NCBI GenBank assembly: GCA_021234155.1
Contig: JAJEKV010000103.1
Coordinates: forward strand, 2,542,001-2,606,000
DNA from: Isoetes taiwanensis
Lineage: Eukaryota > Streptophyta > Lycopodiopsida > Isoetales > Isoetaceae
Length of the DNA stretch: 64,000 bases
Direction of reading: 5' to 3'
In this document: positions 1-64,000 of the stretch, piece by piece
How the letters are laid out: each line of letters starts with the position of its first letter
How positions within the stretch are numbered: the first letter of the stretch is position 1
Notes under the pieces: generated by a model
What the model was told of the DNA's origin: nothing
Databases searched by the model: none
Seen by the model: the letters and a program-made list of their open reading frames with translations, nothing else
Program-made: the position numbers and the translations under genes

Positions 1-31
1 GAACGAGAAAAACCCACAAAGACCTAGCCAT
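1..31 (-). CDS. Partial 5' end of a second, inverted storage-globulin gene
   Basis: The first 31 bases, read on the minus strand, are identical to the first 31 coding bases of the intact globulin gene at 26163. They start with an ATG at 29-31 and encode MARSLWVFLV. The sequence upstream of this ATG (to the right) also matches the promoter of the intact gene, so this is the start of a head-to-head copy that continues off the left edge. Only the beginning of the signal peptide is visible. Whether the rest is intact cannot be judged here. Confidence 0.75.
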   Translation of the reverse strand, partial: MARSLWVFLV

Positions 32-88
32 TGCTATAGCTGTTACAACACAAGAAAACTGATGGGTCTGCTATGCACTACACACGTC

Positions 89-151
89 CTTTATACTCTC
101 TCCATGCATGCAAAATGGTGGTATAGTCTTTCAAATTATGGTGCCCACGTA
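89..151 (-). promoter_or_regulatory. Promoter of the inverted globulin copy: TATA, RY and ABRE-like motifs
   Basis: On the minus strand, upstream of the ATG at 29-31, there is a TATAAAG box (89-95), overlapping RY motifs CATGCA/TGCATG (103-110) and a TACGTGGG ABRE/G-box-like site (144-151). The same three motifs with the same spacing lie in the intact gene's promoter. RY plus ACGT-core boxes are the classic binding sites of ABI3/FUS3-type B3 factors and bZIP factors in maturation-phase storage-protein promoters. Function here is inferred from motifs only. Confidence 0.6.
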
Positions 152-1189
152 GCATTCTTCCACCACCTTATCCTCTCCTTCACCATCCAAGCGGAATATC
201 CATTTCACATATCCAGTATACCATCCATAGCTCTGCATTTTCGCCTCATAGGGCAACACATAATGAGTACGAACTTCCTGTTCACTGGGCTAGTGACAAC
301 GAATAACTATTGAGATATGTGTGTATATGATCAACCTATCATGGGACGTCTTGAGTTCGATAGTAGTCCTTGGTAGTTCTAAGGGATTTAAAGGCCCTTA
401 GAAACATTTTAATTGCACATTTTAAAACCTAAAAGCAAGACGGACTCATATATTATAATGTACAAGCAATGACTCTTGTCTTGGTGACTTGGATTTTTAA
501 ATAAAAGCGAAGTTATGATCAAATTGAAGACGCTATACCCTGTTTCACACTGCCAAATTCTTAATGTAGTGACTGCCCGAGTAACTGCCAACAGAAGGGA
601 AAGGCCCTTAAATGATGTGTGAGATAGCATAAACGAGGCATAGAAATAGGTAGAAACATTTAGCCATAACATGTTCAAGAGCGCTGGCATCACAGAACTT
701 GTTGAGGAAGCAAGCATCAAGATATTGGTTCAAGCCATGCACCTGACCTGTGCTCTTGCGCATTCCATTTGCCCAGTCATTGAGCTCTCTTTTCCCTGAT
801 CCAGCAGGCCTTGACGCGCTCGGTATAAGCCAGGTTAGGGAGACGAGCATTGTCCATACTAACTAGAGGATGTGGCGATCAAGGGCCGCCCTCTGAGGAG
901 GCAAGGAACCTGTCTCCTGCAATTTGATTTGATATGGAACCGTGGACTCTACCATCACCTGCTCCAAGTCATTCCAGGTAGCAAGGGACACCATCAGGCG
1001 CCAGACTTCTACCACGTGTAAGAAGGACAAGCTCCACTAAGACCCTTAATAGGAGTGACTGATGGGCCCAATCATGCAACTCCGTTCTATGACTATTATT
1101 CTGCATTGCATATAGTAGGGATGAGGAGGTCGACTCAAATCACCTACCACTTTTACGATAGCGGGTTTGGGGGTTGTTGAACCCCTTGT

Positions 1190-1730
1190 GCGACGACTTT
1201 TGCACGCCCACCGCAATTGGATTATGAACATGCAGAGCCTTATGGCCGGATGCTCAACCAGTGGTTTGATTCTTAGTGCAAGGAAACAAATCGCTGGCTC
1301 CTTCAGGTCACTGAGCTTGCTCTACGCCCACAAGCAGTCAGACAGTACTGTACTTTCCTTAAGGCTAAGAAAGCCAAATACATATCGGGGGGCATCAAAG
1401 GAAAATGTTCTACCTTTTGGACCATCATCCCAAGATCTTCTGGCGAAGGGTTCGAGGAAACCATCTGACCCTACGAGAAAATCGCTTTTGAGCGAGTGGG
1501 CACAATAGGGTGATCGCGGGAGTGGTGGAAATACTATCCTCGCAGAAGGCCGTCGCGGCCGGAAATCACAGGGGCAGATGTGGTCCAGGGCTTACAACAT
1601 TTTGCCAATGGGAAAGCGTCAAACCTGGATGGTATGCAGGCAGAGTTGCTCAAGTGGACATGGCCATCCATAGTACCGGTCCTAATGGCCTTGTTCAACA
1701 AAGCGTTACAGAAGGTCCTCCCCCCCCCAA
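1190..1730 (+). mobile_element. LINE fragment (region before and at the start of the reverse transcriptase)
   Basis: Broken plus-strand frames give a piece typical of the linker between endonuclease and reverse transcriptase in plant non-LTR elements: a WFDS-type motif, a Lys-rich KAKKAKY stretch, then GADLVQGLQHFANGKA followed by LDGMQAELLKW and LFNKAL. The motif order (NGKA, DG, AELLKW, LFN) matches RT domain 0-1 of LINEs. Several frameshifts separate the pieces, so it is a dead fragment. It ends at a C/A homopolymer at about 1720-1740. The same fragment, truncated sooner, is in the right arm on the minus strand. Confidence 0.7.
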
Positions 1731-1767
1731 AAAAAAAAACCAACCCAAAGTGATCCACTAGCTTCAC

Positions 1768-2915
1768 ATACTTGTTTGTCGTTTAATTATTGCAGACAAC
1801 ATAATGATTGCTAAAGGTACAAGAACTTTGAAAAAAGCATTTTGAATAGAAGATTCCAAATGACAGACCTTGGTGAATTAAAGAGATTCTTAGAAATTGA
1901 AGTGTACAGGGATAGGAACAAGCAAGTATTGGAATTGAGTCAAAGAATACATATTGAAAATATGCTAGAAAAATTTGGCATGAGGGATTGCAATGATGCA
2001 GACACACCAGTGATACCAGGGCATAAGATATCAGAGCAGCAGTGTCCTCAAACAGAAGAAGAAATGAGACAAACGGAAAAAACACCTTATAGATCACTTA
2101 TTGGATGCTTGTCTTATGTTGCTCACTGCACCAGACATGACATAGCCTTTGCAGTAAACTTGCTCAGTAGATATAATCATAACCCCGGAAGGATACATTA
2201 TTGGACAGCAACAAAACGTATATTGAGATACTTGAAAGGTACATTGGATTTTGGAATTATGTAGAAGTTGATTGATTTGAGTTTACAGGCTTATTGTGAT
2301 GCCGACTGGGGAGGGGATTTGGATCAAAGAAAATCTACTTTAGGATATTTGATAATGCTAGGTGGAGCTTCCATAGCTTGGAAATGTAAAAAACAAACTA
2401 GCATCGCCTTATCAAGTGCAGAAGCTGAGTATAACTCAGCTTCTTTGACAGCTAGGGAAATTGTTCGGAAAAGGAGATTAATGAATGAGTTGGGATACAA
2501 CCAAGTGAATTCTATTGCTATGCTCTGTGATAATACAAGCTGTATAGCAATGTCTAAGAATCCAGTTCAACATGAAAGGTCTAAGCATATAGAATTGGAG
2601 ATACATTTCATAAGAGACGTGGTAAACAAAAATCTGATATAGATGCAATATGTCAACACAGATGAATAGAGAGCAGACATCTTGACAAAAGCCCTGCCAG
2701 TGCATAGGTTCAAAAAGCTAAGGGAATTAATAGTGCTGCAAATTGGATATTACATGAAAAGGGGGAATGAAGAAGTTGTTCATGTAATATTGATGAAAAC
2801 TCTTTGTGATTATGATCAATTACATAATATAGACTTGGAGAAGAGCTTGAAAATAAAAAATCCTAATTGCAAAGAAATTGAATGGCGAAGGTTCGATCTT
2901 CAATGGTTAAAATGA
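1768..2915 (+). mobile_element. Ty1/copia 3' end: RT C-terminus and RNase H (degenerate)
   Basis: The 3' part of a copia polyprotein. An FQMTDLGELKRFL motif (about 1854) marks the RT thumb. YRSLIGCLSYVAHCTRHDI follows, then RNase H with AYCDADWGGD, STLGYL, SSAEAEY and HIELEIHFIRD, then ADILTKALP near 2680. In-frame stops at 2262-2264 and 2640-2642, and another near 2667, interrupt it, so the enzyme cannot be made. The upstream catalytic YVDD block is degraded to ADNIMIA at about 1794, and everything 5' of it is missing. Orientation and order point to a normal 3' terminus followed by the candidate LTR at 2918. Confidence 0.9.
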
Positions 2916-2917
2916 GA

Positions 2918-3358
2918 TGTTGAAGATAATAAGTTGGAGGTTGCCTAATATAGGATATATCATTTTAGAAGATATTTTTGAGGACGAATAAGGTTAAGCC
3001 AAATTTGAAGTTGAAAATATCAAGCTGTTCTTGGCGCTAACATCCTGAGATCGGTCCGACATGTAAGCCAGATTGAGGTAAATTAAAACAAGAAGTATTC
3101 TTGAATGTTTTTATCTATGAATTGTATGAGGCTTGCAGATCGATCTGAGCCGGCTTGGACTGTCGCAGAAATTAACAGATAATAGTGCTGAATATTCAAT
3201 AAGACCTTATGAACAGTATATGCACTGTAGCAGATGTGTAATGTAAACCATTATTGAATGGTTATTTTGCTCATATAATAGTATGAGTGTTCAATAGCTT
3301 GAAACATAAACTATATATTTTGTGAAATAGTCCAGAGCTTTATTGAAATATCTAGACA
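2918..3358 (+). mobile_element. Candidate copia 3' LTR
   Basis: Directly after the copia coding end and a purine-rich AAAATGAGA comes a 441-bp segment that starts TGTTGAAG and ends TCTAGACA, i.e. TG...CA. Position and termini fit a 3' LTR. There is no partner LTR in the window and no target duplication can be tested, so the borders are provisional. Confidence 0.4.
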
Positions 3359-3840
3359 ACTCTACTTATCATCCATGTCACTGCCACATGGTTCCAATGG
3401 GGTGCTTCCATGTGGCGGTGCCCAATAGGGTGAGGCCATGTGGAAATGACCTTATGCCTAAGGTTGGCTAAGTTATATGAATAACTTAGCCATGCTCCCT
3501 TTTCCACCTACTATGGTGTACAAGGCTACTAAAGTAGACTTATACAGTGACGTGGCCCAGAAATATATGTATTTATAGCATATATTCAGACGAACGTCAC
3601 ATGATAGTACAAATCCATCAAACAATGATAATATTGTTAGGAGTGCTGAAAGTAATGTGCAAATCAAACTAGTGTGCATAAGAACACCAAGAGAAGAAAG
3701 ACTCAGGTTGAAAGATTGAAGGCAGGTATGCATGTAAATGAAACTAAATATGGGAAACTCAACAGTGAAGAAGTAAAGGAGTAGAAAACTTGACAAATGA
3801 TATAGAACTAGAACAAAGCTTGACTAATCTAGATGATATG
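3359..3840. other. Non-coding spacer with an 11-bp perfect hairpin
   Basis: No coding signal seen. At 3466-3491 there is a perfect hairpin: GGCTAAGTTAT, loop ATGA, ATAACTTAGCC. Nearby CCACATGG/CCATGTGG repeats (3380-3445) also form short palindromes. This could be part of a small inverted-repeat element, but no termini or target duplication were found. Confidence 0.4.
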
Positions 3841-3849
3841 GTTATTTGA

Positions 3850-4150
3850 AAGACATAAGAAGAGGTTGTTAACAACTCAAGTAAAGAAACATGGATGCAA
3901 GCCATGCAAGAGGAGATGGTCATTTCAGGATACAGAAACTTATGAACTTACATAAAGCCCACAAAGGAAGAGCATAGTTGCAAAGAAATCGGTCTTCAGG
4001 GTAAAAGTAGGAGCAGATAGAAGCAGAAGGTTCAAAGCAATATTAGTTGCACAAGGATTTTCATGCAAGAAAGAAAAGGCTTACAATGAAATATCTTTTC
4101 CTATTATTAAGTTGACAAGTATCATACTCTTACTAGCTGATGCAAGTTTA
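3850..4150 (+). mobile_element. Ty1/copia reverse transcriptase N-terminal fragment
   Basis: Frameshifted plus-strand translation gives SKETWMQAMQEEM (about 3881), then pieces of the conserved KARLVAQGF block (VAQGFSCK at about 4045) and NEISFPIIKLTSI (about 4087). This is the start of the copia RT domain. It lies downstream of, and in the same direction as, the 3' end at 1768-2915 and overlaps it in no block, so it belongs to another insertion. The fragment is dead, with several stops. A shorter copy of its first ~85 bp recurs at 7632-7716. Confidence 0.8.
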
Positions 4151-4611
4151 TTTTATACGAGATGCAATCTCAAATAGCTTATTTTCTTCACTATTGTACG
4201 TATGCAAATAGCCCTTTAAAACCCCCTCACTTTTCACTTGGTTGATTCATACATCAACAAGGCGTGAACTCCCCTTGGTTATTTCCTTTATTGATAAGTT
4301 ATATTTTCTATTTTCTAAGCCTTTCATATTTTTCTTATCCAGCATATACATCTCTGCCAACATCAAGATAAACTCTTTTTCAACATGCATTACATATTCA
4401 GACTCCAAGGTATCAGTGAAGACCTTGCCTTAATCTAAAATAGTCATGAATACCCATAGTACATGTCGTGCGAAGGCAATGGTCGTGCAAACCCGAAAAT
4501 ATTTCAGGCATATTCACGATATGAGATGTGCTAAATCTACAGTATGGTTGTAAGATCTTAAAAGCCCACTTGTTATGCCGAGCTAGTTCAAGTTCAGATA
4601 TCTTCTGCCCC
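4150..4611. other. Unassigned AT-rich sequence
   Basis: No recognisable gene, RNA or terminus seen. A short open frame at 4242-4433 has no recognisable features. Confidence 0.5.
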
Positions 4612-6372
4612 TAGTAACCAACTCCCAAAGATAAGAATACATTGACAAGGTTTGAACCCATGACCAAATGAACATTTATTGTGGCATTACTAGGCCTATA
4701 CCAACTCATCACACATCCGTTGGGCAAAACTTTGGCCATACATACACACTTTGTAGGCAGGATACAATCCCACCTTGAGGAAGTTTTCAGATCCTAGGGG
4801 CAACTCTAGGGGCATCGTTGAACCCAACGTCACCAACCTAGTGCTGTCTGTCACGTATGACTTTTTGGGCATCCTAGAACCAGAGGGCTTTTTACAGTAA
4901 CTACTAAACCAGCCACAGTAATCTATAAATCAACTTTTACTGGTCTACACAATGATCTATAAATCAACTTTTACTGGTCTAGACTAGTTTCTTTACAAAC
5001 TAGCTAGTTTTTGTCCCACTGCCAACGAGCAGCCAAAGTGGAGGACATGTATAGGCCTTTAAGTTCTGCCATGTTGGGAATCATCATCATATACCCCTAG
5101 GGCATTTGGTCTAGTGGTAACACACTAGTTCCTTAGCAATGTGGTCTCGAGTTCGAGACCGCCCAGAATCGCACTCGGTACTGTTGGGGGTCAAATCCCA
5201 ACAGACGCAATGTAAGGTGGTTGGGGGCAGGGCCCAACCAAGCAATGTAGTGTGGGCCCAACCAAGCAATGTAGTGTGGTGTGTGGTCACATGTCCAGTT
5301 GGATGCTGCCTAGTGGCGTGACGTTAAAACTACTATCTATCTATCTAATCAACTCCCAAAGATAAAATGCATTGACAAGGTTTGAATCCATGACCAAATG
5401 AACACTTATTTTGGCATTACTAGGCCTATACCAACTCACCACACATCCGTTAGGCAAAACTTTGGCCATACATGCGCACTTTATAGGCAGGATACAATCC
5501 CACCTTGAGGAAGTTTTCAGATCCTAGGGGCATCCTAGGGGCAACTCTAGGGGCATCGTTAAACCCAACGTCACTAGCCTAGTGCCGCCTGTCACGTATG
5601 ACTTTTTGGGCATCCTAGGACCAGAGGGCTTTTTATAGTAACTAGTAAACTAGCCACAGTAATCTGTAAACCAACTTTTACTGGTCTAGACTAGTTTTAC
5701 AAACTAGCTAGTTTTTGTCCCACTGCCAACGAGCAGCCCAAGTGGAGGACATGTATAGGCCTTTAAGTTCTGCCACGTTGGGGATCATCATCATATACCC
5801 CTAGTAACCAACTCCCAAAGATAAGATACATTGACAAACCCATGACAAAATGAACACTTATTTTGGCATTACTAAACCTATACCAACTCAACACACATCC
5901 GTTGGACAAAACTTTGACCATACATACAGACTTTGTAAGCAGGATACAGTCCCACCTTGAGGAAGTTTTCAGATCCTAGGAGCAATTTTAGGGGCATCGT
6001 TGAACCCAACGTCACCAGCCTAGTGCCGCCTGCCAAGTATGACTTTTTGGACATCCTAGGACCAGAGGGCTTTCTACAGTAACCAGTAAACCAGCCACAG
6101 TAATCTGTAAACCAACTTTTACTGGTCTAGACGAGTTTTTTTACAAACTAGCTAGTTTTTGTCCCACTGCCAACGAGCAGCCAAAGTGGAGGACATGTAT
6201 AGGCCTTTATGTTCTGCCACATTGGGGATCATCATCATATACCCCACACATCCGTTGAGCAAAACTTTGGCCGTATATGCACACTTTGTAGGCAGGATAC
6301 AATCCCACCTTGAGGAAGTTTTCAGATCCTAAGGGCAACTCTAGGGGCATCGTTGAACCAAACGTCACCAGT
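4612..6372. repeat. Tandem array of a ~0.45 kb unit, about 3.3 copies
   Basis: A unit beginning AACTCCCAAAGATAA and ending near ATACCCCTAG is repeated head to tail: copy 1 at 4612-5100, copy 2 at 5346-5805, copy 3 at 5806-6240 and a partial copy 4 at 6241-6372 that lacks the start of the unit. Copy 1 is separated from copy 2 by a SINE-like insertion. The copies differ by scattered substitutions and one internal 15-bp duplication in copy 2 (5525-5550). No coding potential. The unit contains ACTGGTCTA and CTAGGGGCA submotifs. Origin unknown; it may be an amplified LTR or satellite fragment. Confidence 0.85.
5101..5345 (+). mobile_element. tRNA-derived SINE insertion
   Basis: This segment interrupts the tandem array and is absent from the equivalent junctions of the other copies. 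Its 5' end has an A-box-like TGGTCTAGTGG (5107-5117) and a B-box-like GAGTTCGAGACC (5149-5160) at tRNA spacing, and the 3' end is a short (CTAT)n tail at about 5330-5346. That layout is diagnostic of a tRNA-derived SINE. The body has a duplicated CCCAACCAAGCAATGTAGTG. The sequence does not fold as a full tRNA. Target duplication is short and unclear. Confidence 0.7.
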
Positions 6373-6489
6373 AAGATATGTGATTTGAAGGAAATATAGT
6401 TTGTTGCAAAGGTTGGTACACAATATATAGCGTGAAGAAAAGCACATTCTTTAGGAGAAGAAACGAGTGGTTGCATGGTGCAAAAAAAG

Positions 6490-7628
6490 GAATTCATGGT
6501 AACAAGTTGGTAAAGCGAAAAAATAGAAAGAGTTGCGGCAGCCAAGGTGGCACTTGGCCAGTTTATTGATATTACTGCCAACCGGATGCCTCATCGAAGT
6601 AGAACAACTGCAAACAGTGAAAGAGATTGTCAAAAGGTCATGCCATCAACGCATACTCTCAAATCAATGTTAAAGGAAGTGAATGACACACTCAGTTCAA
6701 ATATGTCATTATTGCTCGTAATAGTGGTGACTTTTCAAAATGTGAAATATGTACAGATTTGAAAAACAGATTATCATGTACAAAAAATCTTCAAGAAAAG
6801 GTGAAGCTCTTAGAATTGATGGAGAAGCATAACTTTGAGCAAAAGAGTTGTCGTAATATTTACTACTCGTGGCGATACTTGTCTATCTTCCATCCGAAAG
6901 AGTATATATGTTTGATACATGATAAGATGGATAAAAAAAAAACATGCATTCCTCGACTAAAGCCAAATCCAAATAAACACAACCTCTTCATAGAGCATTG
7001 TTAACAAGAGCTAGTGGGCAAGTACTGCCAAGAAATGATGAAGCACCTCAGTTTAAGCCTTTGCCTAAAGTCCTACTGCTATAGGTTGATAATTATGTGT
7101 CAGAAAATAAAAATAGATATATTTTAGCATATTTGGCAATGCTCGTGGCCAGAGCTCATTTTAAAGAAGTTAACATGGCATTTCTTATGGTTGGGTACGG
7201 ATGAAGATATTGATGCCTTTTTTATCAAGTTTGGAGAAAGCTTAAGGAAGAACCACTCATACTTGCCCCAGTTATTTGAAATATTTGAGAAATGCTTTGA
7301 ATCTGCAAAAAAATTTCCTCATCTAATGCAGAAAGTACCAAACTTCAAAGTTTTTTTACGTGGTTATATAGAAGATGGTTAGGAAAAGTTGGTTGGTCAT
7401 ACTAAGCCTTTGCATTTTCGGTTGTATGTGGATGGGAATGTTCCAAAGTTTCAGTACAAAGTTCATCCAAAGGAAACTAGTTGGAAGCCAAAAGAAGGAC
7501 GTGAACTATTTAAAAAAGACAAAGATGGACAAGTACTGCTGCCAATGGGGGAGCCAGAATCATTGCCTCTAGTTGAACGGATGAGAGAACATGGTAACAT
7601 TTTATCAGGCATTTCTAAATACTTTTAG
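6490..7628 (+). pseudogene. Decayed DDE-like transposase (IHDKMDKKKT / DEDIDAFF type)
   Basis: Frameshifted plus-strand pieces align in order with a transposase-like family I recall from non-seed plant and fungal repeats, whose superfamily I cannot name. A Cys pair appears in FSKCEICTDLKNRL (about 6740). It is followed by SCRNIYYSWR (6850), LIHDKMDKKKTCIPRL (6914), FLMVG then DEDIDAFFIKFGESLRKN (7172-7250), and a C-terminal VGHTKPLHFRLYVDG with KETSWKPKEGR (7390-7500), ending at a stop at 7628. At least four frame changes or stops interrupt it, and the central catalytic part between about 7000 and 7170 is mostly deleted. It cannot encode an active enzyme. No terminal repeats were found. Confidence 0.65.
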
Positions 7629-7631
7629 AAT

Positions 7632-7716
7632 AAATCTTGACTAATCTAGATGATATGGTTATTCAAAAGACATAAGAAGAGGCTGTTAACAACTCAAGTA
7701 AAGAAACATGGATGCA
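7632..7716 (+). mobile_element. Short duplicate of the copia fragment at 3815-3905
   Basis: About 85 bp (starting near TTGACTAATCTAGATGATAT) repeat the start of the copia piece at 3815, in the same orientation with a few substitutions. It abuts the end of the transposase remnant. Sequence on to 8069 shows nothing codable, only a weak inverted repeat CCCTAAAATA (7751) / TATTTTAGGG (7829). Confidence 0.75.
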
Positions 7717-8069
7717 TTTGCACTAATAAAAAGCATCTTTCAAAGATTCCCTAAAATACCCTTAAATTCAGCCATTTTTGAGGGGTCACTTAAAAAATTG
7801 ACCCTAAATTTACGAATTCGGTAGCTATTTTAGGGGTCAAAATTACAGAAAAGTTGACGTCTTGTTAATTTGACATCCCCATTTTAGGTAGAAAAATAAT
7901 AATCTAATTTAGTTGGTTTCGGGACACACACAGAAAGTGGCAAAATGAAAGAACCATCAGATTCTTGACAAATAATGAAGACTGAAACATGGAAATGGGG
8001 ACGTATGCATTTTCTATTGCTCAAGGAGCAGCACACATGCTATGCGCGCATAGGCAAGGCACAAAATTA

Positions 8070-8229
8070 AACAAGGTGCTGCGCACGGAGGGTTGCCCTC
8101 CGTGACCCGAGAGTGAAATGGCTTAAATCACACTTCAAAGTCATGTTTTTGAGCATATACTGACATATACTTGGAATAAGTCACAAACCCACCTGGATGA
8201 GGTTTTTCCCCTTAGGGGCAACCCAAAAA
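8070..8229. mobile_element. 160-bp element with AACAAGGTGCTGCGC and GGGGCAACCCAAAAA ends
   Basis: The left end is AACAAGGTGCTGCGC followed by a perfect hairpin (CACGGAGGG, loop TTG, CCCTCCGTG; 8084-8104). The right end is CCCCTTAGGGGCAACCCAAAAA. The same two ends, in the opposite orientation, border the 6.1 kb element at 34623-40708. The left end also occurs at 32620 and 57602, and the right end at 16905. I read this as a minimal non-autonomous member of a family defined by those ends. No typical terminal inverted repeats and no clear target duplication; the class is unknown (Helitron-like or otherwise). Confidence 0.55.
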
Positions 8230-9180
8230 ACTGGACTCAAACATATCAGTGGAATGCTATTTCCATGCCCAACTCATAATTCATAAGGCAAGGCATTCAA
8301 ATACGCTAATCAATCTTGTTAATTTGGGTTTTTCCGGTGTGGAAAAAAATGTTTTTGGAATTTTTTTATCGTTAATTTCTTAAGGTTTTGGAGATTTTGG
8401 GTTGACGGAATAAATTTCCGATTTTCCAAAAATCGAAGAAATTTTTTTCGTATGATTTGGGTCTTCTGGCTCTCCTTATCCGCTGGTAGCTGGATGCATG
8501 CCACGATTGCTAAGCTCAAGGTTTTCGGCATGCAGGTCTTTTGTTTTGATGATTTTGATCATGCAGAGGAGACAGCATTTAGCTTTTCTCATGGTCGGAT
8601 CATTTTCGGGCGACTCTATTGCATAGAAACAGGGTAGGTAAAAGTCATCCTCTTATTTTTCTGATTCTACACAGGTACAGGAGTTGGCCCCTGCTTCCGA
8701 GGCACGTCTATATTCTATGAGCAAGATATGCTTGCTTCATCTCTAGAATTTCAGCCATGTATTTGTCTGTAACAATAGTTGATACAATAGGCAGGCTTTT
8801 ATCGTGATATATAAGCAAAGACTTTTGTTGTGACGTAATTAACTATTATTGTTGCTTTTTTCTACAGTGTACTTGGTTCTTTCTAGCACCAGTGTTCACT
8901 GCGAAGGTGAATATACATTCCTCTCTGGCAATTATTTTGCGAGCACAGTTGTATGGCCAAGTGTGTGTATATTTCCTTCTATTTAATTTCTGCTATATCT
9001 TTTTTTTTTTTATTAGCTAACCACAGACGTAAGCAGTATGTTAAGTCTTCTGGATTATATCATGGTGCTTTTCGTTGCAGGCATATAGCCCTGAGCTTGC
9101 TGGTTACATCTGGAAGATATAATAATTGAAGATGCAGAGCACAAGTCCCAGCAACTCACTGTATCTGATCATTTCTGATG
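8230..9180. other. Unassigned sequence
   Basis: No protein family recognised. A 61-codon frame at 8452-8637 looks exon-like (ends near a GGTAGGTAA donor), but I cannot identify it. A T-run and intron-like pyrimidine stretches follow. It may be part of the cargo of the Helitron that ends at 14339. Confidence 0.4.
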
Positions 9181-9260
9181 TAGATTAATATCTTAGATCT
9201 TCCATACAACAATTTTTATGTTTGGTCTAGGATCTATAGAAATATGAGGTAGTTACGAAG

Positions 9261-9516
9261 AGGTCAAATGGGTTTCCAGGATCTATAAAAATATGTGGAA
9301 GCAAAAGCTAACTTACCTATAGGTTAACTTAAACTATGAACTGGGTTTCAGAATCCATAGAAAAAAGTGCTGGGTTTTAAAGATCTACGAAGAGATCAAA
9401 TGGGTTTCCAGGATCTATAAAAATATGTGGAAGCAAAAGCTAACTTACCTATAGGTTAACTTAAACTATGAACTGGGTTTCAGAATCCATAGAAAAACGT
9501 GCTGGGTTTCAAAGAT
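9261..9516. repeat. 128-bp tandem duplication with a shorter GATCTATAGAAA-type subrepeat
   Basis: Two consecutive copies (about 9261-9388 and 9389-9516) share GGTTTCCAGGATCTATAAAA and the following ~100 bp. A shorter related subrepeat (GATCTAYA..., GTTGGGTTT) continues to about 9575. No coding meaning seen. Confidence 0.8.
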
Positions 9517-9529
9517 CTACATAAAGATG

Positions 9530-12500
9530 AGTTGGGCTTTGAAGATCTATAGAAACAGGAGTTGGGTTTTTTCAAGAAGTGTAGAAATAAGCAACGGGGA
9601 ACTAGAGCTGACCTTCGGTACATTACTGGGACAATGCCTCCCACCAGAGGGTCGCAACCTTTTGAAATGCGGTGAGCCATGTCAAAATGCTCTAAGGGAG
9701 TGTTGCACCAGCCTCCATTGTTATTGGGAAGTGCATCATTTGAGGGCAAAAATTAGTGGCGGTGACAATCACGGATGGGCTGCTGGAAGGCACCATTGTG
9801 GATCCGAGTCACATCTCACTTCAATACATGCTCCACATGACAAGCCATTGTTGAACAATGCAAAGGCTTTCGTGGCTGCGATTAGCTTGTGCCATATCCC
9901 CTCGGGTCAGAGATTGTCAGTAGCCACATGCTCCACCTGCTCATCATAAGATTTCAATTAGAATCCTCGTTCTTCTTTCAACATTTTATAGTATCCGAGA
10001 ATAGAACAAAAACAAGAGAATATGCTTGCTTACCCATGGTCCCGAAGCATCACTCCCACCATAGAATGTGGCGTGAGCATTTTGCCGTTTCCTTCATCAA
10101 GTCCCATCAATATTTATAATATGCAAAGAGATTGCTACAAGGGTCAATGGAACCATGTCAGTCAGATGAGACTATAACCTGAAACAGCTAATTTGATATA
10201 GAACTTGGAATATGATTCACATTTATTAGGAATCAAAGACTGATTCACTGAGTTTGATTCGTTTCTAGAGCAATTTTCATGAGCTGCACCATGACCCCGT
10301 GATCCGGTAATGTAATGTTGTGCGCCCCGTGTTTGTGGTGCACAAACAACTTTGCAATCTTAATTTTGAGGTTCATAGATTATCGTGCAGTCTGCCATGC
10401 ATCTTCTCCACACCAGTGTAGCCTTCTGGATTTGGCTCTACGACGGACGGTCTTTCTAGCACAATGGCACAAGGTAATGTCTTTTTAACTTCACTGTTTG
10501 TCTATTCTATTCTATTCTATTCTTTGTGTGTTGTTTTAGATTATTAATTCAGGTGTTGTATAGGAGTACCTTTGGAACTGGCAATGCAATTTCCCACCGT
10601 GCAATTGACAGCTTCATAGGACCTAGAGTAATGCAACACGAGACTTCCTTTAGATATATTTAATGTCAACTATTAGCGTCCTCATGGTGCCATACCTCTG
10701 TCAACAACAGTTACAAGACTGTCAAACATTTAGCAGAAAGATATATTGTTTATTTCAATATGCAGGCTCGATATGGATGCCATGTATGCTGCCTAATTTC
10801 ATAAGCATATTTGGCCATGAATCATGCTCCAGGTCTTTGTCTTACAGCAAATTGTAAAGATTACCGAGTCTGCTAGCTGTCGGGTATACTATGTATGCAC
10901 AGGGTTCTATAGTCCCAAACATTGAGCATGTATTGTTTATGTGTTCTATTCATCTTATCTCCCTTTTGTCTCAGAAGAAATTGTTTTCCTTCCATATATT
11001 TCTCATTCTTCCTTCAAGATTTCTAACATCAAATTTATGGGTTTAATGTTGGGATTTTCTATTGCAGGTGAATGATCAAGTTTGCCTCTTTAGTGTAGAG
11101 CTTGGACATACGAAGTTTCGAATCATTTGATGACAGATAGGTAAAGTTTACCTATTCACTTGAGCCTGCTGTGTCAATAAGGGTTTCCAGCATCTTATAG
11201 CATGCAACATTTGGCATCTTATCGCTACTTCTGTAAATATTATTTCTTGAAGATGATAATGTTAGTGTTAAATCTATGACCAAGTCTGAGCATACATTAT
11301 CCAAGTGACGTATTGCTGCTGAGCATACATGATCCAAGCCTGCATATTTGGGAGGTAAAGTTTACCTATTCACTTGAGCCTGCTGTGTCAATAAGGGTTT
11401 CCAGCATCTTATAGCATGCAACATTTGACATCTTATCGCTATTTCTGTAAATATTATCCTTTCCTTCCATCTTGGTAATTTGTAGAGTAATTGCCTCTTG
11501 GTTATGAATTTATGTGTTGTGCATGCCTTATAGTTTCTTACCTTTTACTTGCATTATTACAAGTTTCTTTGTTGCTTAGATAGAGCTCCTCAACTAGACT
11601 CCGCAACCAAGTATCATAAATTTCTATTCTATTCTATTTCATGATTTTTCTTTAACTGCTATTGATGCAAGAATCTGTTGTATTTTTAGTTTATTAAATC
11701 ATACGCAAAGTCATCATAACAAGTCATCATCGTAACAAGCATATTGGCAAGGAAATGTTGCTTTAGATTTTACAGATATAGGGAACATTGCAAAGGAGCA
11801 TTCGCTTTAGATAGGGAACATTGCAAAGGAGCATTCGCTTTAGATTGAACGTTGGTTGTTCAAATGCAAGGCATAGAGAAGGCTAATATTCTAGGTAGAG
11901 ATGGTCATGTTAAAAATGCAAACTTTGCTTTACATAATTACCAGGGCTTAGGCAAATGAGAGCAAGCAGACAATCTATCAATGTGATGCTTGAGAACAAG
12001 AACAATATTACTGTTAATCACATGGTCATGTACGTGCTGCTGCATTAGGTCCCTTTTTCTTGAAAATGAGAAGGTCAAAGCCATGCCATCATCTGTGGCC
12101 CTTGACGAATGAGAGCACGAAGAAGTTTATGTTGGAGTTGCTAGACATTCAGAGAGGAAGCCCTTTCATTAGTTCTGTGGATCCATCTCAGTCTTTAGTC
12201 AGCGAGAGCCGTCACATCAAATTGTATCAGAAGGTCTTAAATAAAAACGTGCGAATTTCACTCAGAGTGCATCGTTTTTATTGCAGAATGTTTGTTAGTT
12301 TTGTGATTATGTGAAGTAACTACAGCATTAGAAATATTAAAGCCAAATTCACCTATCCATTATGTTTGGGATGATAGTGAAAATCTGAGGTTTTCAATAG
12401 CTTTTGAGATTATGATCAAGTTTCTTCATTCCAGATACACTTAATGGAAGTTACGAAGTAGGTCAGTCTGTGAAATCAGAGTATGTTGATTTTCATTTTT

Positions 12501-14280
12501 CATTTGGCCAATACTATGTAGATTCAATTATGTTTTGGTGCACTACAGAATTAGTTTGAAAGATGATGAAACAAAGAGATCAAAGAGCATGATCTTCTCA
12601 GTTGGACTCAAGGATGGCCAAATGAGAGAAGCATCTGGATTATGTGAAAGAGATCCATAAAAGGCAATAGGCATAATTATGGCCAATGTTAGATTATGTA
12701 GCTAGGTAAACATTTGACATCATTTTTTCCATCTGAACCATTTGCTATGCTTTCGTAGGGGTTTTACTCTTCTCATTTTGGCAGATAAATGATATAACTT
12801 TTGCTATTATTGCTATTATTGTTGGAGGCTCGCAGAAGCATGTGCATGGGCCTTCTGGGAAAAAAACTTATTGGTCATCTAGATATTTAGTACTCCGGCC
12901 TACTTCATCTGCTAAATCTCATCTTCATCATAAATCACATATGAAGCAAATTATTCAAGATGTAATTTAATTTAATTTAGTAGTTTAAATCCCTTATGAA
13001 AGAATTATACACGATTCAAAGAACTTTTAGGGGCTTAATTCAAATAAAGCAATAGTGGCATAGGTAAAAGAGTGCATTGTGCATCCGTTTGGTTAGGAAC
13101 TACAAATACTTGACACTCTTACAATATGTCCACAATTATACCATCTGATTTCAATGATGCAATACAATATTATCGTGTCATTTTTTGAAATCCATTTTAT
13201 TGCAAATGGCGTCCACAATTATACCATCTGATTTCAATGATGCAATACAATATTATCATGTCATTTCTTGAAATCCATTTTATTGCAAATGGCACATTCT
13301 TTATGTGTTTAGGGATTTCCAACTCTCCATTCAATCCTTTTTCAACTTCATCGTTATACATTTTATTTTAGATGACTAGAGCATCAAAGCGATCATGTGC
13401 AGATAGTTCCACTTTCAAAAATGTTTGTTGGCTTAACATTACAACACATCCTAAAGTTGAGTATAAAATCATCTTCGTAAAAGTTACAACCTGAACAAAG
13501 CAACGGTCACAACCACCCCTTCAAAATGCTACTAAAGCCCAGCAACACACTTTACAAATACCAATCCTTGAGTTTCCTTTTGAACCTGAAGCTACAGTTT
13601 GATAGCATTGCTTGGTGCCCGAGGTGATGCAACTAATGCAACGTATCAGAGAAGAATCATTGAATTCAGAAAATGCAGCTAAATATTTTCATCAGTATGT
13701 CTTCATAAAGTATTAAATGGCATAATTTAAAGGAGTTGTTGACCAGAACTAAAAGATGTGGCTTTGAAGAATGGACCCACATAGAATCAGAATGAGCCAA
13801 TAGACTCATCGCCCATGCTATCTAGATTAAAGGATCTAATAATGTTTCTGCAGCCTTGAAGGACTCCAGATCCTCAAGCTAGAAATGTTGTCGGACCAAT
13901 TCATCCTTTGAAAGAGCTCCCATTGGAACCTCATCAGCTTTCTGGAGGTTATATTTCCACCTGTTTCCAAAATTTCTCTAAATGAGACATAGTGGTCAGC
14001 TGTTGCGACAATGTTTTCTACAGTAATTTCTGATTTGAGATTGTTACTTCGTCAATTCAGATTGTTTTAGTTTCTCTCTATTTGGGAGCCGAGGTCCCTT
14101 AATAAGTCATTGGACATACACAACTTCTTATGATTGATATCATGGCCACGCCAATAGTTGGAATAGAAATGTCCAATTGTTGTATATAAAATAAATGCTA
14201 AGAGAATACAAATTTTGTGCTCCATTGTTGCTCCTACAATCTTCAAATACATATTTGCATGCCGCAAATCTTATTTTAGT
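9530..14280. other. Long unassigned AT-rich stretch with local duplications; likely Helitron interior
   Basis: No confident gene. A 140-codon frame at 9527-9949 has no recognised motifs and starts inside the subrepeats. Local direct duplications: 11138-11245 repeated at 11354-11460 (~107 bp), a 37-bp tandem at about 11775-11850, and an 83-bp tandem at 13126-13292. (TCTAT)n microsatellites lie at 10500-10525 and near 11620. Several stretches look intron-like (T-rich, GCAG ends). The whole may be the body of the Helitron ending at 14339, but its 5' end was not found. Confidence 0.4.
13126..13292. repeat. 83-bp perfect-like tandem duplication
   Basis: GTCCACAATTATACCATC and the following 65 bases occur twice in direct succession (13126-13208, 13209-13292) with about two differences, indicating a recent local duplication. 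Confidence 0.85.
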
Positions 14281-14310
14281 ATTAAACAACCACTTTTCAA
14301 ATTGTTACTA

Positions 14311-14339
14311 CGCCCGGCAACGCCGGGCACTATAACTAG
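14311..14339 (+). mobile_element. Helitron 3' terminus (hairpin + CTAG)
   Basis: A GC-rich hairpin (GCCCGGC, loop AA, CGCCGGGC within 14312-14328) is followed 8-11 nt later by CTAG, and the next base is T. This is the canonical plant Helitron 3' end (hairpin, CTRR, insertion before T). The element body should lie to the left on the plus strand. No Rep/helicase coding is visible and the 5' TC end was not located, so it is presumably non-autonomous. Confidence 0.75.
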
Positions 14340-14552
14340 TAACTCACAAGTTGAATGTTGCAAATAGGAAAAGGAAACACAATCCATTGGTTCCATTCAA
14401 ACCTTGAACATATCGAAAGACGAGAAGCAAGAATGATGATTTCGTTGGTGTTTTAGTTTTCTTTATCGGGGCTCAACACATGCACGCACTGTAGCCCGGT
14501 TCTCCAAGATTCAAGGAATTCGATTTTTTATTGCTATTTTTGTATTCTAAAG

Positions 14553-15002
14553 TTGAAATTGCCTCCAAGATTTCCAATCACCTTTATTGATTTTAGTACT
14601 AAATTGGAGGACAAAAGGGACATCGAAAATGAGACACCCCAGTGTGCAGACCTCGAAAGCTGGGACATTCAGCGTCGGTTGGCTTATGGGGAGGATCGGA
14701 CAGTTTCCCATTTAGATTTTCCTGATCATATTTCATACGAAGCCAAAGATCTTGTTCTGGCCCTCTTGCAGCCCAACCCAGCAAACAGAATATCGCGGCA
14801 GCAGATTTTATCCCATCCCTGGGTGTTGAAACATAGTTTATCCGAATCAGTAGGCAAAAGATCACATTGCAGAAGAAACCCATTTGTAGCACAGGCCCAC
14901 GCCAAGCGTCAGGGATTCAAATGCAACAAAAAAAATCAGGAATTAGCTGTGCTTTATGTGCTTGTTGATCTTCAAAGGTTTCCTCTACTTGAAAAGGTTT
15001 GT
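14553..15002 (+). pseudogene. Protein kinase C-terminal lobe fragment (subdomains X-XI)
   Basis: A 150-codon frame contains LDFPDHISYEAKDLVLALLQ followed by NPANRISRQQILSHPWVLKH. This is the last helix pair of a Ser/Thr kinase domain: the EAKDL helix, the invariant R of subdomain XI in NRIS, and HPW. It resembles Aurora, CDPK or SnRK-type kinases; the exact family is not decidable. All catalytic motifs (VAIK, HRD, DFG, APE) are absent, so it is an isolated exon or captured fragment. It lies just downstream of the Helitron end, outside that element. The frame upstream of residue ~40 is not kinase-like. Confidence 0.65.
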
Positions 15003-15009
15003 TGACATG

Positions 15010-15650
15010 GTTTCCCTTCATCAAGGAATGGGAGTAATTTAATGGAACAAGGTCAAAGAGAACTTGTTAAGACTTTCATTTATATATGTTGGACTATTTT
15101 TTTTTTCATGAACTCTGTCATCAGCTATCTATGGCTCACTTTTGTACATACATACAAAGATGTGAATAAAATTCATCATGTGATTACACTTCTTTTTCTC
15201 TTGTTTATTGTCTATCTAACTATCTATCTCTTGTTTATTGTATTCATAATAATTTTAAAGATATCACTTCACGTGAGAATTCCATCTTTTTCTATCCATT
15301 GCTAGTTGACAACTTAGTCATCTGAATTCATTTGTTCAATTGTAGAAGAAAAAAAATGTACTTTGTTTCTTATAATAGATTGATTAAATTGGAGAGAATG
15401 GATGGGATGTGTCAATTTGAAAATTTCGTGTAAATGAAGGTGTCCTCCATTCATATTCAATACATCTTGTCAATATATCTTGAAATTTCTTCGTCAACTA
15501 TACGATAAAAGGTCGATCATTCCGATGTCCGGTTTCCAGTAGGTTACTCTGTTCTTTTTCCATTCGATTGATTCTTTAGACAAACCCATAGCTTGAATCC
15601 GGCCATGCCTCCGACTTGTTTAGCCTGTGGAAATGGCGGTAACCTTAGCT
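15010..15650. other. Unassigned, intron-like AT-rich sequence
   Basis: No gene recognised. The open frame at 15042-15305 is low-complexity hydrophobic translation of T-rich DNA with a CTATCTATC run and is not convincing as protein. Confidence 0.4.
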
Positions 15651-16190
15651 TGGACATATCTATATCTCTGAATCTTTAATTTTTTCTGCAGAAAATAGAA
15701 GAAGAAGAAAGGATCTCGCAGGAAGTTTAGTGTCAAAAGGAAGAAAGGATTCAGCCATTAGAACCCTGTTTTGACTCAATCTAGAACAAGCCCCTGACGC
15801 ACAGAAACCCTTTTCAATTCTGTTCAAGGATGCAACCCCTGGCAAGCCGATTTTTGTTTAAAGCCCTCTTTACATTCGTATTCAAGCGGATTTTTAATTT
15901 AAAGCCCTATTCAGATTCAAACCCTCTGGCGCATTCAAACCGTTTCAAACCATGTTCGATCCAATTCAAGCCCTGTTTCCAGCCTCAAACCCTTTTCGAC
16001 TTGTTGCCGCAGACCTCTGCCCTAGCGCAAACCTGTCGTCACTAAGAAGAAAGGAAGTTGGGCTAAGAAAACAGAGGCTTTGGGCACAGAAGAAATCCGT
16101 TCCCGGCTAACGCCCTTGGTGGTTTTGGCTTTAGCTTTAGAAACAGCTTTGCCCTTCGGCAACGCTCGCGATCGTAGGCTTGGGGAGTTC

Positions 16191-16783
16191 TCAAACCGCT
16201 TTTCTTCGAACACCATTCTTGTTCGTAGATTTGGCAGCAGCAATACCTCGCAGATCAAACATATCCGGGACCTTTTGCCCCGGTGCTCTCGCCTTTAGCA
16301 GCCTTCTTCCCTTTCTTTGCAGCTGGCTTACTTTTCTTGGATTGCTGAGGAGGTGGTTCTGGAATTTCCTCTGCCCAATCTGATGCATTATTACCGCTTC
16401 AAGAAGCTCATTTGATAAATTATCCCCTCGTCTCAAGGCGGCTTCTCGCCTTTTGGGACGTTTTCCCTTTCTCTCGCAGCGGCCTTATATTTCTTGGACC
16501 GCCGAGGAGGTGGTTCTAGAATTTCGTCTGCAGAACCGATGCATTATCTCCCGCTTTTCGCTGATCCAAGCATTATCCTCTGTTTCAGGCAGCTTATAAG
16601 CTTCAGACATAGCAACATCCTGGTTTTTTCCTGGGTCTGCTTCCTGCATTTCATCAGAGTGAGAAGAAGCATCATCCTCGACGCTCCTTTAGCATTTTTC
16701 TTCGCAACTTTTGCAGACGCAGGTGGGTTTCCTTTTGTCGAGCTTTGGATCGGATTGCTTGGAAGCTCTGGATGACCGAGCAT
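16191..16783 (-). pseudogene. Minus-strand Lys/Pro-rich low-complexity remnant with internal duplication
   Basis: Minus-strand frames are rich in Lys, Pro and Glu, and a segment reading EIPEPPPQQSKKSK-like occurs twice about 157 bp apart (16331-16400 and 16488-16555). The piece resembles the Lys/Pro-rich linker of the plus-strand ORF in the 9.3 kb element (47060-47216), so it may be an accessory-protein remnant of the same class of element. Multiple frame breaks. No domain identified. Confidence 0.35.
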
Positions 16784-16905
16784 TTGCAGGCAGCACCCAG
16801 TTTTTAGCAGTCACCAGCATATGCTAGGCATATGCCGGCATATACCTGGATATGCCCACATACCCACATAAACAAGGGTTTGCCCCCCTAGGGGCAACCC
16901 AAAAA
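16772..16905. repeat. Terminus-like repeat ending GGGGCAACCCAAAAA
   Basis: About 134 bp match the reverse complement of 34623-34756, the left terminal region of the 6.1 kb element. Both contain GACCGAG, GCAGTCACCAGCATAT, several GCATAT repeats and a final GGGTTTGCCCCCC...GGGGCAACCC palindrome. It is the right-hand (B) terminus of the same family as 8070-8229. The body would lie to the left, but its matching AACAAGG end was not found. Confidence 0.6.
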
Positions 16906-17014
16906 CATAAAGGAAACAAAAATTGCAACATGCTATGTGCGCATGGCAAGGATCATAAGCTTGAAAGACAAACATTGCACAAAGTAGTCATGTATAGCTG
17001 TACAAATACTTAAA

Positions 17015-17500
17015 TTAATTGAGTAGTTTACGGCCTTTAAGAAGAGCAGGTATTGGAATGTCGTCGTACTCATCAACTCCTTCAGACTGGTCATCACTCT
17101 CCTCATTGTCACTCTCCTTATTGTCACTTGAAGTGGTGGAAGAGCTAACTGTCAGAACGCTATCCTCATCTTGTTCAGCTTCGTCCTCGGTATCCTCACA
17201 GAAAGACTTCAGCAAGTTTACTGTTGTTCTGCGGAGCCTGTTATCAACCTTTAACCTAAAATCGTAAGCCAAGACTTGAGTTTCAGTGAGATCCAGGTTG
17301 TCCAAGTGATTCTTATTCATTGTTTTCCTTTCCTTCTTAAAAGAAATTATCACAGGATCATACCGACCAACAAACAGATCTGTATCCTTAGTGGCATACC
17401 AGTGAACTTTTATCACTAAGGGTAGGTTGTCTTTATAAACAATGTCTTTAACCCGTGATCCAAAAAGGATGCTCTTCGTCATCGTCAGTTGAAGGTACAA
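17015..17500 (-). CDS. 161-codon ORF with acidic, Ser-rich C-terminus, unknown
   Basis: Uninterrupted minus-strand frame. The N-terminal ~90 residues are mixed and globular-looking (VHWYATKDTDLFVGRYDPVI). The last ~60 are very acidic and serine-rich. I do not recognise the family. It lies immediately upstream of, and divergent from, the transposase-like gene at 17564, so it may be an exon of an accessory gene of that element. It could also be a chance frame, although the acidic tail and lack of stops argue for a former exon. Confidence 0.4.
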   Translation of the reverse strand: MYLQLTMTKSILFGSRVKDIVYKDNLPLVIKVHWYATKDTDLFVGRYDPVIISFKKERKTMNKNHLDNLDLTETQVLAYDFRLKVDNRLRRTTVNLLKSFCEDTEDEAEQDEDSVLTVSSSTTSSDNKESDNEESDDQSEGVDEYDDIPIPALLKGRKLLN

Positions 17501-17563
17501 CTACTAGCATCCGCTTCTACAGATCTGCGAGTTTCTCTGGAGTTTGACCTTCCTTTTTGTTGA

Positions 17564-20473
17564 GTGCATTACTTCAACAGGCTCACCAAAAAGCATTCAC
17601 CCGAACTCAAGGCCGATGTGATGAAGAGGGTGGTTCATCACCACGAAATGGAAATCTCAGAACCTGGAATTTTGCCAAATCCAAAGGAGTGCAAGGCAGC
17701 GGGGGTGCTGCTCAACAACTTGAAACAGACAATGGCAGCCACAAAGAGGCAAAGGAACCATGATTAATGTGCAATATTTCTTATGATAGGTTGCATGAGG
17801 TCAACAATTGCAACTGCTGCATTAAGAAAATCGGAAGCCGTCCTTGGAAATGGTCCGTGGTCTAGCTTCCAAAGGAGGTTGAGGTGCGATTCTCTCACCC
17901 CTGCTTGCAAGCAAAGCATAGCAGAATTCTGGAAACAAAATAGCAGAGTCTCTCCTTGCAAGAAAGATGTTGTGAACACTGTTGGAGAGTCAGGCTTCCG
18001 AATTTCTTATCCCCTACACCTTATGGAGGTCACACAGGTATAAGTTTCCATACAAATTTTTCTTTGCTATTATTGCATGAATATTTCTAACCAACGGCCA
18101 CCATTCAGCTGCAGCTATTTCAACAATACAAAAAGGCACATCCCGAACACCTGTTTTGCTTAAAGGCTTTCGAGAAGTTGAAGCCTATTTATGTAAAGAA
18201 AGTATCGAAAGGGAAACCCGTTGTTGCATATACCATATGAAGTTGGAGTATGCCGTGGTAGCCCCCCAATGCATTAAGGTCGCCAAAACCGGATTTCATG
18301 GTGAAGAGTGCAAGTGCACCGCGAGGTTCCGTGGACTTGGTGAGAAGTGTTCCGCCACCAACATAATGCGATGACTCAACCAGCCGAGCTCTAGAGGGCT
18401 GTGGTTTGCAACAAGAGCGAGGGTGAAGAATGGCATAAACATGATCGCCTCGATGCGCACATGTCGGTGTGGCATAAAAACTCTTCCTATATGTCCAAGA
18501 GAAAGAGAGAATCATGAGTTCTTGCTTGAATGGAAGACGTTTGAAAAGGTAATACTCTCTTTATTGCATGCTGAAACATGTTGATATGTGCTGTCATCCG
18601 CTGAATACTGCTTTTGTGCTTTCAACTTGCGCTAATCTTCTGTTTTATGCTACAGACCTTGTTACAGATTCCAGTGGAGACAGAAGAGGCTGGTGGAGTT
18701 GCGCATCAAGCGTTTCCAAGGAGGTGCCATGTGGCAGCAGAAAGAAAAGAGCCAATGCCACCAAGAAGGGAAACAAAAGTAAGAAATCCAAGGTAGCTGG
18801 TGGGACACAAAATAAGTCGGCAAAGACAAGTCGATAAGAAGGGGAACAAAAGCAAGAAACCAAGGTAGTTGGTGGGACACAAACCAAGTCGCAAAGACAA
18901 GTTGAGAAGAAGGGAAACAAAAGTAAGAAATCCAAGGAAGCTGGTGGGACACAGTCTGAAGCTGCAGCACAAGACGAGACCTCAAATGGCAAGGGGAAAC
19001 AAAAGAAAGGACCAAAGCCAGTCCTTAGATTGTCTTACAAGAGAACTAAGCAAAGTTGAAGGATTTCATTTCATATCTCGTGTTCCACATTGAAGATATT
19101 CATGCCACACAATTACTGGTGGCTAGATGGCAGGCCATGCAATCGAGAGTTGCCCGAACAATATCCAAGATGGCACCATTGTTTCAGAATTGATTTTGCA
19201 GAGAATTATAGCATAAAAATACAAAGGGAGGTTCAAAGCCAAAGATTGGCACAATGACCGATAACAATTCTCCGTCCCACATCACATTATAGGATGGACA
19301 TCGGTTACGGGATCGATCGAAAGCTATTGAAGGAAACCCATTTCTACTTGAGTGATGACAAGCTTCATGACACTCTTTTTGTGCAAAGACTTTGCCTTAG
19401 AAAGCACAATTCATGGCTTGTATCAAATGGTGTAGATTTCTCCGTGCATATAGTTTGGTCAGATGGTTGTTCTAGCCAATTCAAATCTGCCCGGCCATTC
19501 TATTTCCTACCAAGATATCACCATGAGCTAGGGAAGGAAATAGTATGGAATTTCTTTGGGACAGCCCATGGTAAGGGAGAGCACGATGGGCAAGGGCAAG
19601 GCCCTTAAAGGGGCATTCACTAGAGAGCAGCTCAAGTATGATGGGGTGAGATTTAGGGGTGCTGCTGATGCCTGTGAATTCGCAACTCGTTGGAATGAAG
19701 GTACCAACAACGGGGACATCAAAAGGTATTATGCTTTCATCCGGCCAGATTCGTTGAGTAGTCGCCTGTAAACTATTTGTAATGTCTTTGAATAGTGCTT
19801 TCATCCGCTTTAAGTGTCGTCAGAACCTATTTGTAATGTGATGAGTAGTGATGTATTATATCTTTGCCCGTGAGATGCAATACTTGTTGTCTCCTGGCGT
19901 GTACCGGGTAATTGGAAAGGATGATGTTGATAGGACAGACCCTACCGGATCGTGCTGTGGTGGAAGGGACCAAGCAAATACACAAAGATCCAGGACATAC
20001 TTGGCTAAATCAAGCACAAGGGTGGCTCATAGAGGTTTAAGTTGTTTCGCGGGTAACCGTTTGAAAGCAAACGGTCATCTTGTGTGAACAAGCACAGATT
20101 GAAGAATTGGAAATATGTTACACTAAAGCCGATAAGTCTCTTGGTGAAGGTAATCAAGATCTAAATCGATGAGGCATTTTTGAAGGCGATGGAGAATGGC
20201 TTAGTGGAAACGTAGAGGAAGGTGATAAACTTTGTTGTAGCCGAGGAGGGAGATCGAGAGAATGCAGATTTCTATGTGGTCAAATGTGTTAAGCCGAGGC
20301 ATATCCTTGACAGAATTGTCAAGGACAGCTGGGGTCAGACCTTCAATGTGGATGAACATGTGTTGGTTGGTTTGTACTATGCTGCCCAGCCAGATGGTAG
20401 TTGGGAGCTACTTGAAGACAAAGGCGACTTTCCAAAGCATATCATCACGCATCGCCTATCAAGTTTGAGATGA
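17564..20473 (+). pseudogene. Decayed DDE-type transposase, DFAENY / WSDG-SQFK / HGKG-DG family (copy 1)
   Basis: Plus-strand blocks run in order through many frameshifts. An N-terminal helical region contains FWKQNSRVSPCKKDVV (17920), followed by a Lys-rich start of a core (QQYKKAHPEH...LKPIYVKKVSKG, 18120) and RCCIYHMKL (18222). A Lys-rich tandem repeat sits at 18760-18960. The core has DFAENYSIKIQREVQSQ (19191), LSDDKLHDTLFVQ (19350), VWSDGCSSQFKSARPF (19455) and WNFFGTAHGKGEHDG (19547). The C-terminal module is DFYVVKCVKPRHIL with DEHVLVGLYYAAQPDG (20264-20400). The Asp in DFAENY, the Asp in WSDG and the final Asp/Glu are plausible catalytic residues (inference). The same blocks occur on the minus strand at 50400-53530. 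I recall this family widely in eukaryotic genomes but cannot assign its superfamily. Inactive. Confidence 0.7.
18762..18960. repeat. ~70-bp Lys-rich coding minisatellite, three units
   Basis: Three head-to-tail units (about 18762-18833, 18837-18903, 18905-18960) encode KKGNKSKKSK-VAGGTQ-type repeats with 1-2 bp indels between them that shift the frame. It forms a basic linker inside the transposase-like gene. Confidence 0.8.
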
Positions 20474-20860
20474 ATCGAGTCTTTGGCACCAACAGATTTC
20501 CCTTGAACGGGCTACTCACCGGATGATCCTTGATACCGCCATATGAAGGTTGAATATGCTTTGGCCTAGTTGTTTTATCATTGTAACAGGTCTGTAGTTA
20601 CTTGTGTACTTGTCTCAAATTTTGATCATTGTATTGGAGACAATGCTTGTGACACAATGTTTGTAGTATTGGACTGCTGTATTGGAGTATTTTAGTATTG
20701 GAAACAATGCTTGTAGTATTGGAGAGTAAGCTTGATATATATTACAGAAAATTGTACACTCAAGATTAGAGACATCGCTCAAGATCACTCAATACTCAAG
20801 ATAAGACAAAGTAATCATACATATATATTACAAAAAAGTAGTGTATAATGGTTACTTCAT
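20473..20860. other. Intergenic space between convergent remnants
   Basis: No coding sequence. It contains repeated ATTGGA/ TTGTAGTATTGG words (20610-20720), typical of a 3' untranslated or terminator-proximal region shared by the plus-strand transposase and the minus-strand remnant. Confidence 0.4.
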
Positions 20861-20875
20861 GAGTCATCGAAGTCT

Positions 20876-21620
20876 TCAGAGTCTTGCTGGTCGCCAGGAA
20901 GGGTGCCCAGCAGTTGCCTTTGTACTTCTAATGGAGCATTGAGGATATAGTAGGCCGAGACAAGATAGTTGTTGAGGCAGTAATCCAAAGATCGCAACGG
21001 TCTCCTCTTCCAACCATGCATCAGTGATGTCAACCTGTGAGATCGTTTCCTGTACTGTATGAGAAGACAAGTATTCCAAAGTTGGACACACAAACTTCTG
21101 CAAAAAGTTGTCCTCTGCTTGCCCCTTGAAAGGCATAATGGGAAGGGTTTGTGTGTGGTGGTTTAGAAACCCTTTGTGTAGGTCGTCATCAACCAAGAAA
21201 ATCATACCATGATTTTGAGGAAAATCCTCAAGTACAACCTTCAACTCCTTGAAAAAAATTTGCTTTTTCGGGTCTGTTTGATGCTCGCATGCATAGCAAT
21301 GCTCTTGACCATATAACTTCAAGAACTGGGTCTACAAATCGGGAACAATGCATCCACCATATCCCTTGTATTTCAAGTAGAGAAGCACTCCAAATCACAA
21401 TATCAAACCTCGCAATGCCCACTCCACAAACTCATGATACCCCGGGTCCGCAAATGAGGTACTTATTTGCGTTTCTTTTACAACATGCTTCGCTTGTGGT
21501 GGAGGCAAGATTTTCCCGCTCATTCTCCTCTCTCACAGTGTGTCTCGTGGCCAAGACACCATTTACGCCAAGCACCATCAACTTCCGCCCGGGTGTCCAT
21601 CCTTGGACATTTGCAACCAC
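20876..21620 (-). pseudogene. HAD-type (FCP1/NIF-like) phosphatase domain remnant
   Basis: Minus-strand pieces in order: KLMVLGVNGVL (about 21584), GIARFDIVIWSASL (21418), FFKELKVVLEDFP (21254), MIFLVDDDLHKGFLN (21208) and LPIMPFKGQAEDNFL (21145). These match motif I, motif II (the S/T of IWS) and motif III (VDD) of the NLI-interacting-factor/FCP1 CTD-phosphatase fold. The first nucleophilic Asp of motif I is Gly here (LGVNG instead of LDxNG). One or two frameshifts split the domain at about 21320 and 21425, so it is a pseudogene. It is convergent with the transposase copy 1, where the sister element also has a second convergent ORF. It is either captured host sequence or an element accessory gene. 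Confidence 0.65.
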
Positions 21621-21949
21621 CGCCGATGTGTGTTTTGATCGCGTTTGTCGGTGGCCGATGTGTGTGCCGGACTCTTTGGGAAGTTGCTATCGGGAGGTGC
21701 CGGACATTGCCGCAACCTTTGGACTCGCTTTATCTTTGCTACCGTGATGATGGAGAGTGCTGATAGCCATAGTCGATACATCCTTATTACTATCTCCCTG
21801 CCCCCAATATATGGGTGTTTCCCGTCTATCAGTAACCCTTGCTTTGCCTTTGTCCTCGATTTCTTCATTCACGACCTGTCTTGTTCTCCTGCATGCAAGG
21901 ATGAGCTCCAATTAACAACTGAAATTTGTAGAGAATACACATTCTGAAA

Positions 21950-22900
21950 TGTAACAGGATAACAGGCACCTTTTGTATGTTAGAGTTTGTCTTTGGCACT
22001 TCTTTATCTGTATTGTCTTCTTCATCGATTCACTAAGTATAACCATTGGCTGCCTTCTTTTTCTGCAGACAAGTTTTTACAGAAGCCTAAGTTGAATGAA
22101 TAGTCCAAACCAAAATTTGCACATTAAAGGTGGAATAAAACAGGGATCAAATATATTAATTGTTTGAACAAAAACCTTTTGGTCGATGGTTTAGGGTTGC
22201 CTTGCAAAATCAAGGTTTGCCGCACTGAAATACATAAGGCAAAATTACATTAGCCATGTTTTTTCTTTCCAAATGCTACTTCTATGGGGACGCCCTCATC
22301 AAGGTCATTTTCTCGACTCACCCTCACTTTCTTCTTCCACAACCTTCCCGCCCTTGACCGTGTCAACCGTTTCACCGCTTAACGACCGTTCAACTGATTG
22401 ATTGCCGACATCTTCGCCATCGCTTTTCCTTCCCCGCAGCAAAGAACAATGTTAGAGGAGGCCTTTGTAGAGGCAAAATTTGCAGAATTTGGAACTATAC
22501 TATAATTGTTGGCACCATCAGCACTACTTGAATCTCCCTTGATTCAAGATGCTTTGGTGTCTCCAAAGATCAGGTCGCTGTGTGCCGTAGCATGTGTCAA
22601 GATCGGCCGGTAGTTTGTCGTCCAATGTCTACAAAGACCTTCTAATGCCGCCAATTCAAAATCGAGCCTCAAAACAGCATGTACCTTTTTTTCCCATGTC
22701 TTGGCTGTGGAGTGTGAACCCTTGTGGACTTGTGCTTGGCTGATCCTGGGGTCCTTTTACCTTTTGGTGTGTTGACCTGTTTCCTTTTCCTCCTGCTATC
22801 AGGAGTTGTGGCTACATGCTCATCAACATCAATTATCTTCTTCTCGGTTTTGTGAGCTGTTCCAAAGATGCAACACTTCCTCGCATCAGATTAAGCTTAC
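21950..22900. other. Weakly coding spacer between HAD and RING-like remnants
   Basis: A minus-strand basic stretch (KRKQVNTPKGKRTPG-like, about 22770) suggests the tail of the upstream minus-strand gene. Otherwise nothing was identified. Confidence 0.35.
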
Positions 22901-22912
22901 CTATTTCTTGCA

Positions 22913-23563
22913 CTAACCCCCAGAGGGAATGGTCTCGTGCACTCGAGGCAAAGATCCTTTTTCCATGAGCAAACTGGTGCAGCTAACGTGATAATGATGT
23001 CCACATTTCATCCGCAGGCTGAGGGTGTAATCATCCTGGAATGCAAGACCACATGTGGAGCATCTCTTCTCATCTCCAATTGGCAATCGGAATGGTATTG
23101 GAGTGATGCTGACCAGCTGATCATTTCTCTTGGTCATCTCCCGCTGGGCTTTTGCAAGGAGGGACTCGTTGTTGGCAATCTCAGCAGTTAGTGCAGCCAC
23201 CTTTTCTACACAGGTTTGATCTATTGGCCCACCCCCCATTTCAAGTAGGGACTTCAGCATATATTCTGCCATATCTTTCTCCCTCTCCAAAGAATGAATC
23301 TCAGCAGAGACACCTGCATTAGGATCTGGCAATGCTTGAAGACGTGCGATATTATCCTTTATGGTCTTCAACTTCCCCTCTGCAGCCGAGAAGAAGCTTC
23401 CCTTTGCCTGAGATTGTGCAGCCTGTTCCTTTTTTGACACTAGGTCATTTTGCTGCAATTTTAGGGCTTCCTGCATATCTTGGATCATGCTTTCTAGGCG
23501 GAAATATTTTCCCCATAAGTTTGAGAATGCCTTTGGACACATTGCAAAGACTCTGAATGACAA
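22913..23563 (-). CDS. Coiled-coil protein with C-terminal RING-like zinc motif
   Basis: A 216-codon uninterrupted minus-strand frame. Residues ~20-155 are coiled-coil-like (heptad-rich, many Glu/Lys/Gln/Ala). Residues ~172-205 hold CSTCGLAFQDDY then MKCGHHYHVSCTSLL, a Cys-x2-Cys ... Cys-Gly-His-x-Tyr-His-x2-Cys pattern like a RING or related zinc module. The expected last Cys pair is missing (RVHE) or lies past a frameshift. The ORF is in the region behind the transposase-like gene and in the same direction as the HAD remnant, so the two may be exons of one accessory protein. Possible roles are DNA or protein binding or ubiquitin ligation; none can be shown. Confidence 0.55.
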   Translation of the reverse strand: MSFRVFAMCPKAFSNLWGKYFRLESMIQDMQEALKLQQNDLVSKKEQAAQSQAKGSFFSAAEGKLKTIKDNIARLQALPDPNAGVSAEIHSLEREKDMAEYMLKSLLEMGGGPIDQTCVEKVAALTAEIANNESLLAKAQREMTKRNDQLVSITPIPFRLPIGDEKRCSTCGLAFQDDYTLSLRMKCGHHYHVSCTSLLMEKGSLPRVHETIPSGG

Positions 23564-23578
23564 CCTCCCTTCTAATTT

Positions 23579-24216
23579 TCAAAGAAAATTCGGGGCCGAG
23601 GTCGGGCTTTTCTCGCTATGCTTTCGTGTGTTGTTGTTCTGGCTGTGATTTGTTGGGCTCTGGCGTGTTCCGCAGGCGGCCGGTGCCGGGTTCACTCTTG
23701 ACCTTGCTCGAATAGGCACTTTTTGCCGCCATCTTTGCCCAATTGACCTTGAAATTTTCTCGATCCCGCTTTGGCCCTCCGGGCGCTTGTTGAATGCAAA
23801 TAAAAAGGAAACCATCTTCCTTCCTTCTCTCGTTTCTTCAACCCCTCGGGTATATCTTGCTCAACAGCTCAATTAGAGCTTCTTCATGCTCGCCTTACTT
23901 TGTCGATGGATGTCTTGTTGGGAATGACACCATTGGTGTCCCAAACCTCGTTATATTCGCGGCCAGATATCACATCCGTTCGAAATTGAGAGGGATGCAC
24001 ACCCTCGCTTGATAGACCCAAGATAAGCATGGAAGTCCTCCTCGGTTCGGCAATCAGCCGTGTCCCGGTCTTAGGGGCACGTTCCTTCCGGGCTGAAAGA
24101 AATGAAGAAAACAAATTAACAGGGCACCATAAGCCATCAAAATTGGCAATTGCATTTTGCTTACCTCGCAAGATGGCATCCATTGGAATTGCCGGGCCGA
24201 GCCGGCGGATTAACAA
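23579..24216 (-). pseudogene. Minus-strand ORF fragments upstream of the RING-like ORF
   Basis: Two frames (23579-23815 and 23884-24216) without recognised domains; the second begins MLIRRLGPAIPMDAILRGK. Spacing and strand fit the 5' part of the same accessory gene. A short Pro/Arg-rich segment lies between them. Low confidence that either is protein-coding today. Confidence 0.3.
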
Positions 24217-24462
24217 CCTTCTTCACCATAGTTTTTGGCGTTTGAGTTTTGGAATACTAGACTGAATCCGGAAATTCTCGAGCTTCTTCTCCGCGGGCTA
24301 TTTGGCCGGAGTAGCAAAAGGTGGGGAGCACCGTTGCAAATTACAAATTCAAAGTTTGCTACCCTTTCGGGTCACAGTCATTAGTTATGGTGGGCGGTAA
24401 GAAGGTTATGATTGAAACGGGTACACCCTATGTGAAGTGACGGGCATAGCATAGGTTACACT

Positions 24463-25135
24463 TCAATTGGTGAAGGGTGGAAAAAATAGTATGAAGGGTG
24501 CTGGTGCTGGGTGCTGGGGTCGCGTTTTTTTGCTACCCACCAGTATACTTTCACCCGCTTTCCCATTGGCAAAATGTTGTAAGCCCTGGACCAAATCTGC
24601 CCCTGTGATTTCCAGCACGGGGCCTTCCTGCGAGGATAGTACTGCTCGTGCACCCTGCGGATCATAGAGCTGCTGCAAGTATTGTGCCCACTGCTCAAAA
24701 GCGATTTTCTGTAGGCTGTACTGGTTTCCTGAGCACCCTTCGCCAGAAGATCTTGGGATGATGGTCCAAGAGGTAGAACATTTTCCTTTGATGCCCCCCG
24801 ATATGTATTTGGCTTTCTTAGCCTTAAGGAAAGTACAGTACTGTCTAACTGCTTGTGGGCGTAGAGCAAGCTCAGTGACCTGAAGGAGCCAGCGTTTGTT
24901 TCCTTGCACTAAGAATCAAACCACTGGTTGAGCATCCGGCCATAAGGCTCTGCATGTTCATAATCCAATTGCAGCTGAGGCGTGCAAAGAGCTGTCGCAC
25001 AAGGGGTTCGAACAACCTGCCAAGCCAGCTATACGTAAAGTGGTAGGTGATTTGAGTCGACCTCCTCATCCCTACTATATGCAATGCAGAATAATAGTCA
25101 TAGAACGGAGTTGCATGATTGGGCCCATCAGTCAC
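24463..25135 (-). mobile_element. LINE fragment, right arm copy
   Basis: Reverse-complement copy of the LINE piece at 1190-1620. The minus-strand frame 24463-24909 reads LKAKKAKYISGG, FEQWAQYLQQLY and GADLVQGLQHFANGKAG before leaving the LINE sequence at about 24557, where the left arm continues (LDGMQAELLKW). So this copy is truncated by the neighbouring element. The upstream frame 24872-25135 covers the YEHAEPYGRMLNQWFDS-type region in another frame. Confidence 0.7.
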
Positions 25136-26194
25136 TCCTGTTAAGGGTCTTAGTGGAGCTTGTCCTTCTTACACGGGGTAGAAGTCTGGCGCCTGATGGT
25201 GTCCCTTGCTACCTGGAATGACTTGGAGTAGGTGATGGTAGAGTCCACGGTTCCATATCAAATCAAATTGCAGGACACAGGTTCCTTGCCTCCTCAGAGG
25301 GCGGCCCTTGATCGCCACATCCTCTAGTTAGTATGGACAATGCTCGTCTCCCTAACCTGGCTTATACCGAGCGCGTCAAGGCCTGCTGGATCAGGGAAAA
25401 GAGAGCTCAATGACTGGGCAAATGGAATGCGCAAGAGCACAGGTCAGGTGCATGGCTTGAACCAATATCTTGATGCTTGCTTCCTCAACAAGTTCTGTGA
25501 TGCCAGCGCTCTTGAACATGTTCTGGCTAAATGTTTCTACCTATTTCTATGCCTCGTTTATGCTATCTCACACATCATTTAAGGGCCTTTCCCTTCTGTT
25601 GGCAGTTACTCGGGCAGTCACTACATTAAGAATTTGGCAGTGTGAAACAGGGTATAGCGTCTTCAATTTGATCATAACTTCGCTTTTATTTAAAAATCCA
25701 AGTCACCAAGACAAGAGTCATTGCTTGTACATTATAATATGAGTCCGTCTTGCTTTTAGGTTTTAAAATGTGCAATTAAAATGTTTCTAAGGGCCTTTAA
25801 ATCCCTTAGAACTACCAAGGACTATGGAAAGACTCGAACTCAAGACGTCCCATGATAGGTTGATCATATACACACATATCTCAATAGTTATTCGTTGTCA
25901 CTAGCCCAGTGAACAGGAAGTTCGTACTCATTATGTGTTGCCCTATGAGGCGAAAATGCAGAGCTATGGATGGTATACTGGATATGTGAAATGGATATTC
26001 CGCTTGGATGGTGAAGGAGAGGATAAGGTGGTGGAAGAATGCTACGTGGGCACCATAATTTGAAAGACTATACCACCATTTTGCATGCATGGAGAGAGTA
26101 TAAAGGACGTGTGTAGTGCATAGCAGACCCATCAGTTTTCTTGTGTTGTAACAGCTATAGCAATGGCTAGGTCTTTGTGGGTTTTTCTCGTTCT
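24555..26194. repeat. Right arm of the ~1.6 kb inverted repeat
   Basis: Reverse-complement partner of 1-1620, including the promoter and the first 31 coding bases of the globulin gene; the visible match stops at 26194 only because the left arm runs off the window. A short plus-strand piece (MDNARLPNLAYTERVKACW, 25333) resembles the C-terminal region of the LINE at 63760-63960. Remaining non-coding sequence (25600-26040) shows nothing else. Confidence 0.9.
26043..26105 (+). promoter_or_regulatory. Globulin promoter core: ABRE-like, RY and TATA motifs
   Basis: TACGTGGG (26043-26050), GCATGCATGG containing RY CATGCA (26084-26089) and TATAAAG (26099-26105) are stacked within 63 bp, and the ATG follows at 26163. 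A start site near 26130 is expected. RY and ACGT-core sites bind B3 (ABI3/FUS3-like) and bZIP factors in maturation-specific storage-protein genes. That this gene is expressed in embryos or spores is inference. Confidence 0.65.
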
Positions 26195-28489
26195 GGCCCT
26201 GCTTTGTGCTGCGGATGCTCGACGCTCTGAAGATGAGCGTGGTCGTGAAGAGCGCCCTGAAGAGGAGGAAAGCAAGGAATGGCTCAAACCCCGTGAGCCC
26301 AGTTCTGAGTTTGAATCTGATGCCGGCAAGGTTGAAACATGGGCCTCCCAATTCCCTGCCCTTCGTCGTGCTCGATTCGAGGCTGCCAGAATCACTGTTA
26401 AGTCCAGCGGATTGGTTCTTCCTGTTTACTCCAATCATGATGCCATCATAGCTATCGTGGAAGGTATACCTATGGATTGCTCTGCTTGATTTGATTGTTT
26501 AAGTTTCTGCTTTCATCAAACTCGATCTGGTGGAAGGTACATTTGCCCTGCTTTTTTTTCGATCCTAACTAGTCTTTTTTTCTCCATCTTTACAAGAATA
26601 AGTTAGTAGCATAATGTTGCTCTGCTCATCATATATCTTGTGGGATGCTTCCAATGTGGTTCTATCTGATTTGACCTGCCAGCATTGCATTGTTCATTCA
26701 ACTTGTCTGCATTATTTAGTGCTGTTTTGTTTTTGTTTCGTCTTATAACAACTATGTTACTCTCTTCTGATTTAATCTGCACCAATTTTCTTGTTGTTGT
26801 GGCTCCAACCCTAAACATTGTTTCTATGAGTCTGATTTAACCTGCAGCAATTTTCGTACCCTAAACGTTGTTTCTATGGTTGCAGGCTCAGGGATCTTTG
26901 GTCTAGTCGCTGAAAATGAAGGCTCATTCGGTCAGAGGAATCAGTTCAAGATCAACAAGGGCACTGTAGTAGCTGTTCCCAGAGGAGTAGCTTATTGGTT
27001 TTACAATAATGCAGAGCAAGCTGCACGCCTTGTTGGCATCGCGCATTCTGGCAGAGACACTGACCGTTTTAGGGTAGGTTTATCTCAGCTGTTAGTGAGT
27101 GAGTGAAGTTTTAGTATTTAGGATTCATCATTCATTTGCAGCGGTTTTAACATATGCATCATCTTCATCATATCTTATATCATATCATTTGCAAAAATAG
27201 CATGCCTTGTGCACCATGATTATTCTTTTTTCATACTATATGATGGCATAATTATGCACAAATATCATTAAGCAGACGTTTCATGTGCAGCAATTCCAAC
27301 CGTTGAGTGGCAGAGCTGGTTTCAGCCCTCGTGTACTTTCTCATGCATGGAATGTGTCTGAAGAGACTGTAAGGCGGTTGTTAGACAGACGAGAGAAACA
27401 AGGAGGAATCATCAAGGTGTCTAGGGAGTCCCTGGAGCGTGAAGAAAGATCCGTGCTCAATATGGGAGCATCCGATTTGGTTCATGAGCTTGCTCGCGAT
27501 TTCCCAGATGTTGCAGTAAGGCAAGCTGGAGAGCTTCGGGAGCTCAACAGTCGGAAAGCGCTTGCTTTGGCAGATCTGGACATGTCAGCACGGTATTTGA
27601 GGCTGGAGAAAGTGAGTATTCCTTTTCAGTTCATTTGAGCATGCAAAGTTAGTTTTCTAAAGGTCTGTAGAGTTGGACTGAGCTTGTTAGTTTCTCGTGT
27701 CATAACATTAGGATGTGCTAATATTGAAATAATTGGAGGCTGGCTGTTTTTTTTTATGTACTCCCTACTAGTGTAGTCTTGCGGTTTCAGCTTTTATCTG
27801 CAATTCAGGACTGCATTCATATAGTTGCTGTGATATGGCAATGCTTGTCTCTCATGTATGCCATTGCTGTGGTTGAACAGGGAGCAATGTATGCGCCTAA
27901 CTACATTCACAATGGGGATAAGGTCATCTATGTTGTTAAAGGTAATGCTGAGCTTGAAATCGTGTCCAACAATGGCAATAGAGTTGTGGGTCAGAGATTC
28001 GAAGAGGGCCAACTTGTTTTTATTCCAAAAGGCTTCCCACATGTTGAGATAGCTGGAGATCAAGGATATGAAACTTTTGCAGCCATAAATACTCATAGGT
28101 ATACTTATCACTTGCACTTCTGTTCATGGATTTTTATTGTTATTAAAGTTAAAGAAGCATGCTTGGACATTGTGTGCCATTTTTTTTAGTGCATGTCTGA
28201 TTCTTTTTGCTTGGACATTGTGTGCCATTTTTTTTAGCGCATATCTGATTCTTTTTGTAACCTTTAAACTAAATTGCTGCTGATCAAATTCAGGCCACGC
28301 AATTCCTATTTTGCTGGAGGGAATGGGCTATTAAACCGCATACCGAGGGCCGTAGTATCTGGTGCATTAGGCTTAAGCAGGGACAACGTTGAGAAATTGC
28401 TTAGCCAGCGAGAGGAGGATGAGGCTGTGATATTTCCTGCTGCAGATCAGAGGCAGCAGAGGGAACGCCAACAGCGTGATGTGATGTAG
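26163..28489 (+). CDS. Two-domain cupin storage globulin, 11S-like, five exons
   Basis: Exons 26163-26463, 26886-27073, 27291-27611, 27881-28098 and 28294-28489 join in frame to 407 codons, and all four introns are GT-AG. The ATG lies 64 nt after a TATA box. Residues 1-19 are a signal peptide (AADA then RR), followed by an acidic Arg/Glu stretch to ~45. Cupin 1 is ~50-180 (FKINKGTVVAVPRGVAYWFY). The 11S-type linker is FSPRVLSHAWNVSEETVRRL. Cupin 2 is ~271-400 (GAMYAPNYIHNGDKVIYVV, GQLVFIPKGFPHVEIAG, then SREN-like SRDNVEKLL). It is presumably a vacuolar storage protein of seed or spore. The mature chain has no cysteine and no Asn-Gly site before cupin 2, so canonical legumin cleavage and disulphide pairing are impossible. 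It has 4 introns, against the usual 3 in 11S genes. It is the only intact-looking gene here. Confidence 0.88.
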
Positions 28490-28589
28490 AGAGGGTTTAG
28501 CTTGTGTGCTCTTCTAATAGGGGCTCAAGAACATGAGTGCTCTAATAGTATATATGTAGTTGTGCTGTTTTTGTTGGGGCTCACTCCAG

Positions 28590-28800
28590 AATGTGAGTGA
28601 GCTCCTTATGCAGGTTTTGTTCTACTTGTATCAGTAATAAAGAGCACGTTTTCTTGAGTTATACTAGATATTGTTGCCTTGATTTTGAACCCCAGAATGT
28701 GAGCTCCTTATGCTGGTTTTGTTCTACTTGTATCAGTAATAAAGGGCACATTTTCTTGAATTATACTAGATATTGTTGCCTTGATTTTGAGCTCTTACAT
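28590..28800 (+). terminator. 3' UTR tandem repeat with polyadenylation signals
   Basis: Two ~101-bp units (GAATGTGAGCTCCTTATG...) each contain CAGTAATAAAG, i.e. an AATAAA signal, followed by T-rich DNA. The same unit occurs twice at 59369-59570 and three times at 62131-62440 behind the truncated globulin copies. Copy number differs between gene copies, so it expands locally. Confidence 0.7.
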
Positions 28801-28869
28801 TTTCTTCATTTGCATCAGATTAATGGTGATGTTCGTTGCCTTATGGCTTAGAGAAACTAGTTGAAATTC

Positions 28870-29112
28870 TTTTTTTTAACATATGCATCATCTCTTTTAA
28901 CATATGCATCATTTTGATCATGTCTGCATCATTTTTATCATGTCTTATATCATATCATTTGCAAAAATATCATGACTTGTGAACCATGATTATTCTCTTT
29001 CATACCTTATGGCAACCATTGAGTGGCAGAGCTGATTTCAGCCCTCGTGTACTTTTTCACGCATGGAACGTGTCTGAAGAGATTGTAAGGTTGTTTGTCA
29101 AACAAGAGAAAC
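28870..29112 (+). pseudogene. Globulin copy 2, intron 2 and exon 3 fragment
   Basis: Intron 2 sequence (AACATATGCATCATC..., 28878) is followed at 29010 by exon 3 coding sequence equivalent to PLSGRA-FSPRVL-HAWNVSEE, without exons 1-2 and with substitutions. At about 29112, inside the codons after REKQ, it is interrupted by copia sequence. The missing rest (exon 5 tail and 3' UTR) reappears at 59235. It is therefore the front of a globulin duplicate split by about 30 kb of insertions. Confidence 0.8.
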
Positions 29113-30256
29113 AAAGAGAGTTGAAATCCTTCCAGCTTTGAAAGCTAGTTGAGATCTAATTTTTAGTCATTGAGGTGAATAAGAAACTAGCAACTGTAAT
29201 CATCAATGAATAAGGGGCCACATAGGTCTGGATGTACAAATTCAAGTTGCTCTTGTTTGATTGTAAGGTTGTTGTCGAACAAGAGAAACAGAGAGAGTTG
29301 AAATCCTTCCAGCTTTGAAAGCTAGTTGAGACCTAATTTTTAGTCATTGAGGTGAATAAGAAACTAACAACAACTTCTATGTTCCTAATTAAAACACTAG
29401 ATGAAAACAAACTATAATCATCAATGAATAATGGGCCAACTAGGTCTGGATGTACAAATTCAAGTACATCTTTTGCTCTTGTTTTTTACATCAAAAATGA
29501 CAGCCTATTTATTTTCCCAAGTATGCATCCTTCACCCATGAATTCGTCAGCTTTTAGATCATTGCAACTTATCCAGCCTTTCTTAGCTAAGTATTTCAAC
29601 TTGTTACAATGAGTATGCGCCAGCCTGTTGTGCCAAAGTTCAAATTCAGGAATGTTTACTGTGTTGATACTGTTACACACCAAGTTATCCATTTGAAATA
29701 GGTTTCCAACGCGCTTTGCATGAAATTTTAATTCACTGCCAAGATAGATATTACGTGCCCTTGAGTCAAAATTGACTCTATATCCTAAATCCACAAGCTG
29801 ACTGACAGACATGAGATTTTTTATTATTATAGATACACATAGGACATTCTCAATATCTACAATATTTCCTCTCATTTCTAATTATTGTAGGTACACATAG
29901 GACATTCTCAATATCTACAATATTTCCTTTTAGATCCATGAGCTACAGCATGCCTCTCCTTTCAATTCTTGAAGTTCACCTTTTCCAATCTCAATTCGTC
30001 TAGAGTGAGAGGATGCCAGGTTCTTTAGCAGATCAGTAGATTGAACTACTGATCTTTCACCTCCACTTTCAATTATAAGAGGATCAATTTTATTAGCATT
30101 CAAATTTTTATCAATGATGGCTAACATATGACTTACTTCATCATTAGATTTGTCCTTTTCCTCTTGTTCCTCTTGTTCCTTTTGGATGATGTTGTGCTCT
30201 AGTCTTAGAATTTTGTATATAGTACTATTTAAGGACCCTTTAGTATTGAATTGCAA
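29113..30256 (-). mobile_element. Ty1/copia fragment: protease end, GAG-pre-integrase, integrase start
   Basis: Minus strand. GNIVDIENVLC and KNLMSVSQLVDLGYRV mark the end of the copia protease region. FELWHNRLAHTHCNKLKYL is the pre-integrase zinc module and GCILGKINRLSF leads to the integrase start. The frame 29930-30256 (IIESGGERS...RIEIGKGELQEL) lies just 5' of it. The catalytic protease Asp and most of the integrase are missing. About 185 bp at 29092-29265 is duplicated at 29268-29486. This block recurs at 30690, 31790, 33440, 34500/40709 and 59870. Confidence 0.8.
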
Positions 30257-30689
30257 ATCCTTGCAAATTTAATGGTTATATCATAAGTTTTGGCTAGACT
30301 TGCAGTTTGCGTGATTGTAGTAAGAACACTTGCCTTTTTACTTAGAAATAATATTTTAGCATCTTTAAACATATGCATCCAAGTTGGATGCATTATACTT
30401 TGAACATAATTTGTCCATTCTACTCATGTGATATATTTGATGTAAGAACCTAATGCCAATTTTGAGATGTACAAAAAGTTCATCTTTTTTTACATCAAAA
30501 TGGATGGTTCATTTCCCTTTTGACTTGACATAGATTAGCATAGATGATGGAAATGACAAATGTGCCATAGATAAATATGGCCAAATAGCTACTATAATCA
30601 CATATTTTCTTATGGGACAACTCCCCTTTCTATCTATTTGAAAAAAGATGTTGTTTTAAAAATCTTATGATAATGCAAATTTAGGAACA

Positions 30690-31245
30690 ATTGGTCATTC
30701 CATTTGAAAAGGTTTCCAACACGCTTTGACATGAGATTTTTTATTATTGTAGGTACACATAGGATATTCTCAATATCTACAATATTTCCTCTCATTTCTA
30801 ATTATTGTAGGCACACATAGGACATTCTCAATATCTACAATATTTCCTTTTAGATCCATGAGCTACAACATGCCTCTCCTTTCAATTCTTGAAGTTCACC
30901 TTTTCCAATCTCAATTCGTCTAGAGTGAGAGGATGCCAGGTTCTTTAGCAGATCAGTAGATTGAACTACTGATCTTTCACCTCCACTTTCAATTATAAGA
31001 GGATCAATTTTATTAGCATTCAAATTTTTATCAATGATGGCTAACGTATGACTTACTTCATCATCTTCTTCATCATTAGATTTGTCCTTTTCCTCTTGTT
31101 CCCTAGTAACATGGGCTCCTGTCCTCTCATATTGGCTTTGCTCATGGTGTAAAACAATGAGTCGCTGGGGTATTTCATTGGGCAAATATATTTGTTTTTT
31201 ACTTCCCTTAGTATTGATAAGAATAGGCTTCGCTTTCATTAACAC
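30690..31245 (-). mobile_element. Ty1/copia fragment, gag end to protease region
   Basis: A 131-codon minus-strand frame (30850-31245: PNEIPQRLIVLHHEQSQYE, HVTREQEEKDKSNDEEDDE, then the RIEIGKGELQEL block) is the segment preceding the copia protease domain. Downstream protease sequence (IENVLC) is duplicated around 30740-30850. No catalytic motif remains. Confidence 0.7.
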
Positions 31246-31475
31246 CTGGCCACACCCGAGAGCACCGGTTCAAACATGGCCAATATTGGTCCAGTATTGG
31301 CGACCTTAAAAATCCATTGCCTCGAGGTCATGGGTTCATGGACGACCAACCGGTCTTGTGGTAGAGATCTTAAACCAGCCATATATACCATATAATCACA
31401 TGATATGATGATCATGATATGATGACGAACAAGGTGACATGCTTCAATAAAAAATAAATAAATAAATAAATACAT
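31240..31475. repeat. Dispersed spacer repeat, SINE-like, with A-rich tail
   Basis: Starts ACACCTGGCCACACC, contains two GGTTCAA/GGGTTCA words resembling B boxes, and ends in an AATAAAAAATAAATAAATA tail. Copies lie at 32330-32620, 33960-34190, 57333-57602 and 60850-61066, always between the copia block and GlyRS exon a or a break. A degenerate tRNA-derived SINE is possible; a clear A box is not seen. Confidence 0.45.
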
Positions 31476-31725
31476 GGCCAATGAAATGTCTCATTATGCA
31501 GCAGATCAGGCGGGATGCTGAAATTGAATACTCACATGGATGGATTGAATGTGTTGGCTTAGCACATAGATTAGTATATGACTTGAAAGCGCATATTGTG
31601 AGTGTTATTATAAGCTTTAGTGAGTATTATTATTTTTCAATATTGAGTTTGGTCCTCTGACAGGATGCTAGTAAGGTGGGCTTGGTGGTTCATGAAAAAC
31701 ATTTTGAACCGAAGGACGTAGAGGT
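31472..31725 (+). pseudogene. Glycyl-tRNA synthetase fragment, copy A (two exons)
   Basis: Exon a (31472-31597) encodes MANEMSHYAADQ and, after a 1-base frameshift, DAEIEYSHGWIECVGLADR and DLKAH. Exon b (31664-31725) encodes DASKVGLVVHEKHFEPKD. A short intron with GTGAGT donor and ACAG acceptor separates them. These are characteristic of the cytosolic eukaryotic class II GlyRS catalytic core (GW-ECVG-ADR and HEK-EP). Retention of the intron means the piece was copied as DNA, not as mRNA. No downstream exons are present in this copy. Confidence 0.8.
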
Positions 31726-31789
31726 GTTGTTTTTTCAGTTGGTCCTCTGCAGTGGTCATTGCAATTCTGACACTCAATTTCTGCAGTGG

Positions 31790-32330
31790 TCATTCCATTT
31801 GAAATAGGTTTCCAACACGCTTTGCATGAAATTTTAATTCACTGCCAAGATAGATATTACATGCCCTTTGACTCTATATCCTAAATCCACAAGCTGACTG
31901 ACAAAAATTAGATTTTTTATTATTGTAGGTACACATAGCTATAATGTTTCCTTTTAGATCCATGAGCTACAACATGCCTCTCCTTTCAATTTCTTGAAGT
32001 TCAGCTTTTTCAATCCGAATTCCTCTAGAGTGAGAGGATGCCTGGTTCTTTAGCAGATCAGTAGATTGAACTATTGATCTTTCACCTCCACTATCAACTA
32101 CAAGAGGATCAATTTTATTAGCATTCAAATTTTTATCAATGATGGCTAACGTATGACTTACTTCATCATTAGATTTGTTCTTGTCCTCTTGTTCCCTAGT
32201 AACATGGGCTCGAGTCCTCTAATATTGGCTTTGTTCAGGGTGTAAAACAATTAGTCGTTGGGATATTTCATTGGGCAGACATATTTGTTTCTTACTTTCC
32301 CTAGTATTGATAAGAATAGCTTCGCTTCCA
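31790..32330 (-). mobile_element. Ty1/copia fragment, further copy
   Basis: Minus-strand match to the copia blocks at 30690-31245 and 60280-60850, with more divergence and an ~80-bp deletion relative to them (31905-31945). The closely related copy is interrupted across 34500-34622, 40709-41160 and 57333 onward. No open frame of note. Confidence 0.7.
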
Positions 32331-32619
32331 TTAACACCTGGCCACACCTGAGGTCAGGGGTTCAAACATGGCCAACATTCCAGTATTGGGGACCTTAAAA
32401 TTCCATTGCCTCGAGGGCATGGGTTCAAGTACGACCAATTGATATTGTGTTAGAGACCTTAAACCAGCCATATATACTATATAATCACTTGCAAAGCAGC
32501 TTTTAGTATATTGAGCCTAGGTAGTGGATTGGCTTCCAGGTGACATGTGTAATGTGATGTACAATGTAATCATGATATGATGACGAACAAAATGACACCC
32601 TTCAATAAAAAATAAATAT

Positions 32620-32956
32620 AACAAGGTGCTGCGCACGTAGGGTTGCCATCCACGGCCGGAGGATGAAGTGGCTTAAATCATAGTTCAAATTCATGTTTTC
32701 ACAATCAATCAAAAATAGAATACTTGATACCATGACTTTATACTTGAAGATGCCATCATAATCAAATAATTGCACCCCTACTATTGGTATTACACTGCAA
32801 CTTCTAGACCAACTCTAGTGTCCCTACCAATTCTCTGCACATCAATTTTCTAACACGTTATCCTAAGATACAAATGGCAATAAGTGTTTTTGCTCCAAAT
32901 AGTGAACCCCAATCTAATTCATAGATTGAAGCATGAACAAAGCATTCATATGTGTT
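32620..32956. mobile_element. Truncated element with AACAAGGTGCTGCGC end
   Basis: AACAAGGTGCTGCGCAC plus an imperfect hairpin and ~85 bp similar to 8070-8155 begin right after the AATAAATAT tail of the spacer repeat. The GGGGCAACCC end is missing, and at 32957 sequence returns to the copia-flank duplication. The body (32720-32950) holds nothing recognisable. Confidence 0.5.
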
Positions 32957-33439
32957 TTTGGATGATGTTGTGCTCTAGTCTTAGAATTTTGTATATAGTA
33001 CTATTTAAGGACCCTTTAGTATTGAATTGCAAATCCTTGCAAATTTAATGGTTATATCATAAGTTTTGGCTAGACTTGCAGTTTGCGTGATTGTAGTAAG
33101 AACACTTGCCTTTTTACTTAGAAATAATATTTTAGCATCTTTAAACATATGCATCCAAGTTGGATGCATTATACTTTGAACATAATTTGTCCATTCTACT
33201 CATGTGATATATTTGATGTAAGAACCTAATGCCAATTTTGAGAAAAAAGTTCATCAGAAAGTCGGTAGTTCATTTCCCTTTTGACTCTGGCATAGATGAT
33301 GGAAATGACAAATGTGCCATAGATAAATATGGCCAAATAGCTACTATAATCACATATTTTCTTATGGGACAACTCCCCTTCTATCTATCGAAAAGATCTG
33401 TCTAAAAATCTTATGATAATGCAAATTTAGGAACAATTG

Positions 33440-33960
33440 GTACACAAGCTGACTGACAGACATGAGATTTTTTATTATTGTAGGTACACATAGGATATTC
33501 TCAATATCTACAATATTTCCTCTCATTTCTAATTATTGTAGGTACACATAGGACATTCTCAATATCTACAATATTTCCTTTTAGATCCATGAGCTACAAC
33601 ATGCCTCTCCTTTCAATTCTTGAAGTTCACCTTTTCCAATCTCAATTCGTCTAGAGTGAGAGGATGCCAGGTTCTTTAGCAGATCAGTAGATTGAACTAC
33701 TGATCTTTCACCTCCACTTTCAATTATAAGAGGATCAATTTTATTAGCATTCAAATTTTTATCAATGATGGCTAACATATGACTTACTTCATCATTAGAT
33801 TTGTCCTTTTCCTCTTGTTCCCTAGTAACATGGGCTCATGTCCTCTCATATTGGCTTTGCTCATGGTGTAAAACAATGAGTCGCTGGGGTATTTCATTGG
33901 GCAAATATATTTCTTTTTTACTTCCCTTAGTATTGATAAGAATAGGCTTCGCTTTCATTA
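33440..33960 (-). mobile_element. Ty1/copia fragment in the second 1.6 kb duplicate
   Basis: Near-identical to 30740-31245 (same IDKNLNANKIDPLIIESG block at 33581-33778), with a 9-bp deletion in the Asp/Glu run. Degenerate and non-functional. Confidence 0.75.
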
Positions 33961-34190
33961 ACACCTGGCCACACCCGAGAGCACCGGTTCAAACATGGCC
34001 AATATTGGTCCAGTATTGGCGACCTTAAAAATCCATTGCCTCGAGGTCATGGGTTCATGGACGACCAACCGGTCTTGTGGTAGAGATCTTAAACCAGCCA
34101 TATATACCATATAATCACATGATATGATGATCATGATATGATGACGAACAAGATGACATCCTTCAATAAAAAATAAATAAATAAATAAAT

Positions 34191-34445
34191 ACATGGCCAA
34201 TGAAATGGCTCATTATGCAGCAGATCAGGCGGGATGCTGAAATTGAATACTCACATGGATGGATTGAATGTGTTGGCTTAGCAGATAGATTAGTATATGA
34301 CTTGAAAGCGCATATTGTGAGTGTTATTATAAGCTTTAGTGAGTATTATTATTTTTCAATATTGAGTTTGGTCCTCTGACAGGATGCTAGTAAGGTGGGC
34401 TTGGTGGTTCGTGAAAAACATTTTGAACCGAAGGACATAGAGGTG
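34191..34445 (+). pseudogene. Glycyl-tRNA synthetase fragment, copy B (two exons)
   Basis: Same two exons and intron as copy A: exon a 34191-34316 with MANEMAHYAADQ, the same frameshift and HGWIECVGLADR, and exon b from 34383 with GLVVREKHFEPKD. The shared frameshift (CAGGCGG in place of the expected Cys-Trp codons) shows that copies A and B derive from an already broken piece. Part of the 1.6 kb duplication. Confidence 0.8.
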
Positions 34446-34749
34446 TTGTTTTTTCAGTTGGTCCTCTGCAGTGGTCATTGCAATTCTGACACTCAGTGGT
34501 CATTCCATTTGAAATAGGTTTCCAACACGCTTTGCATGAAATTTTAATTCACTGCCAAGATAGATATTACATGCCCTTTGACTCTATATCCTAAATCCAC
34601 AAGCTGACTGACAAAAATTAGATTTTTGGGTTGCCCCTAGGGGGGCAAACCCTTGTTTATGTGGGTTTTTGGCATATCCTAGGTATATGCTAGAATATCC
34701 CTAGGATATGCTGGTGACTGCTACAAACCTATTCTTCCCTGTAAATTCT

Positions 34750-37600
34750 CGGTCACCTGCGTTGTGGATCAGGGATGCTTGAACCGGCTAACTGGGAAGA
34801 CAGACGAAGCTCCAATCTTGCATTCCTTATTTCTGTGTGTGCCACAGGCTTTTGGTGTTACATGGTACAGCTCCCTAAATATTGCAGTTTTGGAGCTTTG
34901 AGCTCCTCATTTTGTCGTTTTGTTAAATATGAAATGCTGAATGCCTGCACCCTAAAACTAAGCAAAGGCCTTTGTGTGGCTGAATCGTGATTGGATTCTT
35001 GAAATTTACGGTAAACGCCTTTGTTGACTCGGAGAACATTGGCTCCGTGGTCGTCACCATGCCTTAGGAATTTGCAGGGGTTTGACTAGAACTATGCCAC
35101 GCAGGGTTTCTCCATCTTCGCTGAAAATTCCACGATGCATTACCAAGTGTCCATCATTCTTTGTAGCTTCTGAGAAGCTAACTATGCCTTCTATATCCAC
35201 GATGGCTGCATGCAGGGAAATTGGAGCTAGCGAGCTGACTGCTGGCCCTAGAAAGATTCTATGAAGTAGTCTTGCACGATTCAGGTGCCTGTTTTCCATT
35301 TTCTCATTCTGATGCATTAGAAAAAAATTGTATACAATGAGCCCTGTTGATCTGAGGAATTGGAGAAGTCTGGCTGTTCATTTTTGGGGCAAATCCAAGA
35401 ACAAATTTTAACGCATAGAATGAAGCCATGGAACTTCATGCAAGGTGAGACTTTTGCACTCATTGTTGCTTCTTTCCAGTTGTTTTGCTAACTCTAATAT
35501 AAACAGGATGAACTTGGATCAGCATTCCAGGATATTTACATTGTTGTTTCCGAATTGGTGGTTTACTCTTGAAGAGCTTCTCTTTTTACTAGACCGGATA
35601 TTTTCCAATTTTGCAAACCATTTGACGACTCAAACCTTGCTACTGCTGTGGAAATGGGGTGAGAACAGCCTTTTGCCTCTTAGCTTCAAGCACGACAACA
35701 CACAGATGGCAACATCCCTTTCCTTGGTTCTTCTTTGTAAGTTCATATTTGATATTTCCTTTTATTTGCTTCATTCGCTTCATAATTGATCTTCCCTTCA
35801 ATCCCTTTTCACTTGGTTCATTCGCAGTGCACATGTCTGCAACATATCGCTTGGACATCCTGGGAAACATGTACATAGTTCCCACATGCATAATAGGCAT
35901 TATGGCAAAGCTTTGGAGTTCAGCTATGCATTCTAGCTATGTAGCCTTGGAGTTCAGTGATGCATTCTGGCTATGGCGGCTTCTGGGGCTTTGCAATTTG
36001 GCAGTATGGGAGGCAGTGTTACTTTCTTCTCCTTGGCAGAGTATATGAATAGTTTGATATGAGGGATATGAGTGTTACTATACCAGGAGCAAGCGAAGTG
36101 ACCACAACTTCTGGAGAAGAGGATTTTCCAGCATTCTTTTTCTTCCGCATGATGTCATTCTGCAAATGACGTGTATGTGTCAGAAACTAGACAGTTATCA
36201 ACATTGCTAGCATCGTCGTTAGGGAAATAAATGGGCGGCATAGTTGATATTGCTGCTAGCATTGGAATATCAGAAACACGCGCTCAGCTTCTTCATGACA
36301 TGTTGGCATCGATTTTTTCAAATGAAGAGTTAAATGCAGATCTTTTGGCAAAAGCACCAGTAGATGAAATAGAGTCTGTTGGCAAACATGTTGATGATAT
36401 TCTTCTTTTTTCTTATCTGTTAATCTATTGGAAAGTTCCTCCATGGCCGCATAAAGATGTTGCAGCTGTGGCAGTTTGAACTGTAGCCTGTCATCTAAAT
36501 TTGTTGAAGCCCTCTTCATTCTACAGTAAATACTACATAATGCCAGTCTATGAAATGAAGGAACCATTTTTGTTAACTTGGTCTACAGACCAAATTATTG
36601 AGTCATTCTTATTTCCATATGTTGTGTGCTGAACCTTAGGTTCCTATTTCCTTTTTTACTTGGCTATGCAACAAGGCCGATCTGCATTCCCTCCACTATT
36701 TCGGTTGGGTTGTTTTGGTGTAAAAAACAGGAATATCCGGAGACATGTACCCGTTGCAAGTTTTTGATGCCGTTTAATGGAATCGCATTGGTACAGCTTG
36801 CCAATGCATAAAGATGATCTTTGAGGTTACGCAAGAAGTTTATTGTCGAGAAGTGCTTTTTTTGTATTACCCAACTGTGTGCCAAAAAGAGATTCAATAA
36901 GGAGAAACCGAGATACTATGGCTCGAGAAGATGGTGAAAAATTAAGCAAGTGTTGGTCAAATTTGATTCGTGCTTAAAAACAACTTATTCTTCAAATGAC
37001 TTGTGCTTTGTCCCAATTTCATATCTCCGAGATTTCTAGAAAGGTAAGTTTAAGCAACAGCAGTTGTTGGTTCAAGTGCAAAGATGGATTTTAACTTTCA
37101 GCTTCTGGAATTTTAGCAAGCATATGCTATCAATACGCTGATGTTAGAGTTCTTGGAAATATTGGATCTTCATACAAAAAAACTATGACAAACTGCTTAG
37201 GCATGCGGCTCATAACATAACACAGTTGCAATGGTTCTAATTTTGGCTTTGGGTGTTTTGCATATTTCACACAGGGCACTTGATTTGCCTCCAAAGTTTC
37301 TGTGTTGGTACCTTGGAAAATACAACACTCTGTGAACATCTTACTTGCATGTGTTTTCTTGTCGAGTTGAATACATAACCGAGTAATTAATGGTAAGAAA
37401 GCATGTCCATAGTGGCTTCTATCTTGCTTTATCTTCTATTCGAAATTGGTTATTTTATTTGGTGGCATGAGAAGAAAAGTTCAACTTATATTATTTTATG
37501 AGTGAATTGTTGAGCTATTGTTGCTTATAGAAGCACGCAAATTTCTCATATTTTTCACGGTATGGTGCCATGCTCTATGATGTCGATGATGGATCGCAAG
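34750..37600. other. Unassigned interior of the 6.1 kb element
   Basis: Short frames on both strands (for example 35054-35317 minus, 35659-36048 plus, 36231-36479 plus) have no motifs I recognise. Intron-like T-rich stretches and possible splice sites suggest captured genic DNA, but no family can be named. Confidence 0.35.
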
Positions 37601-37619
37601 GATTTCTATAAAGTAGGCC

Positions 37620-39319
37620 ATGACATGCGTGCTTATAGCTAGCTTCAACGTGTCTTACATACGAATAAAGGTTTCTCTAGAACTTTTTCCAGCTAGTGAA
37701 AACCTTGGGAAGAATTTGACAACAGAGGAGAATAGGGAAAAGCTTACTGCCTCCAGCATTGTAACAGGGAATGAACAATTGGAAGTATCAAGAAAAAAAA
37801 GGCTTCAAAATGGCTTCGTTGATGTGCTCAAAATTGCCTTGTTGCTCGAACGTTGTTCTAGTACCAAGGCTTTGTCAGAAGGTCAACAGATTCATTGCTA
37901 CATAATGCAAAATGGATTGGATCAGCATGTGGTCCTATCTAATTTGCTTATACAAATGTATGGCAAGTGTGAAGATTTACAGAATGCAAGGGTTGTATTT
38001 GACAAGATGTGCATTCGGAACGTTTATTCTTGGTTTATCTTAATTGCAGTTTATGTCCAACATAGGCACCTTGAAGAAGCACTGGTGCTTTTTTATCAGA
38101 TGCCCGTGCGGGACATAGTAACTTGGAACACAATGATTGGCATATGGACAGCAAGGCAACTTAGAGATGGCCATTAAGTTTTTCAAGCAAATGCCTCAGC
38201 AGAATGTGGTATCCTGGAATGCCATCATTATGGCTCTCATTAAACAAGGGCATATCAAGGAAGTTGATCAGTGGTTCGAACAAATGCCTCAACGTAATGT
38301 AATTTCATGGAACACTATGATTGCTAGTCACGCAGAACATGGGCAACTTGAGGACGCCTTGAAACTCCTTGCAAGAATGTCTGCGAGAAATGCCGTTACA
38401 TGGAATTCTATAATTGGAGGTTTTATAAAGAGGGCAATGAGGCTTGTATACTGTTTCAACGAATGCTACAACGTGATGTAGCGTCCTACAATGCTATGAT
38501 CTCAGCCTTTGTTGGGGCTGCCAACTTAATGAGGCAGTATATCTCTTTAAACAAATGCCTTATAAGGATGTCATTTTATGGACTGATGATCAGTAACAAC
38601 ATTCTCTGCTGGCATGTCGTTTTAATAGTGGATGTGGTAATGTTGATTATTAACATTGCTATCAAACATTAAGGAAATTTCATGCTGCAAATAGCTATTT
38701 GCTTTGAGTTCAAAATATCTGGTCTGCAATACTCTGGCTTAGAATGGCCAAATATTTGCTCAAAAACTAGATTATAATTCCATCTAGAGGAGGTTTGCTT
38801 TGAAGATGTGCAAAGTGTTCAACCAAATGCAGGAAAGGAATATTATATCATGTTCAACCATGATTGCAGCACACATAGAGCATGGTTATGGAAAAGAGAC
38901 ATTTGGCATTTATCAACAAATGCAGTTAGCAAAGGAGAGTCCAAACACCATTATCTACATAGTTCTTCTCAACGGTTGTGCCAGCTTTAGTTTTTTTAAC
39001 AGAAGGCAAATTAATTCATGCACATGCTATATAGTATGGGTTTGAATCAGCAACTATCGTTGGGAATGCCCTCATCAATATGCATGGGAAGACTGATAAT
39101 CTGAATGATGCATCTGAGATTTTCAACCGGATGGATGAGAAAGATGTCATATCTTGGAATACAATTGTTGCAATGTATTCCCATTATGGTTTTTTCAAAG
39201 AGGCCCACTATCTTTTTCAACAGACGCAGTTGCATGGCTTCAAACGAGATGGGGCCATGTTCATCAGCATTCTAAATGCATGCACTACCAGAGCTTCAAT
39301 GAAAGCTGCAAGAGTTTAA
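37620..39319 (+). pseudogene. Pentatricopeptide repeat (PPR, PLS-like) pseudogene
   Basis: A broken reading frame with classic PPR repeats: GQQIHCYIMQNGLDQHVVLS, LLIQMYGKCEDLQNARVVFD, RDIVTWNTMI, QNVVSWNAII, RNVISWNTMIASHAEHGQLE, RNAVTWNSIIGGF, RDVASYNAMISAF, and later RNIISCSTMIAAHIEHGYGK and KDVISWNTIVAMYSHYGFFK. PPR proteins bind organellar RNA; the alternating V-x-W-N-T/A-M/I pattern is typical of land-plant PLS editing factors. Frame changes occur at about 38140, 38430 and 38515. The stretch 38675-38790 has lost recognisable repeats, and the frame after 39045 shifts again. The C-terminal E/DYW part is absent. It lies wholly inside the 6.1 kb element, so it is most likely captured cargo. 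Confidence 0.85.
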
Positions 39320-40660
39320 GTTATGCATCTTTCACTGGTCTGTGTAGTACTGTTGTTGGATTGGGTTGCTGTAGGCCTATTCTTTTGGTGGATTCAAAAG
39401 TAATTTTGGGAATTGTTGTTGGAAGTATAGTTGCCATCTTTTGTCTCATATTTGTGGTGATCAGATTTAGGATGATCTTGAAGCAATTGCAGAAATGGTA
39501 TCTAACCTTAAACAGACAATGAAAGCAGTTGTAATGCCGTACAAATTCTAGCTCCTATTTCTATGTGGTTGTCTTTGCAGCATACAAATTGGAGTTCTAC
39601 ACGGACATACAATGACTTACATTCTAGAAAATACAACTTGGAGTTCTACAAGGACATACAATGACTTACACTCTAGAAAATACAGGCCAGTGTATGAAGT
39701 TGCGAGTTAATATTTTTCCTTATCCAGGCTTATATTTAATATTGTTGGCTTCATAGAACTTACAAAGAGTGATGCGGTTATTGAAGACTATTCATTATTC
39801 TACTTTAACATGCTTAGAAATTTAATTCGCAAGGGTATTGCATCATTCCCTCTAACTATAAGCTAGAGATTGTGCAAGTGATTACATCTTAAACTTAAGC
39901 TACTGGAATCCAACAACACATCTAGGCTATAAGTTATGACTCAAGCATTCTTACATCATATTGATACCATTCTTACACCATATCAATGAAATTTCAAATT
40001 AGCACTCTTGGTCTTGGTCATCCACTGGTCCAAACTTAAAACATAGAAATTGCACTGCACCGCACCCCCTGCATCAATGCTCATATATGGCTACGATCTC
40101 TAAAGGTGTCATATCTAGGTCTTGGAATTGTTGTTGATGCTTTAGAACATAAAAACAACAAATAACGCCTCTTCCTACAAAGTATGTAAAGCTGCAGGCA
40201 AAAAGAATAATAAAAATCTCATGTCAGGAACCCGGGGATATCACTTAGTGTATAAGGGATACGCCATGTGCGAGGAAGGGGTCATAAAAAACCCCTTCGT
40301 ATATGCTTTTTTTAAGGTCTAAAAAACTCCTTTCCGTATGAAATACATCACTAGAGATTGGATTTTTTAAGGTCTAAAGAACCCCTTCCCGTACGTATTC
40401 GTACGCTTTAGGTTAAAAAAAACCCCTTATCGTCCACTCACATGGTATATACGGCCCACACTATGTGAATCCCCCGGGGTCAGGAATCTCAAGTCATTAG
40501 CACCATGCTAGAAATAGGCTTGGTCCATACACAATTCATAAACAAAGGAAAATAAAACAACACAAAAGAAAACCCCCCTTTCAAACCATTAATAACCCCA
40601 AACACATCAAATGACCCAACAAGAACCATGAAACGAAACGACAGCAAGAAACATGAAAAC
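39320..40660. other. Unassigned sequence, with AAACCCCTT-type local repeats
   Basis: 39594-39690 contains a ~60-bp tandem duplication (GGAGTTCTACACGGACATAC and following). At 40280-40440 three AAGGTCTAAARAACYCCTT words are spaced about 65-70 bp apart. No gene recognised. Confidence 0.5.
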
Positions 40661-40708
40661 ACACTCTCGGGCCACCGAAGGGCAACCCTCCGTGCGCAGC
40701 ACCTTGTT

Positions 40709-41160
40709 TATTATTGTAGGTACACATAGGACATTCTCAATATCTATAATGTTTCCTTTTAGATCCATGAGCTACAACATGCCTCTCCTTTCAATTTCTT
40801 GAAGTTCAGCTTTTTCAATCCGAATTCCTCTAGAGTGAGAGGATGCCTGATTCTTTAGCAGATCAGTAGATTGAACTATTAATCTTTCACCTCCACTATC
40901 AACTACAAGAGGATCAATTTTATTAGCATTCAAATTTTTATCAATGATGGCTAACGTATGACTTACTTCATCGTTAGATTTGTTCTTGTCCTCTTGTTCC
41001 CTAGTAACATGGGCTCGAGTCCTCTAATATTGGCTTTGTTCAGAGTGTAAAACAATTAGTCGCTGGGATATTTCATTGGGCAGACATATTTGTTTCTTAC
41101 TTTCCCTAGTATTGATAAGAATAGCTTCGCTTCCATTAACACCTGGCCACACCTGAGGTC
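40709..41160 (-). mobile_element. Continuation of the interrupted copia fragment and start of the spacer repeat
   Basis: Picks up the copia sequence broken at 34622 (TTATTATTGTAGGTACAC...) and runs to CACACCTGAGGTC, where the LTR element inserts. The ORF-like gag/protease piece here is non-functional. It resumes after 57332. Confidence 0.75.
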
Positions 41161-41487
41161 TGTTAGAGCCTGAACTCTAACCTTGCAAGAAGGATGAAAA
41201 ACCCAACAATCCAAGCTCAATCTATCAGAACAAGGCAATGCACAACACAAAGAATCATCATCTCCATAGCTAGATCAAGCAAAACACTCTCTCAATACAT
41301 CGTCTCTCTCTTCTCCTCTCTCTGCTCAGACAATACAGTCATCATAATGCCCACAATGCGTACGTGCAAATATCCTGCACGCGTGCATGCGCGTATATCA
41401 CTCTATATACGGTATATGATGAGTGTGGTGAGTGGTGATGAGTGTGGTGAGTGGTGACCAATGTGGTGAGTGGTGATCACCCCAACA
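41161..41487. repeat. LTR, left copy
   Basis: TGTTAGAGCC...ACCCCAACA, 327 bp, with several GTGGTGAGT words near the right edge. It is followed at 41488 by GTGGCGACCACAGTGGGA, which looks like a primer-binding-site context in the plus direction although the genes are on the minus strand. Confidence 0.85.
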
Positions 41488-41881
41488 GTGGCGACCACAG
41501 TGGGAAAATGTGCCACTCCGTGGCGGAGAACCCACAACAAAACACACTAATATGGTCCTTGGGACATGTCCCCAAATGACCCATTTACACCCTCCTCAAA
41601 TCCAAATGACTAATACAAACAAACTGGTCCAAAATGACAGTGACGAAACAGAGCCTCTGTAACTGTGGCCAACTTTGAAAGCTGATATCTTGAGTTCCAG
41701 ACCTCCGTTTGACCTGCACCATAGCTCGTTGGATTCGTATCGCCGAAATACATCTTTTGATGTAGGATAGATTATGTATTATGGAACTGTCACCACCTGT
41801 TTTTACAGAAAAACGACCCGCTATAACCCAAAAGTTCTCCACAAATTCTCTGTAATTGGAGCTATGCCACATCTGAATCCC

Positions 41882-43384
41882 TTAGAAAAGCACTTCTCTT
41901 TCAAAATAAGGCCTGAGATCCTTGCCATTTCTAGGATTAGGCAACAATTCCCCTTCTAGAGTCATCAAGTAGAAAGCCCCACCTGGTACCTCTTTATCAA
42001 TCAGAAATGGGCCTTCCCATGGGCTTTGAAATTTGGATAGATGCTTCTTAGTGGTCCTGCACAACACCAATTGCCCTTCCTCAAATGGATTGACAACCTG
42101 TAACTTGTCTTTTATAAGCTTTACTTTCTGTTTATGCCTCATATTGAAGTCTGCTGCTTCTTGTCTCATCTCTTGCAATTGCAGCAAATCATCCATCCTA
42201 TTATGCACTTGATTTGGAGTTGGAACTTCTCCCAAATTCTCATAATAAGGTAGCTCCACAAATGAACATAAAGGAATGTCCAAATGAATAGGCATCACAG
42301 CTTGCACTCCATAAACCAATTCAAATGGTGTAAATCCTGTAGCCAACTTGTAAGTACACCTGAAACTCCATAAGGCACCTGTTAAGGTTTCATGCCAATT
42401 TCTTTGATTATCCTTCACTGTTTTGGCCAAGATAGCTTTCAGAATTTTGTTAGTAGACTCAGCTTGCCCATTTCCCTGTGGATAATAAGCAGAAGCTTGT
42501 ACATGTTGAACATCAATCTTGTCTGTTAACTGAGCTACTACTTTCCCCATGAAATGAGTTCCCCGACCAGACAAAAGAATGGTTGGAACACCAAACCGAG
42601 AAATCAAATTGTGATAAAGAAAGCTTACTGTGGTATTTTCTGTAGCATGCTTTGCTGGAATTGCTTCTACCCACTTCGTAAACATACATGTGGCTGTCAG
42701 GATATACTTATGACCTTTGGAAGATGGAGGATTGATAGGCCCAATGTAATCCAATCCCCACATATGAAATGGACCAATACTCAAAATAGGATGGAATGGC
42801 ATATTATTGTGGCCTGTCAATTGTTTATGCCTTTGACACTTCTCACATCTGCTAACAAAGTCTCTAGTATCCTTGTAAAGAGTTGGCCAATAATATCCCC
42901 AATGAAGGATCTTCCTAGCTGTTGTTCTGGCTGCAAAATGCCCCTGACAATCATGTGCTTGCTGTAACAAATCATGAGTTTGCTGACCAGCAACACACCT
43001 TAATAAGAGACCTTCCATAGTCCTCTTATAAAGAATAGCCTCATGCACCACATAACCAGCTGCTTGTACTCTAAGAGCATGCTTTTGTTGCTTTGAAAAT
43101 GATGAAGGATAAGTCTGATCTTGCAAATACCTGTATATGTTGGCATACCAAAGATCCACCGTCTCAATGAACCCTTGTAATACTCCATTATCCTGAATTG
43201 CTACTGGCTGGTCTGTTTCCTCTTCTATTTCAGCACCACTACTCAAATAGGCACTTGGATTATGAGCTCTTTGAGCCATCTTAACATACTTCAATTCAAA
43301 TTCTTGTATGATAAGAGCCCATCTTGTAAACTTAGGATCTTGGACAGTCTTGTTGTAAATGCATGGCAATGGGTTCACATCCAT
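41882..43384 (-). CDS. Ty3 integrase (with RNase H tail), catalytic Asp lost
   Basis: A 500-codon minus-strand frame. Residues 1-35 are the end of RNase H/linker. Residues ~144-185 form the HHCC zinc module (AHDCQGHF ... CEKCQRHK). The DDE core is ~205-315 (MWGLDYIGP D212, FGVPTILLSGRGTHF, YYPQGNGQAES E309). The middle Asp of the usual SDRGTHF is Gly273, so the enzyme should be dead. Residues ~430-500 (PFEEGQLVLCRT..., FQSPWEGPFLI, NGKDLRPYF) are the usual C-terminal integrase beta-barrel; no chromodomain seen. The start overlaps the RT frame by 10 nt in a different frame, as part of a deletion inside RNase H. Confidence 0.9.
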   Translation of the reverse strand: MDVNPLPCIYNKTVQDPKFTRWALIIQEFELKYVKMAQRAHNPSAYLSSGAEIEEETDQPVAIQDNGVLQGFIETVDLWYANIYRYLQDQTYPSSFSKQQKHALRVQAAGYVVHEAILYKRTMEGLLLRCVAGQQTHDLLQQAHDCQGHFAARTTARKILHWGYYWPTLYKDTRDFVSRCEKCQRHKQLTGHNNMPFHPILSIGPFHMWGLDYIGPINPPSSKGHKYILTATCMFTKWVEAIPAKHATENTTVSFLYHNLISRFGVPTILLSGRGTHFMGKVVAQLTDKIDVQHVQASAYYPQGNGQAESTNKILKAILAKTVKDNQRNWHETLTGALWSFRCTYKLATGFTPFELVYGVQAVMPIHLDIPLCSFVELPYYENLGEVPTPNQVHNRMDDLLQLQEMRQEAADFNMRHKQKVKLIKDKLQVVNPFEEGQLVLCRTTKKHLSKFQSPWEGPFLIDKEVPGGAFYLMTLEGELLPNPRNGKDLRPYFEREVLF

Positions 43385-44409
43385 ATGAATGTAAACATAC
43401 TGTACATTTGCTGAATTCCATTTTTCTGCTCTTGTGGAGTTAACAACCTGCTAGCATAGTAATTCACATCATAATGCTTTTGCTGATTTTTCTGACATAG
43501 TGTGACAGCCAAAGCTTGCTCCCAAACTGTAAAGAATAAATGAAAAGACTCACTCATTCTTGGAGGAATCAGCAAAGTTCTCTCTTTCAATTGTCCAAGG
43601 CACCATTCAAATGCTTCTTGAGCGTCCTCCTTCCATCTAAAATTCTGCCCTTGCTTCATACAATCCACAAGTGGCTGGGTTACTTTAGCAAAATTGTGCA
43701 AATACCTCCTACTAAAACTGAGTTGGCCATATAAGCTTCTGACTTGGGATACATTTGTAGGTGGTTTCACCTTCTCCAAGGCTGTAATCTTACCATGATC
43801 CACTTGTAACCCCTTTTCTGAAACATAATTGCCCAATAATTTTCCTCCTCTAGTGAAGAAAATACATTTAGCAGGATTCAAACTTATGCCATACAATCGG
43901 CATCTTTCAAGAACTTTTCTGAGATGATCCAAGTGATCCCTTCTTGGATTCGAAAACACTGTCAAGTCGTCTATAAAGACTCTCAAACAGTCTAAAATGT
44001 CATGAAAAGCATATGTCATAGCTCGCTGAAATGTGGCTGGAGCATTTGTAAGGCCAAAAGGTAATACCTTATAAGCATAGATGCCAAAAGGTGTTCGAAA
44101 AGCCGTCATTGCTTGATGTGATGGATAGATTTGGATCTGATTATATCCTGAGTAATCATCCAAGAAAGAATAGGCCTGATTTCCTGCAACAATATCCAAC
44201 AAGGTGTCTATGAATGGTGTAGGAAAATGATCTCTTTTGGTAGCTTTGTTGAGATCCCTATAATCAATGCATACTCGGATTGAGTTATTTGGCTTTCTCA
44301 CTGGTACAATAGAACTGATCCAATCTGAATTTGGCACTGGTACAATAAATCCGGCCTCCAAAAGCTTCATGACTTCAACTTTTACTTGCTCCTCTATTGC
44401 TGGACTCAT
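43375..44409 (-). CDS. Ty3 reverse transcriptase with truncated RNase H
   Basis: A 344-codon minus-strand frame. RT palm motifs: IRVCIDYRDLNKATKRDHFP, YSFLDDYSGYNQI (catalytic Asp), LPFGLTNAPATFQRAM, and VFIDDLTVFS, the xxDD catalytic pair with Ile in place of the usual Tyr/Val. The thumb is GKLLGNYVSEKGLQVD. RNase H starts at FHLFFTVWEQALAVTL (the usual catalytic D of the TDAS region is not visible), reaches YYASRLLTPQEQ and then breaks into the integrase frame through a deletion. Upstream, sequence in frame (ARNYKELKGIPPEVV, about 44500) shows the polyprotein continued 5' before the 9.26 kb element cut it. Confidence 0.9.
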   Translation of the reverse strand: MSPAIEEQVKVEVMKLLEAGFIVPVPNSDWISSIVPVRKPNNSIRVCIDYRDLNKATKRDHFPTPFIDTLLDIVAGNQAYSFLDDYSGYNQIQIYPSHQAMTAFRTPFGIYAYKVLPFGLTNAPATFQRAMTYAFHDILDCLRVFIDDLTVFSNPRRDHLDHLRKVLERCRLYGISLNPAKCIFFTRGGKLLGNYVSEKGLQVDHGKITALEKVKPPTNVSQVRSLYGQLSFSRRYLHNFAKVTQPLVDCMKQGQNFRWKEDAQEAFEWCLGQLKERTLLIPPRMSESFHLFFTVWEQALAVTLCQKNQQKHYDVNYYASRLLTPQEQKNGIQQMYSMFTFIWM

Positions 44410-44773
44410 TCTCCTTTGAGCTTATTGGACTGGTTTTGATCCTTGTTTCAAATCAATGGTATGAACCACAACCTCTGGTGGAATGCCTTTCAATTCTTTG
44501 TAATTTCTTGCCAAAACATGGGTAAAAGCATGAAAGGGTGTCTATAAATGTAGCCCTTTTTGTACATATACATATGTACCGAATGCACATTTTTGGAATA
44601 ACTGTCATCATGACCAGCTAGTAACTGCCATGATTAATGGCTATCCACTACTCTGAACCCGCAATTATCGGATTTTGAAATTCTTTCCCAAATTCTTTCT
44701 TGGTTTGCCTCTCGTTCACTATCCCGCCCCCGCCTTCTCTGCTTGGATTAGATCACGAATTCTTCATCTAGCT

Positions 44774-45465
44774 ATGGCCCCAAAACGCCCCCGGATGAGT
44801 GCTTGCTCATCACCACAGCCCAAGCAAGATGCGGTGCTTCCCGGCGGTGGAATTTTACCTCAAGGAGTTTACGTTTGGGTTACGAGGTGATCCAAGCCAA
44901 AGACCTCCGTGAGAAACATGCAGAGGCCCACATACCCAACCTAGAGATGGTTATGAGCGAGAGGTATGGGGTGAAGCTCCAAAAAGCAGGACGAGGATTC
45001 AAGGAAGGGAGAATCCAGAACGCATGGAAAGATGATTTTTAAATATTATGAATTGGTTTATGGCAAGAAAGCGGGTTACAAACCATTATATTTCAACCTA
45101 TTTTGCGAGCATTTGCTCTTCACTTGAAGGGACGGCTTGTTGATTGGATGGGCGTGGCTAGGACCGCCAAAGATCTTGCCAAAACCCTCGATTCAGGCGT
45201 TCTGAGGACCCTACAACGGTAAATCCTCAACTATCAAAGCGGGGACATCGTATTGCGTGAGAATATTAGAGCCCTGGGTTATTCTAGATCAGATGTTGAC
45301 ACAATAAAGCGATTACTTAAGCATGGGTTGGAGGAGAAAACTAACCTATTGAATGAAGTAGAACCTTTGGAAGAAAAAAAGGAGGGATGCATTGAAGGTC
45401 ATCACCGGATTGAGGGTAGAAAGGATATGCTATCAGAAGATGCGGCCAGATCTGCCAGAAAATAG
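44774..45465 (+). pseudogene. First part of the element's second ORF
   Basis: Begins MAPKRPRMSACSSPQPK (a basic N-terminus). Frame-shifted pieces follow: EVIQAKDLREKHAEAHIPN, then YELVYGKKAGYKPLYF, then RENIRALGYSRSDVDTIKRL and a Glu/Lys-rich helical stretch ending at 45465. No family recognised. It probably corresponds in position to the minus-strand accessory region of the 17.5-24.2 kb element. Confidence 0.4.
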
Positions 45466-46049
45466 ATGAGACAAAACAGAATTTGACAAATTGTCCCGGG
45501 ATCCTGCTTTGGAAATCTTTGTTATGTTCGGAGTGTTGAAGTACAAGTTGGAAGACTTGGTTATGAGTAGACATGATAAAGAACAACACTCTTCTAAGCT
45601 AGAAATTGGTTTGCGAGGAAGCAACTAAAAGACATTGAAAGGCATGAAATCTCAATTGAACAAGCAAAAGGAAAAACTTAATTGCATTGAATTGGTTCGG
45701 GAAAGGCATTCACTGATTTTGGATTTCATGGGGAGAGCGGGACCTATTGTTCTGCACCCGAGGCCCTACCCCTCAGAGGAGCTACTTCTATAGAGCAGTT
45801 CATCACATTCGGTTCATGTACTGTTGTGGCCAAGGCTTTTGGCAAAACTGGTTTGTTGCTACTAGCTCCATGCGAGAGATGCTTATTGCCTCTTCGCTTG
45901 TGTTATCTGGTCCATGAAAGAGGCAATTGCATAAAAGGTTGCATCACGGGATGAGGGCATTGAATTCAGCTTGGTTTCCCCTATTTGTGAAAGGTATGCA
46001 TTGCTCTCAACTAATTTAAACTTATATTTCTCTTCATTCATATTTGTTA

Positions 46050-46530
46050 TTGTAATCTGCATAGTTCTACATGTATGGCTTTGGGTGCATTGCTATTCCT
46101 TGTACATGTATAACTTTTTTAGTGTACATCTGAAAAAGCAGAGGTACATAGGCATATATTTGCTTGTTTATTGATGCTTTTATTTTTTGAGCTTGGACTG
46201 GTTAGTTGTATCAGTTGTACATGTCTTTAATGGAGTCTACATCTGCAAATAGATGTACATGCATTTATCTTTAGAGTGCATCGTAGATGGATTCATAAGT
46301 ATGTGCATTTTTTACATATATGTGCTTTTTTTTTGGCATAGATCTACATTCCCTAACTGGATACCTGGGTACATCTGGGTACATCAGTGTACATCTGGGT
46401 ACATTGATGTACCTTTATGTACATTGAGGAACATGTACATGTACATTTGGCTATAGTTAAATGTAGTTACTTACATTTGGTACATTCTATGTACATGAAA
46501 TGTACATGCTTGGCGAGGATGTACCATATA
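46050..46530. repeat. Cluster of GTACAT motifs (first cluster)
   Basis: Many copies of ATGTACAT/GTACATCT-type words in both orientations within ~480 bp, for example GGGTACATCAGTGTACATCT at 46378. Similar clusters lie at 50249-50330, 52330-52690 and 53720-53790, and near the left end at 44560-44580. All are inside the 9.26 kb element. Confidence 0.7.
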
Positions 46531-46589
46531 TTTCTCATTAGTTACATTTTTCATGTTCTTTTATGTCTATTGAAATTTAGATCATTTGT

Positions 46590-47350
46590 TTGTTTGCAGA
46601 TGAGGCTGTTCCTATCCCAGAAGCAGCTTTAATGGCTGATGTTCTTGAGCCATCTGCATCGACTCTCTTTACAGATTTTACTGAGCATAATAAGCAGACC
46701 GAATCTGTAGACCCTCTACCTTCCAGCTCCAGATCACCAATGACATTTTCAGTGCCAGTAATAGAACACCGCAGCTTGATTGCTGCTTTTCGAACATGGC
46801 AAAGTGAAGTTGAGGAAATTGAGAGGATGGCACTTGAGAAAGCTAAAGCAGTGCGGTGCGAGAGCCTTCAATGGCGCCGAATGAGAAAATCTTTCATCAC
46901 CAAGTGCTAAATTAGTAATTGGAGAAGCTAAGAAAGATTCAGCTTCTGTCTCAGCATCATCTGCAGGTCCCAGTTCTGGACCTGTTACAGAAGAAGCTAC
47001 AAAGGACACAGATCCAGATTTTAACCCAGGAGATACCAGGGAAGAGGAAGCTGAGTTGGTAGTTGAGTCCACTCCAAAGAGGAGGCAAAAGAATGCTGGT
47101 GATGGCACTCCAAAAGGAAAAAAACAGGCAAAATCTCCAGCAACAAAAAAATGTCCTCCGAAAAGAAAATCTCCAGGCAAAAAAGTGCCACCACCACCTA
47201 GAAAGAGGTATGTCCAAGATGAACTAATTTTGTTAAACATCTCAGATTTATGGTAATTAACCACATTTTTTTTGTACATAGGACACGATCACAGGCCGTG
47301 AAGGAAGCTGATCCTGATCCTTCTGAGTCGGAACCGGAAGAGGAAGAGGA
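46590..47350 (+). pseudogene. Second ORF, acidic then Lys/Pro-rich linker exons
   Basis: An exon-like stretch (46590 to about 47210) encodes EVEEIERMALEKAKAV, an acidic segment (DTDPDFNPGDTREEEAELVV) and a basic one (KRRQKNAGDGTPKGKKQAK, KKVPPPPRKR). It ends in a GTATGT donor at 47211; an acceptor ACATAG at 47280 leads into QAVKEADPDPSESEPEEEED. One frame change occurs at about 46905. Such charged linkers often connect DNA-binding and catalytic parts. Function unknown. Confidence 0.45.
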
Positions 47351-47499
47351 TCTACAAGCAAATATTGATGTGATAACAAATAAGGTGCAGTGATCCTCGG
47401 AAGATCTTTGAAACAGTGATGAATTTACAAGGTGAGTAATATACAATTGATTACAATAGATATATTCTTTTGCTAATCTTTGTTGTTTCCTTTGCAGTT

Positions 47500-50063
47500 T
47501 AGTGAACCGACCAAAAGGTTGGTTCCATTCACTCCTTATAGGATTTGTCCTCCTAAGCCCTGCACCCTCTATCTTTCAAAATGATGTTGACGAAGTTCTG
47601 TTTGGAAGCTGGACTTGACCTCTAAGATGGTAGATGTCTATGGGAGGTAGGCTAGCATTTCAACATATTTATGTTATTTCATTCCCTAAGTCACTCATCT
47701 TATGTATTAATATATAATTTGGATTTGTGTGGTGTACCTTTGTAGCGATCTTCCATCCGATTGGAAACACAAGTTTTTACTGGTTCGAGGACACCTTCTA
47801 GAATTTTGTGAATTCCCTCAAGAACAAAGGATGCACGAACACTAACATAAAGGAAGGGCTGGATGGCATTTTGATTGCAAGATGCCAATACATATTTTGT
47901 TCAATTTCTGCAAGGCCCAAATGTGGCATTGGCAATACTTGTGCTTGCTGGTCCAATGAAAAGCTCTTTTCCATCTATAGCTAGCCCAAGTATACAGATC
48001 CTCTCTGTCAAAGGCTATGTACCCGATGCTAAAGTGGTCGAGGAAGTAAGTATGAGTTTCGTTTTGTTTTATGATTTGATTATTCTCATATTGCAATTTC
48101 TTATGCTTGATTTATTCTCACATTGCAATTTTGCGGGTTTCATAAGCTTGTGATCAATAACATGATGCTCGGATCCAACAGCTTAAACCATGGTAGGAAG
48201 AACTTTGATGCTCCCGTGTTTCGTCCTAAAATGCCGTAAAACTAGTACCAAAGCAACCCTTGCATGTACATTGTGGCTTACATGCACAAATTCATAGATG
48301 CCGTGGTTGATGCCCAAGCTCCATTTTTGTAAGTAGAACATGTTATTTTCCTATTAGTTATTTGTTGGTATAGTCCTCTAATACTTGTGCACCATGCGAG
48401 ATGACACCGGTTGGTTCATCGATGCCTATGCCAAGTCACGGAGAGATCATCTAATGGAGGCATTAATTGTAGAAGGCGAGATGAATATACAAGCAGGTTG
48501 TTCCTACGGGGTAGATAGTCCCTTTGACTTGTTTGTAAATTACGTTTTGTATGAGCCATGCTCCGAAGCTTCTTTGTACTCAATAAGTAATGAAAAAATT
48601 AATTTATTTGTCTCACTTACACCTGCAAATAACAATCGTAATTATCAATGTGTTTTCTCAATTGTGTGTCCGAAATGTAATTATAAATTGTGAATCTCAA
48701 GTGTTTTCTTCTTGTCGACAGGTGAATCATCTAATTGGGGAGAAAGCTCGTTATCTTTGACTTAAATTACGTGTTGGGCAAGAGTGTGCACAAGAATGAA
48801 AATATTAACTCAAGATACCAAACAGATCCAGAAAAGATGAGCTTCAATTTAATATAGGAAACGAGTTTTTTTATTGCGGGCCGTGGTTAGCATCATCAAT
48901 TAGCATTTGTAAGAGAAGGGTTTGATGTTGCCATCCGGTCTTCACTCACTTCTAAAAATCTTCAACCAATTGTGGAACATATTTGTGATGCTTTTTTTCC
49001 ATAAAAGTGAAGTTTGTTTACTGGCCGGGAGCGGTGTTGGACTGCGCCACACAAACACCCTCTTGAACCTCAAAGGGGTTGTTTGTGAAACCATTAAGCG
49101 TGGTATGGAAAGAGTACCCAGAGTACTATGGACATACAGTCGACGATCGACAATTTAAAGATACAAATCCACTTTGAATCTGTAGGAAGCTACATATGTC
49201 CTTTCTCTTGGACATCGATATTAGCTAGTAATGATTGCTTGTCATGGAGCTCATTCCATGGCTTAATGGATTCAAAATGGCGAAGATGGTATAGTTTATG
49301 TGAAAGAGCATCCAATGACTAATGCGGCCAGATGGCATATCGAGGCGTGTGGAACAGATTTTTGCGGCAAACTATGGCAACAACTTGGGTGCTCTATTTT
49401 GCCTAAATTTAGTCAATATCTGAGCAAGGAATGGAGAAACTGCCATCATGTTATTGGCCTCTCGACTGGCCCATTGTTGGTACAGACTTTGGTGATGTAC
49501 AAATTCAAATGTTATGAATATATGTATCAAAGTTTTTGTTCATTGCACTTGAGTACTCTATTCTATCAGTCTTTCTTATTGGTACAATTATGAGTGTGTA
49601 TACATAATTAAGTGATCTTCATTTGCTTTGTAGATGAATGGACTGAAACACAAAAGACTATTAAGAAACTAAAAGATAGAGTTCTCACTGCACCCGTGAG
49701 GTAATACAAACCAACACAATTTTGCAAGTACATAGGGTTGGGGACCGATTATCGCCTCTATAATCTGTGTTCTCGAACTTTGGGAAAAGGTTGAGCAAAT
49801 TGAAAATTATGAGGAACGAGCAACCATGAAAGGTATATTGGCAGCAAATCACTTGTTGCACAACCCTTGGGGAAGGCACGGTCACCGAAGATGCGGGCTA
49901 TGTAGGATGGAAAGGTTTGCCGGTGGCACGTGCTATAGAAACCGCATGGACTATTGCTTTAGAGGATATCTTCAAAACCTCTCGGCGGGCTGGAAGACAT
50001 GATGCAATAGTCATAAGATATCAGGCTCCCTCCGACATTTTGAAGCTTGGTCATGAATTATGA
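47500..50063 (+). pseudogene. Second ORF, C-terminal half (unknown)
   Basis: Disconnected plus-strand pieces with intron-like gaps: RLVPFTPYRICPPKPCTLYL (47514), SDWKHKFLLVRGHLLEF (47760), QILSVKGYVPDAKVVEE (47995), WFIDAYAKSRRDHLMEA (48411), KGVVCETIKRGMERV (49070), and a tail ARAIETAWTIALEDIF to a TGA at 50061-50063. I do not recognise a domain. The C-terminus converges on the transposase 3' end, separated by a hairpin at 50274-50313. Confidence 0.35.
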
Positions 50064-50273
50064 GCCATGCTCATTTTTGGGTGTGTTATATTTATGTCCA
50101 CAATATAAATATATCAACCATTTGTACATGAAAACCTGTCCATTTCTTATCTTTGCCATGACTAAAACCATTTTAGTGTTTATGCAATTCAACTTTCTTG
50201 TGTTCAATTCTAATCAACTTACACTTAACAAATTTTTATAAGATTTACGGAATGTACAACGGATGTACATAAG

Positions 50274-50313
50274 ATGTACATAAGATGTACATCGTTGTAC
50301 ATCTTATGTACAT
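50274..50313. terminator. Perfect 18-bp hairpin between convergent genes
   Basis: ATGTACATAAGATGTACA (50274-50291), loop TCGT, then its exact reverse complement (50296-50313). It lies between the TGA of the plus-strand ORF (50063) and the 3' end of the minus-strand transposase (about 50400). It could be a bidirectional 3' processing or transposase-binding structure; both are inference. Confidence 0.55.
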
Positions 50314-50399
50314 TGATGTACATAATGCATACGAAGTAGTCCAGTTCTTGAGTTCTTATAACAAAGTATTACAATATTTCGGGAAAGTACTCTGAATCG

Positions 50400-53300
50400 A
50401 CTTAGTCCATGTCATCTACAATTCTTTGGAAGTTGTGATAACAATGTCTCATGGACTTCATCCGGCAAGTGAAATGTCAGGCTTGCCCCTTCACCTTGTG
50501 TTTTACTTTCTTGAATGGGATTGAACCCCAATCACAGATTCTCAGGCGGTACCAAAACATTCTTAGTAGGAAGCGGTTTATACTTATTGTGGCAGTACTG
50601 GGATTAGTTCATAATATTGTCCTTCAATGACACTAGTGCCAGCAGAGTATTCATTTCCATAGTCATCAATTGAATCTTCTTCCAATGCATGCTTTTCCCT
50701 GGTGCACATGAGAACATAGTATGAAACACCTTCCACATTTATGCGGTGTTTGCAAAAAGACACAAATACATCTCAAACAGCCTTCTGATTGTCATCTAAA
50801 CCAGCCTCGCCCTCCGAGATACAAAACTTCCACATCATTTTCAGCTTCAACACGAGAGGCAATATGATCGTGGGCTCCAAACTTTTAGAGACCATTCTCC
50901 ACAATGTTTAATGTTCTCACAATTCAACCAATTGAAGTTAATGCAAGCATCACAAAAGCACGAGAGTGGTCTGCGATAGCAACTTTGTTGGATCTGGCTG
51001 GGTTTATAGTTGACATGTAATGTATCCGGAGTGAAAGTGTAAAGTCTTGCAATTGAATGCTTGCTGCCTGTTCACATCTGTTTTCCAACCTCCCAAAACA
51101 CCCTTTCACAATCCGATTCCTTGGCCCTTAAAACTCGCACAAGCTGTTTCACGACTCGCCACCGGCATGCCATTTGTTTTTTCTGCTTCGCCGCTCTCAA
51201 GCCACAACTTTGCTATACCAGCCTCACCATCATGTGTGCCTTTCCCATGGCCAGATCCAAAGAAATTCCATATCACTTTCGAATTTTATTTTCAACATGG
51301 TATCTACAAATTCCATACCATGCATCGCAGATTTGAATTGAGATGCACAACCATCCGACCACACATAATGAAGGTTTATGTGTCCACCTCCATTATTCTT
51401 AAGCCACCCCAAATGTAATTTAAAACCATGTTGCACAAAATGAGTGTCATGCTTCACGTCATCTGAAACATAGAAATGCTTTGCTTTTTTTAAGCTTACC
51501 TTCTATTTTCATCATTGAAATATGGACCAAAATACTAATTTGATCGGGATTCCAATGCTCGGATTGCACTTCGTCCCTCGGTTTCAATGTGTAGTTCTCA
51601 GAAAGTCAACAAATGCACAACACACTATTATCGGGGAGTTTCTCAACACATCTTTTAAACTGTTTGCTCTGCCAGTGTCTTTGTAAAGTTATGATTGTAA
51701 ACTTAGCAAGCTGATTTTTCATGTTCTTTAACAAAGCAGATGCTTTGTCATTCGATCAACTAATCTAAGCCTTACGGATGTACCTTTTTGGATGGCTCAT
51801 TGACATATGCATATACTTGCGGTCCACATTCTGAATTCCATCTTCCTCGTTTGGACGGATGTCTAATTTCTTCACTCCACATTCATCACATTTAAGCCTT
51901 TGATGCATTTTAGTTTATGCCATTCATCCGTCACATATTTCTCGCAAACCGTTGACCTCCACAAGATACTAACATTATCAAAAGTTTTCTTGTTTGCTTG
52001 ACATACTCCATTGTTTCTTTGGGATGCACAGACACTACGTAGCCGCAAGTGCAATTAACATGTAGGGATCTCCTCATATCATTGAAGGCCTTCTTGTACA
52101 GATCTGCTTGCTCATGTTTGACACAACAACATGTGTTTCTCTCCTTCAATTTCCTTATGCAATCAGGGTTTTGATACTGAATCCGTCAAGGCTTAATTTT
52201 GGTATCGGGATTCGATATACAAACCGTTGATAAAGCTCGGTCGCAATAACAAAAGCATTAAAGACCATGTTAGCAAAATGATGTCGGCAACCGGATGCCA
52301 AAAGAGTATTGAACTATACTATTGTACAATTAATGTATGTTCTATGTACATAAAATGTCCATCCAACAGTTCCAGCGATGACATTATCAGACATCTAATG
52401 TACATCTAATGTACAAAGAAGACATCTAATGTACAACCAAGCAGTTCCATGAACATCCAATGTACATCCAATGTACATCCAATGTACATCTAATTAATGT
52501 TCCAATATTAGTACATCACATTAATGTTACAATATTAGTACAACTAATGTACATATGTCCGATTTGTTTGGCTTCATTACCGAAAAGTACACTAAAATGT
52601 AGAATGATGTAATTTTGATATTCAAGTACATGTAAATGCGGCTGCATGGACATGTAATTAATGGATGTACATCTAAAAGTACCTAATAGCACATCATCGC
52701 AAGATTTACGCTACTATGTAAACAATGTAAAATGCAATACATTTCATGAGAACCATGTGTATTCATTAACGAGGTCACTTTCTAACGAGAACTAGAATGT
52801 CTGAGAATAAAGTCATGAAAGAATTTTGGAAGAAAACATAAACTCCAAGACTGAATTGATTCAATTACAAGAGCAAAACTCGTGAGATATCAAGGTATTG
52901 TATTGCTTGTGTTCTCCTCTTCATGACATCTCTAACCTTTGGTGAAACTTTGGTATTGTCAAGCCAAAATTCACGAACGACATTTGATTGAATCATCGAT
53001 TCTATTTGATCTTGGCATCCTTCCCGCCAAAGCCCATACATTTGCTCCACTTAATGACATTATCTTCCTTCTTGCCTTTGACTTTGGATAAATTTCTTGG
53101 CTGTATCTTTAGCAATTTTGAAGAAACATTCTTGTTTATATCTCCTTTTTTCCAACAATCATTGATGATAGAATGAATGTTTTGCGGCCAATTTATCTTT
53201 GCTATTAGCGGACTTTACTTCTTGAAGTCCATCTTTCAAGTTTCTGATCATTGATTTCATAACAATAACGGAAGGATTTCCAATTCTGAGGTTAAAACGG

Positions 53301-53530
53301 AAAAAGCTGTCATCTTGCAACAAACGATCACAAAAACTAATCTTTGATCCGACGGCGTTTGCCAAGAATCGAGGATGCAATCCACCGAACTGTCAACACG
53401 CTTCTTTATTTGTTTTGTGGCATAACACCGCCAATGTCGGCATATTTGCGCTTTAGAACCATCACTTCCATTGGAATTCTCACCCTCCATGAACAGATTG
53501 AAATTGATTTGTATTTCTTGTAGATTCAAT
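50400..53530 (-). pseudogene. Decayed DDE-type transposase, DFxENY / WSDG-SQFK / HGKG family (copy 2)
   Basis: Minus-strand blocks in order. An N-terminal region (53529 down) has SKAQICRHWRCYATKQIKKR and a helical segment, then FWLDNTKVSPKVRDVMKRR (52955), matching FWKQNSRVSPCKKDVV of copy 1. The Cys block is NTCCCVKHEQADLYKKAF (52137). In the core, ENYTLKPRDEVQSEHW (51585, the preceding DF being split by an indel) is followed by KHDTHFVQHGFKLHLGWL (51454), YVWSDGCASQFKSAM (51370) and a frameshifted FFGSGHGKGTHDGEAG near 51250. The HGKG-DG Asp, WSDG Asp and DF Asp are candidate catalytic residues (inference). It is inactive as it stands. Confidence 0.72.
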
Positions 53531-53924
53531 TGGCATGTGTTTGCTTCTGGAATTCCTTCGGTGTTCGTCCTGTGAAAGGGGGGAATTTCGGAAAGGGAGG
53601 GACGGATCCATTCAATTTGGTTCGGTGGTTCGGTGGTTAACCAAGAATTTCGGGGGGAATGTCAGGGATGATCTTGCAATCATTGCATATCTGACACAAA
53701 ACGACAAACCATAGTATCTTGATGTACATCTAAAATGTACCCCAAAAAAGCACAAATTCGTCCTTCAATTCAGTACGATGTACGTACACCCTTTCATGCT
53801 TTTATCCCTGAATTCTCTTAATAAAGATATCAAATCGCGTTCCTCCTCTTGAGTAAGATCTCCTCCAATAGTAACCAATTCTTCTTGATTTCCTTGAGAA
53901 ATATTGATGTTCTTGACTGAATGT

Positions 53925-54110
53925 GGTGACTGTAATGAAGGTGGTGAGTGTGGTGACGAATGTGGTGAATGTGGTGATTGTGTAATATGGTGACAGTGAT
54001 GAATGTGGTGCGTGTGATGACTGTGGTGACTGTAATGGATGTGGTGGATGTGATGATTGTGATGAATTTGGTGCATGTGGTGACTGTAATGACTGTGGTG
54101 AATATGGACG
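53925..54110. repeat. GTGGTGANTG-type microsatellite inside the Ty3 polyprotein
   Basis: Imperfect repeats of a 9-12 bp word (GTGGTGA-TGT) expand in the gag-pol interior between protease and RT, giving His/Pro/Ser-rich translation on the minus strand. The LTRs carry similar GTGGTGAGT words (for example 41420-41475), an unexplained resemblance. Confidence 0.7.
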
Positions 54111-54477
54111 GATCTGATTTACCTCATCCTCCAGAATGTTGGCATGGCACCAAGCTGCTTGTCCTTGTGTAGCAGGCTGATTTCTGTTTACCCCATCCAT
54201 GCTTGATGTCAAAATCAGCATCTCTACTTGATCTTGATCAATTTCTTGCTGAAATAAACTCTCCCCAATGGGTCTTTGAATGGACTCTTCCTGCATGTTC
54301 ACAAGAGTCTCTTGTAACTCAGCTTCACCAATACTTTCCAGTCTTTGGAGATACTTATCTGCAACTTGCTGCTGTAAAATGACATATTTCTGAAATTTGG
54401 GTACCTTTTAACCACTTGTACAAAGTCTTATCTTCCCTGTCACCCACTTCCAAGACATGAAAACAACTAAGACCTTG

Positions 54478-55284
54478 CTACCCTGACACCATAGCATTCT
54501 CTTTGCTGATTTCTAACTGCAGGCTGCTCAAAGAAGGATTGCAAAGAAAGGTACCTTTTGCTGATTTCAGAGGATGATCTATAGTAACCTTGTGTTCCCC
54601 TTGAAAGATATTCATTTCACGCTTCCTCCATGAAGTCTCAGCTTGTACGGCATCTAACCATGTACGACTCAGCAACAAAGTATAAGTTTCCGCATGCACA
54701 CTCTCTGGAAATTTCAAAACCATGAAATCCAAGATTGCTTCCACCTCATAAACCTTGCATAAAACATTTCTTATGACTCCCATAGGCTGCACCTTCATTT
54801 GATTGAATGCTTTGAGCATCATAGTTGTCGGTTCCATCATTTTCAATCCAACTTGAAGCATTATGTGGTAAGGCATTACATTCACTCCACTGCCGGTATC
54901 CATGTTGGCCTCTTTGATTAGATACCCATTAATACTCACATCACAAAGAAATGGCCCTGGATCCTTGGATTGCCGGGCTGGTGGCTCCATTCTACTCTTA
55001 TTGGTATCATTTGAGATGATTTGTTGGACTGAAATTTCTGATTTTGTTCTTCCCCCTAACTCTTGCAACAAATTTGGAGAATAATGCATCAATTGCTCAA
55101 GAGTAAGTGTAACTTTAGTGGCCAAAACTTGGCTGATCACATCATCTTCATTTTGAATTTCCTCCTCCACCATAGGAGGCATCACTATGGGCTGATTTTC
55201 TTCTATAGACTGAAACTGTTCTGTGGGCAACACATTGAATTGCACCTTCTTAGGTGCTGACACCTTCAAAGCTTGTTCCTTCAA
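54478..55284 (-). CDS. Ty3 aspartic protease segment
   Basis: A 268-codon minus-strand frame. The retropepsin active site is ANMDTGSGVNVMPYHI (residues ~130-145), with the flap/core continuing through GVIRNVLCKVYEVEAILDFM. The N-terminal third is a linker rich in Gln/Glu (about residues 25-60). The stop at 54478 lies before the His-rich microsatellite and the DNA element. Catalytic DTGS is intact. It is part of a polyprotein with gag upstream but in a different frame. Confidence 0.85.
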   Translation of the reverse strand: MKEQALKVSAPKKVQFNVLPTEQFQSIEENQPIVMPPMVEEEIQNEDDVISQVLATKVTLTLEQLMHYSPNLLQELGGRTKSEISVQQIISNDTNKSRMEPPARQSKDPGPFLCDVSINGYLIKEANMDTGSGVNVMPYHIMLQVGLKMMEPTTMMLKAFNQMKVQPMGVIRNVLCKVYEVEAILDFMVLKFPESVHAETYTLLLSRTWLDAVQAETSWRKREMNIFQGEHKVTIDHPLKSAKGTFLCNPSLSSLQLEISKENAMVSG

Positions 55285-55552
55285 AGCCTTTGGAAAAGAG
55301 GTCTTAGTATTCTCCTCAAGAATTGGCTACTCTTGGTTCTTGAACCACCTTTTGTGATCTTGTAACTGCATTTACTTCTCCAATCTCTTCTTCTTGCTGA
55401 AATGGGTCATGCTCCACCTCAACAAATCCACAATTTACTACTGATTTTGCCTTCTCTTGCTTCTTAAGCTCCTCAATAAGAGCCTTAACTTGAGGATTAT
55501 CAATGTACTTTGCATCTTGAATCGCACATCATTATTAGGAAGAGGTCTTGAT

Positions 55553-56774
55553 TCAAACACTTGCTGCTTTGGTGGATACTTGTTGGTTGCCCATTCTCGG
55601 TTTCCCATGGATTTTCCAACAAGTAGTCTCATCATGCTTGAATTTATCACATAACTTGCAATATAAATGAGCCTTACTTGGATACCATCCCTGTTTTGGC
55701 TGCACCATTGGTGTGGAACCCATTGGAACTTGTTGGGCAATTGGAGCTTGTGGCATCATTGGAACTTGTGGTATGATAGGTGCTGCTTGCATTGGTTGAA
55801 TAGGAATAGATGGTGCTTGTTGCATAACAGCAAATACCGGATTGGCCCTCTCAAAGAATCTCTTCTCCCTACATTCTTGATCATTATGGCCCTTGATTTG
55901 GCATCTTGAGCAGAATTTCAGCAATCTACATGTAGTATCAGAATGCCTAATAGACCCACAATATTCACAAGTAATAAACTGCACCTCCCTTGGCTTCTCA
56001 CCAATTGTAAGCTTAGAAATCTTGGCTGCAATATCCTCTGTTTTATGCTCTGGAGTAGCAACTTCATGAATGTATCCCAACTTATCTTCAGCCTTGAGAG
56101 CATACTTTTGTGCCTCTAGTAATGTTGTAGGCTGTTTAGCCTTCACCTTATGAGCAATAGCTCGTTTCAGCCCCTTTACATACCATTGAATATCCATTTC
56201 ATCATTCCTTGCAATCTTCCAATGAAATATACCTCTGATTATACTCTCTAATTGATTCATCTTCCTTTTGTGTGAAATTGGTCCACCTTTCCATAGTCTT
56301 ATCCTTACCATGAACTTCTTGATAATTAGCAATGAAAGCTTCCTTTAATTCCTGATATGTCATGGTATCTGGCTGGGTTTGTGCCCATTCCTCCACTGAA
56401 TCTTGCAAAGAACTATGAAACCAAAGCAAGTAATCAGCAGCCGGTAACTTACATTGCTGGCAATACCTCTCAAACTTCACAATATGCTTCAAAGGATCCC
56501 GATCCACCAGATCATCAAACTTTGGAATCCCCATTGTCTGTAAACCCCATACCATAGGTGGTAATACAGCTATCTCTGCCTCTTCTTGGGTTTCTTGAAA
56601 TTGGAAAAACGAAATTGAATCTCCCTTCAATTTGAAAAACGAAATTGGATTACCGTCTAGATCGGTAAATAGAATCAAAACCTCCTGGATCTGAGAACTA
56701 GACCCCAGATCTGCTCCCAAATCTGAAAACGAAATTGAATCTTGATGCAATTTTGAGCCCAAAAATTGACTCAC
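55553..56774 (-). CDS. Ty3 gag: retrotransposon gag domain plus three CCHC knuckles (two overlapping frames)
   Basis: The first frame (56774-56202) has the retrotransposon gag core: GIPKFDDLVDRDPLKHIVKF, DYLLWFHSSLQDSVEEWAQ, TMTYQELKEAFIANYQEV, ESIREYNQRYISL. The second (56332-55553) continues with WYVKGLKRAIAHKV and three zinc knuckles: CEYCGSIRHSDTTC, CSRCQIKGHNDQEC and CKLCDKFKHDETTC (all C-x2-C-x4-H-x4-C). A frameshift at about 56215-56330 splits gag. It binds element RNA and forms the particle (family knowledge). Three knuckles is more than the usual one or two. Confidence 0.85.
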
Positions 56775-56999
56775 CGGTCTCCTTCTTGTTAGATAGAGCT
56801 TGGTGGTATCTCCTTCTTACTTCTCTTGGGCATAAAACTATGCTCCCCTTGTCAAATTCTACCCCACAAATCAATTACGGCAAAATCCCCTTCACCCAAG
56901 AAATTGCTCCTTTCTCAATGGTGCCGTTCTTTACCGACGATCACCAATACCAATGGTAACAACTCCTTTTTCAATGGAAATTCTTGCCGATCAATGGTC

Positions 57000-57332
57000 T
57001 GTCGAGCCACCGTGGTCAACTCTAACCTTGCAAGAAGGATGAAAAACCCAACAATCCAAGCTGAATCTATCAGAACAAGGCAATGCACAACACAAAGAAT
57101 CATCATCTCCATAGCTAGATCAAGCAAAACACTCTCTCAATACACCGTCTCTCTCTTCTCCTCTCTCTGCTCAGACAATACAGTCATCATAATGCCCACA
57201 ATGCGTACGTGCAAATATCCTGCACGCGTGCATGCGCGTATATCACTCTATATACGGTATATGACGAGTGTGGTGAGTGGTGATGAGTGTGGTGAGTGGT
57301 GACCAATGTGGTGAGTGGTGATCACCCCAACA
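57000..57332. repeat. LTR, right copy
   Basis: 333 bp, matching the left LTR from ACTCTAACCTTGC to CCCCAACA with three substitutions seen. The first ~25 bp differ (TGTCGAGCCACCG... instead of TGTTAGAGCC...). Flanked on the right by AGGTC. Between gag and this LTR (56775-56999) is the untranslated leader. Confidence 0.85.
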
Positions 57333-57602
57333 AGGTCACGGGTTCAAACATGGCCAACATTCCAGTATTGGGGACCTTAAAAATCCATTGCCTCGAGGTC
57401 ATGGGTTCAAGTACGACCAATTGGTATTGTGTTAGAGACCTTAAACCAGCCATATGTACTATATAATCACTTGCAAAGCAACTTTTAGTATATTGAGCCT
57501 AGGTAGTGGATTGGCTCCCAGGTGACATGTGTAATGTGATGTACAATGTAATCATGATATGATGACGAACAAAATGACATCTTTCAATAAAAAATAAATA
57601 TA
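57333..57602. repeat. Spacer repeat resumed after the LTR element
   Basis: Continues the SINE-like spacer broken at 41160, matching 32355-32620 closely, and ends in AAATAAATATAACAAGGTGCTG, the same junction as at 32620. So this block and 31790-32630 are duplicates that predate the LTR insertion. Confidence 0.8.
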
Positions 57603-58290
57603 ACAAGGTGCTGTGTAGGAGTAATGGTTGTGTAGAAAAAAATTTGGGCCCTTCGGGCCCTTAAAAAAAATATTGTTGATATTAAATAGAAGAAAAATTC
57701 AATGGAATAAACATGAGAAAAGTGCAATAGAACAAACATGTAATGAATAGCAACTTTACAATATGGGACTTGAACCCAAGGTATCCTTGCAAAACCATAG
57801 TGCCTATACCTTGCAAAACTATACCAATCTATATCAATCTATATGTTTGCCAAATAAAGATGAATGACCGTTGTGCACAAAGTGGACAATTGTTGAAGCT
57901 GTGCTACATATTCGTCGAATAGAATGGGTGTTATGACACAAAGATAGAGGACGAATAGAAATGATAAACCTAATAATGAAGTGCACCTGTATTTTTTATT
58001 CTAGCATTGCAAAATGCTTTTCCATTCCATCTTGGTAAAATGCAAGTCTGTCTTTGCACTTAGTGACCATCCCAGAGCATGCATTGTTGCAGGAGATTCA
58101 AGATTGCACATGACAAGCAAATAACCAAATAGCCGAGCTGGTATTGCAGCAACTTACTGAGAGAAATAACGCCAAGCAATGATTTACATTGCAAATAGGC
58201 ATGCATTAGACATCCCAAGTTGGTTCTTTGCAAAGCATTTTTGCCCCCTGTTTTCCACCCCATTTAGCTTGATGGATTGGTGCACCAGAT
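57603..58290. other. Unassigned sequence with GGGCCCTTCGGGCCC hairpin
   Basis: After a truncated AACAAGGTGCTG end there is a GGGCCC-TTC-GGGCCC hairpin (57645-57660). The rest shows no gene. Confidence 0.45.
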
Positions 58291-58295
58291 CGGGG

Positions 58296-58971
58296 GGATG
58301 CTGAAATTGAATACTCACATGGATGGATTGAATGTGTTGGCTTAGCAGATAGATTAGTATATGACTTGAAAGCACATACTGTGAGTGTTGATTATGAGCT
58401 TTAGTGAGTATTATTATTTTTCAATATTGAGTTGGTCCTCTAACAGGATGCTAGTAAGATGGGCTTGGTGGCTCATGAAAAATATTTTGACCAAAGGATA
58501 CAGAGGTATTGTTTTTTCAATTGGTTCTCTTAAAGTGGTCATTCTATTTCTGACACCCAAAATAAGATTTTGAGGGAAATATCGCTAGTGTCAAACAAGA
58601 AAGAGCTTGTGGTTTTTTTTTTTTCAAAAAGAATCAGAAAACTAGGAAGCTTTGTAGGTTATCTTTTGAAAGGAAATATTTATGCAGATTTATATATTTG
58701 CTAATGTCTTCGATTTTCTTCAGGCTTTGACAGAAGAAGTAGCTTTAGAAATGAAGGCAAAGCTTGAGTCTGATGGCCAAGCACCATTAACATTGTGTGG
58801 CACTAGAAAAATCGTTATTATCACTAAGAGATGAGCATCTCCATCTCCAAGCAGACCAACAAGGTTCATCAAAGGACCTTTACCCCAGTAGTTATTGAAC
58901 CATCATTTGGCATAGCTCAGATTTTATATATTGCCTATTTTGTGCATAGTTTCTATCTCTTCGATTGCTAG
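58296..58971 (+). pseudogene. Glycyl-tRNA synthetase fragment, copy C (three exons)
   Basis: Exon a (58296-58380: DAEIEYSHGWIECVGLADR, 5' truncated), exon b (58447 on: DASKMGLVAHEKYF) and exon c (58724-58971: ALTEEVALEMKAKLESDGQA, then after a frameshift HQRTFTPVVIEPSFGIAQIL). EPSFGI is the motif 3-adjacent signature of class II GlyRS. Introns of GT-AG type are kept. A stop (TGA at about 58835) and truncation make it non-functional. It lies between the spacer/copia material and globulin exon 5 of copy 2. Confidence 0.85.
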
Positions 58972-59229
58972 ATCAATGCATGAATTTAATCTAGACTTAA
59001 AGCACATTCAATATAACAAGACACAATTTATTATAGAGCAATGATTCAACTTACAGATATTAAGAATCTATATAGATCATTGAGCTTATTGTAGCAAAAT
59101 TGCACTATAGCTCGGGTATTGACCCGAATACTATAGAGTTTAACAGCTGAGATTCAACCCTAAACTCCAAATCTGTGGACAATTAAAATATGTATGCTTA
59201 AATGGTTTTCAAAAGAATACTCAAAAGAA

Positions 59230-59620
59230 TATTTATGCAGAGGGAATGGCAGCAGCGTGATGTGAAGTAGAGAGGGTTTAGCTTGTGTGCTCTTCTAATA
59301 GGGGCTCAAGAACATGAGCGCTCTAATAGTATATATGTAGTTGTGCTGTTTTGTTGGGGCTCATTCTAGAATGTGAGCTCCTTATGCAGGTTTTGTTCTA
59401 CTTGTATCAGTAATAAAGGGCACATTTTCTTGAGTTATACTAGATATTATTGCCTTGATTTTGAACCCCAGAATGTGAGCTCCTTATGTTGGTTTTGTTC
59501 TACTTGTATCAGTAATAAAGGGTACATTTTCTTGAATTATACTAGATATTGTTGCCTTGATTTTAAGCTCTTACATTTTCTTCATTTGCATCAGATTAAT
59601 GTCGGATGTTTGTTGCCTTA
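59230..59620 (+). pseudogene. Globulin copy 2, exon 5 tail and 3' UTR
   Basis: GCAGAGGGAATGGCAGCAGC and GTGATGTGAAGTAGAGAGGG match the last codons, stop and 3' UTR of the intact gene (28450-28500), followed by two of the ~101-bp AATAAA repeats. It is the right half of copy 2, whose left half is at 28870-29112. Confidence 0.8.
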
Positions 59621-59649
59621 TGGCTTGGAGGAACTAGTTGAAATCCTTT

Positions 59650-59870
59650 TTTTAGCATATGCATCATCTCTTTTAACATATGCATCATTTTTATCATGTC
59701 TTATATCATATCATTTGCAAAAATATCATGACTTGTGAACCATGATTATTCTCTTTCATACCTTATGGCAACCATTGAGTGGCAGAGCTGGTTTCAGTCC
59801 CTTGTGTGTCTTTCTCACGTATGGAATGTGTCTAAAGATATTGTAAGGCTGTTGTGAAATAAGAGAAGCA
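59650..59870 (+). pseudogene. Globulin copy 3, intron 2 and exon 3 fragment
   Basis: Same structure as 28870-29112: intron 2 words, then exon 3 from GCAACCATTGAGTGGCAGAG (59767), with a frameshift in the FSP-type region, then copia sequence at about 59870. It shares the copia breakpoint with copy 2, so the insertion preceded duplication. Confidence 0.8.
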
Positions 59871-60850
59871 AAGAGAATTGAAATCCTTCCAGCTTTGAAA
59901 GCTAGTTGAGACCTAATTTTTAGTCATTGAGGTGAATAAAAAACTAGCAAAAACAACTTCTATGTTCCTAGTTAAAACACTAGTGAAAACAAACTATAGT
60001 CATCAATGAATAATAGGCCACATAGGTCTGGATGTACAAATTCAAGTACATTTTTTGCTCTTATTTTTTACGTCAAAAATGACAGCCTATTTATTTTTCC
60101 AAGTATGCATCCTTCACCCATGATTTCTTCAGCTTTTAGATCATTGCAACTTATCCAGCCTTTCTTAGCTAAGTATTTCAAGTTGTTACAATGAGTATGG
60201 GCCAGCCTGTTGTGCTAAAGTTCAAATTCAGGAATGTTTACTGTGTTGATACTGTTACACACCAAGTTATCCATTTGAAATAGGTTTCCAACACGTTTTG
60301 CATGAAATTTTACATCACTACCAAGATAGATATTACATGCCCTTGAGTCAAAATTGACTCTGTATTCTAGATCCACAACCTGACTGACAGAAATGAGATT
60401 TTTAATTATTGTAGGTACACATAGGACATTCTCAATATCTACAATGTTTCCTTTTAGATCCATGAGCTACAGCATGCCTCTCCTTTCAATTTCTTGAAGT
60501 TCACCTTTTCCAATCTCAATTCCTCTAGAGTGAGAGGATGTCAGGTTCTTTAGCAGATCAGTAGATTGAACTACTAATCTTTCACCTCGACTATCAACTA
60601 CAAGAGGATCAATTTTATTAGCATACAATTTTTTACAATGAGGGCTAACGTATGACCTACTTCATCATCTTCTTCATCATTAGATTTTCCCTTTTCCTCT
60701 TGTTCCCTAGTAACATGGGCTCCCGTCTTCTCATATTGGCTTTGCTCAGGGTGTAAAAAAATGAGTCGCTGGGGTGTTTCATTGGGCAGACATATTTGTT
60801 TCTTACTTCCCTTAGTATTAATAAGGATAGGCTTCGCTTCCATTAACACC
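59870..60850 (-). mobile_element. Ty1/copia fragment in globulin copy 3
   Basis: Minus strand, order integrase start, pre-integrase, protease end, gag end: HPDLVGPL-type integrase start (about 60030), GNIVDIENVLCVPTIIKNL (60450), and the PNETPQRLIFLHPEQSQYE block (60598-60849). Protease catalytic residues and RT are absent. It gives the undisturbed layout of the block that is scrambled in copy 2. Confidence 0.8.
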
Positions 60851-61066
60851 TGGCCACACCCGCGGTCACAAGTTCAAACATGGCCAACATTGGTCCAGTA
60901 TTGGGGACCTTAAAAATCCATTGCCTCGAGGCCATGCGTTCTAGTACGACCAACTGGTAGTAGAGACCTTAAACCACCCATATGTACTATATAATCACAT
61001 GATATGATGATCATGATATGATGACGAACAAAATGACATCCTTCAATAAAAAATAAATAAAATAAT

Positions 61067-61965
61067 ACGTGGCCAATGAAATGGCTCACTATGCAGCAGA
61101 TCGGGCGGGATGCTGAAATTGAATACTCACATGGATGGATTGAATGTGTTGGCTTAGCAGATAGATTAGTATATGACTTGAAAGCATACATTGTGTGTGT
61201 TGATTATAAGCTTTAGTGAGTATTATTATTTTTCAATATTGAGTTGGTCCTCTGACGGGATGCTAGTAAAGTGGGCTTGGTGGCTCATGAAAAATATTTT
61301 GAACCGAAGGGTGGTCATTGCATTTATGACACTTAAAATAACATTTTGAGGGAAATATCGCTAGCGTCAAACAAGAAAGAACTTGTGGTTTTTTTTTCAA
61401 AAAGAATCAGAAAACTAGGAAGCTTTGTAGGTCACTTTTTGAAAGAAAATATTCATTCAGATTTATATATTTTGATGATGTCTTCGATTTTCTTCAGGCT
61501 TTGATAGAAGTAGTAGCTTTAGAAATGAAGGCAAAGCTTGAGTCTGATGGCCAACCACCATTAACATTGTGTGGCACTAGAAAAATCATTATTATCACTA
61601 TGATCATCTCCATCTCCAAGCGGACCAACAAGGTTCATCAAAGGACCTTTACCCCATTAGTTATTGAACCATCATTCCATTCCCATCTTTAGTTGCCCCT
61701 ATCAATTACAGAAAGAAAGTTTGGAGGTCTTGGCAAGAAAGATCTCCCTCCATCCCTCCCTCGCAGACACTGCAAATAAAATAGATATCATAGGGACAAC
61801 AATAGGCAAGAGATGTGCCGAACTGATGAGCTTGGTGTGCCATTCGCAAAAATGGTGGATTTTGTATCTGAAGAATCCGTTACAATAAGTGAGAGAGACA
61901 CAGGGGCACAAGGCCATGTTCTAGTTAAAGAGGTTACATTAGGTCATCTCAAATGGCACAGAAGG
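61067..61965 (+). pseudogene. Glycyl-tRNA synthetase fragment, copy D (four exons, into the anticodon-binding domain)
   Basis: Exon a (61067-61191: ANEMAHYAADR, frameshift, HGWIECVGLADR), exon b (61258-61310; acceptor AG mutated), exon c (61498-61680: VALEMKAKLESDGQPPL, HQRTFTPLVIEPSF) and exon d (61712-61965: HPSLADTANKIDIIGTTIGK then in another frame DELGVPFAKMVDFVSEES and VTISERDTGAQ). Exon d is the C-terminal anticodon-binding domain of eukaryotic GlyRS (GTTIGKR, TDELGVPFA, RD). It is the most complete copy and defines what was captured: the catalytic core end plus the anticodon-binding domain, with introns. It cannot encode an enzyme. Confidence 0.88.
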
Positions 61966-62500
61966 ACATTGAGATATTCCCTGCTGTAGATTAGATGCAA
62001 TAGAGGGAATGCCAACAGCGTGATGCGAAGTAGAGAGGGTTTAGCTTGTGTGCTTTTTTAAAAAGGGCTCAAGAACATGAGCACTCTAATAGTATATATG
62101 TAGTTGTGCTGTTTTGTTGGGGCTCATTCCAGAATGTGAGCTCCTTATGCAGGTTTTGTTCTACTTGTATCAGTAATAAAGGGCACATTTTTCTTGAGTT
62201 ATACTAGATATTGTTGCCTTGATTTTGAACCCCAGAATGTGAGCTCCTTATGCTGGTTTTGTTCTACTTGTATCAGTAATAAAGGGCACATTTTTCTTGA
62301 GTTATACTAGATATTGTTGCCTTGATTTTGAACCCCAGAATGTGAGCTCCTTATGCTGGTTTTGTTCTACTTGTATCAGTAATAAAGGGCACATTTTCTT
62401 GAATTATACTAGATATTGTTGCCTTGATTTTGAGCTCTTACATTTTCTTCATTTGCACCAGATTAATAGTGACGTTTGTTGCCTTATGGCTTGGAGGAAC
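61966..62500 (+). pseudogene. Globulin copy 3, exon 5 tail and 3' UTR with three repeat units
   Basis: GAGATATTCCCTGCTGTAG, GGGAATGCCAACAGCGTGAT and the stop GTAG match exon 5 (28425-28489). Three ~101-bp AATAAA units follow (62131-62440), against two in the other copies. It joins directly to GlyRS exon d. Confidence 0.8.
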
Positions 62501-62514
62501 TAGTTGAGATACTT

Positions 62515-62656
62515 TTTTTAACATATGCATCATGTCTTTTAACATATGCATCATTTTTATCATTATCATATCATTTGCAAAAATATCATGACTTGTGAAC
62601 CATGACTATTCTCTTTCATACCTTACGGCACCCATTGAGTAGCAGAGCTGGTTTCA
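62515..62656 (+). pseudogene. Globulin copy 4, intron 2 and truncated exon 3
   Basis: Same intron 2 / exon 3 start as copies 2 and 3 (GCACCCATTGAGTAGCAGAG, 62630) but cut after GCTGGTTTCA at 62656 by a Ty3 RT sequence. It confirms a tandem series of truncated units. Confidence 0.75.
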
Positions 62657-63112
62657 AACAAACTGACAATCAAAGATAAATTTCTAGTTCCTAGAGGAAA
62701 TGATTTTGATGAACTACGAGGTGCCTGCATATTTAGCAAAATAGATCTTAAGTCAGGCTACCATCAAATCAGAATCAAGGAATCAGATATTGAGAAAACA
62801 GCTTTCAGAACCACTTTTGGACATTATGAATTCAGAGTGATGCCATTTGGATTCATTAATGCACCAGCAACTTTTTGCCGATTGATGGGGAGAGTTTTGG
62901 CATCTGTATTGGGAAAATGTGGTGTTGTGTTCTTTGATGACATTCTTGTCTACAGCAGATTCATAGAGGAGCATAAGAAAGACCTTCAGCAAGTTTTTGA
63001 TCTTCTCATACAAAATCAGCTATTAATGAATCCAAAAGTCGTTTCTTTATGCAAGAAGTTGGATATCTCGGACATCTTGTTTTTAAAGATGAAACTAGAA
63101 TGGATCCAGATA
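62657..63112 (+). mobile_element. Ty3 reverse transcriptase fragment
   Basis: Plus-strand frame: KLTIKDKFLVPRGNDFDELR, ACIFSKIDLKSGYHQIRIK (first catalytic Asp), FRVMPFGFINAPATF, VVFFDDILVYS (catalytic FxDD), then after a frameshift EVGYLGHLVFKDETRMDPDK. Order and motifs are those of RT palm and fingers; the thumb is cut at 63112 by a LINE. It differs from the RT at 43375-44409 and belongs to another Ty3 lineage. Confidence 0.88.
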
Positions 63113-64000
63113 AGAATAGAATAGAATAGAATAGAATAGGTTTTTAGCATCCACAGAGACCAATTGGCCTATGGGACCCAAACAAAAAGAGAGCAGCAAG
63201 CATATTACTGACAGGATTAAAAAACCCCCGCCCCGAAGGGTTTTCGAGGGAAAAACCTTAGCAGTAATAAGCATGCTGGCACACTGTACAATTGCATAGG
63301 ACAGTTCAATACCGTCCCGTAGGACACAAACGAGTCCGTGCATCCATAACCTCCTGGAGGTATGACCCCAGCAAACCCACTGACGCCGTGGTCAATAACT
63401 GATGCAACGGCTAGCCAGGCACTAGTAATCAAACATATCGCTCTCGGATATGGGAAAATGCTGGGCAGATCTGGAGGGTATGACATTCATCCTCAATCGC
63501 GCCCTGATGGCAACACTGGCAAAGCCTTTGCTCTCGTGCTTCCCGAGCCCAACGCCCTGTTTCAATGCGGAGGCGATGTGCACCCGTGCGAATGGAGGCT
63601 ATAAGTCGGCGCTTCTTCATGGGCAGCTGGGTGTACAAGTACTGGTGTGGGCCTCTTGTGAGCCTAGGATTGACTTGCTGCTGATAGTGTGCCAGCTTAA
63701 CGTGCGTCAGAGCCGCTGCATCCCAGAGCTTGCGGAGGAAAGTAGCATCTAGGTACAGTTTAATTGCCTCGCAATCTTTCTTTGTCCTGACCTGGACGCA
63801 TCTGTTTGCCTACACCCCAGCGTGAGAACCACTGAGCTTGCTTGTCTTTCCAGCAGGATTTCAGGCGTTGGTGACCCATCGCCGTGGCCAAAGCAAGGTG
63901 GGGCAAGCGTGTGTCAGCCATAGCGACCACCTTTTGGAAGTAAACGATATGGCGTTCCAATGCAGCCCGTTGAAGGGGTAGAAAGCCTATCTCCTGGAGT
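63113..64000 (-). mobile_element. LINE 3' end with (TTCTA)n tail
   Basis: On the minus strand the LINE C-terminus reads LPHLALATAMGHQRLKSCW (63912), WFSRWGVGKQM (63850), then after frame breaks RIETGRWAREAREQRLCQCC with HQGAIEDECHTLQICPAF (63560-63460), a C-x2-C ... H-x4-C zinc module found at the end of many LINE reverse transcriptases. The 3' UTR runs to a (TTCTA)n tail at 63113-63135, directly at the Ty3 junction. A GC-rich hairpin (CCCCGCCCCGAAGGG) lies at 63227-63242. The element continues off the window. Several frameshifts. Confidence 0.75.

Follow-up and report, generated by a model that had tools for sequence, protein, structure and literature searches.

A repeated composite of globulin, copia and GlyRS fragments beside a storage globulin gene of Isoetes taiwanensis

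How did parts of a storage globulin gene, of a copia element and of a gene for an aminoacyl-tRNA synthetase (GlyRS) come to lie next to each other in a series of repeated units, and can such units encode a joined protein? These questions are raised by a locus of Isoetes taiwanensis, whose assembly comprises 1658.30 Mb in 204 scaffolds and 909 contigs and is based on nanopore and Illumina data (PMC8566536). The window, i.e. the whole stretch of 64,000 nucleotides analysed here, corresponds to C912:2542001-2606000 of the 1,658,258,908-base assembly. Based on sequence comparisons, we regard it as highly probable that the units constitute a non-coding pseudogene composite, which was put together by end-joining and then amplified by unequal crossing-over.

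The globulin genes and the composition of the units

The window contains an intact storage globulin gene, named G1, with the following features:

26163-28489, plus strand: G1, intact 11S-type storage globulin gene with five exons, coding for a bicupin
26163-26463, 26886-27073, 27291-27611, 27881-28098 and 28294-28489, plus strand: exons of G1, open spliced frame
28490-28924, plus strand: 3'UTR region of G1 with two tandem repeats of about 100 bp, found in every unit

The frame of G1 is open over 407 aa and the introns are of the GT-AG type. The Pfam family Cupin_1 matches the protein in two stretches (E=4e-46), and among solved structures 11S globulins such as prunin, arachin and 11S chains gave the best matches (E=9e-38). 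Having two cupin domains and 11S globulins as its nearest relatives, G1 is of the 11S type and resembles the 11S (legumin-type) seed storage globulins, whereas the repeat units hold only fragments, from which this protein cannot be made.

A second full-length copy, G0, is inverted and straddles the left border of the window (C912:2539.2-2542.9k). G0 and G1 are arranged head to head with their promoters facing each other (window 1-1618 and 24556-26193, about 25 kb between them), and the identity of these promoters is 98.6%. Exons 1 and 2 of G0 contain no substitution and a one-base insertion in exon 2, which, because substitutions are lacking, may be a sequencing error; indels inside otherwise nearly unchanged exons are present both in G0 and in its counterpart on C930. 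Decayed arrays of units follow both full-length genes; units inverted with respect to those downstream of G1 (minus array) occupy C912:2529.5-2539.8k immediately to the left of the window. Tandem repeats with a period of roughly 455 bp and 85-88% identity were observed at window positions 4600-6371.

The units consist, in this order, of 3'UTR, intron 2 from about nt 71-81, exon 3 nt 8-116, a non-copia spacer U of 135 bp, a copia fragment in antisense, the 3' half of GlyRS, a globulin tail and 3'UTR; identities within the unit matches range from 81 to 95% over 0.3-1.3 kb, which far exceeds chance. A preliminary description of this DNA had given the order intron 2, exon 3, copia (minus), GlyRS, globulin tail and 3'UTR for copies 2 and 3, which is borne out by the sequence matches, and the fourth copy that it saw repeating the start is the beginning of unit 4 at 62537-62656. 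What had been taken for a spacer in front of GlyRS is the upstream (gag/protease-side) end of that copia fragment. Likewise, the positions 29112 and 59870, proposed as copia breakpoints, mark the end of the similarity to exon 3 (nt 116); there the 135-bp spacer follows, and copia begins at 29429 and 60011. The units of the window are composed as follows:

28925-29118, plus strand: start of unit 2, intron 2 (nt 81-168) fused to exon 3 nt 8-116, 54 bp across the splice acceptor deleted
29121-29428: spacer U of unit 2; exon 3 and U are partly duplicated locally, second U copy at 29298-29428
29429-30170, minus strand: copia fragment of unit 2, GAG-pre-integrase and upstream part (PF13976, E=1e-8), antisense to globulin; junction at 29428/29429
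30794-31777: sub-copy in unit 2 with copia 30794-31122, GlyRS 31122-31252, SINE-like 31247-31462 and GlyRS 31477-31777
31794-32621: sub-copy in unit 2 with copia, GlyRS 32215-32344 and SINE-like insert
33443-34627: sub-copy in unit 2 with copia, GlyRS 33841-33971, SINE-like piece, GlyRS 34196-34495 and copia piece 34504-34627
40704-41160: sub-copy in unit 2 with copia 40704-41016, GlyRS 41020-41149 and start of the SINE-like insert
41161-57332, minus strand: Gypsy LTR retrotransposon of 16.2 kb within the SINE-like piece of unit 2, LTRs 99% identical
57334-58956, plus strand: remainder of unit 2, SINE-like 57334-57603 and GlyRS pseudogene 58281-58956
59061-59226, minus strand: filler between GlyRS and globulin at the right-hand end of unit 2, made up of pieces of V and R
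59239-59670, plus strand: closing globulin exon 5 end and 3'UTR of unit 2
59671-59875, plus strand: start of unit 3, intron 2 (nt 71-168) fused to exon 3 nt 8-116, 54-bp deletion as in unit 2
59876-60010: spacer U of unit 3
60011-60726, minus strand: copia fragment of unit 3, from the upstream gag/protease side to GAG-pre-integrase, defined by dispersed copia matches and the exact U junction
60726-61970, plus strand: GlyRS pseudogene fragment of unit 3, starting inside a GlyRS intron, SINE-like insert at 60851-61064
61970-62536, plus strand: closing globulin exon 5 tail and 3'UTR of unit 3
62537-62656, plus strand: start of unit 4, a piece of intron 2 interrupted by a Gypsy fragment with RT at 62639-63124

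The structure is most clearly seen in unit 3, whose GlyRS fragment scores slightly below the cutoff of PF03129 (20.2 vs 21 bits). Unit 2 is enlarged by internal duplications, as seen from four copia/GlyRS junctions between 30794 and 41157, and its Gypsy element is flanked by a perfect 5-bp target-site duplication (AGGTC at 41156-41160 and 57333-57337). In related units, the sequences V and R of its filler occur on either side of remnants of copia RNase H. Unit 4 continues outside the window, where exon 3 nt 42-116 follows at C912:2612209.

Junctions shared and not shared among the units

The deletion of 54 bp across the exon 3 acceptor was found in every unit that has the intron 2/exon 3 join, including a partial unit on the unlinked contig C1037. 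The junction of U and copia is exact in copies 2 and 3 (29428/29429 and 60010/60011), and in the copies of both the window and the minus array copia meets GlyRS at about position 3282 of the GlyRS locus, within an intron. About 35 dispersed genomic copies of copia match 60011-60727 exclusively; therefore, the ends of the fragment are defined. The SINE-like insert and a nonsense codon (TAA; RLRFH*HLA) recur across units. Most copies have these derived marks in common, namely the 54-bp deletion, the spacer/copia and copia/GlyRS junctions, the SINE-like insert and the TAA stop, and because they are shared, one origin of the left part of the composite, followed by co-duplication, is well supported. 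The copies lie head to tail and possess common internal junctions, as is characteristic of tandem segmental duplication.

The proposal that the composite arose once and was duplicated as a whole holds for this left part and fails for the right junctions between GlyRS and globulin. In unit 3, position 4448 of the GlyRS locus is joined to exon 5; in unit 2, GlyRS ends at 4105 and is followed by copia-derived filler and then by late exon 5; in the minus array, position 4031 is joined to exon 4. Breakpoints were expected to agree within a few bases, but on the right-hand side those of copies 2 and 3 are more than 300 bp apart, and the picture of identical composites needs correction, as the right junctions differ. 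Judging from the sequences, this variation is due to deletion. In three units of the minus array exon 3 nt 66 directly abuts copia, and in one unit the 3'UTR abuts copia and exon 3 is absent; the missing pieces are taken to have been lost through later deletion. The SINE-like insert at 60851-61064 and its copies contain a B-box-like motif (GGTCACAAGTTCAAAC), are located inside a GlyRS exon and have similar short direct repeats at their flanks.

The locus is most simply explained by end-joining and subsequent unequal crossing-over. A duplicate of the storage globulin gene would have been truncated, its 3'UTR abutting intron 2/exon 3 and the acceptor of exon 3 being lost, and would have become attached to a decayed copia element and the 3' half of GlyRS. 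These joins would have occurred by illegitimate (end-joining) recombination of genomic DNA in and around the copia element. Unequal crossing-over between the repeated 3'UTR/copia/GlyRS stretches would then have amplified and reshuffled the composite, and deletions and Gypsy insertions would have affected the units later. We infer these two mechanisms and the order of events; the anatomy of the units, the derived marks that they share, their lost coding capacity and the presence of copies on two contigs are read directly from the DNA. The intact globulin gene(s) apart, the composite is most likely functionless.

The copia context and the source of GlyRS

The copia part belongs to the Ty1/copia type according to PF13976, its dispersed copies and an RNase H match in related units; it is a fragment only, and no LTRs were found at the copia fragments. 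In the unit on C1037, V (copia RNase H), part of which serves as filler in unit 2, is located to the left of the globulin piece and GAG-pre-integrase to its right; both have equal orientation and follow the copia order. In dispersed copia copies, the distance from RNase H to GAG-pre-integrase is 1.7-2.2 kb. Because of RNase H on the left and GAG-pre-integrase on the right, the globulin piece seems to sit inside a broken copia element. This arrangement, with RNase H sequence on the far side of the globulin piece, would be compatible with a greater contribution of copia: A non-autonomous chimera derived from copia could have captured the globulin and GlyRS pieces and spread them by transposition, and a direct repeat of 317 bp (R), which brackets V, globulin and U on the unlinked contig, would be in agreement with this. 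Such a capture is a live rival, yet weaker than end-joining with subsequent unequal crossing-over, and we judge it unlikely. The inspected ends of R show no TG...CA and are not LTR-like, and a search for R further afield gave matches only in this cluster and on C1037; in view of such ends and of the lack of dispersed copies in this search, R is unlikely to be the LTR of a chimeric element. Neither defined termini of a mobile unit nor a target-site duplication was found around the captured pieces. Moreover, the units are mostly tandem with common internal junctions, which fits local duplication better than separate insertions. The search for the composite junctions, as proposed in the preliminary description, located the copia/GlyRS junction in this cluster only, whereas copia is dispersed, which argues against a GlyRS-copia chimera dispersed in the genome.

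A further argument against capture by copia is that introns were retained in GlyRS. Parent GlyRS genes were found at C1054, C907 and C695 with TIGR00389 scores over the cutoff; in the window, TIGR00389 detects only fragments at E~1e-4. The GlyRS pieces of the units are about 81-89% identical to the C1054 parent, uninterrupted over introns. Because the matches cross introns, these pieces are best regarded as genomic copies made at the DNA level, and a retrocopy is ruled out. Other GlyRS matches are located at C952:20597-20601k and 20636-20637k, C908:24312-24314k, C1025:6802k and 7051k, and C930:12612k. Those on C952, C908 and C1025 contain stop codons and look like independent pseudogenes; the parts of them that were read gave no match to the copia/GlyRS junction.

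Assembly, coding capacity and related systems

C930:2698-2790k is collinear with C912:2526-2615k at the sampled places, and the minus-array copies of C912 and C930 form one-to-one pairs of low divergence; for both reasons, the C930 cluster probably represents either the second haplotype or a very recent duplicate, and collinearity rules out an unrelated second cluster. C930:2770001-2790000 and C912:2594303-2615216 are 81.5% identical with 1142 gap openings over 21 kb, compared with 95.6% for neighbouring C930 sequence. This segment has the appearance of long-read sequence that remained unpolished in the assembly; dating should not rely on the plus-array part of C930, which is noisy. The repetitive nature of the region, the unpolished segment and the probably uncollapsed haplotypes might suggest that the units are a nanopore assembly artefact made of mis-joined or collapsed repeats. 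We consider this very improbable, as identical junctions recur despite a divergence of roughly 3-10% between units, two contigs that were assembled separately show a collinear order, and a mis-join would not yield a shared 54-bp deletion and shared nonsense codons.

With respect to coding capacity, the GlyRS fragments contain in-frame stops, frameshifts and the SINE-like insertion, and no unit offers the open catalytic and anticodon-binding domains of a functional GlyRS. The globulin fragments lack exons 1-2, the start codon and the exon 3 splice acceptor; a functional globulin gene has a start, all exons and intact splice sites. Some single-base indels may be nanopore or assembly errors, but the stop common to the units, the insertion and the large deletions are not errors of this kind. 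Because of the stops, the frame changes and the absence of exons 1-2 and of the exon 3 acceptor, the units are read as non-coding pseudogenes in which nothing is joined at the protein level. It is highly unlikely that the inverted arrays give rise to double-stranded or antisense RNA that tunes the neighbouring storage globulin gene or, in trans, the GlyRS genes. Units expressed as a chimeric protein or regulatory RNA are scarcely conceivable, even though they were repeatedly kept beside an intact globulin gene and two inverted arrays could give double-stranded RNA: The absent start codon and splice acceptor and the nonsense codons rule out a fusion gene, GlyRS is frameshifted, copia is antisense, and no frame is conserved across units.

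Joining of fragments and tandem amplification around a plant gene are documented for the maize p1/p2 cluster, where the P1-wr tandem cluster contains a chimeric gene that resulted from end-joining with filler DNA (PMC2686159). Common to both loci are the tandem gene amplification, an end-joined chimera, filler from elsewhere and nested LTR retrotransposons between copies. In maize, the units are mostly intact and the filler of 50 bp is from nearby, whereas in Isoetes the units consist of pseudogene fragments, to which an unlinked GlyRS gene and a copia element contributed hundreds of bases. Plant transposons that capture gene fragments are Pack-MULEs, Helitrons and the LTR element Bs1. There, too, fragments of unrelated host genes lie beside transposon sequence and are multiplied together; the Isoetes units differ in that no terminal structure or target-site duplication was found, in that the copies are mainly local and tandem, and in that the GlyRS introns were kept.

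The joining of a globulin with an aminoacyl-tRNA synthetase had been suggested to be undescribed. Our literature search found no description of a globulin/GlyRS composite; GlyRS is present as a pseudogene fragment, there is no join at the protein level, and the process has already been described. The composite is a well-preserved case of this known process, i.e. ordinary plant genome debris and not a new fusion gene, and it gives no hint of a novel type of gene. It provides a clear record from a lycophyte of unrelated gene fragments that were joined and amplified beside a storage-protein gene, and it constitutes an annotation hazard, as false globulin-GlyRS fusion models could result at this locus. 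Within the window, a PPR-containing stretch (37600-38500) is a dispersed repeat with more than 12 copies of 92-98% identity on many contigs and is apparently a mobile or recently multiplied PPR fragment.
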